A stretch of DNA of 64,000 bases, taken from assembly GCA_029906985.1 (NCBI GenBank), contig JARYMT010000002.1, positions 186,001 through 250,000 of the forward strand, given 5' to 3'. Position 1 is the first letter of the stretch; each line of letters opens with the position of its first letter. Below are positions 1-64,000 of the stretch, piece by piece. The translations under genes were made by a program, and so were the position numbers. Source of the stretch: Microgenomates group bacterium. GTDB taxonomy: Bacteria > Patescibacteriota > Microgenomatia > UBA1406 > GWC2-37-13. The notes under the pieces are model-generated. The model ran no database searches and was not told where the DNA came from. It worked only from the letters and a program-made list of their open reading frames with translations.

Positions 1-174
1 TACCTTCTGAAAATCAATTTTTCAGGAGGTCACGTCTGGGAATACGCAGGCTGTACCTTTGATCAGGTATTTGAACAGGTCAAAGCCCACATAGGACGCC
101 GATTGGCTCAAAACGCCAACAACGGTGGTTACGTGTACTGGGAGGCTACGGGGTTCTTTAAGCCTGTTCGGTAA
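1..174 (+). CDS. C-terminal end of unknown protein (partial)
   Basis: Frame 1 is open from the window edge to TAA at 172-174 and gives 57 residues ending in GFFKPVR. The tail is rich in aromatic and glycine residues (VWEYAGC, NGGYVYWEATG). Its codons are clearly more GC-rich than those of the next two genes, which suggests a different origin or strong expression. I do not recognise the family. It lies just upstream of a structured element and could share a transcript with it. It could also be a chance open frame, but the composition shift and clean stop favour coding. Confidence 0.5.
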   Translation, partial: YLLKINFSGGHVWEYAGCTFDQVFEQVKAHIGRRLAQNANNGGYVYWEATGFFKPVR

Positions 175-191
175 CCTGACCCTAATAATCG

Positions 192-308
192 AAAGGGGGA
201 GACTTCAACCGAAAGGTTGATTTGATAAGCTATTTTCGAAATCCTACCAATCTTTGGTAGGCTCGTCGCCAAAAGCGACTAGAAAATAAGCTTATCTATA
301 CTCCCCTT
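192..308 (+). ncRNA. Branched structured RNA element of unknown class
   Basis: Nested complementary arms fold into one compact branched structure. An outer stem pairs 193-201 with 301-308 (A/G-rich arm with C/T-rich arm, one bulged G). Inside it lie a 6-bp hairpin with a GAAA tetraloop (205-210 with 215-220) and a 14-bp stem with one bulge (224-237 with 282-296). That long stem encloses two hairpins: 8 bp at 243-250/254-261 and 5 bp at 265-269/275-279. Nothing in the region codes for protein. It sits between a gene end and a glycosyltransferase gene, so a cis-regulatory leader or a processed small RNA are both possible. It does not match a riboswitch or ribozyme I know. Strand is chosen by the neighbouring genes. 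Confidence 0.5.
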
Positions 309-310
309 CA

Positions 311-346
311 TTCTTAAGCTAACAAATATTCTTGTTGGCTGAAGAA
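311..346 (+). promoter_or_regulatory. Hairpin reaching the GT2 start codon
   Basis: Positions 311-325 pair with 332-346 in a 15-position stem with one mismatch and one G-U pair, leaving a 6-nt loop. The 3' arm ends on the A of the ATG at 346. No T-tract follows, so it is not an ordinary terminator. In RNA it would hide the translation start of the next gene. Confidence 0.4.
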
Positions 347-1284
347 TGAAAAATCAAAATAATAAAAAAAATCAACCATTAGTCTCCGTAATTATGCCGG
401 TTTATAACGCCGGCTCTTTTTTAGTGGAAGCAATTGAGTCAATATTAAACCAAACTTATAAAAATTTTGAGTTTATTATTGTTGATGATGCTTCAACTGA
501 TAACTCGTGGGAAATAATTAAAAAATACAATAAGAAATACTCAAAAAAAATTAAAGCTTATAGATTATCAAAAACACTAAATCGAGGCGGTGATGCCTGT
601 GCTAACTACGCTTTAAAAAAAGCTAAAGGAAAATATATCGCTCGTATGGACGCTGATGATATTTCTCATCCTGAAAGATTAGAAAAACAAGTGAAGTTTT
701 TGCAAAAAAACAAAAATGTTTGGCTGGTTGGCAGTAATGCTTGGGTAATAGATAAAAAAGGAAAAAAAATTGGCGAAAAAAAAGTCCCCACTTCATATCA
801 AGAAATTTATAAACAATATTTTATTTTCCACCCAATTATCCATCCATCAGTAATGTTTAAAAGTAAAATAAACGGTAAAAAATTTTTTTATCCTAAAAAA
901 TTTAGCGCCAATAATGATTATTATATTTTTTTTAAACTTTTAGTGACTAAAGGTTTCATCTTTGCCAATTTATCTGATAAACTACTTTTTTATAGAATTC
1001 ATGGCAAAAATGATACTTTTTCTAAAATAAAAGAAAAATTTTTAAATACTTTAAAGATTAGATTACTTATGGTTAAAGCTGGGTATGAACCAAAAATTAA
1101 TCAATGGATTATTAATTTTTTTCAAGCAATACTTTTTTTAATTTTTCCAGAAAAAATATTAAAATATATATACTTATTAAGTCGTGGTATTCTTAAAAAA
1201 GAAAAACTTCTCAACATAATTAAATTAACTTTTAAAAATTCAATAAAAATTCCAAAAAAATTAATCAGACTCGCCTACTCTTAA
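346..1284 (+). CDS. Family 2 glycosyltransferase
   Basis: 312 residues. A GT-A fold is visible: the start strand SVIMPVYNAG (14-23), the nucleotide-binding VDDASTD around 46-52, and a DxD-type metal site MDADD at 101-105. It should transfer a sugar from a nucleotide donor to a cell-surface glycan or lipid carrier on the cytoplasmic face. The C-terminal third is Lys-rich with hydrophobic stretches and probably lies on the membrane. It is followed after 24 bp by a large GT-C-like membrane protein, so the two may build the same surface polymer. The donor and acceptor cannot be read from the sequence. Confidence 0.88.
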   Translation: MKNQNNKKNQPLVSVIMPVYNAGSFLVEAIESILNQTYKNFEFIIVDDASTDNSWEIIKKYNKKYSKKIKAYRLSKTLNRGGDACANYALKKAKGKYIARMDADDISHPERLEKQVKFLQKNKNVWLVGSNAWVIDKKGKKIGEKKVPTSYQEIYKQYFIFHPIIHPSVMFKSKINGKKFFYPKKFSANNDYYIFFKLLVTKGFIFANLSDKLLFYRIHGKNDTFSKIKEKFLNTLKIRLLMVKAGYEPKINQWIINFFQAILFLIFPEKILKYIYLLSRGILKKEKLLNIIKLTFKNSIKIPKKLIRLAYS

Positions 1285-1308
1285 TGAAAAAGATGATAAA
1301 ATCAAATT

Positions 1309-4300
1309 ATGAATAAAAAAATAAACAATCTTCTGCCAGTTTTTTTTCTTGCTTTAATAGTTTTTTTACTTTTTTTTTTGAATTATAAACCGAATACATT
1401 TCTAGTAGGTTGGGATAACTTAATGCCGGAATTTGATATTTCAACTAATATTAAAAGATCTATTTTAGGAGTATGGCAAGAATATCGAGGTTTAGGACTT
1501 TATGACGGTATGGCTCACACTGCTAATTTAATTCATACATTAGTAATATTTTTACTTTCTTTAGTCTTTCCCTTAAACACTCTTCGTTACATTTTTATTT
1601 TCACTAGTTATTTTTTAGGAGGATTGTTTTTTTATCTTTTTGTTTTAAAATTAACCAATAATAAGAAATCATCTTTTCTTTCTTCTTTATTTTATATTTT
1701 AAATATTGGTACAATTCAAATGTTTTTTGCACCTTTAGAGGTTTTTGCATTTCATTTTTTTGCTTTACCACTTATTTCACTAACTACAATTAACTTTTTT
1801 ATTCAAACAACAAAAAAAAATTTATTAGTTTTATTTTTAAGCTTTATTTTAAGTACTCCTCAAAGTTTTGTCCCTACAATTTTTATTGTTTTTTCAATAT
1901 TTTATTTATCTTTAATTACTGGGCTAGGTTTAAAATATAAAAACATCAAAAAATCATTAATTATTTTTTTTATTTTTTTAAGTGTTAATTCTTTTTGGTT
2001 CCTTCCCTATCTTTATGGTTTAAAACAAAATAGTCAAACTATCCCTAATACTCGTATTAATCAATTTTCCTCAGAAGAAATTTTTTTTCGCAATAAAGCT
2101 CGGGGTGATTTTTTAAATGTGTTAAATTTTAAAGGATTCATGCTTGATGCTGTAGAAACAGATGTATTAAATAACAAAAATGTTTACTTTATGCAAGTTT
2201 GGAAAAATCATTCAAACACCATTTTTTATCAGTTAATTTTCTATGTAATCATTTTAATTAGTATTTTAGGAATAATAAAAATTATAAAAAATAAAAAAAT
2301 AATTTTTTATCCTTTTATTTTTTCATATTTTTTTGCTTTTATTTTCTTAGCTAATAACACTCCCTTATTTTCTCAGATAAACAATCTTTTAAGAAACAAT
2401 TTTTCAATTGTAGCTGAAGCATTTAGATTCCCATTCACTAAATTTATCATTCTTTTTGTTTTTTGTTTTTCTGTTTTTTTAAATTATGGTCTTGAATATT
2501 TAATATTGAAATTTAATAAAAAAATGTTTTTTTTATTTTTATTCATTTTTTTCATTTATTTAGGCTTACCTGCTTTTAATGGTAATTTTTTTTCTTCAAT
2601 TTTAAAATTAAAAATCCCTCAAGATTATTTTCAATTGATGGAATATTTTAAAAAACAAGATAATAACCAAAGAATACTTCTTCTACCGGCGCCAAGTTTT
2701 TGGAATTGGGAAACTAGAAATTGGGGTTATCGTGGTTCGGGATTTTTATGGTATGGAATAAAACAACCAATAATGCTTCGGGCTTTTGATCCGTGGAGTT
2801 TTTATAATGAACAGTTTTATAATGAAATTTCTTACGCAATAAGTTTGAATGATGAAAAATTATTTAATGGCATTTTAAATAAATATCAAACTAAATATAT
2901 TCTAATTGATTCATATTTTGTTAACTCATTATCATCAAAACCAATAAATTATGAAAAATTACTTAATTTTTTGGGAAAAAATAAATCATTAACCCTAGAA
3001 AAATCTTTTGGAAAACTTTTTATTTTTAAGAAAATAATAGACGATCAATGGATTAAATTAGAAAATAAAAATTTTCCCATTGTTAATAAAATTCCTTTAT
3101 TCAATGAAAGAGATCAGATTTATGAAAATTTAGGAGATTATATAATTGATAGCAAAAATCCGAAAATTATTTTTCCATTTTTTTCTTTTTTTAGCGGAAA
3201 AACTCAAAATGATCTCCCAATAAATGTAAAAGAAAACAAAGACTATTTTATTATAAAACCGAAAACTGAAATCAACTTTACAGAAGGGAAATTTATTCTT
3301 AATGTTCCTTCTATTTTTAGTGAGCATCTAATTCCAGTTCAAGCTGAAGTAAAATTAAATAAATTAATAATTAAACCAATCTACCCACAAATATTTATTA
3401 ATAACGAAAATATTAATGTTCCAGCCGAAAATGAAACATTAATTATAAATTTAGAAAAAACTTTCCTTTCGCCAAAAATTACTTTTAACGATTTTAACTA
3501 CCAAATAAAATCAGGTGAAGAAACTTGTCTTCAAAATAATTTTCTTAATTCAATTAAAATTGTAGAGAATAATAAAAGTGAAATAATCTTAATTGACACA
3601 AGAAATCTTTCTTTTAATAATTATAAAATTCCAATTAATACACCAATTAAAAATTTCTATGTAAAAATAAAAAAATTAAATTCTCCTTTTGATATTGAAA
3701 AAGATGTTAAAAATTTAGAAATCAAAGAATTAAAATCCGAGTTTACTTCACCAAATTCTTTTTTTGAAATAAGAAAAAATCCTTTTGCAATAACTTCAAT
3801 AGGTAAAAAAATTGCTATATCTTTATGGCAAGAAAATCTTCCCCACCAAGGAAACTATTTAATAAAGATAGAATCAAAATATATTCAAGGGCTTCCATTA
3901 AGTTTTTATGTTGATAATTCTTATCAAAAGAGAGTAGAACTGGAAAGTAAATTATCTAAAAATAAAGTAGAAAACTACCTTTTTTTACCTAAAACTGAAG
4001 ATTTTTATAGTGGCTATGGATTTAATATTAATGTAAATTCTATTGGAAAAGAAAAAGCAGAATATATTTTAAAAACTATCAATATTCATCCTTTTCCTAT
4101 AACTATGCTTAAGTCTTTAGCTTTAATAAACTATATTAATGATTTCAACTTTACTAATGAAAAAATAATGCATGAAAATTTATTCAATTTTACCGCCAAA
4201 AAACTGGCTTACTTTTTATATCAAATTGATTTTAACTCGCCAACTCGCCAACCCGTTAACTCGTTAACTTTATATCTATCCCAATCCTATCACCCCGGCT

Positions 4301-4602
4301 GGAAAGCCTATATCATCAAACATCAAACATCTAACATCAAACAATTTTTTGATACCTATTTTCCTTTTATTTTTGGCAAAGAATTAAAAGACCACGTCCT
4401 CATCAACAACTGGGCCAATGGGTGGATAATATCATCTAACATCAAACAACTAACTTCTAACAATTTAGATAATCAAAAGTTAGATGTTAGAAGTTTAGTG
4501 TTAGTTGTTTTTTGGCCTCAATATTTGGAGTTTATTGGTTTTTTTCTGTTGATAACTGCTTTTTTATTTATCCTTACTTATCCCTCAAGATTCAATAAAT
4601 GA
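1309..4602 (+). CDS. Large multi-pass membrane protein, GT-C/YfhO-like
   Basis: 1097 residues. About a dozen hydrophobic segments fill the first 430 residues, followed by a long extracytoplasmic region and one last transmembrane segment near the C-terminus. The motif SYHPGWKAY close to the end is typical of YfhO-like and related GT-C membrane proteins of Gram-positives and CPR bacteria. Such proteins move sugars from lipid carriers outside the membrane. A TAAAAT -10 box (1297-1302) stands six bases before the ATG, so the message may be leaderless. The coding region near 4240-4510 carries short word repeats and an inverted repeat that look inserted; the protein there is low complexity. Confidence 0.75.
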   Translation: MNKKINNLLPVFFLALIVFLLFFLNYKPNTFLVGWDNLMPEFDISTNIKRSILGVWQEYRGLGLYDGMAHTANLIHTLVIFLLSLVFPLNTLRYIFIFTSYFLGGLFFYLFVLKLTNNKKSSFLSSLFYILNIGTIQMFFAPLEVFAFHFFALPLISLTTINFFIQTTKKNLLVLFLSFILSTPQSFVPTIFIVFSIFYLSLITGLGLKYKNIKKSLIIFFIFLSVNSFWFLPYLYGLKQNSQTIPNTRINQFSSEEIFFRNKARGDFLNVLNFKGFMLDAVETDVLNNKNVYFMQVWKNHSNTIFYQLIFYVIILISILGIIKIIKNKKIIFYPFIFSYFFAFIFLANNTPLFSQINNLLRNNFSIVAEAFRFPFTKFIILFVFCFSVFLNYGLEYLILKFNKKMFFLFLFIFFIYLGLPAFNGNFFSSILKLKIPQDYFQLMEYFKKQDNNQRILLLPAPSFWNWETRNWGYRGSGFLWYGIKQPIMLRAFDPWSFYNEQFYNEISYAISLNDEKLFNGILNKYQTKYILIDSYFVNSLSSKPINYEKLLNFLGKNKSLTLEKSFGKLFIFKKIIDDQWIKLENKNFPIVNKIPLFNERDQIYENLGDYIIDSKNPKIIFPFFSFFSGKTQNDLPINVKENKDYFIIKPKTEINFTEGKFILNVPSIFSEHLIPVQAEVKLNKLIIKPIYPQIFINNENINVPAENETLIINLEKTFLSPKITFNDFNYQIKSGEETCLQNNFLNSIKIVENNKSEIILIDTRNLSFNNYKIPINTPIKNFYVKIKKLNSPFDIEKDVKNLEIKELKSEFTSPNSFFEIRKNPFAITSIGKKIAISLWQENLPHQGNYLIKIESKYIQGLPLSFYVDNSYQKRVELESKLSKNKVENYLFLPKTEDFYSGYGFNINVNSIGKEKAEYILKTINIHPFPITMLKSLALINYINDFNFTNEKIMHENLFNFTAKKLAYFLYQIDFNSPTRQPVNSLTLYLSQSYHPGWKAYIIKHQTSNIKQFFDTYFPFIFGKELKDHVLINNWANGWIISSNIKQLTSNNLDNQKLDVRSLVLVVFWPQYLEFIGFFLLITAFLFILTYPSRFNK
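4447..4507. repeat. Inverted repeat inside the GT-C-like gene
   Basis: Arms 4447-4462 and 4485-4507 are complementary in two blocks (9 bp and 8 bp) split by six extra bases on the 3' side. They are built from TAAC/CTAAC words. The same vocabulary occurs at 4240-4270, 4320-4345 and in the non-coding stretch after 32283. Confidence 0.6.
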
Positions 4603-4633
4603 ATTAAAGATATCCAAAAAATCTAATTTTTAT

Positions 4634-4844
4634 TTATAAACCCTTAGTTAATTCATCGACTTTTATTTTCAAAGCATTGGATATTTTATGAAGAAACTTA
4701 ACTGTTATATTTACTTTTCCCTTCTCAAAATAAGCTAAAAAACTTCTCTCGACAGCGGCCAAATTAGCCAAATCAATTCAATCAGCTAAATCATATGGTA
4801 AGAGCGCTTTTTTTTAACCTTAGTTTGACTATTCTTTTACCCAA
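4634..4844 (-). pseudogene. XRE-family HTH regulator, broken
   Basis: Read on the minus strand from a TTG at 4844, the sequence gives GKRIVKLRLKKK, then needs a frame change, then DLAD, a stop, and IDLANLAAVERSFLAYFEKG followed by LHKISNALKIKVDELTKGL. Together these cover a full Cro/C1-type helix-turn-helix, similar in layout to the intact regulator at 61723-61941. One frameshift and one in-frame TGA break it. The upstream -10 region matches that of the neighbouring Cas2-like gene. Confidence 0.7.
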
Positions 4845-4854
4845 TTTTTTTAGT

Positions 4855-4884
4855 AATATACAGGTTTCAGACGGCCGCATAAAA
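4855..4884 (-). promoter_or_regulatory. Promoter/operator of the broken XRE gene
   Basis: On the minus strand TATATT (4860-4855) lies 10 bases before the TTG start. A 14-bp block at 4866-4879 (TGCGGCCGTCTGAA on the minus strand) sits between -35 and -10. The same block with one mismatch, at the same distance from the -10 box, precedes the Cas2-like gene at 5507-5520. Confidence 0.55.
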
Positions 4885-4897
4885 GTCGTACTATTTT

Positions 4898-5485
4898 TTA
4901 TTTTCCAAGACCAAAAAAGATTTTCAGCTGATCTTCTTTTTCCAAACGCTCAGCAATAATATAACTTATATATTTTCCTCCTTCAACGATCTTTTTTATT
5001 AAAGCTATTTCCTTTTCGCACTCGTAAGGATAAACATAAACGCTTTGATTATAAGGATAAAAACCGATTTCGCGTAAAAAACCTCGTAAATAATTTCTTT
5101 TTTTTCTTTCAATTTCCGGCACATCAAAAACCACCATAAACCACTTTCCCTGCCAATCTTTTTTCTTTTTTAATCTTAAAACTTCCTTTAAAGAATACTT
5201 AAGAATGGAAACATTATCTTTATCCCTGACGGTGACATAAATTTCGTCGTCTTTTCTGTCAATTTTGATCAATTGTCTTTTTTCCAATTGTTTTAAAACT
5301 CTAATGGCTTTTTTTCTGGGAATTTTTTCTCCTTTTATTTCTTCGATTATTTTCAAGATGCTACCGACTATGATGGGAAAATTAGGCGAAAATAAAATGC
5401 TTCCGCCCAAAATCGTCCCTATCCCCAAAGCTGCTAAAATATATTTTTTAAGTTCATTGGGCTTATATGTTCGTTGTTCTCCCAT
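4898..5485 (-). CDS. PaaX-like regulator with Cas2-like C-terminal domain
   Basis: 195 residues. After a basic start there is a hydrophobic segment (about 13-40), then a winged-helix-like part (KAIRVLKQLEKRQLIKI), then a ferredoxin-like domain with KWFMVVFDVPE, YLRGFLREIGFYPYNQSVYVYP and ALIKKIV. That last part is the Cas2 fold found in PaaX-family repressors. The aspartate in VFDVPE sits where Cas2 has its metal-binding residue. There is no CRISPR array or cas1 nearby, so a regulatory or stand-alone role is more likely than spacer acquisition. The gene is preceded by a conserved operator-like block shared with the XRE pseudogene downstream, which suggests autoregulation. Confidence 0.75.
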   Translation of the reverse strand: MGEQRTYKPNELKKYILAALGIGTILGGSILFSPNFPIIVGSILKIIEEIKGEKIPRKKAIRVLKQLEKRQLIKIDRKDDEIYVTVRDKDNVSILKYSLKEVLRLKKKKDWQGKWFMVVFDVPEIERKKRNYLRGFLREIGFYPYNQSVYVYPYECEKEIALIKKIVEGGKYISYIIAERLEKEDQLKIFFGLGK

Positions 5486-5495
5486 GGATTATTTT

Positions 5496-5525
5496 AGTAT
5501 ACAACCTTCGGACGGCCGCACGCAA
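5496..5525 (-). promoter_or_regulatory. Promoter/operator of the Cas2-like gene
   Basis: On the minus strand a TTGCGT -35 (5525-5520) and TATACT -10 (5501-5496) are 18 bp apart. The ATG starts 10 bases after the -10. The spacer holds the conserved block TGCGGCCGTCCGAA (5520-5507), repeated at 4879-4866. Confidence 0.55.
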
Positions 5526-5561
5526 GTAGTAAAAATATGGCATTTTTTCTTCTTATTTTGT

Positions 5562-5584
5562 TATAATTCTCATTCTGTTATAAT
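5562..5584 (+). promoter_or_regulatory. Two tandem -10 boxes before the ATPase gene
   Basis: Two exact TATAAT hexamers (5562-5567 and 5579-5584) lie 70-90 bases upstream of the ATG at 5654. A convincing -35 is not obvious. They diverge from the Cas2-like gene. Confidence 0.4.
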
Positions 5585-5653
5585 CATTTTATAAATTGTT
5601 TTCTCTGTTTTATTTTCTATATTGTTTTTCTATATTTATTTAATTAATTGTTT

Positions 5654-7909
5654 ATGACTAACTTATCTTTTCTCCAAGTCCGTAATCCCAAAGACGATGA
5701 AACACCGATTGAGTCAGCAACCCAAATTTTTTCCTCAATTCTCCCCTATTCTTATATCCCTTTATGGAAACGTTGGTATATTGCTCCAAAAACTTATGCT
5801 TTTGAAATTTATTTGCTGTCCCAAACCATTTATTTTTACGCCGTTGCTCCATCGGAAAATGAAACTTTTGTCCAAAGTCTAATCGCCTCATCTTTTCCTA
5901 AATCAGCCATTAAAAAGACAACCGATCCGTTAAAATTAGTTCTAAAAGCCAAAAAACTGGCGGTTGGTGAAGTCGCTTTAAATTCATATTTTTATCTGCC
6001 GACCAAAACTTATTTGGATTTTAAGGATGTCGACCCTCTTTCTTCTCTGGTAGGGTTTTTGTCCAAACAGCCGCCTTATTTAAAAATGTTAATTCAAATT
6101 GTTGTTGCTCCGGCTTATTTTCCCTGGCAGGACCGGGCGGTCGAAGCCGCCAAACATATGGTATATGACTCTACCGCTCTTCGATATACCCAAAATCCCC
6201 AAAAATTATTGATTATGAGAAAAGCATCGTTTCAGGGAGGCAAGGTCGCCATTCGGCTCCTTGCAGGCGTTGATAGTCCGGTAATTAATCCTATACCCTA
6301 TCTTCGAAATTTAGGCGGTACCTTTGGCAGTTTTTCTTTAGGCGAAGGTAATCAATATTCTTTTAAACGGCCTATTTTTTTAAAATCCTGGCTTTTTCAA
6401 AGAATTAAAAATCGAAAACTTTCTTATTTTGAACACCGCTATCAGATCTTAAATTCTCAAGAATTGGCGACCATCTGGCATCCTCCCGGATATTTACTGG
6501 CCGGGATAAAAAATATCGCCTGGGGAAAAACTTTACTTGGCGAACCACCGGAGAATTTACCGGTGGTGCCGGTGGTGACGGATGTTGTAAGCGGAAAGTC
6601 GTCGGCGGGCAGCCGAGGAAATTTTTTGAAACAAACACCAACGGGAAAAAACCTAGGACAGGATTGGTCACAACAGATAAAGCAAGATATTAATTTTTTC
6701 GCCAAAACTGAATTCAAAAACAAAGAACAAATTTTTGGCATTAAAACTGAAGACCGAAGAAAACACGTCTATATCATCGGTAAAACCGGCGCCGGCAAGT
6801 CGACTCTTATCGCCAATATGGCTATTGATGATATCCGCAAAGACCGTGGTATTGGTATAATTGATCCCCACGGTGACTTGTCAGAAACCATTCTGGACTT
6901 TATTCCCAAAAGAAGAATTAAGGATGTGGTTTATCTGGAACCTTTTGACACAGAAAGACCCTTTGCCTTAAATGTTTTGGAAGTTAAAAACAAACAACAA
7001 AAAGATTTGGTTGCCTCAGGCATTGTTTCGATCTTTTACAAGCTTTATAAAGACAGCTGGGGGCCGCGTCTGGAATATATCTTAAGAAATGTCATTTTGA
7101 CGCTTTTAAATGTCCCAAACGCCACTTTAGTTGATGTTTTAGGTCTACTGGCCAATAATGATTACCGGAAAAAAATTGTTCTTCAAATTCAAGATCCAGT
7201 ATTAAAAGCTTTTTGGGAAAAAGAATTTAGCCGGATGCCTGATCGGCTTAAAGCGGAGGCGGTCTCGCCCATCCAGAATAAAGTTGGCCAATTTGTTTCT
7301 TCAAAAATGATTCGTAATATTATCGGCCGGTCGAAATCCACCATTGATTTAGAAAAAATCATGGACGAAGGCAAAATTTTAATTCTTAACCTTGCCCAAG
7401 GAAAATTAGGCGAAGATAACGCCGCTCTTCTTGGTGCCATGATCATCACTCAAATCCAACTGGCAGCAATGAACCGCTCTTTTGTCAAAGAAGAAGAAAG
7501 ACGCGATTTTTTTCTTTATGTTGACGAATTTCAGAATTTCGCCACCACTTCATTTATCAAAATTTTATCCGAGGCAAGAAAATACCGTTTATCATTAACA
7601 CTAGCTAATCAGTATATCGAACAGCTTGATGAAGCGGTTCAAAAAGCTATTTTTGGCAATGTCGGTACGTTAATTTCCTTTGTTGTCGGCGCTCGCGACG
7701 CCTATATTTTAAGCAAAGAATTCGGTGAGCTTTATAAAGAAAACGATTTGGTTTCGCTTGGGAAATATGAAATTGTTTTGAAGCTTTCAGTCGACGGCAT
7801 GACTTCGGCGCCATTTCCCGCTATTACTCTCCCCCTTCCGGCTTTAAAAAATGACAATCGGGAAAAAATTATCAGACTGTCGAAGGAAAGATATGGAAGA
7901 AAGGTTTAA
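5654..7909 (+). CDS. TraG/VirB4-like conjugation-type ATPase
   Basis: 751 residues from the ATG at 5654; a TTG two codons earlier is possible but less likely. The N-terminal 330 residues resemble the domain found before the motor in CPR conjugation-type ATPases. The RecA-like motor follows: Walker A GKTGAGKST near 376-384, DPHGD shortly after, Walker B FFLYVDEFQNF near 620, and the sensor-like LTLANQYIEQL. This is the HerA/TraG superfamily, hexameric DNA- or protein-pumping ATPases at the inner membrane. No relaxase or other type IV secretion gene is nearby, so it may serve DNA uptake or pilus functions, as lone copies in CPR genomes often do. Confidence 0.85.
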   Translation: MTNLSFLQVRNPKDDETPIESATQIFSSILPYSYIPLWKRWYIAPKTYAFEIYLLSQTIYFYAVAPSENETFVQSLIASSFPKSAIKKTTDPLKLVLKAKKLAVGEVALNSYFYLPTKTYLDFKDVDPLSSLVGFLSKQPPYLKMLIQIVVAPAYFPWQDRAVEAAKHMVYDSTALRYTQNPQKLLIMRKASFQGGKVAIRLLAGVDSPVINPIPYLRNLGGTFGSFSLGEGNQYSFKRPIFLKSWLFQRIKNRKLSYFEHRYQILNSQELATIWHPPGYLLAGIKNIAWGKTLLGEPPENLPVVPVVTDVVSGKSSAGSRGNFLKQTPTGKNLGQDWSQQIKQDINFFAKTEFKNKEQIFGIKTEDRRKHVYIIGKTGAGKSTLIANMAIDDIRKDRGIGIIDPHGDLSETILDFIPKRRIKDVVYLEPFDTERPFALNVLEVKNKQQKDLVASGIVSIFYKLYKDSWGPRLEYILRNVILTLLNVPNATLVDVLGLLANNDYRKKIVLQIQDPVLKAFWEKEFSRMPDRLKAEAVSPIQNKVGQFVSSKMIRNIIGRSKSTIDLEKIMDEGKILILNLAQGKLGEDNAALLGAMIITQIQLAAMNRSFVKEEERRDFFLYVDEFQNFATTSFIKILSEARKYRLSLTLANQYIEQLDEAVQKAIFGNVGTLISFVVGARDAYILSKEFGELYKENDLVSLGKYEIVLKLSVDGMTSAPFPAITLPLPALKNDNREKIIRLSKERYGRKV

Positions 7910-7937
7910 AGAATTATTTTCGAGTAAGGAATCAAGA

Positions 7938-7962
7938 CGATATTTCAAAAAGTAAAATATCG
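7938..7962. repeat. Hairpin after the ATPase gene
   Basis: CGATATTT at 7938-7945 pairs with AAATATCG at 7955-7962. No T-tract follows, so a terminator role is weak. A related GAAATATCG word stands on the far side of the next gene at about 8563-8571. Confidence 0.35.
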
Positions 7963-8036
7963 CCTTTCAAGCACAGTTAAAAAGCAACTTTTCAAAAACA
8001 AGTAAAAATATTATTTCTTCGAGCGAAGTCGAAAAA

Positions 8037-8465
8037 TTATTCTTTTTGATTTTTAATTTTCTTCCACTCTCCTTCTAATTGTTTTTTAAGTTTCTCTACT
8101 TTTTTTGAATCCTTTTTGAATTCTTTTTCAACTTTTTTGACGGTAGTATTAACTGCTTTTAAATATTCTTCCTTATCAATTTCATCAATCGCCTTTTTAA
8201 GAGCCGCCAATTCTTCAATTAACCATTGTTTTGCCTGAAGATAGATTTTTTTTGACTCTTCGGTAACCTCATTAAAGATTTCTTTAACTTTTTTGTCAAC
8301 TTCTTTTTCTTTAAGAAGTTTTTCCAATTCCTTGATCTTTTTGGCTACCATCTTTCGATTCTCCGGGCCGGATTTTGGAGAAAAGAAAAAAGCCGTGATT
8401 GCCCCAACAATACTGCCGATGATTAATCCTAAACCAAATTTTGATTTTTTTTGATTTTCCTCCAT
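8037..8465 (-). CDS. YtxH-like membrane-anchored coiled-coil protein
   Basis: 142 residues from the ATG at 8465; the frame runs further upstream but that part looks non-coding. It starts with a short charged segment, then one transmembrane helix (GLGLIIGSIVGAITAFFFSPKSG), then about 110 residues of Lys/Glu-rich helix with strong coiled-coil character. The GxxxG membrane helix followed by SPxSG is the YtxH signature. These proteins are small inner-membrane anchors with an extended helix and no known enzymatic activity; some are linked to general stress. Confidence 0.75.
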   Translation of the reverse strand: MEENQKKSKFGLGLIIGSIVGAITAFFFSPKSGPENRKMVAKKIKELEKLLKEKEVDKKVKEIFNEVTEESKKIYLQAKQWLIEELAALKKAIDEIDKEEYLKAVNTTVKKVEKEFKKDSKKVEKLKKQLEGEWKKIKNQKE

Positions 8466-9098
8466 AAATTTTAAAAAATAAATTGTAATAATTATAATAT
8501 AGCTTATTTTATAAATAAAAATCAAGTGGCGAAGCACTTTTAAAAATTTGCGCTTGAGGTTTAAGTCGAAATATCGGCCCGGATCACAAAAATTTATAGT
8601 TCGTAGGCAAAAAATATGCCTCAAGTAAAAAAACGAGGAAGTTATTGGCCCTCAATTGGATTAAATTATTAACAAAAAACCGGTTCCCGATGCGTTTCGG
8701 GGATTATAAATATTCCTCCGCTTACTCGAACAATAACTAAAAATAATAATAATTAAGATTGGGAGTAGTTCTCGGCAAGCCCAAGCACAACAATTTTTCC
8801 ACTACAATTAATTAATTAATTGTAGTGGTTAAGGTTATTTTTCTGTTCTAATTGTGAACAGTTTTTATCTAATACTTTTTAATTAAGTATTTTGGAATTT
8901 CCCAACAAAGCTCAAATAACAAACAATAATCCTTGACTCAAAATACTCAAACGGTAACAAAAAAAACAACTCTCAATAACTAAAAACAGCCAAGTAAGAT
9001 TGGGGCGGTTCTCGATAAGCTTGAACGATAATATCATAATTGTTCTTCAAGCGGGGGAGCGAAGCGACCGAGTTAATAATCAGGCTTTTGATACCATC
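8466..9098. other. Gene-free stretch with dispersed repeat, copy A
   Basis: No convincing gene is visible. The main content is a repeat (8799 to about 9030) shared with 19126-19345, starting with a 30-bp perfect palindrome at 8799-8828. A second word set at 9034-9080 (TTCTTCAAGC, GCGAAGCGACCGAG) recurs at 18920-18955. The 8625-8790 part has no other structure I can name. Confidence 0.6.
8799..9030. repeat. Dispersed repeat A with 30-bp palindrome
   Basis: The palindrome has half-site CCACTACAATTAATT. After it, long identical runs are shared with copy B, for example GGAATTTCCCAACAAAGCTC and ACTCAAAATACTCAAACGG. The core palindrome occurs a third time at 61604-61631 without the rest of the repeat. 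Confidence 0.75.
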
Positions 9099-9689
9099 CT
9101 AACCTAAAAGCCGGTCAGGCTCTGTTTGGAAGCTGCCGACAGTTTCGGGATAAAGAAGCAATAAAATATGTTTCTCATCTAATTTTAAATGTCGTGACAA
9201 AATATCTAATAATTCATCAGGTCTTTCTGCTTTGGCCAATAAAGTTTCTAAAAAATCTGCCTCTTCCATTTGCCCAAAATCAGATTGATTTATTTTTTTT
9301 GCTAAATTGGAAGCAAATCTTCTTGCTTCAATTTCTTCTCTAATATATTCTCGTATTCTTTCAATTCCCAATAGTCTTGGATTGTTGGAATAAGTTAGAT
9401 TTCTAAAAGCTTCGATATGAAAAAATTCATGAAAAATGGCTACTTTAATCATCTCCGGACTTTCTCTTAATGCCGCTTCGTCAATAATTAATGCCTTTCT
9501 TCTGGAATCAAATCCGGCAATTAGACTAAACCGCTCCCTTCCTAATCTGTCTATAGCTGGCGGATAATTTCTAAACTCAATATTTATTCCCCACTGTTTT
9601 ATCGGGTTTAAATATTGCTCTAGATTGTAACTGGTGATTATTTGTTCGGGGGAAGTAACCTCTGGGATTCTGATAGCTCCTTCTGCCAT
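9099..9689 (-). CDS. HExxH putative zinc metallopeptidase
   Basis: 196 residues, no signal peptide. The segment AIFHEFFHIEAF (85-96) holds the HEFFH zinc motif at 87-91. Further glutamates in REEIEARRFA about 28 residues later could supply the third ligand, as in ImmA/IrrE-like or gluzincin proteins. The rest matches no family I recognise. It is probably cytoplasmic. The gene lies 18 bp after the next minus-strand gene (GT2), so the two could be one transcript. Confidence 0.6.
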   Translation of the reverse strand: MAEGAIRIPEVTSPEQIITSYNLEQYLNPIKQWGINIEFRNYPPAIDRLGRERFSLIAGFDSRRKALIIDEAALRESPEMIKVAIFHEFFHIEAFRNLTYSNNPRLLGIERIREYIREEIEARRFASNLAKKINQSDFGQMEEADFLETLLAKAERPDELLDILSRHLKLDEKHILLLLYPETVGSFQTEPDRLLG

Positions 9690-9707
9690 AAAAACTTTTT
9701 TTGGTTT

Positions 9708-10571
9708 TTATAATTTTGATTTTTGATGGTTTTTAATCTGCCACCACTTTATATATATTACCCAAAATCTAATTGAAGAAAATAAGGCAAAAACAAAACC
9801 AGGAAAGCCATCGATCAGCCCCTTATGCCGAAAATAAACCTTGATAAACCAAACAATCGGTTTGATAAAAAAATACTGGCAAAAAAGGAGGAAATTTTTT
9901 CCCTTTGATTTCCCTTGGTATTTTTGAAAAAGCTCCTGGGCGTCAAAAGTGGTATAGCGATCCCACCGAAGAAGATATCGAGAAAAGTCTGGGTCGGCAA
10001 AGTGAAGAATCGGGTTTTTTAAATAACCTGTTTTGGGATTTTGGTTTTTTTTATCCGGTTTTATCTTGACATTTTCGTGAAGATCTTTAAGATCGAAAAA
10101 AACATTTTCCTTTTTGTAGAGCCTTAAAACATAATCCGGGTAAACTCCCCCTTTCATTAAAAAACGGTTTAAAAAAAAGTTTTTCCGGGGAATCCAATAG
10201 GCGACAACTTCTTTGTCTTTGAATTGTTGGCTTGTGTGGTTATTGGTTTTTTCTTTTCCGGATTGACTATTTATCAATTCAATAATTTCTTTTTTTAATT
10301 CTTCCGATAAAGCCTCATCGGCATCAAGCTGTAAAATCCACTCCCCTTTTGCTTTTTCAATCGCTCTTTGTTTGTTAATCAAAAAATTTCTTGGGTTATC
10401 GGTCCTGAATATTTTAATTTTGCAGCCGTATGATTGGGCAATTTCACTGGTTTTATCCGTTGATCCGGCATCGATAATAATCACCTCATCGGCCAAATCA
10501 TAAGCGGAATCAAGAGGATAATGAATATTTTTTTCCTCATTGTAAGCCGGGATACAAAGAGACAGTTTCAT
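9708..10571 (-). CDS. WaaE/KdtX-like family 2 glycosyltransferase
   Basis: 287 residues. A GT-A start strand LSLCIPAYNEEKNI (3-16), IIIDAGSTDKT (31-41) and the metal-binding LDADE (82-86) are clear. The later RKNFFLNRFLMKGGVYPDY..RLY and FHENV/LHENV-like region is typical of the WaaE/KdtX group that adds a sugar to core or surface glycans. The C-terminus carries aromatic hydrophobic stretches that suggest membrane contact. Family assignment is firm; sugar specificity is unknown. Confidence 0.85.
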   Translation of the reverse strand: MKLSLCIPAYNEEKNIHYPLDSAYDLADEVIIIDAGSTDKTSEIAQSYGCKIKIFRTDNPRNFLINKQRAIEKAKGEWILQLDADEALSEELKKEIIELINSQSGKEKTNNHTSQQFKDKEVVAYWIPRKNFFLNRFLMKGGVYPDYVLRLYKKENVFFDLKDLHENVKIKPDKKNQNPKTGYLKNPILHFADPDFSRYLLRWDRYTTFDAQELFQKYQGKSKGKNFLLFCQYFFIKPIVWFIKVYFRHKGLIDGFPGFVFALFSSIRFWVIYIKWWQIKNHQKSKL

Positions 10572-10643
10572 AGTTAAATTTTACCTGTTTATTTTAGTTT
10601 TTTCATTCGATTTAAATTGTTTAAAAATAAAAACCAGTTTTGT

Positions 10644-10649
10644 TATAAT
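10644..10649 (+). promoter_or_regulatory. -10 box of def, leaderless layout
   Basis: An exact TATAAT stands eight bases before the ATG at 10658, which would place the transcription start at or next to the start codon. The -35 region is poor. Confidence 0.55.
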
Positions 10650-10657
10650 TGATTAGC

Positions 10658-11185
10658 ATGCTTAAAATCATTACTTTGCCTAATCCGCTTTTGGCCGCGC
10701 CGACTAAACCGGTGGTTAATTTTGACCGAAAATTAAAAAAACTTGTCAAGGAAATGATAGAAACTTTGACTGCTCAAAAAGACCCTTTAGGAGTCGGGCT
10801 GGCCGCCAATCAGGTTGGCTATCCCCTTTCTCTTTTTATTATCAGGCCTTCGGAAAAAGAACCGATTGAAGTTTTTATTAACCCGAAAATTTTGAAAATT
10901 GACCCGCTAAAAACAAAACCAAAAGTTAATAAAATAAAACTAGAGGGCTGCCTGTCAATCCCCAAAATTTGGGGGCCGGTCAAAAGAGCTCAGAAAATTT
11001 TAATCGAATTTCAAGATATCAACGGCCAAAAAAAGATTAAATGGTATCGAGGATTTAAAGCGGTGATTATCCAGCACGAAATCGACCACCTTCAAGGAGT
11101 GGTTTTTACCCAAAGAGTTCTAGAACAAAAAAACCCACTTTATAAAGAAAAAAACGGCCAGCTGAAACCAGTTGATTTTGTCTAG
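10658..11185 (+). CDS. def: Peptide deformylase
   Basis: 175 residues. It removes the formyl group from the initiator methionine of new proteins. All three family motifs are present: GVGLAANQ (about 45-52), EGCLSIP with the metal-binding cysteine, and HEIDHLQG with the two metal histidines and the catalytic glutamate. Length fits the family. I use the ATG at 10658 because the TATAAT box ends eight bases upstream; the TTG at 10649 would overlap that box. Confidence 0.95.
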   Translation: MLKIITLPNPLLAAPTKPVVNFDRKLKKLVKEMIETLTAQKDPLGVGLAANQVGYPLSLFIIRPSEKEPIEVFINPKILKIDPLKTKPKVNKIKLEGCLSIPKIWGPVKRAQKILIEFQDINGQKKIKWYRGFKAVIIQHEIDHLQGVVFTQRVLEQKNPLYKEKNGQLKPVDFV

Positions 11186-11303
11186 AGCCGGTTGATTCAC
11201 TCTTAAATTGGCCTAAAAATAATCAAGATAATTAATCCTTAGGGTCTTAGTCTTATCTGAAACTAGTTTTTAAAATCGCTAAAATTAAAGGATTGGAAAA
11301 TAA

Positions 11304-11576
11304 TTATTTTTTGACTAGTTTCTGACTATTAGCCAATTGTAAGAAAGGTTTTTTCTTATCGGCAATATCTTTTTTTATCCGTTTAAGACATTTGGTACAA
11401 AGATTTACCCTTTTGACTTTTCCATTTTCAATAATATTCACTTTTTGTAAATTGATTTTAAATATCCGCTGAGTCTTTGGTGCTCTTTTTTTCCAACGAC
11501 CGCCGGCCACTCCTCGATGATGGGTATGCCGCCGACCATACAAAACTGTTTTTCCGCAATGATAACAAGTTGACAT
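11304..11576 (-). CDS. rpmB: 50S ribosomal protein bL28
   Basis: 90 residues. The N-terminus STCYHCGKTVLYGRRHTHHRGVAGG and the later WKKRAPKTQRIFKINLQKV are characteristic of L28. Two CxxC pairs (CYHC at 4-7 and CTKC near 68) form the zinc-binding version of the protein. The extra C-terminal Lys-rich tail is a modest extension. It is transcribed away from def and towards it at the 3' end. A weak GGAT-containing purine stretch precedes the ATG. Confidence 0.93.
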   Translation of the reverse strand: MSTCYHCGKTVLYGRRHTHHRGVAGGRWKKRAPKTQRIFKINLQKVNIIENGKVKRVNLCTKCLKRIKKDIADKKKPFLQLANSQKLVKK

Positions 11577-11737
11577 ATTTATTAAATCATCCTTTTCGGA
11601 GATAATCTTTAATTTAATTAAGATTTTATGATAACATATATAGATAAAATAATCAATTAATTTTTGTTAATGTCGGAAGATTAATGTATTAAAAATTTAT
11701 TAAAAATTAGGGCTTCAAAATTAAAAATTTTTTATTT

Positions 11738-12391
11738 ATGATTAATGAACTTTTCACCAGTCCTTTGTCTTTTCTAGTTTTTTTTGCCGCTCTTACGGTG
11801 ACTATTGCCATCCATGAATTTTTCCATGCTTGGGTAGCCGACCGTTTAGGCGATCCGACCGCTCGGCTGGCTGGCAGGCTTACCCTTAATCCTTTGGTCC
11901 ATATTGATATTGTTGGCCTTTTATTTTTGTTTTTTGTCGGCTTTGGCTGGGGAAAACCTGTCCCTTTTGATCCCTATAACTTAAAAAATCCCCGGAAAGA
12001 TGCGGCTTTGATTTCTGTCGCCGGTCCTTTGTCTAATTTTATTTTGGCGGTCTTACTTTCTTTACTTTTGAGATTGTTCATCTTTTTTAATCTCTCTTTT
12101 TTATTTACTATAGGTAATTTAATTTTTGTCCCATTAATTACCATAAATTTGATTTTGGGTTTTTTTAATCTTTTGCCTATTCACCCCCTTGATGGTTTTA
12201 AAATTGTTGGTGGTTTTTTACCGGATGAAAAAGCTGAAGAATGGTATAGCTTAGAGCGATTTGGTTATATTTTTTTATTAATGCTTATTCTTCCCTTGGG
12301 TAATTCATCGATGCTTGACCTTTTAATCAAACCAGTTTTTTATTTCTTTCTTAAACTTCTTCTCCCCTTTTCTTTAACAGGAGTCATTTAA
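11738..12391 (+). CDS. Site-2 protease family (M50) membrane metalloprotease
   Basis: 217 residues, four to six membrane segments. The zinc motif HEFFH lies at 26-30 inside the first helix pair, and NLLPIHPLDG at 144-153 supplies the third ligand aspartate. This is the small, PDZ-free S2P group (YwhC-like) common in CPR and Firmicutes. It cleaves within the membrane; substrates are unknown. It is alone on the plus strand between minus-strand genes. Confidence 0.9.
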   Translation: MINELFTSPLSFLVFFAALTVTIAIHEFFHAWVADRLGDPTARLAGRLTLNPLVHIDIVGLLFLFFVGFGWGKPVPFDPYNLKNPRKDAALISVAGPLSNFILAVLLSLLLRLFIFFNLSFLFTIGNLIFVPLITINLILGFFNLLPIHPLDGFKIVGGFLPDEKAEEWYSLERFGYIFLLMLILPLGNSSMLDLLIKPVFYFFLKLLLPFSLTGVI

Positions 12392-12475
12392 ATTAAAAAC
12401 TTTTCGTTGATTCAAAGACTAATATGTTTACCGCTTTTAAACTAATTTTAAACCGTTTGGGGATTTGAGATAAAA

Positions 12476-12814
12476 TTAAATTATCCTGAATTGCCTTAAA
12501 AAAATGTAAATCAAAACTAAATAAATCGACCCCTGAATAAAGTTGACAGTAAAGCTTAAAAATAAAGTAAAAAGGAACAAATAAAACTGTGCTTTCGGAA
12601 CCGGTTGATAAAAAATCGACAAGAAATAAAAAAGTATCATATAGGCAATGGTAATTAGAGGGTCAAATGAAATACTGTTAAAACCAATCACCTCAATATT
12701 ACCACCCATCGTCAAAAGAAAACCCCAAAAAAATGATGAAAGCAGGTTGGCAAGAACCAAAATTAGCAAAATCACGAGAATCTTTTTTAAATATTCAACT
12801 ATGTTTTTTATCAT
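12476..12814 (-). CDS. Small multi-pass membrane protein, unknown
   Basis: 112 residues with an amphipathic basic start and four hydrophobic segments (about 10-38, 47-66, 75-92 and 94-108). No motif points to a family. It is convergent with the M50 protease gene and about 50 bp downstream of the giant exported-protein gene on the same strand, so it might be read from that transcript. Confidence 0.55.
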   Translation of the reverse strand: MIKNIVEYLKKILVILLILVLANLLSSFFWGFLLTMGGNIEVIGFNSISFDPLITIAYMILFYFLSIFYQPVPKAQFYLFLFTLFLSFTVNFIQGSIYLVLIYIFLRQFRII

Positions 12815-12863
12815 AACTAAATTATATTATAATTAATCGAAAACAAAGTTAAATGAATTTATA

Positions 12864-15800
12864 TTATTTAGCTATTTGATGATAAAAATGATAGTCTGTT
12901 GTATCACCCAATATCTGTCGTAGGTTTCTTTTGTAGTTTGTAGTTAACCATTTGTCAAGTTGTTGAAAGTCACAACTAACAGCCGTATCGATGAATCTTT
13001 TTAAATCTTCTCCATTAATCCTATGCTTGGAAATAAAGTCATTCAAACGCCTTACACCAATATAATAAGCAACTTCCTCAGCTTCTTTTTGAGAAACAGG
13101 AGCAAGCCTATTGGATAACCATTCAGTAAAAACTTCAGTATAGGTAGTTGGTCTAGCTATATCATAATTATGAAAACCGAAAGCTCTCTGAGCGCTGTGA
13201 ATTGTTTCATGTGTCTGTGTTGCTATGATGAAATTTTCACTTTTATCTGCCAGTTGATCTAAATTTAAAACAATTTCATCTGCTCCTGTATTTACTCCAT
13301 AATAGCTCGCCCCTCTGTTTCCATATCTAAATATCATTGTTTTTCCACCAGCGTATCCTGGTGAGACATCATCAATATCAAGGGGAGTAAATGGTTGTCT
13401 ATTTTGTCGAGCGATTCTTGCTCCAATTTCATTTAATTCTTCAGTCTTTTGTATTAAGGCTTTTCTAATATTTTGCAGAACATCTTGCGGTATATTTCCT
13501 TCAACAGATAAACTTCTAGCTGCTAAAAAAATTCTTTCTTCATATGTTAATTGTCCTAATGGTTTATTAAATAATCTCTGGGATCGATTATCAAATACAC
13601 TTAATAAACCTCTATTACAACCGGGACTTAAACAACCTTCGATCTCTGCTAATTTTTTTTCAAAAAATGACACATCAGTATCAGTTAAGGGTGTAAAAAA
13701 ATTCTCATCTCGTCCCATGTCATATTTTGTATATACATTCCTTAAAGCGTTCCTAATTCTATCTTTGGTTAAAGTTCGCAACTGAACTTTAGCTTTAGCT
13801 TGATTTAAAGCATTTTCTATGTATTTTCTTTCATTAAACACAATACTTAGGTCTTTTAATTGACCTGTTAGTCCCTGTGACGCAATGATTTTTTTTGAGC
13901 TACCTTTGGCAATATCAATTAGGTATATAGCACCACCGGGTGATCTTCCAATTACAAACTGCTGACCACTTAACTGAATAATGTCACCAGCTTTTAGACG
14001 TGAAGATTCACTGATTGGATTAAAAGCTTTGACCTGTGTGTCAAAAATAAGGACTGGGTTGTTCCCAAAATCAGAAAAACTAATTGTACCATCACTGTAT
14101 GTTGTTAATTTTGCATAATCAGTACCAAGATTCGGATCAAAAAACTGATTGTCTAAATTAGTACCTATTACAACTTGATTTTTTCGAACGACAACCTTTA
14201 CAGTTGGTGCCTTTTCTACTAAAATTCTTTGTTTCCCGTCTGGGGCAGATTTCATTCCTTTATAAATAAACTCCTCATCTGGTTTGCCGACCCTTTTTAT
14301 GACCACCTTCTCTCCTCCTTTTAGAAAGGCTTGACTCCCGGTAATTTCATTCCCATCAATATAGACCCTAATATTTTGTCGATCAACAACGTTTAATACT
14401 GCATCATTGTTGCTCTGGCCAAACCTGATCCCATTTTTTGTTTCTGTTGTTACATAGGCTGTGGTTTCTTTTTTTGCCTCTGACAGTCTGGTCGATATTT
14501 GATCTTTCAGATGATCAAAACTCGTTTTTATTCTATTTGTCAAAGAGTTTTTTTTCCGAAGTTCAAGAACTTCTTGGGCATAACGTTTTGCTTTTCCAAG
14601 CTGATCAAGGTTGTCTATATATGATATCGTATCAACCTTTTCCCACTCATGTAATATAGCTTCTGCTAATTCGTCTTCATTTTTTATGTGACTAAATTTT
14701 TTGCTATAAGCAATTAGATTTGTTTGATCAACTGAAATATTATTATTAGCCCCAACTTCTTTAATCTTTACTACTCTTGAACTTAACCTATTAATTCTTT
14801 CTATTTCCCTTTTAACAGAGTCTGCCACCTTATTGGTATTTATCACGACAATACTTTTTTTTGGAACAAGTATTTGATATCCTTTTCCAACCGGAGCATT
14901 TAAGTTTTGTTTTAAAAGATTACTAAAATCCGATGAATCAGGGATTTGACCGGCTGAAATATGATATTTACTAATTAATCTTTCCGCTGCTCCGGCTTCA
15001 TCAATTAGACCAATTTTGATATCACGCGCCAAAAATCTAGCCGCTTCTTCGGGTGTATAGGTTAAAGCTGAACGAGGAACAATAAACTCAAAAGCTTTTT
15101 GACCAACTTTTTTTACACCATTAGCTACTCCTTCAATAACAGGGATTTTATTGGTCACCACATCTAATGTTTTGCCAACCCTTTGACCCATCATAGAAAA
15201 TGGTTTAGAAGCTGCTAAAGCTTTTGAGCCGGCCTCAACAGCAGTTGAAATTGGGGCAGATTTAATAAAAGGAGCTGTCCATGTCTCTGGGGAAGTCCAT
15301 TCAAGAGCTTTCCCCGCCCAAGAAATAGCTTTTCCTCCAGCCTCAAGACCTCTTCCGAATCCGCCTATTAATTTTGAATTACTAGCGACTAATTTTGCTC
15401 CTGCTTTAGTTGTCAAATTCCCTATCCCACCAACTCCTTTAGCGGCTGGCAATAATATTGCTACTGTATTAGTTAAATCTATTCCTGCCGATCGAGCTGA
15501 TTCGGCAGCTATTCTTTCATAATTCCCTTCCTCTTCTTTTCCAAAAGCAGCGGTCATCAAACCACGATCAGCGGCAGCGATACCTCCAAAAGTTACTTTA
15601 TTTAATGCTCCAAAAGTCATTTTATTGGCAAAATCCAATCCGCCAGCAACACCACCTGCCAAAGCTTGACCGACTGTAACTTTTCTTTTTTCACCTGCGT
15701 GAGTTTTTTCATACTCAATATTAGCTTTCATATTATTAACATAGTAATTCCCTAAAGAACTCGTCGCCTGGGCTTCTTTATTACCAAAAGTCCTGGAAAT

Positions 15801-17453
15801 AGCGGCAGACACACTACCCCATGCATGACCAAGACCATCACCAAAACGCATAAGACTAGCAGAAACTTTCTGACCGAAGCCAATGTTTGGGTCATGGGTG
15901 TATTTTTCATAGGCCTCTTGTCTTAGATGATATTGATCTTCCGCGTGAACTGCTAAAGTAACGATGTCACCGGACTCGACTTTTTTTTGACCACTTTGAC
16001 AAATCTTTGGATCAATGGCAATAAATTCACCCGGCTTATCAGAATAAGGTTTAAAACAACTATAGCAGAGATTATTTTCCATCTTAGTTTCTCCATAGTT
16101 TGTACAACCAGCTCTCTGGCATTTTCCATTTATACAAATTTCACTAGTAATTCCGCACGGCTGACATTTTGCTTTTCCTAAACGCAAAATACCAGTTCCG
16201 GCACAAATACTGGTGGAACCACAGCAAGTATTTTTAGTACAACTTTCTTGAGAAACATCAATCTTTGAAATCCCTTCCTCACTCTTTTTAAAAACTTTTG
16301 CTTCATCATTATTAGTTGGAATCTGAAGTCTCTGGGCAATAAAATCAGCCTGTTGTTTAGCAGTATAGCATTTGTAACATTGGTTAGAAATAGTTGTACA
16401 ATAATTAGGGGGTGAGCAATCAGACTTACATTCTTTTAAAGAAGAATAATCACAATTTATTTTTACTATGGCAGTCGGCACAGGCGAAACAGATCCAGTT
16501 TCTACCGGAGAAACAATACGCTCAGTTTTAGCGCATTTAGCCAAATCTGTTTTTACAGGAGGAATATAGGGAGAAAAACAGTAATAACATTCACCGTTAA
16601 CCAAACCTGTTTGGCCATAACTTAAACACCATTTATTGTCGGGGGTCGGAGATATTTTTGCAATTAATGGCGTTGGTTCTGTGGTGGGAATTGCTGGTTT
16701 TGTCGGGCGCAAAGTTGGACTCGGCTGACTAATAATAATTGGCACCTCTCCCCCTCCAGGCGTTATTGACGGCCAAGCGATATTCGGCTGACCAGTAATT
16801 GCAAATTGATCACCGCAGGTGGTCGAAGTCGGTGTTCCAACCCGTTCACTAACAGTGCAGTTATCATTCCAATAGGTTTCGATACAAACATAAACTCCAA
16901 GATTAACATCACATTCCTGACGGGCACAATACTCAATAACCGCACCTTTATTGCATGGGGCGGTATCTAATCCACAAGTCTCATTGGTCGGCCGACCTGG
17001 TTTTTCCTGAAACTGGAGATTATTGTCGCAATAAGTCTCGATACAAACCAGTTTTTTGATATTGGTATCACAATCTTTACGCACACAGCTATCAATAGTC
17101 ACGCCCGGAGTTTTTCCAACACAACGTGGGTCAGAATTAATAGGTCCCGAACCGCTATCAGGAGCACATCTAACCGCGCATTGAGGATATTTATAAGCCC
17201 ATTGTCCCCCCTCGCATAAAAAAACCTGCTCAACTCCAGCATCACTTGGGCAACTTTGCCTCTCTCTAGGACTTAAGCATTCAGTCCGCCACTGACCGTT
17301 TTCACATTCGATGGCTTTTGATTTATAAACTAAATTTTTATTATTTAATGCATTTAAAATAAAAAAAAAGCTGGTAAAAGCTAAAATTAGAACAGGAATG
17401 AGATAAAATAAAAGGCGGTATAAAACCTTTGCCCGAATCTTTTTTAAAGGCAT
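12864..17453 (-). CDS. Giant Cys-rich surface protein with C-terminal HExxH domain
   Basis: 1529 residues. One N-terminal transmembrane segment (about 12-35) is followed by roughly 450 residues of Cys-rich modules and Pro/Thr linkers, then about 200 residues rich in Gly/Ala with repeated hydrophobic stretches (near 560-760). Several beta-rich domains follow. The C-terminus has a zinc-peptidase motif THETIHSAQ (HETIH at 1415-1419) with candidate third-ligand glutamates at 1440 and 1444. An anchor, a stalk, a hydrophobic middle and an enzyme at the tip resemble polymorphic-toxin or contact-dependent effectors, but no immunity gene is obvious; the 112-aa membrane protein downstream is only a positional candidate. 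A wall-acting protease is the alternative. Confidence 0.75.
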   Translation of the reverse strand: MPLKKIRAKVLYRLLFYLIPVLILAFTSFFFILNALNNKNLVYKSKAIECENGQWRTECLSPRERQSCPSDAGVEQVFLCEGGQWAYKYPQCAVRCAPDSGSGPINSDPRCVGKTPGVTIDSCVRKDCDTNIKKLVCIETYCDNNLQFQEKPGRPTNETCGLDTAPCNKGAVIEYCARQECDVNLGVYVCIETYWNDNCTVSERVGTPTSTTCGDQFAITGQPNIAWPSITPGGGEVPIIISQPSPTLRPTKPAIPTTEPTPLIAKISPTPDNKWCLSYGQTGLVNGECYYCFSPYIPPVKTDLAKCAKTERIVSPVETGSVSPVPTAIVKINCDYSSLKECKSDCSPPNYCTTISNQCYKCYTAKQQADFIAQRLQIPTNNDEAKVFKKSEEGISKIDVSQESCTKNTCCGSTSICAGTGILRLGKAKCQPCGITSEICINGKCQRAGCTNYGETKMENNLCYSCFKPYSDKPGEFIAIDPKICQSGQKKVESGDIVTLAVHAEDQYHLRQEAYEKYTHDPNIGFGQKVSASLMRFGDGLGHAWGSVSAAISRTFGNKEAQATSSLGNYYVNNMKANIEYEKTHAGEKRKVTVGQALAGGVAGGLDFANKMTFGALNKVTFGGIAAADRGLMTAAFGKEEEGNYERIAAESARSAGIDLTNTVAILLPAAKGVGGIGNLTTKAGAKLVASNSKLIGGFGRGLEAGGKAISWAGKALEWTSPETWTAPFIKSAPISTAVEAGSKALAASKPFSMMGQRVGKTLDVVTNKIPVIEGVANGVKKVGQKAFEFIVPRSALTYTPEEAARFLARDIKIGLIDEAGAAERLISKYHISAGQIPDSSDFSNLLKQNLNAPVGKGYQILVPKKSIVVINTNKVADSVKREIERINRLSSRVVKIKEVGANNNISVDQTNLIAYSKKFSHIKNEDELAEAILHEWEKVDTISYIDNLDQLGKAKRYAQEVLELRKKNSLTNRIKTSFDHLKDQISTRLSEAKKETTAYVTTETKNGIRFGQSNNDAVLNVVDRQNIRVYIDGNEITGSQAFLKGGEKVVIKRVGKPDEEFIYKGMKSAPDGKQRILVEKAPTVKVVVRKNQVVIGTNLDNQFFDPNLGTDYAKLTTYSDGTISFSDFGNNPVLIFDTQVKAFNPISESSRLKAGDIIQLSGQQFVIGRSPGGAIYLIDIAKGSSKKIIASQGLTGQLKDLSIVFNERKYIENALNQAKAKVQLRTLTKDRIRNALRNVYTKYDMGRDENFFTPLTDTDVSFFEKKLAEIEGCLSPGCNRGLLSVFDNRSQRLFNKPLGQLTYEERIFLAARSLSVEGNIPQDVLQNIRKALIQKTEELNEIGARIARQNRQPFTPLDIDDVSPGYAGGKTMIFRYGNRGASYYGVNTGADEIVLNLDQLADKSENFIIATQTHETIHSAQRAFGFHNYDIARPTTYTEVFTEWLSNRLAPVSQKEAEEVAYYIGVRRLNDFISKHRINGEDLKRFIDTAVSCDFQQLDKWLTTNYKRNLRQILGDTTDYHFYHQIAK

Positions 17454-17500
17454 ATTTTAATTTTAATCAATCTTCGGTAAGAATTTAATTCTAATTAAAA

Positions 17501-18115
17501 TTACTGGCAATTGTTGATGTTGACCTTGCCGATGCATTTGTTTTTGACAAAGTCATTAAGAGTGCAGCCTTTATTAATTTTTTGACAGATTTTGACACAA
17601 TCGGTTTCTCCGCAACCTCCGGTGTCAATTTTTATTGAAGAAATTGGCGTTGGCGTCGGGGTAATCCCGCCGGCAGATTGAGATACCGTCGGCGTTGGAC
17701 TGCTGATCTGGGTGGGCAAACTTTCCTCTCGGGTTTTGGTGGTAAAAGTCCAGGGAACTCCGCCGTTATCGTATTTTTTTTCACCGATTCTAATTTGAAA
17801 ATAATAAGTCGTCCCTGGTGACAAGAGAGTCAAATCAACCGAATGACTTTTCCCCATTTGACTTTCCGGCCCAAAAAAATTCATCGAAGTTGGCGATGTT
17901 CCGTATTCAACCACTCCTTGTGTGTCCTGTCCAGTCGCCCAGCTGATTTTGGCGGAGCTTTGGGTAAGTTCGGAAACAACTACGTCTCTTGGTTCGACAT
18001 CAGCCGCCCGGGTAAAAACTTTCTCAATAAGCTTAAACCCTCCCATGATTAAAAAGAGGGAGATAACTGTTCCAATTAAAATCGCCGTAATTTTGGTGAC
18101 TTTGGAATTACTCAT
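17501..18115 (-). CDS. Exported protein with FN3-like domain and Cys-rich tail
   Basis: 204 residues. An N-terminal transmembrane segment (about 8-30) leads to a fibronectin type III-like or purple-acid-phosphatase-type N domain (about 38-125): VSELTQSSAKISWATG, GVVEYGTSP, LSPGTTYYFQI and WTFTT are the usual strands. A Thr/Pro linker follows, then a short tail with six cysteines. It heads the minus-strand block next to the 1529-aa protein, whose N-terminus has a similar Cys-rich style. Probably a surface binding or spacer protein. Confidence 0.75.
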   Translation of the reverse strand: MSNSKVTKITAILIGTVISLFLIMGGFKLIEKVFTRAADVEPRDVVVSELTQSSAKISWATGQDTQGVVEYGTSPTSMNFFGPESQMGKSHSVDLTLLSPGTTYYFQIRIGEKKYDNGGVPWTFTTKTREESLPTQISSPTPTVSQSAGGITPTPTPISSIKIDTGGCGETDCVKICQKINKGCTLNDFVKNKCIGKVNINNCQ

Positions 18116-18128
18116 ATCTTTAAATTAA

Positions 18129-18782
18129 TTAAAGAATTAATTTAGCCACTCCTCCTAAAAATAATAATACTGCCCCCGGGATAGAGTATTTTACCACGTT
18201 ATCAAATATTCCCGACCGAGGCAATGTCGATCCGGCCGAAGACGCTCGTGGAGTCGCCGTTGGACCGGTCGCCCCCCCCGTGCCGATAACGACGCTTGCC
18301 GAACCATTGCTGGCACATTGAATAATATCTGTCGCGTTAAGATCATTTTTTGTAATATTGCTGTCGGTAGTCAACCCTTGGGCGCAATCAAAGGTAACAT
18401 TGGCAACGCCGTTGGCTTTGGCGGTAAACCGAATCGACGCCAAAGTGCCGCTGCCGGTTTTATATGTCGCCGGATCATTAACCATCCCGGCAATATAGGC
18501 TTTCCCCGTCACTGAAGTGTCTTTGGAGATTGTTGGAAAAAAAGTGCCGTCAGTGACACTCACAACTTCAAGAAGATTGGCATCATAGACAATAAAGGCA
18601 TCAACAGAGGTAATCTGATCAGAACCGGCATTAATTACGATATTAAGGTCAAAAGATTGACCTGCCGATGTAGTAATAGTAGCCGGATTAAATTCTAAGG
18701 TGGCAGCCAAAACATTAACTGTTAGTGGTAGGAAAAAAAGAAAACTTAAAATTAAAAGAAGTTTGATAATAACCTTTTTCAT
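18129..18782 (-). CDS. Cohesin-domain protein with C-terminal membrane anchor
   Basis: 217 residues from the ATG at 18782, chosen because a normal signal peptide (MKKVIIKLLLILSF...VLA) begins there. The mature part is one cohesin-like domain: ATLEFNPATITTSAGQSFDL, the V-D-A-F-I-V-YD strand, and the later TLASIRFTAKANG strand. A Pro/Ser linker and a C-terminal hydrophobic segment (VVKYSIPGAVLLFLGG) follow, a sortase-free anchor. A single anchored cohesin is what is needed to hold dockerin-bearing proteins of this cluster at the cell surface. Confidence 0.8.
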   Translation of the reverse strand: MKKVIIKLLLILSFLFFLPLTVNVLAATLEFNPATITTSAGQSFDLNIVINAGSDQITSVDAFIVYDANLLEVVSVTDGTFFPTISKDTSVTGKAYIAGMVNDPATYKTGSGTLASIRFTAKANGVANVTFDCAQGLTTDSNITKNDLNATDIIQCASNGSASVVIGTGGATGPTATPRASSAGSTLPRSGIFDNVVKYSIPGAVLLFLGGVAKLIL

Positions 18783-19407
18783 TATTATCATAATAATTAA
18801 AAAAAAAGCAATTGTCAATAATTATACTGGTGACTATATAGAAAATTTTACATGTTAAATTTTAAAACGGGCTTTGATGTCGGGTGGTCAAATTTCCTTT
18901 TATTGATAGATTAATTAATAATTATTCTTCAAGCAAAAAAGCGAAGCGGTCGGGTTAAGAATAAGGGTTTGAAGTCGGTCAAAAGCAGGTTTCCAAAAAA
19001 CATTAAAAAGCAATATTTTTCGAGCAAAGTTAAGAAGCAAGAAAATTTCAGATTATAGGTTTTTTATCGCCACAAACAGCAACTAAGGGACAGTCCTCGA
19101 CAATTTCAAACAATAACTTATTTTTCCACTACAATTAATTAATTAATTGTAGTGGTTAAGCTTGTTTTTTGTTCTAATTGGTGGACAGCTTTTACCTGAT
19201 GCTTTTTAAGTATTTTGGAATTTCCCAACAAAGCTCAAATAACAAACAATGATCCTTGACTCAAAATACTCAAACGGTAACAAAAAAACAATTCTTTAAC
19301 AGGCTCGAACAACAACCAAAAACAACAAGCGAAATTAAGAACAGTTCTTGACAGGCTCGAACAGTAAGTGAGGATAATTCTCGACAGGCAAAATGTTGGT
19401 AACCAAT
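18783..19407. other. Gene-free stretch with dispersed repeat, copy B
   Basis: No gene is visible. From about 18920 it carries words also seen at 9034-9080. From 19126 it carries repeat copy B, ending near 19345. Short TCGACAGGC/TCGAACA words recur three times between 19300 and 19395. Confidence 0.6.
19126..19345. repeat. Dispersed repeat B with 30-bp palindrome
   Basis: The palindrome at 19126-19155 is identical to that of copy A (8799-8828). The following 190 bp are co-linear with copy A, with a few indels. Confidence 0.75.
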
Positions 19408-20559
19408 TCACTTAGTTAAAATCGTTAAACTGGAAACCACCAATGAAAAATCTGAAGCGTTAACGACACCGTCTAAGTTAAAATCGGCATTTTTTAATAT
19501 CTCTGCTTTGGTGGTGTTTAAATTATTTCTGACATAAGCCAGATCATAAGAATTAATTATTTCATCATCGTTGACATCTCCAGCTAAAACAGGTCTTTCG
19601 GATAAATCAAAATCATTTTCTCCTTCAGTTAAAATTAAATCTTGAACTTCAATTTTCAAATGTTTGGGCACTTTTATCTCTACCTGATAAATTTTTTCCG
19701 GACTTAAAGGAATCTCGGTAAAAGTGGCCTTGCCTTGCCAAACTGCCTGATTATTGGCTGTCAAAGAGATTGTTTGTTTTTTTTGTTCTTTTAATGTCTC
19801 TCCTTTGACCACCACTTCAATTTCTGACAAACTGGTGGTTTTTTCCGGCTTTTTGACCACCCCTTGAAGCTTTAATTCAATATTTAATTGTGTTTCTCCG
19901 GCAGGAATTGGAGTTGGGGTAATCGTTGGTGTCGGAGTTGGCTGGTTGGTGATATTGCCGGTCGGGGCCGGCCGGGTCGGTTCTAAGGTAATCGATGGAC
20001 CAGCTGCCTGCCAAATTCCCAGCGTCAGATCAGCTAAAGTCAATTTGTAATCATCGCCGGCCAAGGAAAAACCAATGACTTCATAGTCTTGGTCAATAAA
20101 AATATCACTTTTTCCTCCCCCCACCGCCTTAAATTTTATCGTTGCCAATACAATGGTATTGTCGGAGGATAAATCGGCGTCATTTTTATCGGCAAAAAGG
20201 ACTATCCTTACTTCACCGGCTTGGTTATTAATTGACGGCGAAAAATTGTCGGTAAAAGGTTTATCACTGCCGGCATTAGCCAAAAGATTCTCTGCCTGAA
20301 TGACATTGGGATTATATTTTATTGCCAGATTGACACCGACGATTTTTTTGCCGGTTGGATTATTTAATGTCAGCAAAGCTTCTTTTTCGCTATTTGACTG
20401 AAAAACATAATCTCTTGGCGTTAAGCTTAAACTTAAATCGGCGGTTTGGGCTTTTAGACGCAAATCTCGGTTTCTTTTTAAAACAAAAGTCAAATTTACT
20501 AAAATCAGAAAAACAGAAAACAAAATGATAATCAAAAAAAATTTATTATTTTTTTTCAT
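19408..20559 (-). CDS. Cohesin-dockerin surface protein (paralogue 1)
   Basis: 383 residues from the ATG at 20559, placed two bases after the stop of the upstream glycosidase-like gene. Signal/anchor segment at about 5-28; cohesin-like domain about 35-185; Thr/Pro linker; a second beta domain (LQGVVKKPEKTT, PKHLKIEVQ); and a C-terminal type I dockerin with two calcium loops, DVNDDEIINSYD and DFNLDGVVNASD. Domain order and many residues match the protein at 23295-24596, so they are paralogues. Carrying both partner domains, it could work as a scaffold link. Confidence 0.82.
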   Translation of the reverse strand: MKKNNKFFLIIILFSVFLILVNLTFVLKRNRDLRLKAQTADLSLSLTPRDYVFQSNSEKEALLTLNNPTGKKIVGVNLAIKYNPNVIQAENLLANAGSDKPFTDNFSPSINNQAGEVRIVLFADKNDADLSSDNTIVLATIKFKAVGGGKSDIFIDQDYEVIGFSLAGDDYKLTLADLTLGIWQAAGPSITLEPTRPAPTGNITNQPTPTPTITPTPIPAGETQLNIELKLQGVVKKPEKTTSLSEIEVVVKGETLKEQKKQTISLTANNQAVWQGKATFTEIPLSPEKIYQVEIKVPKHLKIEVQDLILTEGENDFDLSERPVLAGDVNDDEIINSYDLAYVRNNLNTTKAEILKNADFNLDGVVNASDFSLVVSSLTILTK

Positions 20560-20561
20560 AG

Positions 20562-22367
20562 TTAATTTCGTGACCGGCGCCAAATTTCCAAATCAGATAA
20601 ACAAACTTTTTTGTCGTGATCAAAATCAGCTGAATAACACCCCCTGTTTTTACACAAGCTTTGGGCAAAATCAGTTTTCCACTGATTTTTGTCATCGATG
20701 TTTATTTGACCATCGCCATTGGCATCACCGGTGGTATTATTCGCCCACTGACAAATCACTTCACCGGGAATTTTGATAATTACGGCGGCGTGCCCATCGA
20801 CTAAATAGTTAAAACTCGTGCCAACCGAAATATTGCTCGTTGTCTGAATTGGCCCTCCCGGCTCTTCGCTGTTAAAATCCGCATTAGGAACTCTTAAAAT
20901 ATAAGCCTCGCCTTTATCTTGAGCCTGATAACCGGAAATGCTGATTCTGGCAGTTTTCGCCCTGTTGTTTATATCTTTATTAATTAAAATTACTCTTAAA
21001 TTGCCATCTTTGTCCAAAGAGGCATGCGAATTCAAAATTTCCGGCTGGTCAGAAGAACTTTGAACAATGGTATTGCCAAAATACTGGTTGTAAAAATTAT
21101 AAGCCTCGGTAACAACCGAACGCTTGCCATCAGCCGGCCAAACAAGACTGGTAACAAAAGTGTGAATTTGGATATTTTTAATTCCTGCTTCGGCGCTAAT
21201 TCCCAATTCATCCAAAAACCAAAAAGCGCCCCCCCATGTCAAGTGAAGTCGGCGGGTTGGAAAATTGCCGGGAACTCGGCATTTGTTTTGACAGGTCGAG
21301 GGAATTTCTGCTTTTGATTGGTAAAGACAGGGGTCGCAGCCGCCATATAAAGTTAAATCACCTTTATAATTTTGCTTTAACCAGCAACAGCCCTTAACCA
21401 CATCGTCGTCTTGGTAAATACCTCCATATTCCTGCCCAGCCGCCCAAGGTAAAACTTCACCAAAACCAATTTCTGCTTCTCGGCTAACCTCATATTTTTG
21501 AGCCCACAATTTCATATCGCGCACCACATCATAAGGATAAAGCATCCGTCTTAATCTGGGACTTAAACTATCCCCTTCCCAGCTTAAAAGTTTATTGCCG
21601 TCGGTATATGTCCGGTTTCTGATATCCAGCTCGCCCAAATATGGATACCAGTGGGTTTTAAGATAATCGATTTTTAACTTAGGTGTTTTTTCGTTAAGTT
21701 GACGAATAATACACTCGCCTACAGTTTCGTCTGTCCCTCTGACTTTAGCGGCATATTCAAAAAGTTCAAGAGCATGAATTTTTGCTTCAGGAATAATATC
21801 TTTGACAATTAAACCAGCCTGATGGATGAGATTAGCCCATCCTGGGCAATTATCAGCGGTTGTCGGCGGCTCGCCGCCGATTGTCCAGTGAAGACAATGC
21901 TTGTTATCGCCAAATACCCGCTGACATTCGTCTTTGACCAGCTGAACCCGTGCCCGCATTTTGTTTGGATCACTATAAGGAGGCGGCATTCCGCTAATCG
22001 GGGAAAAGATTGGATCACAGTTGACTTCTTTACAAAGGCGGATCAAGGCTTTAACCTCATTATCTTCAAGAACTGGTGAACCAGGATACATCAAGTAATA
22101 ATTGGTTAATATCAAAGTTGGTGGATCAGCGTCTTGAGAAATTAAGTATTTTAATGAATCAATTAAACTAGGATTGGACAAATCGATTAAACTGTTAGGA
22201 TCATATCTTTCGCTAATATAACCGCCTTTGATTTGAGTGAAGTCTTCATTAAGAATTTGATGAGGATTGATTTGAATATTAACGGTTTCTTGGGCAAGGA
22301 CTTTTAATTTACTGCCACCAACCAAAAAAATTAAGGTAAAAAAAAAGATAATAATTTTTTTTATCAT
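20562..22367 (-). CDS. Glycoside hydrolase-like enzyme with C-terminal dockerin
   Basis: 601 residues. Signal peptide 1-26. The body reads like a clan GH-A TIM barrel: a candidate acid/base glutamate in HWTIGGEPP (E166) and a candidate nucleophile in EIGFGEVLPW (E304), with a C-terminal beta-sandwich ending in VDGHAAVIIKIPG as in GH39/GH51/GH79-type enzymes. A dockerin closes the protein (DANGDGQINIDD and DFDHDKKVCLSD). It should bind to a cohesin and act on an extracellular glycan. The exact family is uncertain because the usual NEP is GEP here. It is translationally close to the cohesin-dockerin gene that follows. Confidence 0.75.
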   Translation of the reverse strand: MIKKIIIFFFTLIFLVGGSKLKVLAQETVNIQINPHQILNEDFTQIKGGYISERYDPNSLIDLSNPSLIDSLKYLISQDADPPTLILTNYYLMYPGSPVLEDNEVKALIRLCKEVNCDPIFSPISGMPPPYSDPNKMRARVQLVKDECQRVFGDNKHCLHWTIGGEPPTTADNCPGWANLIHQAGLIVKDIIPEAKIHALELFEYAAKVRGTDETVGECIIRQLNEKTPKLKIDYLKTHWYPYLGELDIRNRTYTDGNKLLSWEGDSLSPRLRRMLYPYDVVRDMKLWAQKYEVSREAEIGFGEVLPWAAGQEYGGIYQDDDVVKGCCWLKQNYKGDLTLYGGCDPCLYQSKAEIPSTCQNKCRVPGNFPTRRLHLTWGGAFWFLDELGISAEAGIKNIQIHTFVTSLVWPADGKRSVVTEAYNFYNQYFGNTIVQSSSDQPEILNSHASLDKDGNLRVILINKDINNRAKTARISISGYQAQDKGEAYILRVPNADFNSEEPGGPIQTTSNISVGTSFNYLVDGHAAVIIKIPGEVICQWANNTTGDANGDGQINIDDKNQWKTDFAQSLCKNRGCYSADFDHDKKVCLSDLEIWRRSRN

Positions 22368-22484
22368 TTAATTATCAATAATAAACAGACAATTATAAAT
22401 TGACTATTATAATGATAGAAAAAACTTTTAATAATATCAATAACAAAGTTTTAAAACCCCGCCTTCCCATCTTTGCTTTTTGTA

Positions 22485-22509
22485 GACACACCTACGAGGT
22501 GTGTTTTTT
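22485..22509 (+). terminator. Hairpin plus T-tract, left copy
   Basis: ACACACCT (22486-22493) pairs with AGGTGTGT across a 3-nt ACG loop and is followed by six T. On the plus strand it is a good intrinsic terminator, yet no plus-strand gene ends before it. An identical 25-bp copy lies in opposite orientation at 31896-31920. Confidence 0.6.
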
Positions 22510-22617
22510 GGCCTCTGGACAATATAAAAATAATCAGAAGAAATAAAACAAAGAAAAAAGGAACATTTTTTTAAATTTTTATCTTAATTAGCTCTTGTTT
22601 TTTTAAAAAGAATAAAT

Positions 22618-23262
22618 TTACTTTGTTTGGGAGGCTAAATTCAAAGTAATTCCTTCAACTTTTCCGAGTTGATCGGCGCTTTGATTATCAATCAAATTAG
22701 AATCTTTTTTGCTTCCCGGCACAAAATCTAAGCCCAAATTGATTGTCCCGCTTTTTAATACTTTAAAAGTCAATTCAGCAATGTCGGTATTATCAAAAAC
22801 AATTTCCTCGTTGGTATTTAATTTTTTAACACCGGTTAGATAAATTTGATTGGGCTTTACGCTGGTAAAAAGCTGAAAATTTGGGTTGAGACTTTTTTGG
22901 CCAAGATATTTTAACAAATTATCATCTGTTTTTATCACCGCATCATAGCCTGTAATTGGCTTATTATCAGAATAAGCATTGACAACTAAAGTGATTGTTT
23001 GTCCGACTGAAAAGTTGGTTTTTCCGGTTTTGCTTTTCAAACTTAAAACTCCTTTTTCCTGAATAACAGTTGGCACTGGTGAAACTTCGGGTATATTTTG
23101 ACTATAATTAACTGTTTTTTTCTTTGAACCCGAGATAAATACCAGAAGCAATATAATAAAAAGGACAATTACGCCGGCAATGACTATTAAAAATGTTTGA
23201 TTGCTGTTTTTTTCCTCGGTTTCCGCCGGCATTTGGGTTTGGTTATTATTTGTGATTTCCAT
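22618..23262 (-). CDS. Membrane-anchored cohesin-like protein
   Basis: 214 residues. A short cytoplasmic Gln/Asn/Glu-rich start, one transmembrane helix (about 24-48), a linker, then a cohesin-like domain (about 65-210): GVLSLKSKTGKTNFSVGQTITLVVNAYSDNK, ITGYDAVIKTDDNLLKYL and DIAELTFKVLKSGTINLGL are the usual strands. It is an N-terminally anchored counterpart of the C-terminally anchored cohesin at 18129-18782. The next minus-strand gene upstream is a cohesin-dockerin protein 32 bp away. Confidence 0.75.
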   Translation of the reverse strand: MEITNNNQTQMPAETEEKNSNQTFLIVIAGVIVLFIILLLVFISGSKKKTVNYSQNIPEVSPVPTVIQEKGVLSLKSKTGKTNFSVGQTITLVVNAYSDNKPITGYDAVIKTDDNLLKYLGQKSLNPNFQLFTSVKPNQIYLTGVKKLNTNEEIVFDNTDIAELTFKVLKSGTINLGLDFVPGSKKDSNLIDNQSADQLGKVEGITLNLASQTK

Positions 23263-23294
23263 ATTTTTTTTATCAATTTTTAATAAGCCAACTT

Positions 23295-24596
23295 TTATTC
23301 ATCAGACCTTATTGACAAGGCGGCGATGATCAATGAATAATCTTGGGCATTGACAACGCCGTCAAGGTTTAAATCAGCCCAGTTGACCGCTTGGCTATCA
23401 TTTTTATTTAAATTTGTCGTCACCAAGGAAGTGTCATAGGAATTGACAATCCCGTCCTGCATTCCTCCCTGACCGGGTAAATCACCGACCAACTGATAGA
23501 TATTGGAAAAGTCAAAAGTGTTTTGTCCGGCCGCCAAAGCGATTTGACCATCGTCACAGTGATAAGTGCCCGGGTATGTCTCCAAAGGCGAAGCGCTGCA
23601 GATTTTTTTTCGCAAATGCTTTGGTCCTTTGGTGTAAATCCGGTAATTTGTGCCGGGGGTCAGGGTGGTAAATGTCACCGAACCAGTCCAGACGGCATTA
23701 TCATTGGCAGTAAATTCGGCTGTTTTTGTTTCTTCTTTGCCGCCGCCAACCGCCCTGACTTTAACCTGAAGCTTGTTCGAATCTCCGCTTGGCCTTTTTA
23801 AAACGCCCTGGAATTTGAGTTTAAGGTTAAGAGTAATGTTTTGCGATTGTGTTTCTGTTGTTTGTCCTGCTGTTGGCGATGGACCACCGCTGGTTGGCGA
23901 TGGGCCTTGTGTTACTGTAGCTGCTGGTCCGGGAGTATTAGTCGCCGCAGGAGTGGTCGGAGTTGGCGTCCGAGTAGGTGTTGGTGATGGTCCGGGAGTA
24001 TTAGTAACCCCTGATTGACTAACGGTTATGGTTAGAGGATTATACTGTTCTACAGTTAACCTACCGCTTTCTCCAACTATCTCTGCATTCTTAAAGACAA
24101 ATTTGCCGGAAAGCCCATTAGTAACATCGCTTCTCACGATAAATTTTACTACAGCAATATCAGCTGTAATGCCTGGATCAATCAAATCACGTGTCTGAGG
24201 ATCTCTCTGAGCATCCGCGAAAACAGTAATTTGATTTGTGGCAGTAAGTCCGCCACCTGATAGCTGGGAGGAAGTAAAAGGAGTTTGATAAGTTATTAAT
24301 CCCGTGCTAGCTGGTTGTAGAATATTTGCTGGAAACTCAAAAACAATTCTTCCGGTGACAATTTTTTCACTGCTGGTTTTTCTTATGGTCAAATAATATT
24401 CTTTTCCGGCAGTACCATCAGCAGTTACTGTCGAAAAACCAGAAAAGGATAAATCTACACCATTGGCGCTGGCTGCTTTTGGTTTGTATGTAAATTGGGT
24501 TTTTGGCCTGACAATTATTATCCCTAATATAATAAGACAGGCAAATAAGCCCAGATAAGCCAAGATTTTAATAGTGTTTGCATTTATTTGCTTCAT
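23295..24596 (-). CDS. Cohesin-dockerin surface protein (paralogue 2)
   Basis: 433 residues. N-terminal transmembrane segment (about 8-28); cohesin-like domain about 45-195; a long Thr/Pro/Ser linker (TPGPSPTPTRTPTPTTP); a beta domain with LKLKFQGVLKRPSGDS and PKHLRKKIC; then a dockerin. The first calcium loop has a short insertion (GDLPGQGGMQDGIVNSYD) and the second is canonical (DLNLDGVVNAQD). Same architecture as the 19408-20559 gene product. It likely takes part in a chain of cohesin-dockerin contacts at the surface. Confidence 0.82.
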   Translation of the reverse strand: MKQINANTIKILAYLGLFACLIILGIIIVRPKTQFTYKPKAASANGVDLSFSGFSTVTADGTAGKEYYLTIRKTSSEKIVTGRIVFEFPANILQPASTGLITYQTPFTSSQLSGGGLTATNQITVFADAQRDPQTRDLIDPGITADIAVVKFIVRSDVTNGLSGKFVFKNAEIVGESGRLTVEQYNPLTITVSQSGVTNTPGPSPTPTRTPTPTTPAATNTPGPAATVTQGPSPTSGGPSPTAGQTTETQSQNITLNLKLKFQGVLKRPSGDSNKLQVKVRAVGGGKEETKTAEFTANDNAVWTGSVTFTTLTPGTNYRIYTKGPKHLRKKICSASPLETYPGTYHCDDGQIALAAGQNTFDFSNIYQLVGDLPGQGGMQDGIVNSYDTSLVTTNLNKNDSQAVNWADLNLDGVVNAQDYSLIIAALSIRSDE

Positions 24597-24626
24597 TTAT
24601 TGTTAAAAAACTAAAATCTTTCTTTT

Positions 24627-26132
24627 TTAATCAAGGGTTTGAGTACAATTAGCTGGGTTGTAATTGTTCTTAAAGATGGTGAAATCGTCTCCCCCCACCT
24701 CGCCATTGCCATCAAAATCTGCTCTTAGTTTTGCTTCTCCAGATGCTATATTATAAGTTCCTAACTGCCATTTAAAATAATCCTCAAGACATGCTAATCC
24801 ATCACCGGTGGCGTCACCTTTGGTTCTAGCATAGCCAACATTTGTACAGTTAGCGTTGGTTATACAAGCAAAGCCGTCTAAGGATCCACCAACTACATCT
24901 TGACAAGTAGAAGAACATTTGCCTGAAGTACAGCTACAGTTGGGGATAGGAGTATTAGTTGGGCCGGATGTTCCAGAAGAACCTGTTGGGCCAGTAGCTC
25001 CTGAAGTTCCTGTGGCACCTGAGGGACCAGTAGCTCCTGAAGTTCCTGGTGATCCAGAAGACCCTGTTGGACCAGTAGCTCCTGAAGTTCCTGGTGATCC
25101 AGAAGACCCTGTTGGACCAGAAACTCCGGTAGTTCCGGTTGGGCCGGATGTTCCAGTAGAACCAACATATATTGTTTTTGGACCACAAATTGTTTCTTTT
25201 CCCGGTTCGTTACTACTATTCCAGGTATTGCTGGCATTATAGTCATACCAAACAACACTACGAACTTTGACTTCATAGGTTTCGTCACTTTTGCCATCCG
25301 CTTCACAAATTAAAGTACCTGTTGATTCACCGGAATAAACGTTGCTGGTTTGCGAAGGAGTTACAACAATTCCAATTTTTGTCATGCTTAACCAAGTATC
25401 TCCGTTTTGTTTTTTATAATAACAAGCTGGCCAAAAGGTAGCAAATTTTTCGTTTTTCCCCTCAAAATCAAAAGAAGTCCTAATTTTTGTTGTCTCATTA
25501 TTATCATTATTATTATGTATCCATACTTGTTGGTTTTGACAAACCGGCGGGGTTAAAGTAGGCAAAATTCCAACTTTAACGCCTAATTTTGGGGGATTAT
25601 TAATGTTTGCTAATTGTCCTCCATAGTCTGGTCCAATAATACTGCTTGCCGTAATCTGTAATCTACCTAAACCAACAGAATCTCCTCCTTTAATTTTGAT
25701 CGGAATATTGATTTGTTTAGCTAACTTATCTTTTGAGCTTTTCATTACTAAAACAAAATTTACTTTGGTCTGCTCAACTATTATGCAATCGGTAGAATTT
25801 CCACTTGGGCAAATTATCCCTTCACCTATTGATATAATTGAAAAAGGGGCATTTGACCCACCGTTGCCCACTGTTTCTAAATTTATCGATAAACCCGATA
25901 TTTCATTTGAAGCTGATAATTGAAGATTTATTACTTTTTCTTCCTCTTTACTGATGCTTATTCCGTTCGTCGTCACTTCAGTCGTGTCTTCAAAATATTT
26001 GGCAGTAACCGTTGGCACAACTGCTTTTGGCCTATATATGTATTTATTTACATACCGCCAGACCAAAACAAGAGCAATAACTCCAACAGCTATAAGAAGT
26101 AATGTTTTTATTTTTTTGAAATCTATTTTCAT
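24627..26132 (-). CDS. Collagen-like surface protein with dockerin
   Basis: 501 residues. N-terminal transmembrane segment (about 12-30); a cohesin-like beta domain (about 40-195); a second globular part; a collagen-like stretch of 23 Gly-X-Y triplets at 324-392, rich in T, S, P and A; a short Cys-rich link; and a dockerin ([12 protein letters not shown] and [12 protein letters not shown]). The collagen part should form a rigid trimeric rod. Start and the upstream stop overlap by one base (TAATG), which implies coupled translation with the 26132-27325 gene. Confidence 0.8.
24955..25161 (-). repeat. Tandem coding repeats of the collagen-like region
   Basis: The DNA is made of 9-, 18- and 45/54-bp related units. 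One unit of about 45 bp (around 25033-25077) is repeated almost exactly just after it. The stretch is prone to length change. Confidence 0.7.
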
Positions 26133-27325
26133 TAAATGTTATCTAAAGCGTTATTACGCCAAATTTCAAAATCTTTTAAATCAACTTTGCCATCATCATT
26201 AAAATCTGCTTTTAGTCTTGTTCCGGTTTTTCCATATGCTTTTAGCCAACAAGGGGGGTTGGGCGATGAACTAAAACACGCCGAGTCATCAAAATCTTTA
26301 TCATCTACATTTCCATCGCTATTAGCATCACCTCGTTTGTGAAGATTTACAGTTGTTGGCGTCGGACTTGAAATAGGGCTTTTTGTAGGACTTAAAATAG
26401 GAGTTGGAGTTGCGGTTGGACAAGTTTGGGTAAAGTCGCCAGATCGAGCATCAGGGTTACCGGTAGTTCCGGTATAACCTCCAACAAAAACAGTGTATTT
26501 TTGACCCTGTGTTAAATTGGTCATTAAATAATTAACACTCCCGTTTGAGCTTGAAAGACCTTCAATTTTATGACCACCCCAATCTGGATTACAACATTGG
26601 TCTTTCCATCCACCGTTAGTTATTACATAATTAGGACACCAGCAGATCCAATAATTTGAACAGTTGGAAGCAACCCATGAAGCTTTTGTGCTAGTTGTCC
26701 CGCCCTCACATATATTAAAAGTCGGGTAACCTGGATTCCCGCACGTGGTAGCACAATTATCACAACAACCTCTCTGACCTGCATAAGTATTATTTACATT
26801 GGTACAATATCCGTTTGAGTCCTGCCAAGTCCCACCACAATTAGCACATTCACCTCGCGTAGCACACCATTTACATATTTTTGGTGTAAGTGTAGGCGTT
26901 ACGCCATGTGTCGGTGTAGGCGTTACGCCATGTGTCGGTGTAGGTGTACGCGTTACGCCCAAGCAAGCAAATAGTTGATTTTTACAGAATATACATAATT
27001 CTTGTGGGCATTCATTGTTACATTTTAAATCAGCATATGTACCTATTTCGCATAGAAAATTTATTTTGGGTTCACAAGCAGTATAAATGTTAGTCAATTT
27101 GGGAACACACGTATTACAGGGATAATTGAAAAGATTCATAAACCAATCGCACACATCAGTGCCATCACTATTTTTCAATGATTTACACTCCCCCCACGTT
27201 TTTTGTTCAAAACATTGATTAGGATCAGGTGAAGGAGAGGGGGTTTGCGCCCTGATCTGCTTTATAGAAAAAATAATTAGGAAAAATAGGATAATTGGGA
27301 AAGAGTATTTTATTAACTTCTTCAT
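26132..27325 (-). CDS. Secreted Cys-rich protein with dockerin
   Basis: 397 residues. Signal peptide 1-26 (cleavage after IRAQ). A Cys-rich domain (about 35-125), a Thr-Pro linker with TPTHGV repeats, a second Cys-rich domain beginning [15 protein letters not shown], a beta-rich part, another Thr/Pro linker and a C-terminal dockerin ([12 protein letters not shown] and [12 protein letters not shown]). It has no cohesin and no anchor, so it depends on a cohesin partner to stay at the cell. Function of the Cys-rich parts is unknown; a binding role is plausible. Confidence 0.78.
26888..26959 (-). repeat. 24-bp tandem repeat coding for TPTHGV units
   Basis: Two exact 24-bp units (26888-26911 and 26912-26935) and a diverged third encode the Thr-Pro linker of the dockerin protein. 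Confidence 0.75.
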
Positions 27326-27381
27326 ATTTTTAATTTATACGTTCATACTAAAAAAAAATAAAATATTTGTCAATAGATAAT

Positions 27382-27723
27382 TTACTTTGAAACCGGACTT
27401 ATCATAATTGTTGGTTTTCTTATGGGCCTAATCGGCGGCAAAGTCGGTTCATTGACGGTCGGCAATACTTTCGGGGTAACTGTCAGGACTCGTCGAGGGA
27501 TAAAATCACATCGCCTATTGACTATCCCCAAAGGACAGCTCTCTCCCACCCATACCCCATCAACACATCGGCAACGCTGCCAAAAGGCGGCGCCGACATT
27601 GGGATTATAACGATTGTTGATATAAAGCAATAAATTGACTAACAAAACCAAAAGCAATGCCAAAAGTAAAAGGATGATGATTTGAAAAGAACTTTTGTTT
27701 TTCATTTTTTTTCTTTTTACCAT
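27382..27723 (-). CDS. Small membrane-anchored Cys/Pro-rich protein
   Basis: 113 residues (or 107 from the ATG at 27705; both starts precede a good anchor). A basic start, a 23-residue transmembrane helix, then FWQRCRCVDGVWVGESCPLG with four cysteines, and a Pro/Thr-rich tail. The short Cys motif resembles modules in the 1529-aa and 601-aa surface proteins of the block. It probably is exposed outside and may be a cut-down relative. No family recognised. Confidence 0.6.
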   Translation of the reverse strand: MVKRKKMKNKSSFQIIILLLLALLLVLLVNLLLYINNRYNPNVGAAFWQRCRCVDGVWVGESCPLGIVNRRCDFIPRRVLTVTPKVLPTVNEPTLPPIRPIRKPTIMISPVSK

Positions 27724-27750
27724 TTCAAAATAAATCTAAATAATAATAAT

Positions 27751-28386
27751 TTACGGGATAGAAACCTTCATGAGACAAAGTCCGCATCCAGGCCCATTAT
27801 CCTTCACGGCCGGATTGCCCGAACAAATTTTTCTTGTTTCCAAATTTGGATCGAATTGGTTATTGTTGTTAATGTCTTTGAAGGCATACATGGAGGCGAT
27901 AACGTAATAATTCCCCGAGTTAATAGATTTAGCATATAAAACGTGATAACCAGAGGCATTCCCTCCATACCAACCATTCCCTGTCATTGGATTCAAAGCC
28001 GCCCATTTAACTAAATCAGGAGAGTAATAAGCGTCAACCCTAAGTTTGTAACCACCATCCGGTTGGTTGCCATTAAAATAAAAAGAAGTTAATAATATAT
28101 TCCCTACACCATTAAGTTTGATCGATTTAACATCAATTTGTTTACAGGCGGGGTAATTTAGTGTCGGTGGTGGAGTTGGTGTAAATAATATCATATGATA
28201 GGATGTTGGGGTGGGACTGGGAGAAATAAAAATTTGGACTTGGGTCGGTGAAATTTCAGAAGCTTTTGACCGAGTAATTTGTTTTTGTTGTCCAGCAAAA
28301 TATATTGCTGTTATTAAAAAGGTTGTAGAAAAAATCAATAACAATACAAACAAAATCTTTTTATATTTTATTAAATTATTTTCCAT
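27751..28386 (-). CDS. Exported protein of unknown function
   Basis: 211 residues. N-terminal transmembrane segment (about 10-32), a Pro/Thr/Ser linker (PSPTPTS...TPTPPPT), and a beta-rich C-terminal domain of about 125 residues with DINNNNQFDP, a single calcium-loop-like stretch, and four cysteines near the end. Strand order (YKLRVDAYYSPDLVKW, GYHVLYAKSIN) suggests a jelly-roll or Ig-like fold but I cannot name it. It follows the same design as its neighbours: anchor, linker, small domain. Confidence 0.6.
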   Translation of the reverse strand: MENNLIKYKKILFVLLLIFSTTFLITAIYFAGQQKQITRSKASEISPTQVQIFISPSPTPTSYHMILFTPTPPPTLNYPACKQIDVKSIKLNGVGNILLTSFYFNGNQPDGGYKLRVDAYYSPDLVKWAALNPMTGNGWYGGNASGYHVLYAKSINSGNYYVIASMYAFKDINNNNQFDPNLETRKICSGNPAVKDNGPGCGLCLMKVSIP

Positions 28387-28396
28387 AAGCTATTTA

Positions 28397-28693
28397 TTAA
28401 ATAACTTTCAAAAGCCTAAACAAGAAAAAACTAATAAAGTAAAAAAGGACCACTTGAAAAATAGGCAAATAAAGAGTCAGAAAAATCGCCACAATTGCCA
28501 AAATAAAGAAAGCTTCGTTGTGAATTGATGGGAGAAGACCCTTGGTAAAAAGAATAAGAATGACAAGGGTTAGAAGCGCCCGCTTGTCAAACCACCACAA
28601 AGACCAACCGAAAAACATCGCCAGACCAATGAGAATAGCGGTAATGATAAGGAATATTTCTTTGGTGTCGAAATAAAATGGACCTATGTACAT
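28397..28693 (-). CDS. Small membrane protein sharing its N-terminus with MntA
   Basis: 98 residues, three hydrophobic segments. Its first 14 residues (MYIGPFYFDTKEIF) are nearly the same as those of the nucleotidyltransferase at 29118-29507 (MYAGPFYFDTKKIF). The DNA identity begins at the ATG and runs about 40 bp, so part of one gene was copied onto the other. It lies 12 bp after hepT and may be cotranscribed. Function unknown. Confidence 0.55.
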   Translation of the reverse strand: MYIGPFYFDTKEIFLIITAILIGLAMFFGWSLWWFDKRALLTLVILILFTKGLLPSIHNEAFFILAIVAIFLTLYLPIFQVVLFYFISFFLFRLLKVI

Positions 28694-28705
28694 ATATATT
28701 ATTTA

Positions 28706-29125
28706 TTATAATTTAATTTTATTTTTTATTATATCTAAAAATTTATTTATATCATCGATGTCTTTGACTAAAACTTGGTAGAGTTTTTCAAAATCTATCT
28801 CTCCATAAACATGGGCTAAAAGATTACGAAAACCTGTCATCTTTATCATTTTTTCTGATAAATTCCTATCAATTAAATTATTTTCCTGAAAAATCTGAAA
28901 TATTTCGCCATAATTACCGGGGACTCTAAAGGAATAATAAGATATAACCGCTTCAGCCAAATCAATCGTCGACTGACATAATAAATAAAGATATCTTTGT
29001 AAGGCTCCATAACGTTCATCATTTTTGATTATTTCCTCAGGTTTATACTTTCGATATTTTTTTACCATCTGAAAGTATTTTTCTACCTCACTTATTTTTT
29101 TTATCAAAACTCTGACATTAGTCAT
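28706..29125 (-). CDS. hepT: HepT-type HEPN toxin (putative RNase)
   Basis: 139 residues, all helical. The HEPN active-site motif R-x4-H-x-Y is intact as RNLLAHVY (R100, H105, Y107). In the HepT/MntA system the HEPN protein acts as an RNA-cutting toxin, and the nucleotidyltransferase neutralises it by adding AMP near this tyrosine. The gene overlaps the 3' end of the mntA-like gene by 8 bp, the standard arrangement. Confidence 0.88.
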   Translation of the reverse strand: MTNVRVLIKKISEVEKYFQMVKKYRKYKPEEIIKNDERYGALQRYLYLLCQSTIDLAEAVISYYSFRVPGNYGEIFQIFQENNLIDRNLSEKMIKMTGFRNLLAHVYGEIDFEKLYQVLVKDIDDINKFLDIIKNKIKL

Positions 29126-29507
29126 TTCTTCTATCTATAAATGTATAAAAATCAAAATATTCACTTAAAATCATCGGCTCTATTTTCAGACGATACGGCT
29201 GTTTTTCGTATAAAATTTTTCGTTTGGAAATAATTTCATATTTTAAAAGCGGATCTAATCTATCATTTAAGCTAACTATGTCAATATTATTTGTTTTTAA
29301 CTCGCCCATTAAATCAACATTAAGACGAATTTTGATATTGGTTCGTTGAAGCGGAGTTGTTTTTTCGTCAAAATAAACAGCAAAGTCATAATCGCTTAAA
29401 AGCCCGGCCCTTCCGAATGCCTTTGAACCAAAAAAATAGACTAACTTGATTTCGGGATATTTTCCGAAAATCTTTTTCGTGTCGAAATAAAATGGACCGG
29501 CGTACAT
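29118..29507 (-). CDS. mntA: MntA-type nucleotidyltransferase antitoxin
   Basis: 129 residues. The minimal nucleotidyltransferase motif GS-x10-D-x-D is intact (G27, S28, D39, D41 in FFGSKAFG..LLSDYD). It should AMPylate the HepT partner encoded downstream. The N-terminus MYAGPFYFDTK is unusual for the family and is duplicated in the small membrane protein at 28397-28693. No other start codon lies before the GS motif, so this start is probably real. Confidence 0.88.
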   Translation of the reverse strand: MYAGPFYFDTKKIFGKYPEIKLVYFFGSKAFGRAGLLSDYDFAVYFDEKTTPLQRTNIKIRLNVDLMGELKTNNIDIVSLNDRLDPLLKYEIISKRKILYEKQPYRLKIEPMILSEYFDFYTFIDRRND

Positions 29508-29511
29508 ATTA

Positions 29512-29572
29512 AAAAGTCAAAAGTTAAAGTCCCGTCTTCGCCAAGGCTACGGCGGGCAAGCAAAAGTCAAAA
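29512..29572. repeat. 39-bp insertion between 11-bp direct repeats
   Basis: AAAAGTCAAAA occurs at 29512-29522 and again at 29562-29572. Between them lies a GC-rich piece, GTCTTCGCCAAGGCTACGGC onward, unlike the AT-rich surroundings. This layout resembles a very small mobile or MITE-like insertion with target duplication. Confidence 0.5.
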
Positions 29573-29620
29573 TTTATAATCCTTATTTTTAATATAAAAT
29601 ATCGGAAAATAAAATGCAAA

Positions 29621-30019
29621 TTATTCTGATTTTATAAGATCAATCATTTCTTTTAATGGCGGTTGACCACTTGGATACTTCAAAACTACTTCCTTACTGG
29701 AATTAGTAACAATAGTCATTTGTTCCCATTCAATTTCATTTTCGACAAACTTAGTAACTTTTAATGATTTATTCTCCCCTGCATAGACTCCGCGAGAAAG
29801 TTGTTTGAGATTGGTTTTATCTAAAGATTCACTAATATCTGCCGATATTGCCTCAACTCTTTTTTCAGCCACCTCTGTCACCGCTTGCTCCGAAAAAAAT
29901 TTGGCCAAATAGTTTCTGTTTAATTTGGGAGTGCCGGCGATAAAAACATTGTTGGCAAAATATGAGGAAATAAAAAAACTGCTTATGATAACTAAAACAA
30001 TTATAATTCTTTTCTTCAT
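29621..30019 (-). CDS. Small exported protein, unknown
   Basis: 132 residues. N-terminal signal or anchor (about 4-26), then a helical part (FFSEQAVTEVAEKRVEAISADISESL) and a beta-rich end. No cysteine modules or dockerin, unlike its neighbours. The next gene upstream on the same strand ends 8 bp away, so they are probably cotranscribed. No family recognised. Confidence 0.55.
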   Translation of the reverse strand: MKKRIIIVLVIISSFFISSYFANNVFIAGTPKLNRNYLAKFFSEQAVTEVAEKRVEAISADISESLDKTNLKQLSRGVYAGENKSLKVTKFVENEIEWEQMTIVTNSSKEVVLKYPSGQPPLKEMIDLIKSE

Positions 30020-30027
30020 TTTAAAAA

Positions 30028-31833
30028 TTATTCAACAATTAATAATCCACTAAAATCTGGCCAGCAACCAAAATCTCTACGAATATAGGAATCTTTTCGG
30101 GTTGGCGTATCATAAGTCAAACTTACTCTAATAACACCCGTTAGATTTATACTTGAACTACAGGCAATCTCTGTTCCGGTGAAATCAATCATATAAGTTT
30201 CTTTTGGTTGGAGAATTATTGGAACCTGATCCTCAATATATTTTCTTGCAGACATAAACCATCCTTCTCTTTGAACAAATAACTTAGTGATTGTAATAGT
30301 GTCTGTAGTAGAATTAAGAATTCTCACCCAAGTATGGTGAGGAGCAGCCTGACCAAACCAACAATCTACTCTTTGTCCATTAGACTTCTGAATACAGTTA
30401 TATTTACATTCACGATCCGGGCAATATCTGTAAACATATAAAGTATCATTCTGACCAGCTAAATATCCATCTCCGCATGGGTATTGTTGATCCCATTTAT
30501 CATAAATGATATTTTTTATATTTTGATCGATTCTAGGAGAGCAGGTTTTAGTAGCTGGTGCAGTGCTGGGAATGACTGCAGCTGCATCGACACATTGACC
30601 ATTTTGGCAAACTTTATTAGTAAGACAATGCAACGTTTGTGTCTGACCATTTACACAGGCAATTATTGTTCTGCTATTTGTTGAAGAACAAATTAAATCT
30701 CCATCGGAAAGAGTTTGGTTTTCGATATAACATTTTTTTCCAGCACTTGTTGGACTTGGACCTTCAGGGAGCATGGTTAGTGTAGGTAATGTGGTTTCAG
30801 CTGGTGCGGAAGGTAATTTTACTAATTTAAATTTATCGGTTTGGTCACATTTTTGACAAACGTATTGATTATTTTGATCGGATAAGGATAATGAATTCTT
30901 AAAGTTCAAACATTCTGAAGAAGCAATACATTCGCTAGGTAAAGACACTAATGTTGGATTTGAAGGTGGGGTAATCAAATCTGTTAGGATAACGCCCCCG
31001 GGAGGTGGATTTGCCGGGTTATCACCGCCGCCTCCTGAACTTACTCCTCCACCCCCTCCTGAGGTCCCTCCTCCTGATGTCCCGCCGCCGGTTGAACCGG
31101 GAGTGCTTAAAGGAAAATAACTTCCGGCATGGGCCATTATTCCTTCGTAAGCCTCGGCCGAAATTGTTTCAGCGCCATTATCAATACAAACTTTCCAATT
31201 GCAAACCCCAGCGCAACCACCTTGTCCGTCACGCCGACGGCAGACATCAGGATTGGCATAACGACAAGGTCCATAAGGAAAACTTCCTGAATAATGGACA
31301 ATAACACAATCATTTTTTGTCCCGGTACATAAATAATAAGGGTTATCTATCGCGTATGGGTTGCTTTCTCCACACCGGGTTACTCCGTATTCACAAAATC
31401 CCGGTAAAGGATAGGCCCGCGGCCGTCCTCCATCATAACAGCCAAAATTTGCCGTCGCTTGTTCCAACTGCACCGGGTCAATCGGGACATTAGGATCGCG
31501 CTGCAATTGAAGACATCTTGGACCGGAAGAAAATCCGTAACACCAGTAACTTGTTTCTGGATTAATCTCGCCAACCCCGGTTACTTTTAAATCTATACAG
31601 TCGTTATTTCCATTAGCCGGGTTACACGGTCTATCGCAATAGGCTTTCCAAATAAAGCCCGTCAAAGGAGTCTCCGGATTATCCCGGCAACTACCGGTAT
31701 CAACGGCTTTGGTTGTTGTCGTTTGCGGCTTTTTAAAAAAATTAGAAGCAACAAAACTGAAGGCTGAAGCAATAAGCAAAACTGTCATCGTCACTACCGT
31801 CGCAATTTCCCCTTTCTGAAATTTTTTTTTCAT
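30028..31833 (-). CDS. Large Cys-rich surface protein with Gly-rich linker
   Basis: 601 residues. N-terminal anchor (about 12-33). A Cys-rich domain (about 45-225, some 20 cysteines) is followed by a Gly/Ser-rich flexible linker near 245-275, Pro/Thr segments, two small CxxC-type modules (QYVCQKCDQ and CYIENQTLSDGDLICSS...CLTNKVCQNGQC), and a C-terminal beta domain (about 470-601). Disulfides suggest an extracytoplasmic life. The modular style matches the 1529-aa protein at 12864-17453. No enzymatic motif seen; adhesion or binding is a guess. Confidence 0.65.
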   Translation of the reverse strand: MKKKFQKGEIATVVTMTVLLIASAFSFVASNFFKKPQTTTTKAVDTGSCRDNPETPLTGFIWKAYCDRPCNPANGNNDCIDLKVTGVGEINPETSYWCYGFSSGPRCLQLQRDPNVPIDPVQLEQATANFGCYDGGRPRAYPLPGFCEYGVTRCGESNPYAIDNPYYLCTGTKNDCVIVHYSGSFPYGPCRYANPDVCRRRDGQGGCAGVCNWKVCIDNGAETISAEAYEGIMAHAGSYFPLSTPGSTGGGTSGGGTSGGGGGVSSGGGGDNPANPPPGGVILTDLITPPSNPTLVSLPSECIASSECLNFKNSLSLSDQNNQYVCQKCDQTDKFKLVKLPSAPAETTLPTLTMLPEGPSPTSAGKKCYIENQTLSDGDLICSSTNSRTIIACVNGQTQTLHCLTNKVCQNGQCVDAAAVIPSTAPATKTCSPRIDQNIKNIIYDKWDQQYPCGDGYLAGQNDTLYVYRYCPDRECKYNCIQKSNGQRVDCWFGQAAPHHTWVRILNSTTDTITITKLFVQREGWFMSARKYIEDQVPIILQPKETYMIDFTGTEIACSSSINLTGVIRVSLTYDTPTRKDSYIRRDFGCWPDFSGLLIVE

Positions 31834-31895
31834 TTATTACTTATTATGATAGAAACTTTTTTAATCAAAATCAACTACAACAAAACACCCCCTTA

Positions 31896-31920
31896 AAAAA
31901 ACACACCTCGTAGGTGTGTC
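31896..31920 (-). terminator. Hairpin plus T-tract, right copy
   Basis: Same 25 bp as at 22485-22509 but reversed: on the minus strand an 8-bp stem with ACG loop then six or more T. It would stop leftward transcripts before they enter the exported-protein block. A further partial GGTGTGTCGA word follows at 31923-31932. Confidence 0.6.
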
Positions 31921-32021
31921 GAAGGTGTGTCGATAAGTATGGCATGGAAAATAAATTTTAATTTCATTCAATTTATTAATATATACAATATATAGTATAA
32001 TACTAAAATCAAAATAGCTAA

Positions 32022-32050
32022 TTGACAAAAGCTGTTTTAAAATATATAAT
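32022..32050 (+). promoter_or_regulatory. Consensus sigma70-type promoter, leaderless
   Basis: TTGACA (32022-32027), a 17-bp spacer and TATAAT (32045-32050) match the consensus exactly. The ATG of the next gene is seven bases downstream, so the message should start on or next to the start codon. Confidence 0.8.
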
Positions 32051-32057
32051 ACAAACC

Positions 32058-32282
32058 ATGTCAGTCCCGAACAAAACATCAAGAAAAATATCACTTGAGG
32101 ATTTGCCGGACTTAATGACTATTCGCGAGGTTGCCGATTTGCTTCGGGTTTCTCCTTTAACTATCAAACGCTGGGGGAAAAAAGGAAAACTGCCTGCTAT
32201 AAGGATTAACTCCCGCGGTGACCGAAGATATCGTAAAGAAGTTGTCCTTCGGCTTTTGGGAGTGCAAACAGAAAGCAAATAA
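32058..32282 (+). CDS. Excisionase/MerR-like HTH DNA-binding protein
   Basis: 74 residues from the ATG at 32058; the frame continues upstream but that part is the promoter. LMTIREVADLLRVSPLTIKRWGKKGKLPAIRINSRGDRRYRKEVVLRLL is the winged-helix HTH_17 pattern of excisionase-family and small MerR-like proteins. Such proteins bind DNA as architectural factors or regulators. It has a perfect promoter and borders the repeat-rich gap before the large-protein island. No integrase is visible nearby. Confidence 0.85.
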   Translation: MSVPNKTSRKISLEDLPDLMTIREVADLLRVSPLTIKRWGKKGKLPAIRINSRGDRRYRKEVVLRLLGVQTESK

Positions 32283-32754
32283 ATCATCTAACAACTAACA
32301 TTTAACATTAAGATGTGTAACATGAAACGTAGAACGTATAACTTGTAAAAAATTTTTAATTTCAATTCTAAATTAAAAACAAGAAGAAAGCTCTAAATTT
32401 TAAATTTTTGATATTTAATTTGTATTTTAATTTTTAATATTTGATTTCTGATTTTTTATATTTCATATTTTATACGTTACATGTTCACCATTATCAGTTA
32501 TACGTCTTTACTAATTCCAACCTAATAACTAATAGCTAATAATAAATACAACAACAAATAATAAATGGGTACGTTTTTTCGCGACCGGAAAAAACTTACA
32601 CCCCCTATTCAGAAAACTGTTATTTTTTCAGTTATTTCCCCTAGTTTTTTTTGCCAGGTTTCAATTATCCTTCCCATTATCTATTTCTTTATTTCTAGAT
32701 TCACTTTTATTTTATAAAGCAAAATCTTTAAAAATCTATTATATTGTAATTAAT
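32283..32754. other. Gene-free AT-rich stretch with short-word repeats
   Basis: 472 bp without a gene. It is built of TAACATTTAAC, AACTAATAGCTAAT and AATTTTTAAT-type words. A loose inverted match joins AACATGAAACGTAGAACGTATAA (around 32320) with TTATACGTTACATGTT (around 32468). Similar words occur within the genes at 1309-4602 and 61048-61587. Confidence 0.5.
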
Positions 32755-33027
32755 ATGCCAGAAACCCCACCAGAATCTGAATCACAAGAAATCTTTTCAT
32801 CCCAAAACGAGATGGTGGCTTTGCAGGTAAGAATGGCATTGTATGGCGAGGCTTTAAATCCGCAGAAAAAAGACCTGCCAAAAGTTGAGGAAGGCCAACT
32901 AACCAATCTTGAAAAAACCATTAAAATCGCGGCAAACGGCTCAACTTTAGAGCGGTTGTTATGGTGGGAAAAAGAATGGCGGGCGCAAGTAGCTGCTGAT
33001 TCTTCTCTTGCCAATCTAACCGAATAA
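32755..33027 (+). CDS. N-terminal piece of interrupted large gene
   Basis: 90 residues ending at TAA 33025-33027. The reading frame continues after this stop without shift into the 33058-34668 reading frame. The piece aligns with the start of the metallophosphoesterase at 55328-57244: LYGEALNP with LGKEALDP, and STLERLLWWEKEW..VAADSSL with STRERQKVVGVAADKL. The stop therefore falls inside a conserved module. I treat it as the broken first part of one gene, although a short separate product is possible. Confidence 0.55.
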   Translation: MPETPPESESQEIFSSQNEMVALQVRMALYGEALNPQKKDLPKVEEGQLTNLEKTIKIAANGSTLERLLWWEKEWRAQVAADSSLANLTE

Positions 33028-33057
33028 CAAAAAGCCCAAAAACAATATCAAATCTGG

Positions 33058-34668
33058 GTGGAAAAAATGATTAGTTCTTTTTCCGCAGAAAGAAATAAAC
33101 CCCATTTACAAAAACTTAACCCCAGAAGAATTGGCGGTATTGATCTTTCAAATTTTAGTAGACAAACCTGTGACGCCATCTATCAACGTTATTTTCAAAG
33201 CCAACAAGAAACCGCTGATGTTGTTGTTGTTGCCCAAAATGGCCAAGAAAAACTTTATGTTCCCTCTCAACTTAATAAATTTATTGATGATGTAATCGAA
33301 GCTTACCAGGGAAATTATGATCAGATTGTTGCTGATTTAGACAGTATCAAATGGTACGCCGGTATCTTTGGCGCAGCAAGAAAAGAAGAACAAGGAAAAC
33401 AACCATTAGACGTTCATGCTAATGACATTATCAAAGATTTAATCCACACCAAAATCACTATTTCTAACGCTCAAAAACGCAAAGAGCTAGTTGAAAAAGC
33501 CAATGAAACAAAAACCATCGACAACCAACCAACTATCCGCGCCAACTTCCAAAACCCTCAAGAACAAGCCGCTCTCACCTGGCTTTGGGAAGCAGGAAAA
33601 ATTGGAAGAAAAACAATAAAACAAAAACCGGTTGAAAATACTGACAATGAATCAATAAACGACTGGGAAAAACTCAAAAAAAGGTTTATTCAAAACGCTT
33701 TTGATAAAGATCAAGCAATAATCAAATGGGGAATAGCCGAAAGAATAAGAAATATTTTTCTTAACTCAGACATCGCCAAAAGCAATTTACCTGTTTATTA
33801 TCCCGGTGCCCGGGGAGATATTATTATACCGCTTCTTTTTACCGATGCTGACAACTTTGTTTTTGTTGATTTTGATTACGCCGATGACCAAGGAAATCTA
33901 AATCCTGACGCGCTGCCGGACCGGTTGATTAAAGAATATGGCGGAAAAATTATTTCAATAGAACAACAAGGACAATTAAAAAAAGGAGGTAAAAGGATAG
34001 TTAAATATGAGCTAATGGGCAAACCTAGGACTATAGTCTGTTATGCCGAAGATGCCACAAAATTTAATCCGGCGGAGTTAAGTAATGGTTTTTCTTTTGG
34101 TTTAATTATTGCTCCATCAAAAACTTCAGAAACAATAGGAGAGTTATACGATGTAAATTATTTATCTCAACTCTATCAAAATTTAGCCTTAGGTGGCTTT
34201 ATTCACTGGAAACCAACTCATATTTTGAATCCGCAAACAATTGGCTTTAGGGAAATTATCAAACCATCATCTAACGAAGATATTTATGGACTTTATCAAA
34301 AACAACAAGAGGTTCCACAGTTAAATCAAATTATTTCCTTTGATACCAATTTATGGATTTGTTTAAATATACCAAATGGGGTTTATGAAGGATCAATAAG
34401 TGATAAAACGCTGGAAGTTTTTGAAAAAGAATTGTCAAATTTAAGAAATTCCTATGCAAATTTTCCGCCACAAATCCAACAAGAAGTTGTCGCTGTTTTA
34501 AAAGATCGTTTTGATTACGAAAAAATGACTGAGGAAGAAAAGCAAATATTTTTAAGATTTGGCAAACAATATGGACTTGAGGATGCTCAAAAAATGGCTG
34601 AATATTTAGAACAAATAAAAAATGTAATTTCCAAGGTCTTTCCAGAAATTAAACAAATTTATCCCTAA
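33058..34668 (+). CDS. Methyltransferase-like protein with island N-module (broken gene, main part)
   Basis: 536 residues counted from a GTG at 33058; the same frame is open from 33028. Residues about 40-125 match the metallophosphoesterase protein (IYQRYF, FIDDVIEAYQGNYDQI, IKWYAGIFG against IYERYF, FIDDVLKAFNNDFDLI, FQWFSGIFG). A Rossmann-type part follows: PVYYPGARGDIIIPLLFTDADNFVFVDFDYA (about 246-276) looks like motif I and the acidic strand of class I methyltransferases. TAA at 34666-34668 again ends the frame where homology-like sequence continues. The gene seems to be decaying. Confidence 0.6.
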   Translation: MEKMISSFSAERNKPHLQKLNPRRIGGIDLSNFSRQTCDAIYQRYFQSQQETADVVVVAQNGQEKLYVPSQLNKFIDDVIEAYQGNYDQIVADLDSIKWYAGIFGAARKEEQGKQPLDVHANDIIKDLIHTKITISNAQKRKELVEKANETKTIDNQPTIRANFQNPQEQAALTWLWEAGKIGRKTIKQKPVENTDNESINDWEKLKKRFIQNAFDKDQAIIKWGIAERIRNIFLNSDIAKSNLPVYYPGARGDIIIPLLFTDADNFVFVDFDYADDQGNLNPDALPDRLIKEYGGKIISIEQQGQLKKGGKRIVKYELMGKPRTIVCYAEDATKFNPAELSNGFSFGLIIAPSKTSETIGELYDVNYLSQLYQNLALGGFIHWKPTHILNPQTIGFREIIKPSSNEDIYGLYQKQQEVPQLNQIISFDTNLWICLNIPNGVYEGSISDKTLEVFEKELSNLRNSYANFPPQIQQEVVAVLKDRFDYEKMTEEEKQIFLRFGKQYGLEDAQKMAEYLEQIKNVISKVFPEIKQIYP

Positions 34669-35176
34669 CCTATCCGAATTACACTAGAACAAAATCCGGA
34701 ACAATTTAAAGCTAATCTTTTTGAACTGATAAAACAAAAAAACCTCAACTTTTTAAAATCTGGGAATTTGCTAAAAGTCAAGGAATAGTATCTGACGAAA
34801 AACTTGAAATTAACCCAAAAACCTGGGTTAGTGAAAGCGATGATAAAGATAAAATTGTTCTTGGGATTGCGCCAATGTCAGCAAATGAGAAATATCGGAT
34901 AATTTTTGATGATCAAACTTTTACTTTTAATTATGAAGATGAAGTAATTTATCGCCTTTCTCATGAACTAAGTCATAAATTGCTTTATTGGATAATAGAA
35001 AAGCAAATCAACAATAATCCGATTATCTAAGACGATATTTAGATTTCCTTGCCAATCCAAATTATACTTCAATCAAAGAACAATATGGTTTAGTAACTCT
35101 TGACGAAAAAACCGCTGAAGCTCTTTTTCAAACAATTGAACAAGAATTAAAACCTGTTTTAAATCACATCAAATAA
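34669..35176 (+). pseudogene. C-terminal HExxH domain remnant of the broken gene
   Basis: Reading on past the TAA at 34666 gives ITLEQNPEQFKANLFELIKQKN. A frame change near 34755 then gives KIWEFAKSQGIVSDEK..YEDEVIYRLSHELSHKLLYW with a zinc-peptidase motif HELSH (34964-34978). A second frame change near 35025 gives RRYLDFLANPNYTSIKEQ to TAA at 35174-35176. So this region is the end of the same gene, coding for a putative zinc metalloprotease domain, cut by one stop and two frameshifts. Confidence 0.6.
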
Positions 35177-35185
35177 TTAAAAAAA

Positions 35186-35665
35186 TCAATTCACCTTAAC
35201 ACCTGTCGCTGTTGGAACCGGCGCTGGAGGAAGAGAAGTTTCTTCTGATTGAGATTGATTTTGTTGTTGACTTGGTTGATTGGCGTTTTTTTGTTGTTCT
35301 AAATCTTTTTGGATTACTGGAAAAAGATAAGCCGCCCGAAAGTTTAATAATGCGGTGGCAATTTCAACTGTCAAATTAGGAATTTTTTGCTGGAAAAAAC
35401 GATCAAGTTCTTCATTGGAAACATCTTTATCCAACAAAACATCAAGTTCTTTTTGTTCATCTTCTGATAAGAGAGTAATTAAATGAGTATTAATTGCTTC
35501 ATTAACTTGTTGAAGCAAAAACGCCCGCATTTGCTCCCGGTTTTTATCAGTAATATTTGGGTCCTTTCTTGCCTCAATTAAATCATCAACAAAAGAAAGA
35601 AGAGCTGCCTGATCTTTTAAATTTTTAACATCAATTTTTGGTTGGTTTGGATTTTGATCTGCCAT
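35186..35665 (-). CDS. Small helical cytoplasmic protein, unknown
   Basis: 159 residues, no signal peptide. Helical throughout (LLSFVDDLIEARKDP, LSEDEQKELDVLLDKDVSNEELDRFFQQKIPNL) with a Gln/Asn/Ser-rich disordered tail. The pattern of acidic helix, spacer and FFQQKIPNL resembles small uncharacterised helical domains common in CPR proteins. It lies 93 bp after the GTG-initiated gene upstream and is read towards the broken gene. Function unknown. Confidence 0.6.
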   Translation of the reverse strand: MADQNPNQPKIDVKNLKDQAALLSFVDDLIEARKDPNITDKNREQMRAFLLQQVNEAINTHLITLLSEDEQKELDVLLDKDVSNEELDRFFQQKIPNLTVEIATALLNFRAAYLFPVIQKDLEQQKNANQPSQQQNQSQSEETSLPPAPVPTATGVKVN

Positions 35666-35758
35666 ATTTTAATGATAAACAGTTTTTTTTATCTTGTCAA
35701 ATTTTTTTTAATTCTTTAAATTTTTTGATAAAAAACAAAATAAAGTTTTTTTAATTTT

Positions 35759-36166
35759 CTATTTTGGCGCATTAGTGATTTTTTCCTTCGCTTGTTTTTC
35801 TTCATCTTCAGTTAATGGAATAAAATTATTGCCATCTAGTTTGTAAAATTTACCATCAATAATAAAACATAAAGTGTTTACAATAACAAATCCTTTATCG
35901 GCCTTGATTTCATGAATTGTTCCATTTACTGCCACTAATTTTAAATCAGGAGCATCTGGAGAAAGTTTTCGTAAACGAATACCATATTGGGGATCGTTCC
36001 ATATTTGATAAGGAACATCTCTTCCGTTTAAATTACAAATTTGACCTCCCTCAATTAAACCATTTTTTTCTTCTAATAATTCTAGATCACCCACTTTTAA
36101 CCTAGGTAAAGAATCAAACCATTCTTTTTCCGGATGAAGAGGGGGTTTTGTCTCCGTGCCTGCCAC
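35759..36166 (-). CDS. Unknown protein or detached C-terminus of the 2246-aa protein
   Basis: 135 residues from a GTG at 36166; there is no ATG. The frame is the same as that of the giant gene upstream, whose TAG stop (36184-36182) lies only five codons before. Sense codons join the two without a gap (EIEE, stop, EAEVGVAGTETKPP). So this could be the giant protein's former C-terminal domain, reachable only by stop readthrough, or a reinitiated separate product. The sequence is beta-rich (YQIWNDPQYGIRL, KGFVIVNTLCFIIDGKFYKL). No family recognised. Confidence 0.5.
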   Translation of the reverse strand: MAGTETKPPLHPEKEWFDSLPRLKVGDLELLEEKNGLIEGGQICNLNGRDVPYQIWNDPQYGIRLRKLSPDAPDLKLVAVNGTIHEIKADKGFVIVNTLCFIIDGKFYKLDGNNFIPLTEDEEKQAKEKITNAPK

Positions 36167-36181
36167 CCCAACCTCTGCTTC

Positions 36182-39100
36182 CTATTCTTCAATTTCTTTT
36201 CTTATTCTTTCCATCTCAGCTTCAACCTTTTGTTTATATTCCTCATTGAATCTTTTTTCAACTTGTTGATTAAGTTTATTCAGAAGCGCTTTGGTTTTTT
36301 GATCTTCTTCAGTTAAATATTTAAAAGTCGTTAATTGAGCTTGTAGTTCTTGTGATTGGGTTCTTTGTCGTTCCAGGTGGGTTTTTTCATTAGGATCGTT
36401 ATCAGAAAGTTCATTAATCTTATTCGATAATTCATCAATCTGCGCCTGTGTCTCTAATATCCTAGTATAAACATTTATATATTCGGTGTATGTTTCTTTA
36501 TCATCGCCCTGTAATTTAGCTACTTCTTCTTCCTGAATTTTTATTATTATTTGCATCTCTAAATTTCTTCTGATATTAACTAAAATTATCTCTCTTGCTT
36601 TTTGTTCTAATTTTTGTTTATCAGCTCTTAGTTCGTTAAGCTCATTTTCTGAAAGTTTTGGTAAGCCTAAATTTTCTAACAATTGATTTATTTTCTCAAG
36701 TTTTCCTCCTGTTAAAAATTCAACTACTTGCTCTTTATCTCTTTCATAATCTTCTTTTTTATAATCTGCTTTTATTTCAGGTTCAGTGGGAATTGACAAA
36801 TCTTCTTGAGCTTCAGCTTCAGTTTCTAAAATTCTTCTCATCTCTTCCATTCTTTCTCTTATAATTTTTTCTCTCTCTTCAGATTCTTTATTTTTTTCCT
36901 CATCAGTTAAAGATGCCTCAGCTGCTTGTCTTAAGGCTAAATCACGCGCTAACTCCTTTATTTTTTCTTTATCCTCTAATGCCTGTTCTACCTCTTTTGG
37001 TTTTCTACCCAATTGTCGAGCAATCTCGTTGATTGATTGTTTTTTCTTTTGTTTATCTGGTAAACCTAAAATTTCAGCTAATCTTTGTTCTTGTTGTTGA
37101 ACGGTTCTTTCTAGTTCTTGTTTTTTTTGTTTTTGTTCCGCAGTTAAAGCGGTAACTGGTTTAGAAGAGGGTTGTCGTGAGTCTGTTGGTTGAGATGTTG
37201 TTGAGGAAGAGGGTTTAGTTTTTACAACACTTTTCTCAATATTTTCTCTCACTGGTATAAACCATAATGATGGTAATGAAAAAGGTGTTGGTGGTGCTTC
37301 TAAAACAAAAGTCTTAACTTTGTCCTCAACTACTTCTTGAACGGTGCGAGTAATAGAACCAGTTAGCTCTAAAATCGCCTCTCTTGGCTCTCCAACTATT
37401 GTTGTTAAATCGCCGGTTCCACTAATGGTTGCTAAATGATTAAACACTCCCTCAGGTGAAGTAAAACCAGCAACAAAATAACCAGTTCTTCCATTATCAC
37501 CAATATTAAAAACATCTAACCAACCGCGATATTCTGAAGCCAAAGAAACTGGCTGACTACCAACACTGATACCTGCTTGTTGAAGATGATCATTTAACTT
37601 ATCTTGATTTATAAGCATTTTTGCTAATTCAGCAACAGTTAAATGGTGACCATCAGGCATGACAATTGGCGCTCCATTAGATAAAACTTCACTATTATTC
37701 GTTGTATCAAGCCACAGATCATGAGAAGAACCCATTCCATCAGAATTCATATCGATTCGCAAATGCCCCAAACCTTTAACAAAAATCCCCAGTTGCATTC
37801 CGCCGTTGGCATCTGCCACTTGTTCCACCGGTTGAAAATGAACTCCATCAATACTTCCTTGACCTGTAGGACCAATAAAATGAACTCCTAAATTACCATT
37901 AGCATCACGATAAACCTCATTATAAAGCCTTAACTCTTGGTAATCTGATCCGCGCGTAGCGTTAGTCCACCAAACTTGTCTTTCTGGTGATGGCCGCAAA
38001 ATTTTTTCCCAATCAGCTCTTGCCTGATCGCCGCTGACTATTTGCTCACCTGCGCCTTGATAATTTATATTATGATGAAGTGATGAATGAACTGTATTAG
38101 GATCAATTATTAAATTACCATGATCAACCTGGGCGTCATCAATTAACGTCATCCCTGTTTTATTTTCTACTAAATCATAAGTGCCATTATGATTATCAAC
38201 CCAATGAGTGCCATCTGGAGTTTGAATATTTAAGTTTCCAATAGTTTCTGTATGAAAAGTACTTGGCGTGGTAAAAATTGTCTCTGTTTGGGAAATTGTA
38301 TGAGAGCCAATTACTCTCTCTGTTAATGAAATATTAATTCCTTTGCTTGCAAGCATTTCCTCTAAAATCGATCTTCCATTGCTGGCATCAATTAAAACCT
38401 GACCATTACTATCTTGCAAAACCAAATTAAGACTGCCATCACCATCAATATCAACCGCGCCTAAATGATATCCGGAAACTCCAAAAACCACTTCTCCTCC
38501 AACCGCTTTATTTACCAACACAGTATCAGTTATTCCATCATGATTAAAGTCTGCCTGCTGAAAATGATAACCAGTTGGCATTTGAACTTGTGTATTCCCC
38601 CCTAAATTGACTGTTTCTGCTGGTGGAAATTGAAGATGAAGCAAGCGATCAATCCCTAAATTATGAGCTAAATATGGCGCTTGAATTACTCCCCGCTGTA
38701 AGGGTGAAAGATCAGCAATAAAATGACCGCCTCTATCAACTTCAATCGGAACATCACCATGAAAAACTTCTCCCCAATCGCCTAAATACTCTCTAATTCC
38801 CTCACCAAAATGTAGAATCCCTCCTGCTTGACCAATATCGTGAATAAGATTACTTGCCTCTCCTATCAATATTTTTCCGCCTAAACCAGCCACCACTGAC
38901 ATACCCAACATTTGACCAGTCCGTTTCCAAGTTAATCCAGCTAGTCTTCTTGCTGATCCTTCAAGAGATTTGTCTTTAGTTATTCCCAAATCAACAAAAA
39001 ATTCATTAACTATTTTTTGAGCTTCATCCTGGCTTAAACCATTTTGCTGAACCAAGACATTGACTAGTTTTTCTTTAGTACTACCAATTCGCAGCTGAGC

Positions 39101-42100
39101 CTCAAAAACCGCTTGAGCTTGAGCTAATTTTGACAATAATTCAGGATTGGCTTGAGAAAGTTTCGCTGCTCCATCTAAGATTGCTGATCGCAAAGCAGTT
39201 AATTGCTCGTTTCTTTTGTCAAAATCATAGCTAATAAAGTTTTGCGGCACCTCAATATCACCCACTCCCAAAACTCTTTTTCCCCGCCGAGTTGACAAGT
39301 CTGTCGTTCGCATTCGCGCCTGAGCATGAGCAATTGCCAAAAGAAGTCTTTGTTGTTCCTCAGCTGATAAATTTTCTTTAGCTAATAAATCAGTAATTTC
39401 TTTTGTTAACTCAGTAGCCGATCTTTGGTCAACCAACAAAGCCTCAAACTGTTTTCGCAAAACAGCATTTTCTGCTGATCCTCGACCTTGTCCTGATTCC
39501 CGGGAAACCTGAACAAAGTCTTGCCAAACTCTTCCGGCAATTCCTTTTAATCTTCCTTTACGAGCAACAGCTGGTCCTTCTCGTAAACCAGCGGCTAAAG
39601 TCATTGCTAAAGTTCCCGTTGCCGGATTAAAACCAACAAACCTCATCGCAAAACTTCTTCCAAAACGAAAACCGCCAGCTAAACCACCAAAAATATAAGA
39701 GCCACCAAAATAACCAATATCTTTTAATAATTCAACCGCTCTTGGCAGATTGGAAAACTGAAAACCTGTTTCTTTGCGGTAATTTCTCTCCATCATTCGC
39801 CGAATCAGTTTTCTTTGCAAACCAGTTAGCTCAATATCACCCCTGGCCGCCTCATAACGTCCTTTACCCAAATAAATTTTGAAATCAAGCTCGTCCCATT
39901 TAGTTTTTTGTGGATCTTCACCTTTTCTCTCCTGATAAAGTTGCCAGTAAGCTTTTCCTGACTGGTCTTTTTGTTGAAGAAAATCAACTAAACCTAAAAG
40001 GTTTGATGATAGTTCTATTCCTTCTAAGGCTTTTTTCACCTCAGGGGATAATTTATCATAAACCTGCCCTCGAAAATATTCGTTTAATGTTTTTAAAGCC
40101 ACCTCTTTTGTCATCTGTCCTTGACAAACCGCTAAGGCTAACTCTTTTATTTTTCCTTTAAAACCAGCCACTACTTGTTGATCAACACCTGACTGCTCTA
40201 ATAAAAACCGTTGTTCGCCAATTTCTTCAGAGATTGGTTTTAAACCGGCGGTCTCTTCTAAAGCAAATCTTTGCGCGAAGTCGGTCTGATCTTTTAAGCC
40301 GTGAGAAGTAATATTAGTAATTATCTCAGCTGGCGCCTGAGTTTCCAACCACTCCCTTGCTAAAACCATCTCGCTTGTCTGGCTTATGCCAAAAACTTTA
40401 GCACCAATATTTCGGAAAAAAAAGCCGATTTTTCTTCCTAAAGACTGTTGCTTTTTCAATCTTTTAGCTTCTTCTAAAGCCTGGTCCATTAACTCAGGTG
40501 ATAACTCAATTGGTACGCTACTATCAATACCAAGTCTTCGTCTGGCTGCTTCAGTTAAACCCATTGAAAAACGATTTGCCTGATCATCAAACCAAGAAGA
40601 AAAAATTGTGTTCTTCCAAAAGTTTCTTATAAAAGCTCTCGGATGCAAAAGTATTTTCCAACCCAAAGCTGGCTTATCACTGGCCCGATAATGCCTTGCC
40701 AAAGCGCCAACTTCTTGATTAACTCGTTGTTCGTCGCTAACAATAGCAAAGTTAAAGGTAGCTGGGAATTCCGCTTCAGGGGGTGGCGGTTGACCAGAAG
40801 GTTCTCTTCTTTTACCCGGTACCGGCGCCGGCGGTGGGTTATCTTCTGTTCCAGTTGGTTCACCTTCTTTTCTTACAGGAGCAGGAGATAATTCTCCTAA
40901 TCCTGAATCGTCTAATTCTTTGCCACCTGGTCTTATAACACGTTTTAATGCTTCGTGTTGAGGTGTGTATGGATGAGTTAAGTCATCCTCTTCAACTTCC
41001 CCACTTTCTCCACCAGGTTTACCAACACTTAGCGGTTCAGAGTCTTTTTTTGAATCCCTCCCTGTTTTTTGTACAAATTTTTTATAAAAAATTTTATCCG
41101 GTACTTCTAATAATTCCGGCGCATAGGAAATTCTTCTATCCATTAAGTCTGCTCCTTTTAAAGCATAATCCAAAAGATTTTGAGGATCTTGACTTAAAAG
41201 ACGGCTCATTTCTTTTTTATGTCTTTCACTTAAACCAACCATCACTCCTTGATAAGCTTCAATTAAAGAGCTAATATCTTGTTCTTGCCTAATTTTTCGG
41301 AGTATCTTTATCATTTCTACCTGAGGTTCACTACCTTGATACCTACCTTGATGATCTAAATAACGAATTGCCTCAATTGCTGTTTGGTAAAATCTTCTTC
41401 TTAAATCAACCAATTGGCGTGAGGCTTCATCACGATCTTTTTGACTTGATTTAGAATCATTAATTATTTTCTCCAACATTTGCATCTGTTGACGATATGT
41501 AAACTCTCCTGTTTCTTTTATATCTAAAAGCCTATCAGCAACTAAAGTAAAAGCATATAAATCTTTTTTAGCAACAGAAATTTTTTCTTTTTTACCTTCT
41601 GGGGTGGTAATAAAAATTTGCTCATAATTGCCCTCAACAAAAGCTGGTGAACCAATATGAGAAACCTCTGTTTTAACTGCCCGACGAAAATCAGGTAAAG
41701 AATAAGAAGCTAACCTTCTTTTATTTTCTTCCCGTAGTAAATTAACTTTTAGCGCCTCTATTCCCATTAATACTAAATCCTGACTTGGTGGTTTTAATTG
41801 AATTATTAGCTGATAAATTTCATCGTTTCCTTCAAGATAATCACCGTTATAACGTAATCTTTTTTCAACCTCGTCTATTACCCGACATTGGTAATCAAAA
41901 TCAGTTTCGTCTTTTTTTCTTTGGATTTTTGTTTTTGCTTGATTAACTAATTGCTCTGCTTGTTCATATTCTAAAGAATGCTTTTTAGAAAAATCTTCTA
42001 TGCTAACTCCTGTATCAGTATCTTTGTAATACGGCGGTTTATGAATTACTCCTTCTAAATCAGCTACTTCTTCTAAACTCTCTACAGAACCATTTTTTTT

Positions 42101-42922
42101 AGGTTCCTCTACGCTTGTCCCTCCTCCCGCTGCTGAAGGATCACTCTCTGATGAAACAATTGAGTTAATTATTTCACCAATACTTTTAGTTTTATCAACT
42201 GATTGTGCTTTAACTTTGTCGCATAGAATAATCTTGTCTCCTTTTTTCGATTTAAAAGTTTGAACTTTAGGTTTTATTACTTTTCCTCCTTTTCCATCAT
42301 CAACCTTCTCAATTTGAGAATCAAAAGTCTTATCCTCCTCGCCAAAAACTTTTACCTGCTGATCACCGGTTACAATTGTTGATGCTTGACCATCTTTTCC
42401 AATCACCACCGCGGCCAAACTTAATTTCTGTAAATCTTCATCTTTTACTCTGGCTGCTTTTAAAACTTCCAAAACACGAGTAAAGGCTTGATCTAAAGGC
42501 GCTTCTGGATTATCTTTTATAAACTTTAACAATGTCACCATTGCCAAAGCTGAAGTTTCGCCACCTTTTTCTTCACCTAAAATATTTACTAAAACTCCAG
42601 CTATTTTTTTCTCTTGAATTAGTTTTTGAATTGCCTGGGGAAGATTAACAATCTCCTCAGCGGTTATTCCTTTATCACCAAAAAAACTTTTTCCTGAAGC
42701 ATCTTTTAATCCGGTTAATTTTTGGGCTAAACTTTCAGCTTTTTGCTTTCTTTCATCTTCGGTTAAGTCTTTTCCATCATCTCCTTTTTTTAAAAATCCG
42801 ACCGCAAGATTTTGGCCATCAAAAACCGCATCTTGCTGTCTTTTTAAACCACAAGCAGTTTCTGCTAATGAGATTGTTTCTGGTGAAGATGGGATTAATT
42901 CAGCCGCTGATTGTCCTGTCAT
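36182..42922 (-). CDS. 2246-aa protein with degenerate PP2C-like N-domain
   Basis: Residues about 20-260 follow the PP2C phosphatase layout: CGLKRQQDAVF (like GxxRxNQD), GGETSALAMVTLL, LSLAAVVIGKDGQASTIVTGDQQVKVF, and KKGDKIILCDKVKA. Key metal residues are changed: the usual DGMGG is absent and ILxSDG reads ILCDKV. It is probably catalytically dead. A helical region follows, a Pro-rich linker (about 680-730), a long helical part with two hydrophobic stretches (about 1090-1150 and near 1350), then FG-GAP/EF-hand-like calcium loops (DFNHDGITD, DIDGDGSLN, DMNSDGMGS) between 1440 and 1740, and a long coiled coil (about 1890-2246). No signal peptide. Role unknown; a large structural or signalling scaffold is my inference. 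Confidence 0.65.
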   Translation of the reverse strand: MTGQSAAELIPSSPETISLAETACGLKRQQDAVFDGQNLAVGFLKKGDDGKDLTEDERKQKAESLAQKLTGLKDASGKSFFGDKGITAEEIVNLPQAIQKLIQEKKIAGVLVNILGEEKGGETSALAMVTLLKFIKDNPEAPLDQAFTRVLEVLKAARVKDEDLQKLSLAAVVIGKDGQASTIVTGDQQVKVFGEEDKTFDSQIEKVDDGKGGKVIKPKVQTFKSKKGDKIILCDKVKAQSVDKTKSIGEIINSIVSSESDPSAAGGGTSVEEPKKNGSVESLEEVADLEGVIHKPPYYKDTDTGVSIEDFSKKHSLEYEQAEQLVNQAKTKIQRKKDETDFDYQCRVIDEVEKRLRYNGDYLEGNDEIYQLIIQLKPPSQDLVLMGIEALKVNLLREENKRRLASYSLPDFRRAVKTEVSHIGSPAFVEGNYEQIFITTPEGKKEKISVAKKDLYAFTLVADRLLDIKETGEFTYRQQMQMLEKIINDSKSSQKDRDEASRQLVDLRRRFYQTAIEAIRYLDHQGRYQGSEPQVEMIKILRKIRQEQDISSLIEAYQGVMVGLSERHKKEMSRLLSQDPQNLLDYALKGADLMDRRISYAPELLEVPDKIFYKKFVQKTGRDSKKDSEPLSVGKPGGESGEVEEDDLTHPYTPQHEALKRVIRPGGKELDDSGLGELSPAPVRKEGEPTGTEDNPPPAPVPGKRREPSGQPPPPEAEFPATFNFAIVSDEQRVNQEVGALARHYRASDKPALGWKILLHPRAFIRNFWKNTIFSSWFDDQANRFSMGLTEAARRRLGIDSSVPIELSPELMDQALEEAKRLKKQQSLGRKIGFFFRNIGAKVFGISQTSEMVLAREWLETQAPAEIITNITSHGLKDQTDFAQRFALEETAGLKPISEEIGEQRFLLEQSGVDQQVVAGFKGKIKELALAVCQGQMTKEVALKTLNEYFRGQVYDKLSPEVKKALEGIELSSNLLGLVDFLQQKDQSGKAYWQLYQERKGEDPQKTKWDELDFKIYLGKGRYEAARGDIELTGLQRKLIRRMMERNYRKETGFQFSNLPRAVELLKDIGYFGGSYIFGGLAGGFRFGRSFAMRFVGFNPATGTLAMTLAAGLREGPAVARKGRLKGIAGRVWQDFVQVSRESGQGRGSAENAVLRKQFEALLVDQRSATELTKEITDLLAKENLSAEEQQRLLLAIAHAQARMRTTDLSTRRGKRVLGVGDIEVPQNFISYDFDKRNEQLTALRSAILDGAAKLSQANPELLSKLAQAQAVFEAQLRIGSTKEKLVNVLVQQNGLSQDEAQKIVNEFFVDLGITKDKSLEGSARRLAGLTWKRTGQMLGMSVVAGLGGKILIGEASNLIHDIGQAGGILHFGEGIREYLGDWGEVFHGDVPIEVDRGGHFIADLSPLQRGVIQAPYLAHNLGIDRLLHLQFPPAETVNLGGNTQVQMPTGYHFQQADFNHDGITDTVLVNKAVGGEVVFGVSGYHLGAVDIDGDGSLNLVLQDSNGQVLIDASNGRSILEEMLASKGINISLTERVIGSHTISQTETIFTTPSTFHTETIGNLNIQTPDGTHWVDNHNGTYDLVENKTGMTLIDDAQVDHGNLIIDPNTVHSSLHHNINYQGAGEQIVSGDQARADWEKILRPSPERQVWWTNATRGSDYQELRLYNEVYRDANGNLGVHFIGPTGQGSIDGVHFQPVEQVADANGGMQLGIFVKGLGHLRIDMNSDGMGSSHDLWLDTTNNSEVLSNGAPIVMPDGHHLTVAELAKMLINQDKLNDHLQQAGISVGSQPVSLASEYRGWLDVFNIGDNGRTGYFVAGFTSPEGVFNHLATISGTGDLTTIVGEPREAILELTGSITRTVQEVVEDKVKTFVLEAPPTPFSLPSLWFIPVRENIEKSVVKTKPSSSTTSQPTDSRQPSSKPVTALTAEQKQKKQELERTVQQQEQRLAEILGLPDKQKKKQSINEIARQLGRKPKEVEQALEDKEKIKELARDLALRQAAEASLTDEEKNKESEEREKIIRERMEEMRRILETEAEAQEDLSIPTEPEIKADYKKEDYERDKEQVVEFLTGGKLEKINQLLENLGLPKLSENELNELRADKQKLEQKAREIILVNIRRNLEMQIIIKIQEEEVAKLQGDDKETYTEYINVYTRILETQAQIDELSNKINELSDNDPNEKTHLERQRTQSQELQAQLTTFKYLTEEDQKTKALLNKLNQQVEKRFNEEYKQKVEAEMERIRKEIEE

Positions 42923-43028
42923 TTAAAATAAAATAATATAATAATACAATTATTAAGACTTTTTTTAAAAAAATCAATAATAATTTTTTCCGCTAAAATC
43001 TAACCGATTTTAATCATTTTTAATTTTC

Positions 43029-43048
43029 ATTTTGTCCTCCGATTCAGA
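43029..43048. repeat. Left inverted repeat around the 1450-aa gene
   Basis: The 20 bp ATTTTGTCCTCCGATTCAGA is exactly complementary to 47596-47615. A weaker match extends about 14 bp outwards (CATTTT and spaced bases). Confidence 0.8.
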
Positions 43049-43122
43049 GGATGAGTTTTAAGTTTTCATTCGAATAATTCGTATCATTTTCAATTAATCT
43101 TAAATAATAACTTAAATTCCTC

Positions 43123-43152
43123 TTGACTTTTATCATTTTTTTTTATTATTAT
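43123..43152 (+). promoter_or_regulatory. Putative promoter of the 1450-aa gene
   Basis: TTGACT (43123-43128) and TATTAT (43147-43152) are 18 bp apart, with the ATG nine bases after. The promoter lies inside the inverted-repeat pair, so it would move with the gene. Confidence 0.45.
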
Positions 43153-43161
43153 TAAAAATTA

Positions 43162-46100
43162 ATGGCAGAAACATTACCCCAACCACCATCATCTGAATCA
43201 TTACCCGAATCTTTGCAAAAAACAATACAATTAGCTAGAAGAATCGCTCAAACGGATTTAGGTGAAAAAATTCCCGGTTTAAGAAAATCCGGTGAAATGA
43301 GATCACAAGAGGTAAATGATGCTTATGAGGTTTTTGAATTAGGCAAACCACCTCAAAATTTACATTTACTTGATTATCTTAATGAAAACTTACCCGTTTA
43401 TTTATCTTCCCTTCCTCAAGATCAACTCAAACCTTTTTTTGATGCTGGTGTTTTAAAACAAGAAGGTGATCAAATTGTTTTTGGAGATAATATTCCTCCA
43501 GATAAAAAGGTTGAACTGATTGCTGCTTTAATTAACCATATATCACAACAAAAAACATTACCTGATACCGGGCCATTAGACGCCAATAATTTTTGTACTG
43601 GTCTTCAAGCTTTAGCGTTAGAGTGCGCTCAAGAAGCCTATAATCAATACCAGCCACCAACCCAAACCGGGGAAGTAACAATTACCGAAAGAAGAATAAC
43701 CCCTATTGACCGGTTTAAAATTCGAATTTCCTATGAAGGAAGAGATAAAAAAGAAGTGCTTCTTAATGAAGTGCTTCTTAATACAGAAAAAGGAATGATT
43801 TTTAAACTGAGAAGAGATGTTAAAGCAGTAAATAATGAAGGAAAAGAGGTAGATTTTTATGATTTTATTATTCCTATTCAGGACCAAATTGACTCTGGCA
43901 ATCTTGAGGAAGCGATTAAATTAGCTAATCAAACTCGTGATCAATTTACTGAAATTTTAGAAAAAAATCCTCAAGAAAAAGACCGGATTCTTTTTACTTT
44001 AAAAAGATTGATTAATATGCGCCTAACTGACTCCCACATTCCAGCTGACCAAAAAACAGCTTTTCAAGCCCTTCTTTCTGCCAATTTAGAAGACCCGCAA
44101 CAATTCCAACAAGCTTTAAATCTTGTTTTTAATTTTGATGAATTACGCCAAGATTCTCAAAGCCCTGATGAAAAGACCAAAAGACAAGCTGAAGATAGAT
44201 TAAGGATTAAAACTTTTGAATTAGCCGCTTTGGTTTTTGGCACTGAAGGATTACAAAGAACCGTTGAGGTTGATTTGCGAATGGCGGTTGGTTTGGAAGA
44301 TATTCTCCTTCCTCCAGAAGCCAGACTACAAAGAATAAAACTTCTTGAAAAAACTCGAGAACAAAGGCGACGAATGAATGAAATAAAAAGATCAACCGAA
44401 GAACCACTAGAAAAAAGACAGCTAGAAGCTTTAAATGCCGAATCAAAATGGCAAGAGACTCTTACTCAACTTCGTCAATTAGAACAGCAACAACGAGAAG
44501 CGATTTTATATGCTTTTGGAGTAAAAGATGATGAAGGAAAACCCCTTGTTGATGAATCACAACTAACTGAGGAACAAAAACAATTAGCCAAAGAAATAGC
44601 ACAAAGACGAAGGACTCTTATTGAAAGTGGCCAAGATAGAGTCCTTTCTTTAAATCGAACCATGGTCCAAGAAATGCTTCGTCTTGAAGGTATTAATTTA
44701 ACCTCAGAACAAATTAATGCCTTAAATGATCTTGTTTCTGGAAAAAGTCAAAAAACAGTTGAGGAAACTTTAGCTGATTGGGGAATAAAACCAGAAGATG
44801 AAAGATACCAGTTAATAAAAACCATTATTCAAGATGGAAGAAGGGTTAACAGTTCTTTAACCGGATTAGCAAGAAAAGTTCAGGATGACTTTAGCCGGGT
44901 TGAAGATCTTAGTCTGACTGGAAGTGTTGGTGGTAAAAAACCAAAAATTGATGATGTATCGCATAATGTTTTCTTAATGGGCTTAAAAGGAGTTGAGTAT
45001 ATGTATCGCCATTTTCGATTTAAAAAAGAAGAGCAAACCCAAAAAGTGACCATAAAAGAAGAAAAACCACCACTAGATCTTCCAGAAACTGTTCCTACTT
45101 ATCAAATTTTACAAAGTGAGGCGATATCGCCCGCTAAACCAACAGAACAACCCCAACCACCCGCAGCTGAAGAAGAACCAACAACAGCACCAGAAGAAGC
45201 AGCGCCTACAGAATCACCCCCACCCGCAGAACAACCAGCAGCAGAAGTAGAATCAGCACCACTAACAGCAGAGGAAGAAGCGGCAGAAACCGAAACTCCA
45301 GAACAAAGATTAGAACGACTCACTACCTTTGATCCAAAAGTGGTTGAATCAGATCGAAAAAAAGCTGAAAAACTTCGCCAGCAAATAGAAAGTGAACCTC
45401 AAGAAGAAGAAAAAGGCAGAAGAGTTAGTTTAAAAAAACTTAAGGAACAATTAATGGCTGCAAAACAAGAAAAAAGTGCTCTTGCTCATTTAGATATTGA
45501 TGATCTTGCTTATTCTGCCTCTGATGATGAATTAGAAACAATAGCTCAAGAACGAAGAGATTTGGATCAAATAATAGAAGGACTTGAAAAAGCAATTGAG
45601 GCAAAAAAACGACTTGAAGCCGCCAAACGGGCAGAAAAAAATTTAGCTGCTTTAGAGGAAAAAGGTCGATTAAGAGAGTTGGTTAGCGCTTTAAAGCAAG
45701 ATGAACAACGACAAACTGCTCAACAGGATTTAGAAACAATCAAGCCTTTAATTGAGGGAAATCCTAAAATTTTAGAAACAGCTCAAACTTTATTAGCCCA
45801 ACTTCATCGTCGCGGTATTTTTAGAAGTGACATTGCCCATTTTAATAGATTAGCTGAAGATATAGCCCGACAACTTGAACAAACTAGTGGTTGGGATCAC
45901 CAAGCTCATCAATTAAATATTGAATCTGTAAAAAGAACTCTTTTATATGCAGCTATTACTATGTCAACACAACCACAACCAACCGCAGAACCAGAACCAC
46001 CAGAATCAAAACCACCCGCCGCCACAGAAGAACCTCAACCACCCGCACAACCAGAACCAACCGCATCTCAACAATCAGTCGAAGAACTAATTAATAAAGG

Positions 46101-47514
46101 AAAAGAAGAGTTAAAAAAAAGAAAGGAGGAATTAGAAGATATTATTCCTTATCCTTATCAACCAACACCAATCTCTTCTTCACCTGCAACACCAGCACCA
46201 ACATCCGTAACAACACCACCTCCAGCATCACCTCAACCAACCGCACAACCCCAACCACCCGCAGCCGCAGAAGCAGAACCAACCGCAGCTGAAGAAAAAC
46301 CAACAGAAGAAGAAGAAGAAGAAGAAGCGGAAACACCATTAACTCTTGAGCCTTTAAATTTAGACGATAAAGAACAACAGCAAGTTCGTCGATTTTATTA
46401 TCTTAGACAACTGGTTTTATCTTTACCACATACCCAAGAATATACGGCATTAAAATCCGCCTTAACATTAGAATTAACTGAATTGACAAAACAATCTCCT
46501 AAGCTCTTCCAAACTGATGAACAAGAAAGAGTTATTATTAAAGGAAGACCTATTTATGATATTGCCAAACAACAAGTTGACCAACAACGAGAAAATATTA
46601 CTCGAGCTTTTGCTTCAGTTGACATTCAATCATTATCAGATGAAGCATTTCAATCCTGTCTTTCCTCTATTTCTTTTCTTTTCCCAGAGGCTATATTAAA
46701 ATTAAGTGATGATATAGAAGAAATGGTTACTACTTTTGTCCAAAGTGATAAATTTAAAGAAAAATTACAAACCGCCTCAGATGAAGAAAAGTTCGCTTTT
46801 GCCTCTGCTGTTTTAAATTTTGGCGATAAAGAGCAAAAAAGACAAATGATTTTGTTTTTAGCGGAAAAAAAATATAAAGACCTTAATCCAATTTTAACCG
46901 GTGACAATAAAGATATTGTTGAAGGATTAAAAAAATTAATAAACTCTCTATCTCCACCAACAACTCAATTACCACCTTTTCTCCAAGAACAACCGTCACC
47001 CCTACCCGCAGAAAAACCAACAACAGCAGCAGAAACAGAAGCAGCCGCAGGAACACCCGCCACCACAGAAGAACCAACAACAGTAGCAGAAGCAGCTCCC
47101 ACAGAAGCAGAACAAACCCCAACCCCACAACCAACCGAAGAACCTCAACCAACCGCACCAACTACAGTAGCAACCAAAGAAATAAACATTCTAGCTCTTA
47201 TGCGAAGACTAAATGAAGATCCATTACACCGTAAGGAAATTTTTTCAACATTTACCGATGAAGAAAAAACAGCGGTTGCTCAAGAATTTTTAAATCGAGC
47301 CGGTGGTAGCCTATCTCAAGTTCCTGAATGGGCAAAATCATTTTTAACAGTATCTGCACCTATAGATACAGAGACAAAATCACCACCACCCGCAAGACAA
47401 TCAGCACCAGAAAAAGTCAAAGCAATATTAGCTAAACTACAAAGACCGTTTAAAAAAAGACCCAGAAAACCTAACCTTCCCCCTCCTACGCGGGTTGGTC
47501 GTCTTGATGAATAA
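43162..47514 (+). CDS. 1450-aa coiled-coil protein with P/E/T-rich linkers
   Basis: No signal peptide or membrane segment. A mixed N-terminal domain (about 1-260) includes a beta-rich part (RFKIRISYEGRD, FDFIIPIQD-like). Long charged helices follow (about 270-610), a disordered A/E/P/T-rich linker (about 650-720), a coiled coil (about 720-930), two more P/Q/A/T/E-rich linkers (about 935-975 and 995-1060), a helical domain (1070-1270), another linker (1275-1335) and a C-terminal helical domain with a basic tail. It looks like a cytoplasmic multi-domain string, perhaps a scaffold. I do not recognise a family. The gene is bounded by 20-bp inverted repeats and runs opposite to its left neighbour. 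Confidence 0.65.
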   Translation: MAETLPQPPSSESLPESLQKTIQLARRIAQTDLGEKIPGLRKSGEMRSQEVNDAYEVFELGKPPQNLHLLDYLNENLPVYLSSLPQDQLKPFFDAGVLKQEGDQIVFGDNIPPDKKVELIAALINHISQQKTLPDTGPLDANNFCTGLQALALECAQEAYNQYQPPTQTGEVTITERRITPIDRFKIRISYEGRDKKEVLLNEVLLNTEKGMIFKLRRDVKAVNNEGKEVDFYDFIIPIQDQIDSGNLEEAIKLANQTRDQFTEILEKNPQEKDRILFTLKRLINMRLTDSHIPADQKTAFQALLSANLEDPQQFQQALNLVFNFDELRQDSQSPDEKTKRQAEDRLRIKTFELAALVFGTEGLQRTVEVDLRMAVGLEDILLPPEARLQRIKLLEKTREQRRRMNEIKRSTEEPLEKRQLEALNAESKWQETLTQLRQLEQQQREAILYAFGVKDDEGKPLVDESQLTEEQKQLAKEIAQRRRTLIESGQDRVLSLNRTMVQEMLRLEGINLTSEQINALNDLVSGKSQKTVEETLADWGIKPEDERYQLIKTIIQDGRRVNSSLTGLARKVQDDFSRVEDLSLTGSVGGKKPKIDDVSHNVFLMGLKGVEYMYRHFRFKKEEQTQKVTIKEEKPPLDLPETVPTYQILQSEAISPAKPTEQPQPPAAEEEPTTAPEEAAPTESPPPAEQPAAEVESAPLTAEEEAAETETPEQRLERLTTFDPKVVESDRKKAEKLRQQIESEPQEEEKGRRVSLKKLKEQLMAAKQEKSALAHLDIDDLAYSASDDELETIAQERRDLDQIIEGLEKAIEAKKRLEAAKRAEKNLAALEEKGRLRELVSALKQDEQRQTAQQDLETIKPLIEGNPKILETAQTLLAQLHRRGIFRSDIAHFNRLAEDIARQLEQTSGWDHQAHQLNIESVKRTLLYAAITMSTQPQPTAEPEPPESKPPAATEEPQPPAQPEPTASQQSVEELINKGKEELKKRKEELEDIIPYPYQPTPISSSPATPAPTSVTTPPPASPQPTAQPQPPAAAEAEPTAAEEKPTEEEEEEEAETPLTLEPLNLDDKEQQQVRRFYYLRQLVLSLPHTQEYTALKSALTLELTELTKQSPKLFQTDEQERVIIKGRPIYDIAKQQVDQQRENITRAFASVDIQSLSDEAFQSCLSSISFLFPEAILKLSDDIEEMVTTFVQSDKFKEKLQTASDEEKFAFASAVLNFGDKEQKRQMILFLAEKKYKDLNPILTGDNKDIVEGLKKLINSLSPPTTQLPPFLQEQPSPLPAEKPTTAAETEAAAGTPATTEEPTTVAEAAPTEAEQTPTPQPTEEPQPTAPTTVATKEINILALMRRLNEDPLHRKEIFSTFTDEEKTAVAQEFLNRAGGSLSQVPEWAKSFLTVSAPIDTETKSPPPARQSAPEKVKAILAKLQRPFKKRPRKPNLPPPTRVGRLDE

Positions 47515-47595
47515 TACTTTTAACTTAAAACAAAATTTACCCATTAGATCTAAATCTAAATTTAGATTATTATGTTATGCTTGATTTACTTACCT

Positions 47596-47615
47596 TCTGA
47601 ATCGGAGGACAAAAT
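47596..47615. repeat. Right inverted repeat around the 1450-aa gene
   Basis: TCTGAATCGGAGGACAAAAT, the exact reverse complement of 43029-43048, 81 bp after the gene's stop codon. Confidence 0.8.
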
Positions 47616-47656
47616 AACAATGTAAAATGCAAAATGAGAAAAAAGAAAAAAAATTG

Positions 47657-47960
47657 TCATGCTGAATTTATTTCAGCATCTCATAAAAAATAATTGAGAT
47701 CTTGAAACAGTCCTGATATTCATCAGGACAAAGTTTAGGATGACATCAAACACTAATTGTTATAACGAACTTGCTTGTCCTGCGAATCGTAGGGTTTTAG
47801 CATCTCAAAAGAGATCCTGAAATGAATTCAGGATGACAAAAAAATAATTCTCTCAACCTTCACAACACTCTCAACTTTCTCAACACTCTAAACTTTATTC
47901 TAGAGATTCTAAAACAATCCCGACATTCGTCAGGACAAGGTTCGAGATGAAATATAACTG
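47657..47960. repeat. Cluster of CTGAA/TTCAG hairpin repeats
   Basis: Four related units: 47659-47679 (ATGCTGAA pairing with TTCAGCAT), 47695-47745 (with TCCTGATATTCATCAGGA), 47811-47838 (CCTGAAATGAATTCAGG) and 47911-47951 (with CCCGACATTCGTCAGG). Each is framed by GAGATC/GATGACA-type words. It looks like a small palindromic repeat family. Confidence 0.65.
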
Positions 47961-48006
47961 CGTAGGTCCTGTTAAAAAACAACTCGCAAAATTCATAAAA
48001 AGTTAT

Positions 48007-48012
48007 TAAAAT
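48007..48012 (+). promoter_or_regulatory. -10 box of the PBP gene, leaderless layout
   Basis: TAAAAT ends six bases before the ATG at 48019. The 15-base string TAAAATATTTTTATG is repeated exactly at the small gene at 57394. Confidence 0.45.
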
Positions 48013-48018
48013 ATTTTT

Positions 48019-48969
48019 ATGAGTGAACAAGAAGGTGTTTCAGTTATTTCTTTGGAAGGGCCAACCGCTGATCAAACCTCTCCCTTTCAGCCATTAGCTG
48101 ATGCAGCTAGAACTCTTGTTAGATTTTCTACTCTTGAACAACAAACCCAAACCGAACAACCAACAAACTTAAGAAAAGGTCACGAACTAGAAGATCTTTT
48201 CAGTATTTTGTTTGGTGTTGACCTTTCGCAAAATCCAGAGTTAAGACGCCAAGTTATGAAAATATTTTCCCATTTAGTCGCAGAAAAAAGGCCCGATATT
48301 CTTCTTTTGGCAGCAGAATCAGAAAAAAAAACCATAAAAAAACCAATAATTAAACCAGAAGGAGATAACTTAACCGATGATGAATTAAAAAAACATTTTA
48401 AGTCAATTTTCAGCTCTAAACCAATCCAAATAAAACCAAAAATTTGTCCAGATGAATATGCTATTTTCAAAAACACCCCCATCTCGGTGGGAATAATTGA
48501 AGAAAATGGAAGATTTTTTTGTGATGGTACATCAAGAGTTTTAATTTTGGAAAATAAAGGTGAAATTTATTTGGATGAACAATCAATTGCCAATATCCAA
48601 ATAAATCATTATTTGATTAATGCTGCCAAAAACGTAATTGCTTCTGTATCGGAGAATAATGGAAATATTACTGCCAATCAATCAGCTGTAGTTTCCGTTC
48701 AAAAAAATAATAATAAGGTCTATTTTAATGAACAATCAACTGGTTATATTAGTGAAAATCAGGGGCAAATAACTCTATTTGGTAAAGATTCTCTTGTTTT
48801 TATTAGCCAATCACCTTCGCGAAAAATCATTCATCGCAATGGGTCTTCACCGTCGCAGATTTTTATGATTGGAGACGTTCCTGACGATATCACTTTCCAC
48901 GATGACTATGTGATGAGTATAAAAAAGGTAACCGTGAATTTGCCATTCTACTTGTTACTGATAATTTAG
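48019..48969 (+). CDS. N-terminal part of the PBP gene (before frameshift)
   Basis: 316 residues, of which about the first 303 belong to the long product. No signal peptide. A helical start is followed by a repetitive part (about 165-275): NKGEIYLDEQSIANI, NNGNITANQSAVVSV, NNNKVYFNEQSTGYI and NQGQITLFGKDSLVFI form an approximately 20-residue repeat that suggests a beta-helix or solenoid. At 48921-48927 the frame reaches A-AAA-AAG; a -1 shift there enters the frame of the penicillin-binding protein that continues to 53384. Without the shift the product ends at TAG 48967-48969. Confidence 0.65.
   Translation: MSEQEGVSVISLEGPTADQTSPFQPLADAARTLVRFSTLEQQTQTEQPTNLRKGHELEDLFSILFGVDLSQNPELRRQVMKIFSHLVAEKRPDILLLAAESEKKTIKKPIIKPEGDNLTDDELKKHFKSIFSSKPIQIKPKICPDEYAIFKNTPISVGIIEENGRFFCDGTSRVLILENKGEIYLDEQSIANIQINHYLINAAKNVIASVSENNGNITANQSAVVSVQKNNNKVYFNEQSTGYISENQGQITLFGKDSLVFISQSPSRKIIHRNGSSPSQIFMIGDVPDDITFHDDYVMSIKKVTVNLPFYLLLII
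48921..48927 (+). promoter_or_regulatory. A-AAA-AAG slippery heptamer (-1 frameshift site candidate)
   Basis: In the frame of the 48019 gene the bases read ata-aaa-aag-gta. A -1 slip gives ggt-aac-cgt as next codons, exactly the frame of the PBP part. A weak stem (GTAAC at 48928-48932 with GTTAC about 22 bases later) follows. It may equally mark a one-base indel in the A6 run. Confidence 0.5.
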
Positions 48970-49031
48970 TTGGAGATGGTAAACAAAATCCTGCGATTGT
49001 TGTTTTTGAAAAAACAAAAGACGGCTGGATT

Positions 49032-52000
49032 ATGGTTGACGGAAGAAGACAAGATGAAATCAATCATCATCAGGATGAAAAAAACCTTATCCAAAGATTA
49101 AATCATAAAACCGGTTTGCAATTTACCACCGATGACTTTAAAGAAATCTATAACCTCCCAAAATCAAGGGAAGAAAAAATCAAAAAAAAGGCCGAGGAAG
49201 AAAAATGGAACCTTTTTTCTTATTATCAAGAAATTATTAATCTTCATTCATTAAAAAGAGCCACTCTTGCTTATCAATTTCCTGAAATGCTTGAGTGGAT
49301 TTTTCCTGTTGAGCATCCCAACGAAAATATACCCGAAAAAGAAGCGCTAATCGCTCTTGCTATCCAGGAAAGGTGGAATCTTGAAAAATATTTTAAGCAA
49401 TATTGCCAAGCTTTAATAAAAGCTGGAAAAAAACCACCACAATTACCAAATGAAAATGATGTTGATTTGTATAGAAAAATTTATAAATCAATGTTATCTA
49501 GAAAAGAAAGGCAAAGACTAAAAAAAGCGGGTGGGGTATTTGGGATTTCTGATCTTCCATCACTTGTTTACGAAACTTATTCTCAGGTTGTAAACGAACA
49601 ACAACAATCTCAGCCCACAGTTAATTCACTCATTAACTCCCAAAACCCTTTTGATAGAACTATTCTTCGTCTTGATGATTATTCTATAGTTACGTACCTG
49701 AATGAATTAAATAAATACTTAGTTGTAATTCAGGAAATTCAAAAAGATCCGTCACATAGCGCCAATATCCCTACCGCAGAAGCAATTATTAGAGAAAGAA
49801 TTAATCAAGTAGCTCACCAGTCGATATCTTTAATTCTTGCTCTAGATAAATTTGGGGCTTATAGACTATCAAAAAAGCAAAGAGAAATTTTAACAAGTGT
49901 TCCCGATAACGCTGATCTTTCGCTTATCTTTGGTTATGACCCCCGTTTAGATCCTATCTTATCAAAAGAAGAAAAAGAAAAAAAACAAAGAATAATTAAA
50001 GAAAGAAAAAAATGGTTTGATGTAATCCAGTCAGTGCTTGATGATTTAAAACAAAGCAAAAAAGCTTTACCTTTTGTCATTCATTTACCTAATGAAGAGA
50101 AAAAAATTGGTGCCGAACTACCGGAATTAAGAAGCTTATGGGAAGAAGCCGCTCGCAAATTTAATAGACGTCAAGCTCTTACTCGCCTTCTTGAAATTGC
50201 TGCTGGAGCCGTAGCAGCTTATGGAGCTTCAAACTTGCCATTAGTTAAATTTGCCGCCCAAGAATCAAAAATTATCTATCAAGAATATCGACGGGCAATT
50301 AATCAATTATTGTCCGAACCGCCTCCTTCCGGAATACCAGGAAAGATAAGAAGATTAATGGAAATAGCTAAAACCACTATTAATGCTCCCTTATCTTTTT
50401 GGAAAGAAATCGGTCAGGATGTGGGTATTAATTTTTTAAGCCAATATCGAGAAGAAATAAATAAAACTCATTTTCCTGATTTAGCGATCAGTGAAGCTTC
50501 AGGAACTCAACTTACTGAACAAGATTTTATTAAACCGATAGACAAACCTCCACAAACTGCTGGCGAATTAACTGCTCTTTTAGAAACTGAGTTAGGTAAA
50601 AGAAAGTTTATTAATGCCTTAGTTTATAACTTCTATAAAATAGGCAGTTTTAGATTTCCAGATGAAGATAGATTTAGTTATATTCCTGAAGATGAGCTTA
50701 ATGAAAAACTAGCTCTACTAATTGACAAAATGCTACCACTTTTAAAAAGAGAAAGCCCTGATAAAAGACTTGACTCCCTTAATCCCACCTCAAAAAAACA
50801 AGGCGCTCTTTTTGACTGGCAAGAATTAGTAATTGAGGTTCTCAAAAACTACTCTCCAAATTTACCCGAAATTAATCTGCTTGAGCCCTATTTTAATGAA
50901 CAGGGTTATTATATAGATGCTCCATTAGAATATTGCCGTAAAAGATTAGGATATCGTGGTGTTGAGCAAATAATGATAAATTTACTAATCAACAAGGAAA
51001 TAAGAATTAATCCGAGTGTTGTTGTCCGAAACCAGCAAGAGCTTTCAGATTTTTTACAAAATAATCCTTTAGATTTTAATTATTCTGCTTTTCAACAATG
51101 GTTAAATAATTATAATCAACTTTTTCCTGATGAAGAGACAAAGTGGCAGTTTGTCTCTTGGGCGCTTAGTCTTCAACAAACTGGCGAAATTGATTTGGAT
51201 TTAGTTTCAAAGTTTGTTGATTTATCAAGATTCCTTAAAAAAAATCCATTTTTAACCTCTCAAAACTCAACTGGTCAACAAACATTAATTCCCTTTTCCG
51301 CTATTGCTCTAGGAACAATTTATGAAGGTGCAAGAGAAAAGATTACTCGCCGGCAGTTTTTAAAAGCTGCTGCTGTTGGCACTGGCGCTTTAGCCACATA
51401 CTTAAGTTTAGAAAAACTTAATCAGGTCGTTGAATCTCCTTATCAAGCCACTACTGAAATATTGCAGGGACTAAATAGTAATCTAAAAGAGGAAGCAAAA
51501 AGAAGATTGACACCAATTCTTAATCTTCATTTTAATGGTTTTCCTTCTGCCTTAATTGTCAAAACCAGCAATGGTCAAGAAATAGGCCGTTATTTTCAAC
51601 AAAATCGAGAAATTCTTCCCTTTGATCAGATACCGCAAAGGTTTAAAAATTTTTTAACGGCTGTTGAGGATAAAAATTTTTTTGATCATGATGGTGTTGA
51701 CCCATTGGGTATTGTTAGAGCTTTAACATCGATTGGAGGAAAAGGTGGCGGCTCAACTCTAACCCAGCAACTTATTCGTTTATTTTGTTTTAGTCAAAAT
51801 GAGCTTCTTCAAGAACAAACTAACTCTGAATTGGCTTATCAAAGGAAAGCAGTGGAAATTATTGCCGCCCTTATTTTCGAAAAAAAATGGGAAGAATATT
51901 TTATTAATCAGGGTTTTAATGAAAGTGACGCTAAAAAATTAACAAAAAATAAAATTTTGGAACTTTATCTTAACAATGTTCCTTTAGGTCCTAATATCTA

Positions 52001-53384
52001 CGGTGTAAAAGCAGCTAGTAAATTTTACTTTAACAAAGAACCCAGTCAATTAACCGAAATCGAGGCCGCCTTTTTAATTGGTTTAATTCAAAATCCGGTT
52101 GGTTATAACCCACTTTCTACTTCTCGATATGATTCAGCTGGTCAACTAATTATTACTGCCAATCCTGATGAGCAAGGGAGAATTCTTCTTAACGATGCTC
52201 ATCCAGCGATGAGAAGACTAAGACGAGATATTATTCCTGTTTTGCGCGAACAAAATGAAATTTCTGATGAGGTTGTCAGAAGCGTTAATGAACAAACTAT
52301 TATTATTACTCCCCCTCAATCATCAGAACATCAAGATTATGTTAATATGGCTGTTAACCAGATTTTAAATCAACTTTCTCCTTCGCAAATTTACAGTGGT
52401 CTTGAAATCATTGTTCCTATTGATATTGCTTTGCAAACAACTTTGCAATCAGAAATATTAAACAAAGTTCAACAAGAAGCCAATAACGGCGTAACAGAAG
52501 GAGCGGTTGTAATTTTAGATGGAGAAACAGGAGGAATTTTAGCCGCTACCGGTGCAAAAGTATCAGAAAGCGGTGAGGTTGTGACTGATAATAGTGTTTG
52601 TTGGACCGCTAATTTTCCTGGCTCAACTGTAAAACCGTTCACTTATGCTAGAGCGCTTGCTGAAGATAAAATTAACCAAAACTCTTTACTTACTGGCTCA
52701 ACTTATCGAGGTATTAACAATGCCGGTGAAAGAAACTATTCGCCTCAACCATGGCCAATTGCTTTAGCCTCCTCATTAAACACCGCTGCCCAACAAACTG
52801 CTGATAGAATCGGAGCGACTCTTTTAAGTAAAACATGGCAAGATTTAGGATTAAGCCCCCCTTCAATAGCTGATATCTCAACTAATCTTACTTTAGGCAC
52901 TCAGCCAGTTACACCAGTGGCTCTTGCTGGCGCTTATACTCCTTTTGCCAACCAAGGCCGTCTTAACCCTCCAACTTCAATTACTGAAGTTAGACAAAAC
53001 GGAAGAACAGTTTTTACTAACAGCCAACCACCAACTCAAGTATTCTCACCAAAAGTCGCCGATCTTATTTTAAATGCCCTAATGAATCCTGAAAATAAAA
53101 TTTTACCTCGGCCAGAAACGTGGCAAGTATTAAGAGATGGTAATGGTTGGTATTTTGCTAAAAGCGGTACCGAAAGTAATGCAAGTGGGGTACAAAGAGC
53201 GGTCTGGATGACTGGTGGCATGATTCATCCTCAAACCGGAAAAAAATATATTGTTGTTGCTTATCTTGGAACCCATAATCCAGCCGGAATGAGTAGTACT
53301 GTCTGGGGAGTTTCTACTGCTGGTCCTTTCTGGCGGCAAGTAATAGAATTATTAAAACAACAAGGTGGGCAAGAAACAAATTGA
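49032..53384 (+). CDS. Class A penicillin-binding protein with giant N-terminal extension
   Basis: 1450 residues from the ATG at 49032; the frame is open from about 48928 and probably joins the 48019 gene. The first 765 residues are mostly helical and unrecognised. Then TRRQFLKAAAVGTGALATYLSL (about 771-792), a twin-arginine-type membrane segment. Next a GT51 transglycosylase: EDKNFFDHDGVDP near 878, GGSTLTQQL, LELYLNNVPLG, and AAFLIGLIQNP. Last a transpeptidase with SxxK (GSTVKPF, S near 1198), SxN (SSLNTA) and KSGT near 1376. So it can polymerise and cross-link peptidoglycan outside the membrane while about 1070 residues remain inside. Active-site motifs are intact. Confidence 0.88.
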   Translation: MVDGRRQDEINHHQDEKNLIQRLNHKTGLQFTTDDFKEIYNLPKSREEKIKKKAEEEKWNLFSYYQEIINLHSLKRATLAYQFPEMLEWIFPVEHPNENIPEKEALIALAIQERWNLEKYFKQYCQALIKAGKKPPQLPNENDVDLYRKIYKSMLSRKERQRLKKAGGVFGISDLPSLVYETYSQVVNEQQQSQPTVNSLINSQNPFDRTILRLDDYSIVTYLNELNKYLVVIQEIQKDPSHSANIPTAEAIIRERINQVAHQSISLILALDKFGAYRLSKKQREILTSVPDNADLSLIFGYDPRLDPILSKEEKEKKQRIIKERKKWFDVIQSVLDDLKQSKKALPFVIHLPNEEKKIGAELPELRSLWEEAARKFNRRQALTRLLEIAAGAVAAYGASNLPLVKFAAQESKIIYQEYRRAINQLLSEPPPSGIPGKIRRLMEIAKTTINAPLSFWKEIGQDVGINFLSQYREEINKTHFPDLAISEASGTQLTEQDFIKPIDKPPQTAGELTALLETELGKRKFINALVYNFYKIGSFRFPDEDRFSYIPEDELNEKLALLIDKMLPLLKRESPDKRLDSLNPTSKKQGALFDWQELVIEVLKNYSPNLPEINLLEPYFNEQGYYIDAPLEYCRKRLGYRGVEQIMINLLINKEIRINPSVVVRNQQELSDFLQNNPLDFNYSAFQQWLNNYNQLFPDEETKWQFVSWALSLQQTGEIDLDLVSKFVDLSRFLKKNPFLTSQNSTGQQTLIPFSAIALGTIYEGAREKITRRQFLKAAAVGTGALATYLSLEKLNQVVESPYQATTEILQGLNSNLKEEAKRRLTPILNLHFNGFPSALIVKTSNGQEIGRYFQQNREILPFDQIPQRFKNFLTAVEDKNFFDHDGVDPLGIVRALTSIGGKGGGSTLTQQLIRLFCFSQNELLQEQTNSELAYQRKAVEIIAALIFEKKWEEYFINQGFNESDAKKLTKNKILELYLNNVPLGPNIYGVKAASKFYFNKEPSQLTEIEAAFLIGLIQNPVGYNPLSTSRYDSAGQLIITANPDEQGRILLNDAHPAMRRLRRDIIPVLREQNEISDEVVRSVNEQTIIITPPQSSEHQDYVNMAVNQILNQLSPSQIYSGLEIIVPIDIALQTTLQSEILNKVQQEANNGVTEGAVVILDGETGGILAATGAKVSESGEVVTDNSVCWTANFPGSTVKPFTYARALAEDKINQNSLLTGSTYRGINNAGERNYSPQPWPIALASSLNTAAQQTADRIGATLLSKTWQDLGLSPPSIADISTNLTLGTQPVTPVALAGAYTPFANQGRLNPPTSITEVRQNGRTVFTNSQPPTQVFSPKVADLILNALMNPENKILPRPETWQVLRDGNGWYFAKSGTESNASGVQRAVWMTGGMIHPQTGKKYIVVAYLGTHNPAGMSSTVWGVSTAGPFWRQVIELLKQQGGQETN

Positions 53385-53388
53385 AACT

Positions 53389-53503
53389 CCCACGACCTAA
53401 CGGTCGGGGAATCTTTATAAACGCTTTATTGGAGTTGAAATCCGCCGAAGCGGAAAATAGCCTCCCACAATATAACTATTAGAGAATTTCGCGAAGGCGG
53501 ATT
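53389..53503. other. GC-rich hairpins between convergent genes
   Basis: CGACC (53393-53397) pairs with GGTCG (53402-53406), extended by CCC/GGG. TCCGC-CGAA-GCGGA folds at 53441-53454. AATCCGCC (53439-53446) also matches GGCGGATT (53496-53503). It separates two convergent genes and may end transcription on both strands; it also resembles the hairpin ends of IS200/IS605 elements, but no transposase is present. Confidence 0.45.
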
Positions 53504-53509
53504 AAAAAC

Positions 53510-54703
53510 CTACATCATCCCTCTTTGTTGCCCTCCGGATTCTTTTTTTGATGAGACATAAACTAAAACTGCTAATAGACCAAAAATACCAAGAACAATT
53601 GGTAAGCCTTTTTTTGCTGTTTTTTCTATTTTCATTTTTCTTAAAATTCTTTTTTCCTCATCTCCCAGATTTGCCAAATTGCTAACTAATTGTTGATATT
53701 CAGACAATAATGAGTTGGTAGTTTGCTCATCTATAAATCCCGCTTCTTTTATTTTTGAAATAAATTGGTTAAATTTTTCTTGATTAAATTCTACTCTTAA
53801 ATCAGTTCTTGTTCCTTTCCCTTTTTTAACTTCTTCTTTTATTTCAATGCACCCATTAACCACCTCTCTAAATGTTTCAGTTATCACCCCAATTGGATTT
53901 TCTTCTAACTGTTTTTCAATTTGTTGTTTTTCTTCATCGGTTAAAGTCTTACCTTCATTAACTATGTTGACAACCTCTCGTGCAATTGGTTGAATTTGAG
54001 CTTTTACCTGATCGGGAATAGGCTCTCCATTTTCACCTTTAAGTTTTCCCCTTTCTTCTTGAAGTTTTTTTTGTTTTTGCTCTGCTTCTTCTTTCATCCT
54101 TTCTAATTGATCTTTTTTCGATTTGATAAGAGCCTTCTGTTCTTTAGACAAATCATTCGATGAAAGTAGATTATCGTAACGTTTAATTTGTTCATCAAAA
54201 TTAACTACTCTTTGTCCAATAATACTAATCTCAATATCATATCCTAAAGCGCAAGTGAAAGGATCCTGACTTTGTTTAAATTCAGTTATCACTTCATCAA
54301 AACCTTTTCTTTTTTCTTTCCCTCCTGCTCTTTCTCCAATTATTTTTGTTAAAATTTTTAAAGCTTTTTCTGCCTCTTGCGGAAGAATTTTTCTCGCCTC
54401 AACTTGCCTGTTTAAATCTTCTTCTATTGTTTCTAAAACCAATGATGCTGCTTCTCGTCCTAAAGAACTGCGTAATATCTCAATAACAAAAGCTCTTCCT
54501 CCTGCCAACTCTTGTAAAGCATCTCGGGCTTTATCTGGTTTATAAATTCCTGCATTTGCTAAACTTGCTTCTTGAGGTCCGGCTAAAGGAATGGCTGCTG
54601 CGTTCTGTGTTCTATTATCTGGAGAAACTCCTCCTCCTTCTGGACCACCAACAACCGCGCCTACTCCTGATGTTAACTCTGTATTTCCACTACCATCTGC
54701 CAT
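53510..54703 (-). CDS. Tail-anchored coiled-coil protein, unknown
   Basis: 397 residues. A Gly/Asn-rich disordered start (about 1-50), helical domains rich in Lys/Glu (about 55-150), a coiled coil (about 170-225), further helices, and one C-terminal transmembrane segment (LPIVLGIFGLLAVLVYVSS, about 367-386) ending in a short polar tail. It is a tail-anchored protein with the body in the cytoplasm. It lies convergent to the PBP gene and 53 bp after the small paralogue gene upstream on the same strand. Function unknown. Confidence 0.65.
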   Translation of the reverse strand: MADGSGNTELTSGVGAVVGGPEGGGVSPDNRTQNAAAIPLAGPQEASLANAGIYKPDKARDALQELAGGRAFVIEILRSSLGREAASLVLETIEEDLNRQVEARKILPQEAEKALKILTKIIGERAGGKEKRKGFDEVITEFKQSQDPFTCALGYDIEISIIGQRVVNFDEQIKRYDNLLSSNDLSKEQKALIKSKKDQLERMKEEAEQKQKKLQEERGKLKGENGEPIPDQVKAQIQPIAREVVNIVNEGKTLTDEEKQQIEKQLEENPIGVITETFREVVNGCIEIKEEVKKGKGTRTDLRVEFNQEKFNQFISKIKEAGFIDEQTTNSLLSEYQQLVSNLANLGDEEKRILRKMKIEKTAKKGLPIVLGIFGLLAVLVYVSSKKESGGQQRGMM

Positions 54704-54756
54704 ATTTTTTTAAGAAAATTGATTAATTAAAAATTAGAAATTAAAATTGAAAATTT

Positions 54757-55281
54757 TCAAATCGCCTTATATGCCAAAACTTTTTTTACTACTTCTTGCG
54801 CTTCTTCAAATCTTTTTTCCTGCACTAACTGAGTCACCATATCCAAAGCTTTTTTTTCATATTTTTGCTCATATTCTTTCATCACCCGATAAACCACCGG
54901 TGCCAGTTCTGGATGCCGATCGTCCAACTTGACTGCGTTTTGATAAAGTTGCTCAACAGTCATTCCCGGTTTGATTAAATCTAAAGTTAATCGGGCAATC
55001 TCCTGAATCTGTGCTTTAGGTGTTTTTCCAGCTTCAGCCAATGCTTTAATGATCTTTAACACCTCAACTTCAATAAATTTGCGAAAATCTTCAGCTTTGG
55101 TAAAGTCATAACTTTGTTGCGGACTAGAGGAATTATTATTTTGAGTTACTGGTGGTTGATTGGTTAAAGAAACTTGATTTTGTTGATTATTAGTCGGTGA
55201 AATATCAACTATCGGCGCTTTATTTGGATCCGATGAAGCCTGAACTTTTTGCCCAGCGGGTGAAACATAGGTCATTTGCAT
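54757..55281 (-). CDS. Small helical protein, paralogue of 57535-58032
   Basis: 174 residues. An Asn/Gln/Pro-rich disordered first half and a helical C-terminal domain of about 105 residues: FRKFIEVEVLKIIKALAEAG, ARLTLDLIKPGMTVEQLY, KLDDRHPELAPVVYRVMKEYEQKYEKKALDMVTQLV. The same domain, about 60 percent identical by eye, forms the protein at 57535-58032. The metallophosphoesterase gene lies 46 bp upstream on the same strand. No family recognised; possibly an adaptor of the island's larger proteins. Confidence 0.7.
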   Translation of the reverse strand: MQMTYVSPAGQKVQASSDPNKAPIVDISPTNNQQNQVSLTNQPPVTQNNNSSSPQQSYDFTKAEDFRKFIEVEVLKIIKALAEAGKTPKAQIQEIARLTLDLIKPGMTVEQLYQNAVKLDDRHPELAPVVYRVMKEYEQKYEKKALDMVTQLVQEKRFEEAQEVVKKVLAYKAI

Positions 55282-55327
55282 AGTAATAACTTAAAATTAA
55301 CACAATCTTATTATTATTTCAATGTTT

Positions 55328-57244
55328 TTAAACCTCAAGTGATTGTTGAGTTGTAGTCGGTGAACCGGTCTTTTGGCTAGGTAAGTATTTGATTACAAAT
55401 CTGTCTGTTTTTTCATCATAAATTAATTCAGGATAATATTCTGGTCTGTCATCCATTTTATAGGAATAATCTATATTAATAATCATTCCATTACAAAACA
55501 CTCCTCCTCCCTCTTGAATATGACCAAAAACCACTTTCTTTACCTCTCCACCCTTTTTTCTTGCCTGCTCATTTAAACCGTCAATCATTTTTTGTGCCTT
55601 TGCTTGATCGTCTCTTATTTCTTCCCATTGGCGGTCACGTACCCAAAAAGGGCCATAAATTGAGCTTTGGGGGAAATGTGCTTTATTCCATGCTGCTAAT
55701 TTTTTTGTTATATCATCCCATTGGCTTTTTTGCACCAATCCTCCTCTGTCTCTTATTTTAGCAATTTCTCTTAACATCTTTTCAAATTCATCAAACGCCT
55801 CCATTCCGCCTTTTCTACTTTGAGTAAAATCAAAAAGACTACCATCATCTTTTGTTACCGGTATAGTATGGGCTAAATAAACATCATTAACTACGGCATA
55901 ACATTTACCATAACGAAGAAGAAAATCATACCATTCTCTTAAAAGCGAATTTTGCGAGTTCATAATAGCTTTTCTAAACTCATCATAATTATCACCGCTC
56001 ACCTCTCCTTGCCATTGAATTTCACAAGCCTCTAAAATTTGATCACCACCATCGTTTAACCAATCTTGGGCCCTTTCAGGACCAAGAAGCATTGCCGCCA
56101 AAAACTTAACATCATGATTGCCTAAAATATATAAACCTTCTCCTTTTTTGACACACTCCATCCACGCATTAATGCTTTCTCTAAAGTTATTGGGATCAAA
56201 ACCGTATTGTCGATTTTGTAATCTAAAAAAATATTTAGGATCCATAAAATCACCTGTGCCCACATTAAAATAACCTGGTATTGGTTTTGCTCCTTTTCCA
56301 TGAAGGTCGCCAAACAACCTTACTTTTGGTCTGTAAAAAATATGTTCTTTATCTATCACTCTTTGATTAAGCAACTCAATTCTATTATCTAAATTGTCCT
56401 CTTCTCTATCATCACTACTGGCTTGATTATCAGCGCCTGTTGTTGGTTGGTTTTCTTTATCTTTGGCATCTTTTTTCACTCCCACATACTCCAAAATCTT
56501 TTTTTCATCAGTGTTTAGATTGTTAGCTCTTATTATTGGTTTTCCATCTTTGTCTTTTTCTTGAGTTTCAAAATTAGCTTTTCTAACAACCTCATCAGGA
56601 CTTTGTTTAAATTGAATCTCTGCCGCTAGTAAATGAGTGGTTAACTGCGAACCATCAATCCCAAAAATCCCGGAAAACCACTGAAAAACATCAATGTTTG
56701 ATCTTATTAAATCAAAATCATTATTAAACGCTTTTAAAACATCATCAATAAACTGATAAAGATCAGAATTTTTAGTCTCTCCTTTAAAATATCGCTCGTA
56801 TATTTTTTTTCTAATATCATCTTTACCTGCTTTTGAAATATCATCGATTCCTAAATGGGTTAAAAAAAGATTTAAAGTTTCTCTCCACCTTTGAGCTTTT
56901 TGAGAATCAAAGTTTTTTTGATTGGTAAAATCCTGGCCCAAGACTTTTAATACCCGCTGACTCCAATTGTCAACCGCCTCATCTAATTTATCAGCGGCAA
57001 CACCAACTACCTTTTGTCTTTCTCTGGTTGAAGCATCACTAAAAACCTGATAATCGTCTCTTCTCTGCTCAAAGTCTTTAATATCCTCTTTTTTAACTTC
57101 AGTTAAACCAGTATATTCCGGATCTAAAGCCTCTTTGCCTAAAAGGAGTCTAATATGAAGACCGTCATAATAAGAAGAAAAAATGTCTACTCTCTCTGAT
57201 GATTTTAATTTTTCCCCTGAGGGGAGATTATCTAATTCATTCAT
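55328..57244 (-). CDS. Calcineurin-like metallophosphoesterase with island N-module
   Basis: 638 residues, cytoplasmic. The N-terminal 230 residues form the module also seen in the broken gene at 32755-34668 (LGKEALDP, VAADKL, IYERYF, YQFIDDVLKAF, FQWFSGIFG). A disordered linker follows (about 265-290). The C-terminal part is a PPP/calcineurin-type phosphoesterase: LFGDLHGKG, VGTGDFMD, YILGNHDVKF, with later histidines in YLAHTIPV and VVFGHIQEGG completing the dinuclear metal site. It should hydrolyse a phosphomonoester or diester; the substrate is unknown. The -10 (57256-57251, TATAAT) is six bases before the ATG. Confidence 0.85.
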   Translation of the reverse strand: MNELDNLPSGEKLKSSERVDIFSSYYDGLHIRLLLGKEALDPEYTGLTEVKKEDIKDFEQRRDDYQVFSDASTRERQKVVGVAADKLDEAVDNWSQRVLKVLGQDFTNQKNFDSQKAQRWRETLNLFLTHLGIDDISKAGKDDIRKKIYERYFKGETKNSDLYQFIDDVLKAFNNDFDLIRSNIDVFQWFSGIFGIDGSQLTTHLLAAEIQFKQSPDEVVRKANFETQEKDKDGKPIIRANNLNTDEKKILEYVGVKKDAKDKENQPTTGADNQASSDDREEDNLDNRIELLNQRVIDKEHIFYRPKVRLFGDLHGKGAKPIPGYFNVGTGDFMDPKYFFRLQNRQYGFDPNNFRESINAWMECVKKGEGLYILGNHDVKFLAAMLLGPERAQDWLNDGGDQILEACEIQWQGEVSGDNYDEFRKAIMNSQNSLLREWYDFLLRYGKCYAVVNDVYLAHTIPVTKDDGSLFDFTQSRKGGMEAFDEFEKMLREIAKIRDRGGLVQKSQWDDITKKLAAWNKAHFPQSSIYGPFWVRDRQWEEIRDDQAKAQKMIDGLNEQARKKGGEVKKVVFGHIQEGGGVFCNGMIINIDYSYKMDDRPEYYPELIYDEKTDRFVIKYLPSQKTGSPTTTQQSLEV

Positions 57245-57250
57245 TTTTTT

Positions 57251-57256
57251 ATTATA
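57251..57256 (-). promoter_or_regulatory. -10 box of the metallophosphoesterase gene, leaderless
   Basis: TATAAT on the minus strand ends six bases before the ATG at 57244. TTAAAC stands 17 bp further upstream as a weak -35. Confidence 0.5.
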
Positions 57257-57393
57257 ATAAAAAATACCTTCAAGTTTAACAAAAAGAAATCGTAAAATGA
57301 AGTTTAAAATTAAACATATTTTACAAACGTAAGCTTATGGAAATTCAAATAAATTTATTTTCATTTCAATAAGTTTTAAGTTAAAATATTTTT

Positions 57394-57516
57394 ATGTCTG
57401 AATTAATTAATGCTACTCCATTTCTTCCCTTATTTTTATTTTTTATTCAAGTATTGGTAATTTTTTTTATCGGTCGAAAAACTACATCTTTGTTTTTTTC
57501 CAATTTTGAAATTTAA
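57394..57516 (+). CDS. 40-aa single-pass membrane peptide
   Basis: ATG 57394 to TAA 57514-57516. MSELINATPFLPLFLFFIQV opens a hydrophobic helix (about 9-28) followed by a short basic tail (GRKTTS) and FSNFE. The ATG is preceded by TAAAATATTTTT, the same string that precedes the PBP gene at 48019. Size and the anchor fit a small membrane peptide; it could still be chance in AT-rich DNA. Confidence 0.4.
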   Translation: MSELINATPFLPLFLFFIQVLVIFFIGRKTTSLFFSNFEI

Positions 57517-57534
57517 TAAATTTATTTTTTGGAT

Positions 57535-58032
57535 TTATTGATATATTGCTTTATAGTTTAAGATCTTCTTTACCATTGCTTGCGCTTGATCATAATTACC
57601 TGCCCTTACCATTTTAGTTACTTCATTAAGGGCTTTTTTTTCATATTTTTCTTCGTACTCTTTCATCACTTTAAAAACAACCGGAGACAGCTCTGGATAT
57701 GTATCATCAAGTTTGGCGGCATTTCGGTAAAGCTCTTCAAGACTCATCCATGGTTTAATAAGGTTAAGGGTAAGTTGAGCCATTGCCTGGATTTTTTCTT
57801 TTTGTGTTATCCCCTCTTTAAGCAATTGTTTTATAATTTTAAGGACCTCTACCTCAATAAATTGACAAAATTTCTTTGATGTAGAAAGATTAAGAGAAGA
57901 TTTATCATTCGAAGAAGTTTGAGATGTTTGGGTTGTCAAGTTGGGAAGGGGATTGTTTCCCGAAACCTTCTGGGAATTAACTGGATTATTAATTATTTTT
58001 TGATCATTTGAATTTGTATTAGAGTCGCTCAT
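57535..58032 (-). CDS. Small helical protein, paralogue of 54757-55281
   Basis: 165 residues with a Ser/Asn-rich disordered start and the same C-terminal helical domain: FIEVEVLKIIKQLLKEG, AQLTLNLIKPWMSLEELY, KLDDTYPELSPVVFKVMKEYEEKYEKKALNEV. The two genes also share the upstream string TTGTGTTAATTTTA, so coding and control regions were duplicated together. They bracket the metallophosphoesterase gene. Unknown function; the tight conservation of the KLDD..PEL..VV..VMKEYE part suggests a binding surface. Confidence 0.7.
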   Translation of the reverse strand: MSDSNTNSNDQKIINNPVNSQKVSGNNPLPNLTTQTSQTSSNDKSSLNLSTSKKFCQFIEVEVLKIIKQLLKEGITQKEKIQAMAQLTLNLIKPWMSLEELYRNAAKLDDTYPELSPVVFKVMKEYEEKYEKKALNEVTKMVRAGNYDQAQAMVKKILNYKAIYQ

Positions 58033-58117
58033 AAAATAAAATTAACACAAAGTTGTTTTTTTTACAATAATTGTTTTCAAAAGCTAAATAAATTATCTGA
58101 TAATTTTCTTAATTACT

Positions 58118-58963
58118 TTAGGGACCCCAATATTCAAAATCACGTCTGCCATCTTTTATTATTCCACAACATCCCCCAAAAAAAGCTCTCGATAATATAT
58201 CATTAGGTAGTATCGCAAACCGAGGAAAAAAACTGGTAGCTCCTGTTTCAGGATCAGGCTGTCTTTGATAATTTGCTGGATCCAACAATATTCCAGAACT
58301 TGGTTTAGCTAATTTTTCGGGACCGGGATTTATAATTATAAAATTATGCATTTCATCCGGATCATTTACCATCTCGCCTCCATCATAAACATTAAGAACT
58401 CCAAAAGAAATCATATAAGATTCGACACCCATCAAGGTTAAAAATTGGTGAACTAAAGCGCTTATTTCGGTACAAGTAGCCGATGCCGGCCCAAATCGAA
58501 CAGAACTTTTAAAACTGCTTAAATCAACTTCAACTGTTCTTTCTTGATATCGTTCTTTATTTTTGGAAGCAGTTTCGTCGTCGATTAAACCAAAGGTTGA
58601 TAGAACGATTCCTAGTTCTGCTTTTAATAAAGCCGCCAGTCTAGTTGAATTAATTCCCTCTATCGGTAGACCTAATTTATTTAATCTTTTTTTATACATT
58701 TCGCAAAAAGTTACAAATTCTTCTTTAAAATTTGAAAAATCAAGCCTTAAAAATAACCTTCCGAAAATGTTTTTAAAGATTAATATACCCTCCGGTAGTA
58801 AACCTAAAATTATGCCAAAATTTATATGATTAGAATTTATATCATTAGGAGGTAGCCTTTCTCCAAAAATTTTATATGTGGGCGAAGCCATTGCCCTGTC
58901 AAAATGAATACGGCACAAAGCCTTACGAATCTCGTCATCTTCTTCGCCTAAGGCTTCGTCCAT
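58118..58963 (-). CDS. Transglutaminase-like cysteine protein (main part, frameshifted gene)
   Basis: 281 residues in this frame. A helical first half is followed by a papain-like/transglutaminase core: SATCTEISALVHQFLTLMGV (candidate nucleophile Cys), DEMHNFIIIN (His) and GILLDPANY (Asp), the expected Cys-His-Asp order. Such domains act as peptidases or cross-linking enzymes, in some cases on cell-wall peptides. Homology-like sequence continues upstream of the first ATG (DLKEVIREISIQVKIGQIDQRL), so this ATG is internal and the true gene begins at 59235. Confidence 0.6.
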   Translation of the reverse strand: MDEALGEEDDEIRKALCRIHFDRAMASPTYKIFGERLPPNDINSNHINFGIILGLLPEGILIFKNIFGRLFLRLDFSNFKEEFVTFCEMYKKRLNKLGLPIEGINSTRLAALLKAELGIVLSTFGLIDDETASKNKERYQERTVEVDLSSFKSSVRFGPASATCTEISALVHQFLTLMGVESYMISFGVLNVYDGGEMVNDPDEMHNFIIINPGPEKLAKPSSGILLDPANYQRQPDPETGATSFFPRFAILPNDILSRAFFGGCCGIIKDGRRDFEYWGP

Positions 58964-59235
58964 AAAGAGTTGGTAGAGTTTTCGTTTTTCTTCTAATGTC
59001 CCGTTTATATATATCTCCTCAACTGGTCTGCCTAAAATTGTTTGGAGCCTTTGATCAATTTGGCCAATCTTGACCTGAATACTTATTTCTCTTATTACCT
59101 CTTTTAAATCTTTGTCTTTATTATCAAAAAGTTGTTGCTCCCCTTGATCATTATCGGGAATTGCTTATCTGGTTGATGGTCGATCCCTTTTTGCCAATCT
59201 AATTTTGGTATTTCTTTTTGTATATTATCGTTCAT
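58964..59235 (-). pseudogene. 5' part of the transglutaminase-like gene, frameshifted
   Basis: From ATG 59235 the minus strand reads MNDNIQKEIPKLDWQKGIDHQPD and then runs into a stop (TAA). About 25 codons into the gene, near 59155-59165, a frame change gives DNDQGEQQLFDNKDKDLKEV, which is open into the 58963 reading frame. One indel therefore separates the two parts. Confidence 0.55.
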
Positions 59236-59337
59236 ATTAATATTTTAATGGATACACAATTTTTAATTCTATATCATTGAACCGTCGCTTGCTGTCTGAT
59301 GTGGAATTGATTTATGAGCATAAAGATAACTGGCCGA

Positions 59338-59366
59338 TTGAATTTTATTCTTTTATTTCTTATATT
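59338..59366 (+). promoter_or_regulatory. Promoter of the zinc-ribbon gene, leaderless
   Basis: TTGAAT (59338-59343), 17-bp spacer, TATATT (59361-59366), and the ATG six bases later at 59373. Confidence 0.6.
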
Positions 59367-59372
59367 GATTAT

Positions 59373-60119
59373 ATGACCTGCCCCAATTGTCAGGAACAAA
59401 TGGGTTATGTTAATCTCGACAACCAGCATGTCCTCCATTGCGGAAACTGTGGCGGTAGTTTTTTTGAGGAAAATTCCATCAACCGGATTAGCCTTCTATC
59501 GGCTCAGAAATTGGGGGCGGAGAAAAAAACCGATGAAGTTTTTGGGACAACCAAATTTTGTCCAAAAGATCAAAACCAATTGATTCCGGTGCAGAATGAG
59601 GAGAGCGTCCCCCAGCATATCCTTTTGCTTCGTTGTCCTGCCTGCCATGGAGTTTTTTGTTATCCGGATGATCTGGTGAAATTTAAGGAAGCACAAAATG
59701 CCAAAATCAATTTTTTAAAAACCTGGAAAAAACCGCTTCCGGCTTTGCGGGCGGTTTTGGTGCTGACGATTTTTCTTTTTCTTTCTTTTGCCACTTTAAA
59801 TAAATTCAATGCTTTTATCAACCGTTTTTCCTACCCTTCTTCGGCCTCTGGTCTGATAAAAAATTTTTATCTTTCAAAAAGCGGTCATTATTTACTGATC
59901 AGTTTTAAAACCGATGGCTACTTCCGCTCGGAAATTTTTTTCGAAGACCGAAGCAAAAACACTTTTATTCGAAAAGTAGTTTCCGAGCAACCGAAAAACC
60001 TCCATCTTTTAACAACCGCCGATATTGATTTAAGAGATGAAATTTATTATATGATTGTTCTCACCGACCGGGAAGGAAAAAGCATCGATACTGAATTTAG
60101 AAAACTCAAGCTTGAATGA
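59373..60119 (+). CDS. Zinc-ribbon membrane protein, unknown
   Basis: 248 residues from the ATG at 59373, chosen because it starts directly at the zinc ribbon and fits the promoter. CPNCQEQM with CGNCGGSF forms one ribbon; CPKD with CPACHG forms a second, similar to the TFIIB-type zinc-finger proteins (zf-TFIIB) of bacteria. One transmembrane segment (about 118-138) and an extracytoplasmic beta-rich C-terminal domain follow. The ribbons would be in the cytoplasm. Role unknown. It converges on galT with one base between the stops. Confidence 0.7.
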   Translation: MTCPNCQEQMGYVNLDNQHVLHCGNCGGSFFEENSINRISLLSAQKLGAEKKTDEVFGTTKFCPKDQNQLIPVQNEESVPQHILLLRCPACHGVFCYPDDLVKFKEAQNAKINFLKTWKKPLPALRAVLVLTIFLFLSFATLNKFNAFINRFSYPSSASGLIKNFYLSKSGHYLLISFKTDGYFRSEIFFEDRSKNTFIRKVVSEQPKNLHLLTTADIDLRDEIYYMIVLTDREGKSIDTEFRKLKLE

Positions 60120-60120
60120 T

Positions 60121-60993
60121 CTAAAACTTCTTCAGCTTTTTCAAAACCCCGTTCAATCTCTCGTCCTGATCTCTTAATTCTCTGGCGGCTTCAAAGGGAT
60201 CAATTATATTTACCGAAAGCCCCGTCCCCAACTCAAAGCCTGCCCGGTGGATAAAGCGGGGAATGATCCTGATATACCAATTTTCTTTAGGATAAATATA
60301 GTAATTATAGGCAAAGGGAATGTTGGTCAAACGGTGGCCGTAATAAATTTTTTCTAGCTTTTTTAGATATTTTTGTAGAATACCGGCCAAATCACTAATC
60401 TGTTCATCAGTGATATCGCCAAAAAACAGACCTTCCATTTTGGGGGAAATCCAAAGTTCATAAGGCCACTGGGAAAACTCCGGACAATAAATTATGAAAA
60501 ATTTATTTTCGTCAACGATATTGTTAAGTGGTTCGCGCGATAAAGTGTCTAAATTTATTTGCGAGGGAATTACCACCAGCTGGGAATGGGGATGGGTTAA
60601 AGAAGCCCCGGAATGAAGCCCGGAATTATTAAAAATAATCACCTGGCCTTTTTTTCGGTAAAAATTATAGCGGTCGCGGTAGGCTTTCAAAATCAGTTTG
60701 ATTTGTTTAACCGGCAGCTGATTGAGATCCTTGGTATGATCCGGAGAATGAACGATGACTTCATGAATATCAGTAATCGGATATTTGTTGGGAAAAACCC
60801 TGACCAGCCAACCCGGAGAATTGGGCTCACCGTTACCAAAACGTATCGCCTCGGGAGGAGTTAATTTTTCATTCCCCGGGCAAAAAGGGCAACTTTTGTT
60901 TTTTTTGCCTAATTTGTCTTCCGGTCTTGACAGCCTTTGGGAAGAAATAATCACCCACCGCCTTGAAGAAATATCAGGAACATATTTAGCCAT
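60121..60993 (-). CDS. galT: Galactose-1-phosphate uridylyltransferase
   Basis: 290 residues from the ATG at 60993. Family marks: SRRWVIISSQR and RPED at the start, a zinc site CPFC (35-38) with following GNE, FNNSGLHSGASL and the nucleotidylated-histidine motif HPHSQ (134-138). It transfers UMP between UDP-sugar and hexose-1-phosphate, feeding nucleotide sugars to the glycosyltransferases of this window. The C-terminal HIT-like half looks complete (FIHRAGFELGTG). Related ADP-transferring GalT homologues cannot be ruled out. Confidence 0.88.
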   Translation of the reverse strand: MAKYVPDISSRRWVIISSQRLSRPEDKLGKKNKSCPFCPGNEKLTPPEAIRFGNGEPNSPGWLVRVFPNKYPITDIHEVIVHSPDHTKDLNQLPVKQIKLILKAYRDRYNFYRKKGQVIIFNNSGLHSGASLTHPHSQLVVIPSQINLDTLSREPLNNIVDENKFFIIYCPEFSQWPYELWISPKMEGLFFGDITDEQISDLAGILQKYLKKLEKIYYGHRLTNIPFAYNYYIYPKENWYIRIIPRFIHRAGFELGTGLSVNIIDPFEAARELRDQDERLNGVLKKLKKF

Positions 60994-61047
60994 ATTTTTT
61001 AGTATAAAGTATCCAGTATTAAGTATCAAGAATGTTAAAATTCATTT

Positions 61048-61587
61048 ATGAAACTAATTGTTGGACTGGGGAATCCTAAAGAAAAATATCAAAACAATCG
61101 GCGTAATGTAGGACTTATGATTGTTGATTACTTGGTTAATGAGTTGACAGGTTCACGAGCTAACGAGTTCAAGAAAGAAAAAATGTCACATATTACATGT
61201 TATATTTTAAATGATATAGTTATCGCCAAACCCCAAACTTTTATGAATCACTCGGGAATCGCAGTCAAATCTTGCATTACAAGCTACAAGTTACAAGAGA
61301 TCTAATTGTGGCTCACAACGACCTCGACATTCCTCTTAGCCAGTTTAGAATTCAAAAAGGAGCCGGACCAAAACTTCACAATGGTACAAATTCCATCGAA
61401 AAAGCTTTAGGCCAAAAAGGCTTTTTGGCGAGTGAGAATTGGGGTTGACAACAGAAACCCAAATCGACGCATTGATGGGGAAACTTATGTTTTACAGAAT
61501 TTTCTTCCTGAAGAAAAGAAAATTATTTATTAAACTGTTTTTCCAAAGATTGTCAACCGCTTAAAAACAGATTTCTTATTCTCCTAA
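61048..61587 (+). pseudogene. pth: Peptidyl-tRNA hydrolase, decayed
   Basis: KLIVGLGNPKEKYQNNRRNVGLMIVDYL is the Pth N-terminus. The catalytic histidine of the usual TRHNVG is replaced (NRRNVG). Later pieces in other frames complete the family: DLIVAHNDLDIP with the catalytic Asp, KGAGPKLHNGTNSIEKALG with the Asn, then FWRVRIGVDNR, YVLQNFLPEEK and FPKIVNRLKTDF. At least three frame changes (about 61303, 61425 and 61530) break it. Full span equals a normal Pth (about 180 codons). Short word repeats (ACAAGCTACAAGTTACAAG, GTTCACGAGCTAACGAGTTC) lie inside the gene. Confidence 0.8.
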
Positions 61588-61603
61588 TTAGAAACTTTTG
61601 TCT

Positions 61604-61631
61604 CACTACAATTAATTAATTAATTGTAGTG
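61604..61631. repeat. 28-bp palindrome, third copy
   Basis: Perfect palindrome with half-site CACTACAATTAATT, as in the cores at 8799-8828 and 19126-19155. Here it stands alone, about 17 bp after the pth remnant, with no T-tract on either strand beyond the A/T core. Confidence 0.8.
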
Positions 61632-61722
61632 AATTATAATTTTGGCAATTTTAGGGTCTGATTTTTTAGTTTGCCTGTCTGAATAATGTTCGTTTTTTAA
61701 GAGAGAATATTTGAAATTTAGT

Positions 61723-61941
61723 TTACACATCCTTTAATAACTTTCCAACCTTGATTTTCAGAGTTTTGGATATTTTTTTGAGAAATTTCATAGAAGGATT
61801 GGCTTTACCCCGCTCTACTTCCGCCAAGTAGCTTCGATCGACATCCGAAAGCAAAGCTAATTTTTCTTGGGTAAGTTTAGCTTTTTTTCGATTGTGAATT
61901 ATCGTCTCGCCAATCTTTTTATAATAGAAGTTGCCCCGCAT
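61723..61941 (-). CDS. XRE-family HTH transcriptional regulator
   Basis: 72 residues, essentially one Cro/C1-type helix-turn-helix: IGETIIHNRKKAKLTQEKLALLSDVDRSYLAEVERGKANPSMKFLKKISKTLKI. Recognition helix in DVDRSYLAEVERG. It is intact, in contrast to its relative at 4634-4844. A TATGAT -10 lies nine bases before the ATG. A 16-bp perfect palindrome at 61979-61994 upstream could be its operator. Confidence 0.88.
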   Translation of the reverse strand: MRGNFYYKKIGETIIHNRKKAKLTQEKLALLSDVDRSYLAEVERGKANPSMKFLKKISKTLKIKVGKLLKDV

Positions 61942-61978
61942 AACAAGGCTATCATATTAGATTGTTTTTGCAAAAGCA

Positions 61979-61994
61979 GTTGGATATATCCAAC
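61979..61994. promoter_or_regulatory. 16-bp palindrome upstream of the XRE gene
   Basis: GTTGGATATATCCAAC is a perfect palindrome about 40 bp upstream of the XRE start, in the gap shared with the divergent GT4 gene. A dimeric regulator site is plausible. Confidence 0.5.
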
Positions 61995-62107
61995 AAAAAA
62001 TTAATATCAGATTGCCAGATCAATAAATTTTTTATTATATACCACATTTTAAAACCTAATCGTTTCCCTTGCTTAAACTAAAAAAAATTAATTTTTTTAA
62101 GTTGCTT

Positions 62108-62137
62108 ATGACTTGAAAACAACGAAGATGTTATAAT
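62108..62137 (+). promoter_or_regulatory. Promoter of the GT4 gene
   Basis: ATGACT (62108-62113), 18-bp spacer, TATAAT (62132-62137). The ATG follows 19 bases later, leaving only a very short leader. Confidence 0.5.
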
Positions 62138-62156
62138 ATGCTATCATACAAAAGTT

Positions 62157-63359
62157 ATGGAAAATAAAAAATTAAAAATTTTATTTTTGCAAACTTTCCC
62201 TTTATACGGCTCCGGCTCTGGAACTTATGCCCGCTACCTAGCCAGAGAAATTAATAAATATCATCATGTCGCTATCGTCTGTCCGGACAATCGACCAATT
62301 GACGGCGTTAAAATCTATCCGATCAAAATGCCCTTCAATGTCGCTTTTACCGGCCACCCGGAATGGAAAAACTGCCGGCTCTATAAAGATATTAGCAACC
62401 GTGAAATTTTGACCATTTATAAAAGCTTCTTAAATCATGCGGTTGACGCGGTAGAAGATTTTCAACCAAACATCATCCACGTTCATCACGCTTTTCCTTT
62501 TTCCTGGGCGGCCAGATTCATCAAGTCTACTTATCAGGTCCCTTATGTAATCACAATCCACGGATCAGAACTGCCCACTGCCCAAAAGGATAAAAGGTAT
62601 ATCGCTTTGACCATCGATGCTTTAAGAAAAGCCCGAAGAATTATCCCTAATTCATATTACACTAAAGACTGGATGCTTAAAATTTTTGGCGACGAATACC
62701 GCAAACAGATCCGCATGATTCCGGGAGGAGTTGATATTAACAGATTTTATAAAGTTGATACCAAAGATATCGACCGTCAATTTAATCTGGACGGGAAAAA
62801 AGTCGTTGTTTTTGCTGGAAAATTAACTCCTTATAAAGGAGTAAAATATCTCGTCCGGGCAGCAAAAAAAATTAATGGCGAAATTCTTATTCTTGGCGAT
62901 GGACCGGAAAGAAAAAATCTTGAACAAATTATCAAGGAAGAAAAAATAAAAAATGTCCGGCTGTTGGGACATTTGGGCAACAAAACCGACTTTTTAGTCA
63001 AGTTTTATAGCCGGGCTCAAGTCTTTGTTGCGCCGTCAATCTGGGATGAGCCTCTGGGCTTGGTTATTCTTGAAGCAATGGCCTGCGAAACACCGGTCGT
63101 CGTCACCCGAAAAGGCGGTATTCCTCTGGCAGTCAAAGACGGTAAAAACGGTCTTTTTATCCGACCAAGAAATTCAAATGATATTGCCGAAAAAGTAAAT
63201 TATCTTTTAAACAATGAGGAAATCCGGCTAAAGATGGCGAAAAAAGCCAGAGAAATTGCCGAACAGAGATTTTCCTGGAACTTAATCGCTGATAAATTTA
63301 TCAACATATATCATAAATTCGGATATTTTAAAAATAACGGCGTTAATTCTTTAAAATAA
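62157..63359 (+). CDS. GT4-family glycosyltransferase
   Basis: 400 residues, GT-B fold. The N-terminal Rossmann half has a glycine-rich loop (YGSGSGTYARYLA) and HVHHAFPFSWAARF; the C-terminal half has FAGKLTPYKGVKYLVRA, ILGDGPERKNLE and the donor-binding E-x7-E motif EPLGLVILEAMAC near 297. It is a cytoplasmic, retaining transferase that uses a nucleotide sugar, most often a hexose, to build surface glycans or glycolipids. It is followed after 50 bp by a second GT4 gene, so they likely form a glycan operon running out of the window. Confidence 0.9.
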   Translation: MENKKLKILFLQTFPLYGSGSGTYARYLAREINKYHHVAIVCPDNRPIDGVKIYPIKMPFNVAFTGHPEWKNCRLYKDISNREILTIYKSFLNHAVDAVEDFQPNIIHVHHAFPFSWAARFIKSTYQVPYVITIHGSELPTAQKDKRYIALTIDALRKARRIIPNSYYTKDWMLKIFGDEYRKQIRMIPGGVDINRFYKVDTKDIDRQFNLDGKKVVVFAGKLTPYKGVKYLVRAAKKINGEILILGDGPERKNLEQIIKEEKIKNVRLLGHLGNKTDFLVKFYSRAQVFVAPSIWDEPLGLVILEAMACETPVVVTRKGGIPLAVKDGKNGLFIRPRNSNDIAEKVNYLLNNEEIRLKMAKKAREIAEQRFSWNLIADKFINIYHKFGYFKNNGVNSLK

Positions 63360-63409
63360 TTATTACAGAAAAAGTTTGCAAACTTTAATAAAACCGCGTA
63401 AAATAATTT

Positions 63410-64000
63410 TATGAGAATAGGATTTTTACTGCCTTCAATTTATGCCTCAAATCGATATTCTGAAGGAAGAATCTTTGCTCCAAAGGATATTGCTGTCACC
63501 TTAGTTAACAGGCTTGTTGAGAAGGGACATCAAGTCTTGTTTTATACTTCATCCGACGTTGTCTCAAACGCAACCGTCATTGGCGGTGATGAAAGATTAA
63601 CAAATACCGATCCTTTTTATTTTCAATTCAGATATCGTGATCTGGCTGAACAAAAATACGCAACTTTCGAAATAATAAAGCGGGACTTTGAGTATGATTT
63701 AACTATAAAAGCTTATCAAGATGCCCTATCGGGAAAACTTGATATTATTCAATCTTTTCACGATTTCGGAGCTCATTATTTTAACGAACTGACTAAATTT
63801 CCAACCGTTTATGTCCTTCATGATCCTCTGCCCCAAGATGAAAACACGATCGAATACTTACGCCTTTCTAAGTTTACCCATCATGATTATATTTCAATAA
63901 GTGACAGTCAACGAAAAGGGGTTGTCAAGCTAAACTTCATAAAAACAATTCATCATGGATTAAAAATAGATGAGTTTGCGTATAGTGAAAACGCAGACAA
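63410..64000 (+). CDS. GT4-like glycosyltransferase, N-terminal part (cut by window)
   Basis: Open from ATG 63410 to the window end, 197 residues. MRIGFLLPSIYASNRYSEGRIFAPKDIAVTLVNRLVEKGHQVLFYTS is a typical GT-B N-terminal domain start, with IIQSFHDFGAHYF, VYVLHDPLP and YISISDSQRKG later, as in GT4 enzymes. A TAAAAT -10 (63398-63403) stands six bases before the ATG and TTTGCA 18 bp further upstream. Same strand and likely same pathway as the gene before it. Confidence 0.82.

Follow-up and report, generated by a model that had tools for sequence, protein, structure and literature searches.

A conserved cohesin-dockerin operon of Microgenomates bacteria that probably encodes a non-cellulosomal surface scaffold

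Attachment to other cells is the presumed lifestyle of most CPR bacteria, and we know of no description of the means by which uncultured Microgenomates hold their partners. In other bacteria, cohesins can be attached to the cell surface by sortase, as for ScaE of Ruminococcus flavefaciens. The Limousia mucinolysome likewise contains a sortase-anchored cohesin, cSca5 (PMC12997984). Among Microgenomates, expressed cohesin and dockerin genes of Ca. Shapirobacterales (BG1-G2) have been read as a cellulosome in a report that also cites Geesink 2020 for cohesins and dockerins of Roizmanbacterium (PMC9123182). A survey of cellulosome-displaying bacteria leaves CPR unmentioned (PMC11557425). In the epibiont Southlakia epibionticum, a dockerin-domain protein is among those listed as essential (PMC10633639), a hint that modules of this kind may be important to the phylum. 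Cohesins and dockerins in Roizman- and Shapirobacteria are thus already on record. The operon described here is apparently undescribed in the open literature: no published description was found in openly accessible sources, subscription literature lying outside the search.

The window, a stretch of 64,000 nucleotides, comes from a small CPR-type genome (953 kb assembly, 98% complete), that of a bacterium which probably depends on a host. Eleven genes, all on the minus strand and running from 28693 down to 17501, form one unit; those named by the first-pass annotation lie at the positions it gave. The features, with genes named by their first coordinate, are:

28397..28693, minus strand: 98-aa membrane protein with three transmembrane (TM) segments, function undescribed; first gene of the conserved operon
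27751..28386, minus strand: exported 211-aa protein without dockerin, within the operon; 10-base gap to its neighbour on the same strand
27382..27723, minus strand: exported 113-aa protein without dockerin, within the operon; 27-base gap
26132..27325, minus strand: cargo 26132, Cys-rich N-terminal part and C-terminal cargo-class dockerin (26150-26335)
24627..26132, minus strand: cargo 24627, N-terminal domain, collagen-like repeats (24975-25136) and cargo-class dockerin (24660-24821)
23295..24596, minus strand: adaptor 1 (23295), N-terminal TM, cohesin by fold only (24048-24464) and Pro/Thr linker
23481-23840 and 23316-23489, minus strand: C-terminal part of adaptor 1, X module and X-class dockerin, respectively
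22618..23262, minus strand: N-terminally membrane-anchored cohesin (22618), TM 23131-23202, cohesin 22684-23031
20562..22367, minus strand: cargo 20562, possible glycosidase (GH44-like, weak) with cargo-class dockerin (20571-20732)
19408..20559, minus strand: adaptor 2 (19408), N-terminal TM, cohesin (20077-20406) and linker
19576-19896 and 19426-19584, minus strand: C-terminal part of adaptor 2, X module and X-class dockerin, respectively
18129..18782, minus strand: sortase-type anchored cohesin (18129), signal peptide, cohesin (18345-18689), LPRSG (18210-18224) and C-terminal TM
17501..18115, minus strand: protein with N-terminal TM, FN3/purple-acid-phosphatase-N-like; last conserved operon gene

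The likely true starts of genes 18129 and 19408 are the ATG codons at 18782 and 20559, respectively. Pfam searches gave no match for the 211-aa and 113-aa exported proteins, and assigned Pur_ac_phosph_N (4.6e-10) to the protein at 17501..18115. The genes are not all contiguous, and the gaps of 622 and 250 bases together with a promoter-like site immediately before gene 18129 indicate that more than one transcript is likely made from the unit. An Rfam search of the window found no RNA family. The X module, the LPxSG/TG signal, the operon extent of 28693-17501, the conservation throughout the family and the division of the dockerins into two classes are observations beyond those of the first-pass annotation.

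We read this operon as encoding a small, self-contained and non-cellulosomal surface scaffold built from anchored cohesin, adaptor and cargo, an interpretation to which we assign a probability of roughly two in three.

The relatives holding the operon are Ca. Roizmanbacteria, with matches extending into Ca. Shapirobacteria (L164-L171). Their gene order leads from the 98-aa three-TM protein (present in about 20 of 40 relatives' loci, median identity 78%) through at least one protein ending in a dockerin to a TM-(cohesin)-X-dockerin adaptor, followed by a short N-anchored cohesin, a cohesin with signal peptide, LPxxG motif and C-terminal TM, and an FN3-type protein. Of 70 distinct loci, 46 had the strict run of X-dockerin, N-anchored cohesin, C-anchored cohesin with LPxxG and FN3 protein, and contig ends truncate many of the others. 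The window has the same parts but falls outside these 46, since its two anchored cohesins are separated by the second adaptor and the GH-like cargo. Recurrence of the same gene order in many genomes indicates that the arrangement is not due to chance, and the FN3 protein can be tied to the system because its Shapirobacteria counterparts end in a C-terminal dockerin in five loci. A cohesin was found in all 44 good family genomes and a dockerin in 39 of them; X-dockerin occurred in 96/280 class genomes, and a cohesin in 82/287 phylum genomes (about 29% of those sampled). Profiles, the fold of 22618 and the recurrent gene order thus bear out the initial recognition of a cohesin/dockerin system in a CPR genome, but its description as unusual for a small genome was too strong in view of these frequencies, and also of the earlier report for Shapirobacterales and Roizmanbacterium (PMC9123182).

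Pfam Cohesin (PF00963) exceeded its cut-off in 18129 (2.7e-10), 19408 (5.3e-8) and 22618 (1.4e-7), which are three of four Pfam cohesins genome-wide, the remaining one lying on another contig. The AF2 model of 22618 reached a pLDDT of about 98 in the cohesin domain, and the first 44 PDB matches obtained with Foldseek were all cohesins or cohesin-containing chains, among them the cohesins 1g1k, 2vo8 (TMt 0.83) and 2jh2. Membership in PF00963 is therefore backed by the profile as well as by the cohesin jelly-roll fold, the latter modelled for 22618. Likewise, 18129 matched the CipA cohesins 1anu/2ccl in the PDB with E-values of 0.001-0.003. Five cohesins had been proposed initially, of which these three stand by Pfam, while the one in 23295 is probable by predicted fold only. 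The candidate in 24627 was rejected, its N-terminal domain obtaining no support from Pfam, the lineage HMM or hhalign.

Two of the cohesins are anchored at opposite ends, as first noticed: 22618 by an N-terminal TM and 18129 by a C-terminal TM combined with a signal peptide and LPRSG. The elements of a sortase substrate, namely signal peptide, LPxTG-type motif, hydrophobic helix and a sortase in the genome, are all present for 18129. Across 19 aligned C-anchored cohesins the L, P and G of LPxxG are invariant, the motif of the relatives being LPxSG/TG, mostly LPx(S/T)G, and a sortase is present in 72/72 family genomes, the genome of the window having three. As the helix is followed by a short, weakly charged tail with one basic residue, the sorting signal and the covalent wall anchoring of 18129 stay predictions from the sequence. 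By location the cohesins form three classes (N-anchored, C-anchored, adaptor), and these labels required 15 changes on the cohesin tree compared with 54.6 when shuffled, the tree being derived from a short alignment with many open forks and related rows.

For the dockerins and cohesins, lineage HMMs were iterated on 40 relatives' loci. All five C-terminal dockerins of the first-pass annotation (19408, 20562, 23295, 24627, 26132) were recovered by the lineage HMM with E-values of 1e-19 to 1.5e-10, comprising 1e-14 for 20562, 4e-14 for 26132 and 1.5e-10 for 24627; HMM searches of each protein thus returned every dockerin and, with Pfam, three cohesins, but not those proposed for 23295 and 24627. 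The Pfam cut-off was passed by the dockerins of 19408 (Dockerin_1 6e-11) and 23295 (Dockerin_1 4.7e-7), the match of 26132 was weak, and a genome scan gave no more than hints of those in 24627 and 20562. Scanning the genome with a cargo-dockerin profile, which includes the 26132 sequence itself, yielded 26132 at E 1.7e-17. Two calcium-binding repeats together with a profile match characterize these modules as type I dockerins (PF00404). The paired calcium loops, as read from the sequence, are canonical in 19408 and 26132; for the others the original description needs qualification, as the 23295 dockerin has an insertion in its first loop, shared with its relatives, and position 9 is non-canonical in the 24627 dockerin and in loop 2 of the 20562 dockerin. 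Scans of the whole assembly (953 kb) found no dockerins beyond the operon's five, and this confinement to the operon counts for a self-contained scaffold. A dispersed cellulosome was rejected, no dockerin being detected elsewhere in the genome.

HMM classification separated the dockerins into an X-linked and a cargo class. With classifiers built on half of the loci and tested on the held-out half, the calls over ten random halves were correct for 254/254 X-class and 226/231 cargo dockerins. The five dockerins of the window were assigned to the classes expected from their architecture, with those of 20562, 24627 and 26132 in the cargo class; the 19408 dockerin had a fair score in the cargo class too (about 70 against 43 bits).

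The adaptors combine a cohesin with an X module and then a dockerin in one chain, by sequence in 19408 and by fold in 23295, and to that extent the first-pass view of two proteins carrying both partner domains holds. In all X-containing proteins examined in the relatives' loci, the dockerin follows immediately on the X module; the X module of 19408 was detected by the X HMM at 2e-20. The X-dockerin profile did not assign the X module to a known family, its PDB matches being mostly on the dockerin part. In the AF2 model of 23295, the X-dockerin stretch (about 251-429) forms one confident unit with a pLDDT of about 95. Its N-terminal domain (pLDDT about 60) had no match with Pfam or the lineage cohesin HMM, and aligned to adaptor cohesins by hhalign with P=63%. 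The top Foldseek PDB matches of the whole model were the CipA Coh-X-Doc fragments 4fl4 and 3kcp (E 8e-9 to 1.6e-7), with alignments spanning most of the length and low TM-scores (0.27), as expected from the flexible linkers. Single cohesins were also matched, with a Foldseek probability of 1.00. On these results, the presence of a diverged cohesin in 23295 is very probable.

We assessed cargo on 56 dockerin proteins without X from the collected loci, five of which are of the Shapirobacteria FN3 type. The Pfam matches comprised one sulfatase and one LamG, along with CARDB, beta-helix, collagen, HINT and chitobiase-C-like domains; cargo is highly variable and enzymes are a minority of what is recognisable. 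No Pfam glycoside-hydrolase family was found among the 56, a count to be read with the fact that Pfam misses the GH-like 20562 as well and that remote enzymes may therefore be hidden in the set. When the N-terminal parts of 26132, 24627 and 20562 were compared with the proteins encoded in the collected loci, nothing matched at E<=0.01, and the repeats of 24627 matched Pfam Collagen (6.6e-9). For 20562, originally described as a glycosidase-like dockerin enzyme, the match to the C-domain of a GH44 cellulase is colinear but weak (E 0.048), so that this identity is only suggested. Its relatives in 380 phylum genomes were limited to one match of the C-terminal domain, to a 672-aa GH-like protein of genome G036.

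These data bear on the possibility that the complex is a true cellulosome degrading plant polysaccharides, as earlier inferred for Shapirobacterales and Roizmanbacterium. The weak GH44-like character of 20562, a module order equal to that of CipA and the published reading of Microgenomates genes, whose expression is reported (PMC9123182), speak for it. They are opposed by the cargo survey, by a genome with three cargo dockerins and by the lack of any cellulose-binding module (CBM) match among the proteins scanned; a multi-cohesin primary scaffoldin was not found either, no protein in the loci examined having more than two cohesins. Plant cell-wall hydrolases as main dockerin-bearing cargo and a multi-cohesin scaffoldin with CBM were thus both missing from the material covered, and we consider a cellulosome unlikely. 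Because the cargo is variable and 0/56 proteins contain a Pfam glycoside-hydrolase family, cellulosome is the wrong label, and surface display or a contact scaffold fits better.

Equally unlikely, in our estimate, is that the main role of the anchored cohesins is to receive dockerin proteins from other cells, either host or siblings, and that they serve cell-to-cell attachment rather than self-assembly. Four good genomes with cohesins and no detectable dockerin (G023, G031, G033, G047) count against the self-contained scaffold and would suit such receptors, as would loci consisting of a C-anchored cohesin and FN3 protein only (L106, L126, L141; two with the 98-aa protein, and L126 cut by a contig end), but in most loci cohesins and matching dockerins are neighbours in a fixed order. 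The EF-hand and beta-sandwich domains could also be envisaged as purely structural, stabilising or spacing surface proteins without mutual binding; in favor of this, modules resembling dockerins but lacking a cohesin partner occur in other phyla. The co-occurrence of cohesins and two dockerin classes in conserved order in Roizman- and Shapirobacteria argues against such a purely structural role, which we regard as very unlikely.

In the surface scaffold that we favor, the 22618 cohesin would be held in the membrane by its N-terminal helix and sortase is predicted to attach the 18129 cohesin to the wall via LPRSG. The X-dockerin ends of the adaptors 19408 and 23295 would engage these anchored cohesins, leaving their own cohesins facing outward, where the cargo proteins 26132, 24627 and 20562 would bind through the second dockerin class in a calcium-dependent manner. 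Such a two-step chain is likely because the dockerins fall into two classes and the cohesins into three: assembly in two steps with separate specificities would leave such classes, which do not by themselves prove who binds whom. The chain-like assembly proposed initially is possible, and the two-step order of anchor, adaptor and cargo fits better. The scaffold may serve to present adhesins that differ between lineages, or an occasional enzyme, where the cell meets a host or a surface, and it is plausible that enzymes and rods are held at the contact surface. More tentatively, Microgenomatia might possess a conserved non-cellulolytic scaffoldin operon serving as a modular contact organelle, in which a fixed chassis of two anchors and adaptor carries fast-evolving lineage cargo that touches or holds the host or surface.

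A surface scaffold of this kind, conserved but exchangeable in its cargo, is a concrete and testable candidate for partner attachment, and the operon is a compact source of new cohesin-dockerin pairs for engineering. The results also argue against taking these genes as evidence of cellulose breakdown by CPR bacteria. The earlier report covers the same lineages and domain families under a cellulosome reading, and the passages covered here describe neither an operon nor an X module, and likewise no sortase signal, classes of dockerin or survey of cargo (PMC9123182).

Compared with known systems, the Coh-X-Doc order within one adaptor resembles the C-terminal trimodule of Clostridium thermocellum CipA (CohI9-X-DocII; 4fl4, 3kcp), and in both the X module passes straight into the dockerin. 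The X-dockerin end is expected here to be taken by separate anchored cohesins, which in C. thermocellum are of type II. Unlike CipA with its nine cohesins, the adaptors have one or two cohesins, no CBM and an N-terminal TM, the cargo is not cellulases and identity is low (about 13%). ScaE and cSca5 share with 18129 the C-terminal LPxTG-type signal of a cohesin protein as cell-wall anchor, whereas here LPx(S/T)G is the predominant form of the motif, the tail that follows is very short, and a second, N-terminally anchored cohesin stands alongside. The Clostridium perfringens NagJ/GH33-enzyme cohesins (2jh2, 2vo8), which rank with the closest structural hits of 22618 (TMt up to 0.83), represent a non-cellulosomal use of the pair, as proposed here; they are modules of enzymes, whereas in 22618, a membrane protein, the cohesin makes up the entire ectodomain. 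The scaffold is real and conserved, and would function as a cellulosome does at its anchoring end but without, as tested, the defining cargo and CBM features.

The cohesin/dockerin surface-scaffold operon occurs in reduced form at several of the collected loci. In L106, L126 and L141 the C-anchored cohesin and the FN3 gene are present while the X-Doc (X module plus dockerin) and the N-anchored cohesin are absent; L126 ends at a contig edge. In L153 and L154 the 98-aa three-TM membrane protein and the FN3 protein are all that remains of the operon, and the former exhibited the highest conservation of all operon members (median identity 78%). The features discussed below are:

28706-29125, HepT-like gene, partner of the MNT-like gene
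29118-29507, MNT-like nucleotidyltransferase gene, paired with the HepT-like gene
18790-18818, promoter-like site (TTGACA-17-TATTAT) upstream of the anchored cohesin gene 18129
12864-17453, operon strand (-), 1529-aa exported protein, after the operon
G000 contig C8:190262-190516 (L104:10034-10630), 198-aa fourth cohesin protein, C-terminal TM
27751-28386 (-), 30028-31833 and many proteins from L068-L160, (S/T)(K/R)A-type motif

The starts of the MNT-like gene and the 98-aa operon gene (28397-28693) are identical at 35 of 42 bases, the two genes being otherwise unrelated, as if the MNT/HepT toxin-antitoxin pair had been inserted together with a copy of the 98-aa gene's start. The promoter-like site stops 7 bases short of the anchored cohesin's start codon (ATG, 18782), which points to a leaderless transcript and to 18129-17501 being expressed separately. 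The 1529-aa protein combines a Cys-rich N-part with a metallopeptidase-like HETIH motif; it yielded no Pfam match and no relatives among the collected loci. The fourth cohesin gene lies away from the operon, and its product lacks an LPxxG motif.

Some exported proteins carry, about 5-15 residues C-terminal of the N-terminal TM, (S/T)(K/R)A followed by a small or acidic residue, possibly a processing site. This motif was found in 43 of 233 non-redundant proteins, compared with 4.3 (maximum 11) expected from shuffles, and with the operon families excluded in 13 of 102 (shuffled 1.6, maximum 7).

What the first reader, a model, noticed from the sequence alone, without database searches (positions are those of the whole stretch)
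32755..59235. Island of giant proteins with a shared N-module fused to different enzymes
Seen: the metallophosphoesterase (55328-57244) and the broken methyltransferase-like/HExxH gene (32755-35176) share about 200 N-terminal residues including IY-RYF, FIDDV and W--GIFG. Next to them are two paralogous small helical proteins, a PP2C-like 2246-aa protein, a 1450-aa coiled-coil protein, a tail-anchored coiled coil, a class A PBP with about 1070 cytoplasmic residues and a transglutaminase-like protein. One module carrying different catalytic heads, plus small adaptor-like paralogues, suggests a multi-part system. Inference: cell-wall or envelope control, or an effector set with swapped activities.
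Basis: partly seen in the sequence, partly recalled or inferred. Interest (0 to 1): 0.72.

Follow-up and report, generated by a model that had tools for sequence, protein, structure and literature searches.

The report
Swappable-enzyme carrier system in Roizmanbacteria-type bacteria
In a tiny uncultured bacterium, a conserved gene island uses one shared protein module to carry many different interchangeable enzymes beside a fixed set of partner proteins, which looks like an undescribed effector or conflict system and not a random cluster.

Summary
The N-module shared by the phosphoesterase (55328-57244) and the broken gene (32755-35176) is real (BLASTP E 7e-12) and belongs to a family of about 245 residues, found in 15 of 72 family genomes and 12 of 372 class genomes. 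Across 35 distinct members it is fused to unrelated, shuffled heads: DEAH helicase, PP2C, phosphoesterase, archaemetzincin, at least two further HExxH types, GNAT and several unknown ones. It co-occurs with two small helical families: A3 (35186-35665; Fisher p 1.4e-10, genus level p 5e-6) and A2 (the two paralogues). Of 35 N-module genes, 24 lie within 6 kb of A2 or A3. The phosphoesterase head rides on the N-module here but is fused to the tail-anchored partner in two relatives. I read it as a docking-module system that brings swappable enzymes to a membrane-tethered complex, probably an effector or conflict arsenal. Export, target and function are untested.

The parts
32755..35176 (+). Broken N-module gene: N-module + methyltransferase-like part (by eye) + HExxH metallopeptidase-like part; at least two in-frame stops and two frame changes; intact copies of its pieces exist in relatives
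   Evidence: (1 TAA in the N-module)
35186..35665 (-). A3: small helical protein (159 aa) with proline-rich tail, encoded beside the giant protein and N-module genes
35759..36166 (-). 135-aa protein; matches part of the giant protein of another genome (L076, 2215 aa), so a split or fused piece of the same system
   Evidence: E 4.4e-16
36182..42922 (-). Giant protein (2246 aa), conserved neighbour of A3; only weakly hydrophobic Gly/Ala-rich segments; relatives carry a C-terminal Ser/Thr kinase (L080) or phosphoesterase (L074)
43162..47514 (+). 1450-aa coiled-coil protein, divergent from the giant gene; similar proteins beside the giant in G027 (L118) and G029 (L071)
48019..48969 (+). 316-aa repetitive protein, solenoid-like by eye; no family and no relative among the first 267 fetched ORFs
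49032..53384 (+). Class A PBP with about 770 residues before the last twin-arginine segment; related island PBPs in G015 and G032
53510..54703 (-). TA: tail-anchored coiled-coil protein (anchor residues 366-384), usually encoded beside A2; fused to the phosphoesterase head in G006 and G015
54757..55281 (-). A2 copy 1: small five-helix protein
55328..57244 (-). N-module (about residues 17-254, nucleotides 56483-57196) + calcineurin-like phosphoesterase head (GDLHG, GNHD, GH motifs by eye)
57535..58032 (-). A2 copy 2: paralogue of A2 copy 1
58118..58963 (-). Transglutaminase-like protein (C-H-D motif by eye; no Pfam hit); membership of the system not shown

Best explanation
A multi-part carrier system. 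The N-module is a docking or sorting domain on which catalytic heads are exchanged freely. The small helical protein A2 and the tail-anchored protein TA form a membrane-tethered receptor or adaptor unit. A3 and the giant protein form a second, linked unit. Enzymes reach this complex either through the N-module or by direct fusion to a core part. The turnover and mosaic make-up of the heads (several peptidases, phosphatases, a helicase, an acetyltransferase, in relatives kinases) suggest that they act in a conflict with other cells or with viruses, more likely as effectors against a partner cell than as housekeeping. Shown: the N-module family, head swapping, co-occurrence, neighbourhood, the phosphoesterase-TA fusion and the C-terminal anchor. 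Inferred: physical docking, membrane recruitment and effector role. Export is not shown.
For: N-module family with diverse heads: 35 distinct proteins in 19 head clusters at phmmer E 1e-3, the largest (13) being a mosaic of shared domains; named heads. Four tandem N-module genes in G029. Co-occurrence in 72 family genomes: N-module with A3 14 of 15 against 4 of 57 (p 1.4e-10), with A2 14 of 15 against 9 of 57 (p 3.5e-8); collapsed to 34 genera p 5e-6 and 4.5e-5. Neighbourhood: 24 of 35 N-module genes within 6 kb of A2 or A3; 9 of the other 11 sit on contigs under 16 kb. In another family (f8) the N-module gene abuts a diverged A2 gene in 2 of 2 genomes. Phosphoesterase head homologous between the N-module form and the TA-fused forms (E 1e-18); TA domain in the fusions E 8.6e-12 and 4.7e-6. 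Giants carry a kinase (E 1e-31) or phosphoesterase (E 1e-13) at the C-terminus.
Against: No signal peptide-like segment or recognised secretion apparatus in the island. VirB4-like and VirD4-like ATPases are near universal in the family (70 of 72 and 69 of 72), so they do not track the island. No immunity gene recognised. A2 and A3 occur without detected N-modules in other families (f2, f5, f9), so the N-module is accessory to the core. A2 and A3 profiles were built from N-module loci, which favours finding them there. Neither fold model matched a known adaptor.
Confidence: 0.45

Rival explanations
1. Own-cell envelope or protein-state control: the same membrane-tethered scaffold collects phosphatases, kinases and peptidases that regulate the bacterium's own envelope, with the PBP as one client.
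For: TA has a C-terminal anchor, so on established tail-anchor topology its N-part (and the fused phosphoesterase) would be cytoplasmic. PBP inside the island in G000, G015 and G032 with long N-terminal parts. No exporter in the island.
Against: Heads differ even between genera of one family, and the N-module is missing from most relatives (15 of 72). PBP is in 3 island loci only. One window member has decayed.
Confidence: 0.2
2. Intracellular defence: N-module proteins are stand-alone effectors recruited to a sensor core on phage attack, like effector-associated-domain systems.
For: The same logic is proposed for EADs in PMC7159879 (passages read): a shared adaptor domain, swapped effectors, the same effector fused directly to core parts elsewhere. 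Patchy distribution.
Against: PADLOC gave no convincing match in 10 proteins. No sensor NTPase identified. N-module not detected in giants or TA, so homotypic pairing is not seen. No relatives of the N-module in the phage searches tried, which says nothing against a defence role by itself.
Confidence: 0.2
3. A variable hotspot between conserved surface-protein genes and galT that collects unrelated genes; the N-module is just a common domain.
For: The flanks are conserved, and the island sits between cohesin/dockerin-like surface genes and a galT-like gene in several genomes.
Against: Co-occurrence persists at genus level; A2 beside N-module in another family; phosphoesterase-TA fusions; N-module and A2 in G032 also on a contig separate from its A3-giant locus.
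Confidence: 0.1

Closest known systems
Effector-associated domains (EADs) of NTP-dependent ternary conflict systems (PMC7159879; passages read)
   Same: Shared small domain coupled to many effector heads; the same head is also fused directly to a core part elsewhere
   Different: No MoxR-vWA, GTPase or AP-ATPase core identified; N-module not detected in the core proteins; found in a CPR lineage, a group that the paper left out of its statistics for want of information
Polymorphic effector or toxin families with a constant N-terminal trafficking domain, e.g. LXG proteins with small helical partners (recalled, not tested)
   Same: Constant N-terminal helical module, variable C-terminal head, small helical partner genes next door, tandem cassettes, a decayed copy
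   Different: No recognised secretion machine or immunity genes in the island; heads are proteases, phosphatases, helicases and acetyltransferases; partners include a tail-anchored and a giant protein
Evolved versus cargo effectors of type VI secretion (recalled, not tested)
   Same: Same activity either fused to a structural part or carried as separate cargo
   Different: No sheath, tube or spike proteins seen
Giant surface proteins of Vampirococcus lugosii, 1392-4163 aa (PMC8080830, passages read)
   Same: CPR cell with an outsized set of giant proteins
   Different: Those are described as membrane proteins for attachment; no shared N-module or swapped heads are mentioned in the passages read

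Membership tests
Effector-associated domain (EAD) conflict systems | One adaptor domain fused to several unrelated effector heads | tested here: met
Effector-associated domain (EAD) conflict systems | Same adaptor domain also present in a core component (homotypic pairing) | tested here: not met
   N-module profile finds no giant and no TA protein among the fetched ORFs
Effector-associated domain (EAD) conflict systems | Core NTPase (MoxR-vWA, GTPase, AP-ATPase) in the neighbourhood | tested here: inconclusive
   Pfam scans named no such core in the window proteins scanned; not every ORF of every locus was scanned
Secreted polymorphic effectors | Constant N-terminal module with variable C-terminal head | tested here: met
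Secreted polymorphic effectors | Linked dedicated export machine | tested here: inconclusive
   VirB4/VirD4-like ATPases are near universal in the family and do not track the island; none recognised inside it
Secreted polymorphic effectors | Export of the protein | not testable with these tools
   needs experiment
Known anti-phage systems (PADLOC) | Match to a PADLOC model | tested here: not met
   10 proteins; only weak coiled-coil and helicase matches
Tat-exported PBP | TatC in the genome | tested here: not met
   TatC in 4 of 72 family genomes, not in G000, G015 or G032
PP2C phosphatase (giant protein) | PP2C domain match | tested here: not met
Class A penicillin-binding protein (49032-53384) | Transglycosylase plus transpeptidase domains | tested here: met

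The most novel reading that the evidence does not exclude
A so far undescribed, Microgenomates-specific machine in which A2-TA and A3-giant units form a membrane platform that hands N-module-tagged enzymes into a partner cell: a CPR counterpart of an effector secretion system, with its own docking tag and partner proteins and the option of fusing enzymes straight onto the machine.
Probability: 0.22. Interest if true: 0.88.

Novelty: new variant of a known kind. Interest (0 to 1): 0.63.

Why it matters
How Patescibacteria act on the cells they depend on is largely open, and the searches run here found no description of an effector repertoire for Roizmanbacteria-type genomes. If the N-module is a docking tag, it is a handle for listing candidate effectors across Microgenomates: any protein with the tag is a candidate, and A2, A3 and TA are candidate machine parts. 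It would also add a lineage to the adaptor-plus-swapped-effector logic described for other bacteria.

Tried and rejected
Type IV pilus link: I first took the genes at 17.5-31.8 kb for pilus genes (notebook); Pfam and NCBIfam show cohesin, dockerin, fn3 and collagen-like surface proteins and a HepT/nucleotidyltransferase pair, so I dropped it. Linked type IV coupling protein (5648-7909): it and VirB4-like ATPases are near universal, so nearness is not association. Tat export of the PBP: no TatC. PP2C in the giant protein: not supported. N-module-like stretch inside the PBP: no match even with filters off. Fold searches: A2 (core pLDDT 82-93) had no Foldseek match at E <= 0.001 and only helical-bundle-level VIA Z (7.5 at rank 1, then RbcX near 7); the N-module model was poor (mean pLDDT 66, 4 sequences) and matched nothing. 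Phage or plasmid carriage: no relatives in viral contigs, PHROGs (0 of 19 members), phages (phosphoesterase protein) or plasmids (A2). Pfam and PDB searches left many heads unnamed. Literature searches gave no description of this island. Rows dropped before the count of 35 N-module proteins: L041 (same as L087), L027 (fragment of the protein also read in L082), and two weak 132-aa hits (L083_8624, L114_10410). In one search the pairs were represented by L041 and L027 instead, again 35. One of the 35 (L120) was found through A2, so it is not independent for the neighbourhood count.

Full report
WHAT WAS CHECKED. The window is G000:C9:186001-250000 of a 953-kb genome (98% complete). Named relatives are Ca. 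Roizmanbacteria, Ca. Woesebacteria and unclassified Microgenomates or Patescibacteria MAGs (titles). The N-module similarity is significant in a direct comparison (E 7e-12), and the module grows into a family of about 245 residues under iteration.

HEADS. In the fetched loci I count 35 distinct N-module proteins (four rows dropped, see Tried and rejected). After the module, the C-terminal parts form 19 clusters at phmmer E 1e-3. Supported heads: DEAH helicase with HA2 domains (L043, L037, L071); PP2C/SpoIIE (L034 E 6e-9, L032 E 1e-4); GNAT (L028 E 6e-4, just under the Pfam cut-off); archaemetzincin (L029 against PDB 3zvs E 5.5e-5; shared by L036 and L076); an HExTH/HExVH peptidase-like head shared by five proteins without Pfam name; a different HELQHH protein (L038); and the calcineurin-like phosphoesterase of this window. 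Kinase-like (L030), methyltransferase-like and OTU-like labels are mine by eye only. The largest cluster is a mosaic: one domain recurs in six proteins in different company, and L072 strings several heads together in 1473 aa. G029 has four N-module genes in a row.

PARTNERS. A3 (35186-35665) and A2 (the two paralogues) have no Pfam or NCBIfam match above cut-off. Of 72 family genomes, 15 have the N-module, 23 A2 and 18 A3 (family rows). N-module with A3: 14 of 15 against 4 of 57; with A2: 14 of 15 against 9 of 57; at genus level 13 of 13 against 4 of 21, and 12 of 13 against 4 of 21. Caveat: A2 and A3 profiles were built from N-module loci, and the genus collapse is only a crude correction for descent. 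Of 35 N-module genes, 24 lie within 6 kb of an A2 or A3 gene; of the 11 others, nine are on contigs shorter than 16 kb and two (G026, G027) are truly elsewhere. One of the 24 was itself found through A2. In family f8, where neither profile was seeded, the N-module gene abuts or overlaps a diverged A2 gene in both genomes. In f18 (G189, two tandem genes) neither was found. In f2, f5 and f9, A3 (and in f2 and f9 A2) sit by giant or other large proteins without a detected N-module, so the core is wider than the N-module.

ROSETTA-STONE FUSIONS. TA (53510-54703) is a coiled coil with a C-terminal anchor, usually beside A2. In G006 and G015 one protein joins the phosphoesterase head to a TA domain (E 8.6e-12 and 4.7e-6), and those heads match the window's head at E about 1e-18. 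The giant of G051 ends in a calcineurin-like domain (E 1e-13) and that of G038 in a Ser/Thr kinase (E 1e-31); the G051 domain did not match the window head in the pairwise test, so it shows the same type of activity, not the same head. The 135-aa protein 35759-36166 matches part of the G016 giant (E 4.4e-16).

TOPOLOGY. 33 of 35 N-module proteins have no segment of mean hydropathy 1.6 or more; the exceptions are L043 near its start and L073 at residue 457. Giants have only weakly hydrophobic Gly/Ala-rich stretches in most cases. So these proteins are cytoplasmic, or leave by a route without a Sec signal.

MECHANISM. The pattern of one constant domain, exchangeable enzymes, small constant partners, and the same head attached either to the constant domain or to the membrane partner is best explained by docking: the N-module substitutes for direct fusion. 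The rapid exchange, multi-head mosaics, tandem cassettes and one decayed member are what effectors in a conflict show. Whether the target is a partner cell, a virus or the cell itself is not decided here. No immunity genes or export machine were recognised in the island, and VirB4/VirD4-like ATPases are too widespread to be informative.

COMPARISON. The logic matches the published argument for effector-associated domains (PMC7159879, passages read), but the homotypic copy in a core part was not found and no NTPase core was seen. PADLOC gave nothing convincing. The N-module and A2 folds matched nothing clear, and the N-module model was poor.

The 2246-aa protein is not PP2C by profile. The PBP is related to long PBPs in the G015 and G032 islands, but PBPs in general are universal (72 of 72), so envelope control is not a strong inference.

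Noticed in passing
window 49032-53384 (residues about 375 and 767); L030:5554-8487; L120:12023-15127: All three island PBPs carry two twin-arginine hydrophobic segments, the second scored by Pfam as a TAT signal in the window, yet none of the three genomes has TatC (TatC in 4 of 72 family genomes). Use of these segments is unexplained.
   Followed up: partly
window 17501-27325: Cluster of surface proteins with cohesin, dockerin, fn3 and collagen-like domains next to the island; several have relatives beside the island in other genomes.
   Followed up: partly
window 28706-29507: HepT RNase toxin and nucleotidyltransferase antitoxin-like pair inserted in the surface cluster.
   Followed up: no
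window 28397-28693 and 29118-29507: A conserved 98-aa three-helix membrane protein and the neighbouring nucleotidyltransferase share a near-identical N-terminus (MY-GPFYFDTK), suggesting a small recombination or start-site duplication.
   Followed up: no
window 5648-7909: VirD4/TrwB-like ATPase, present in 69 of 72 family genomes; a second copy lies about 4 kb from a VirB4-like ATPase on contig C8 of the own genome.
   Followed up: partly
L149:510-3503 (G189): Two tandem diverged N-module proteins in a distant family with no A2 or A3 detected nearby; heads unknown.
   Followed up: no
window 12864-17453: 1529-aa protein with an N-terminal hydrophobic segment and a weak SprT-like peptidase match (E 0.025) near its C-terminus.
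   Followed up: no
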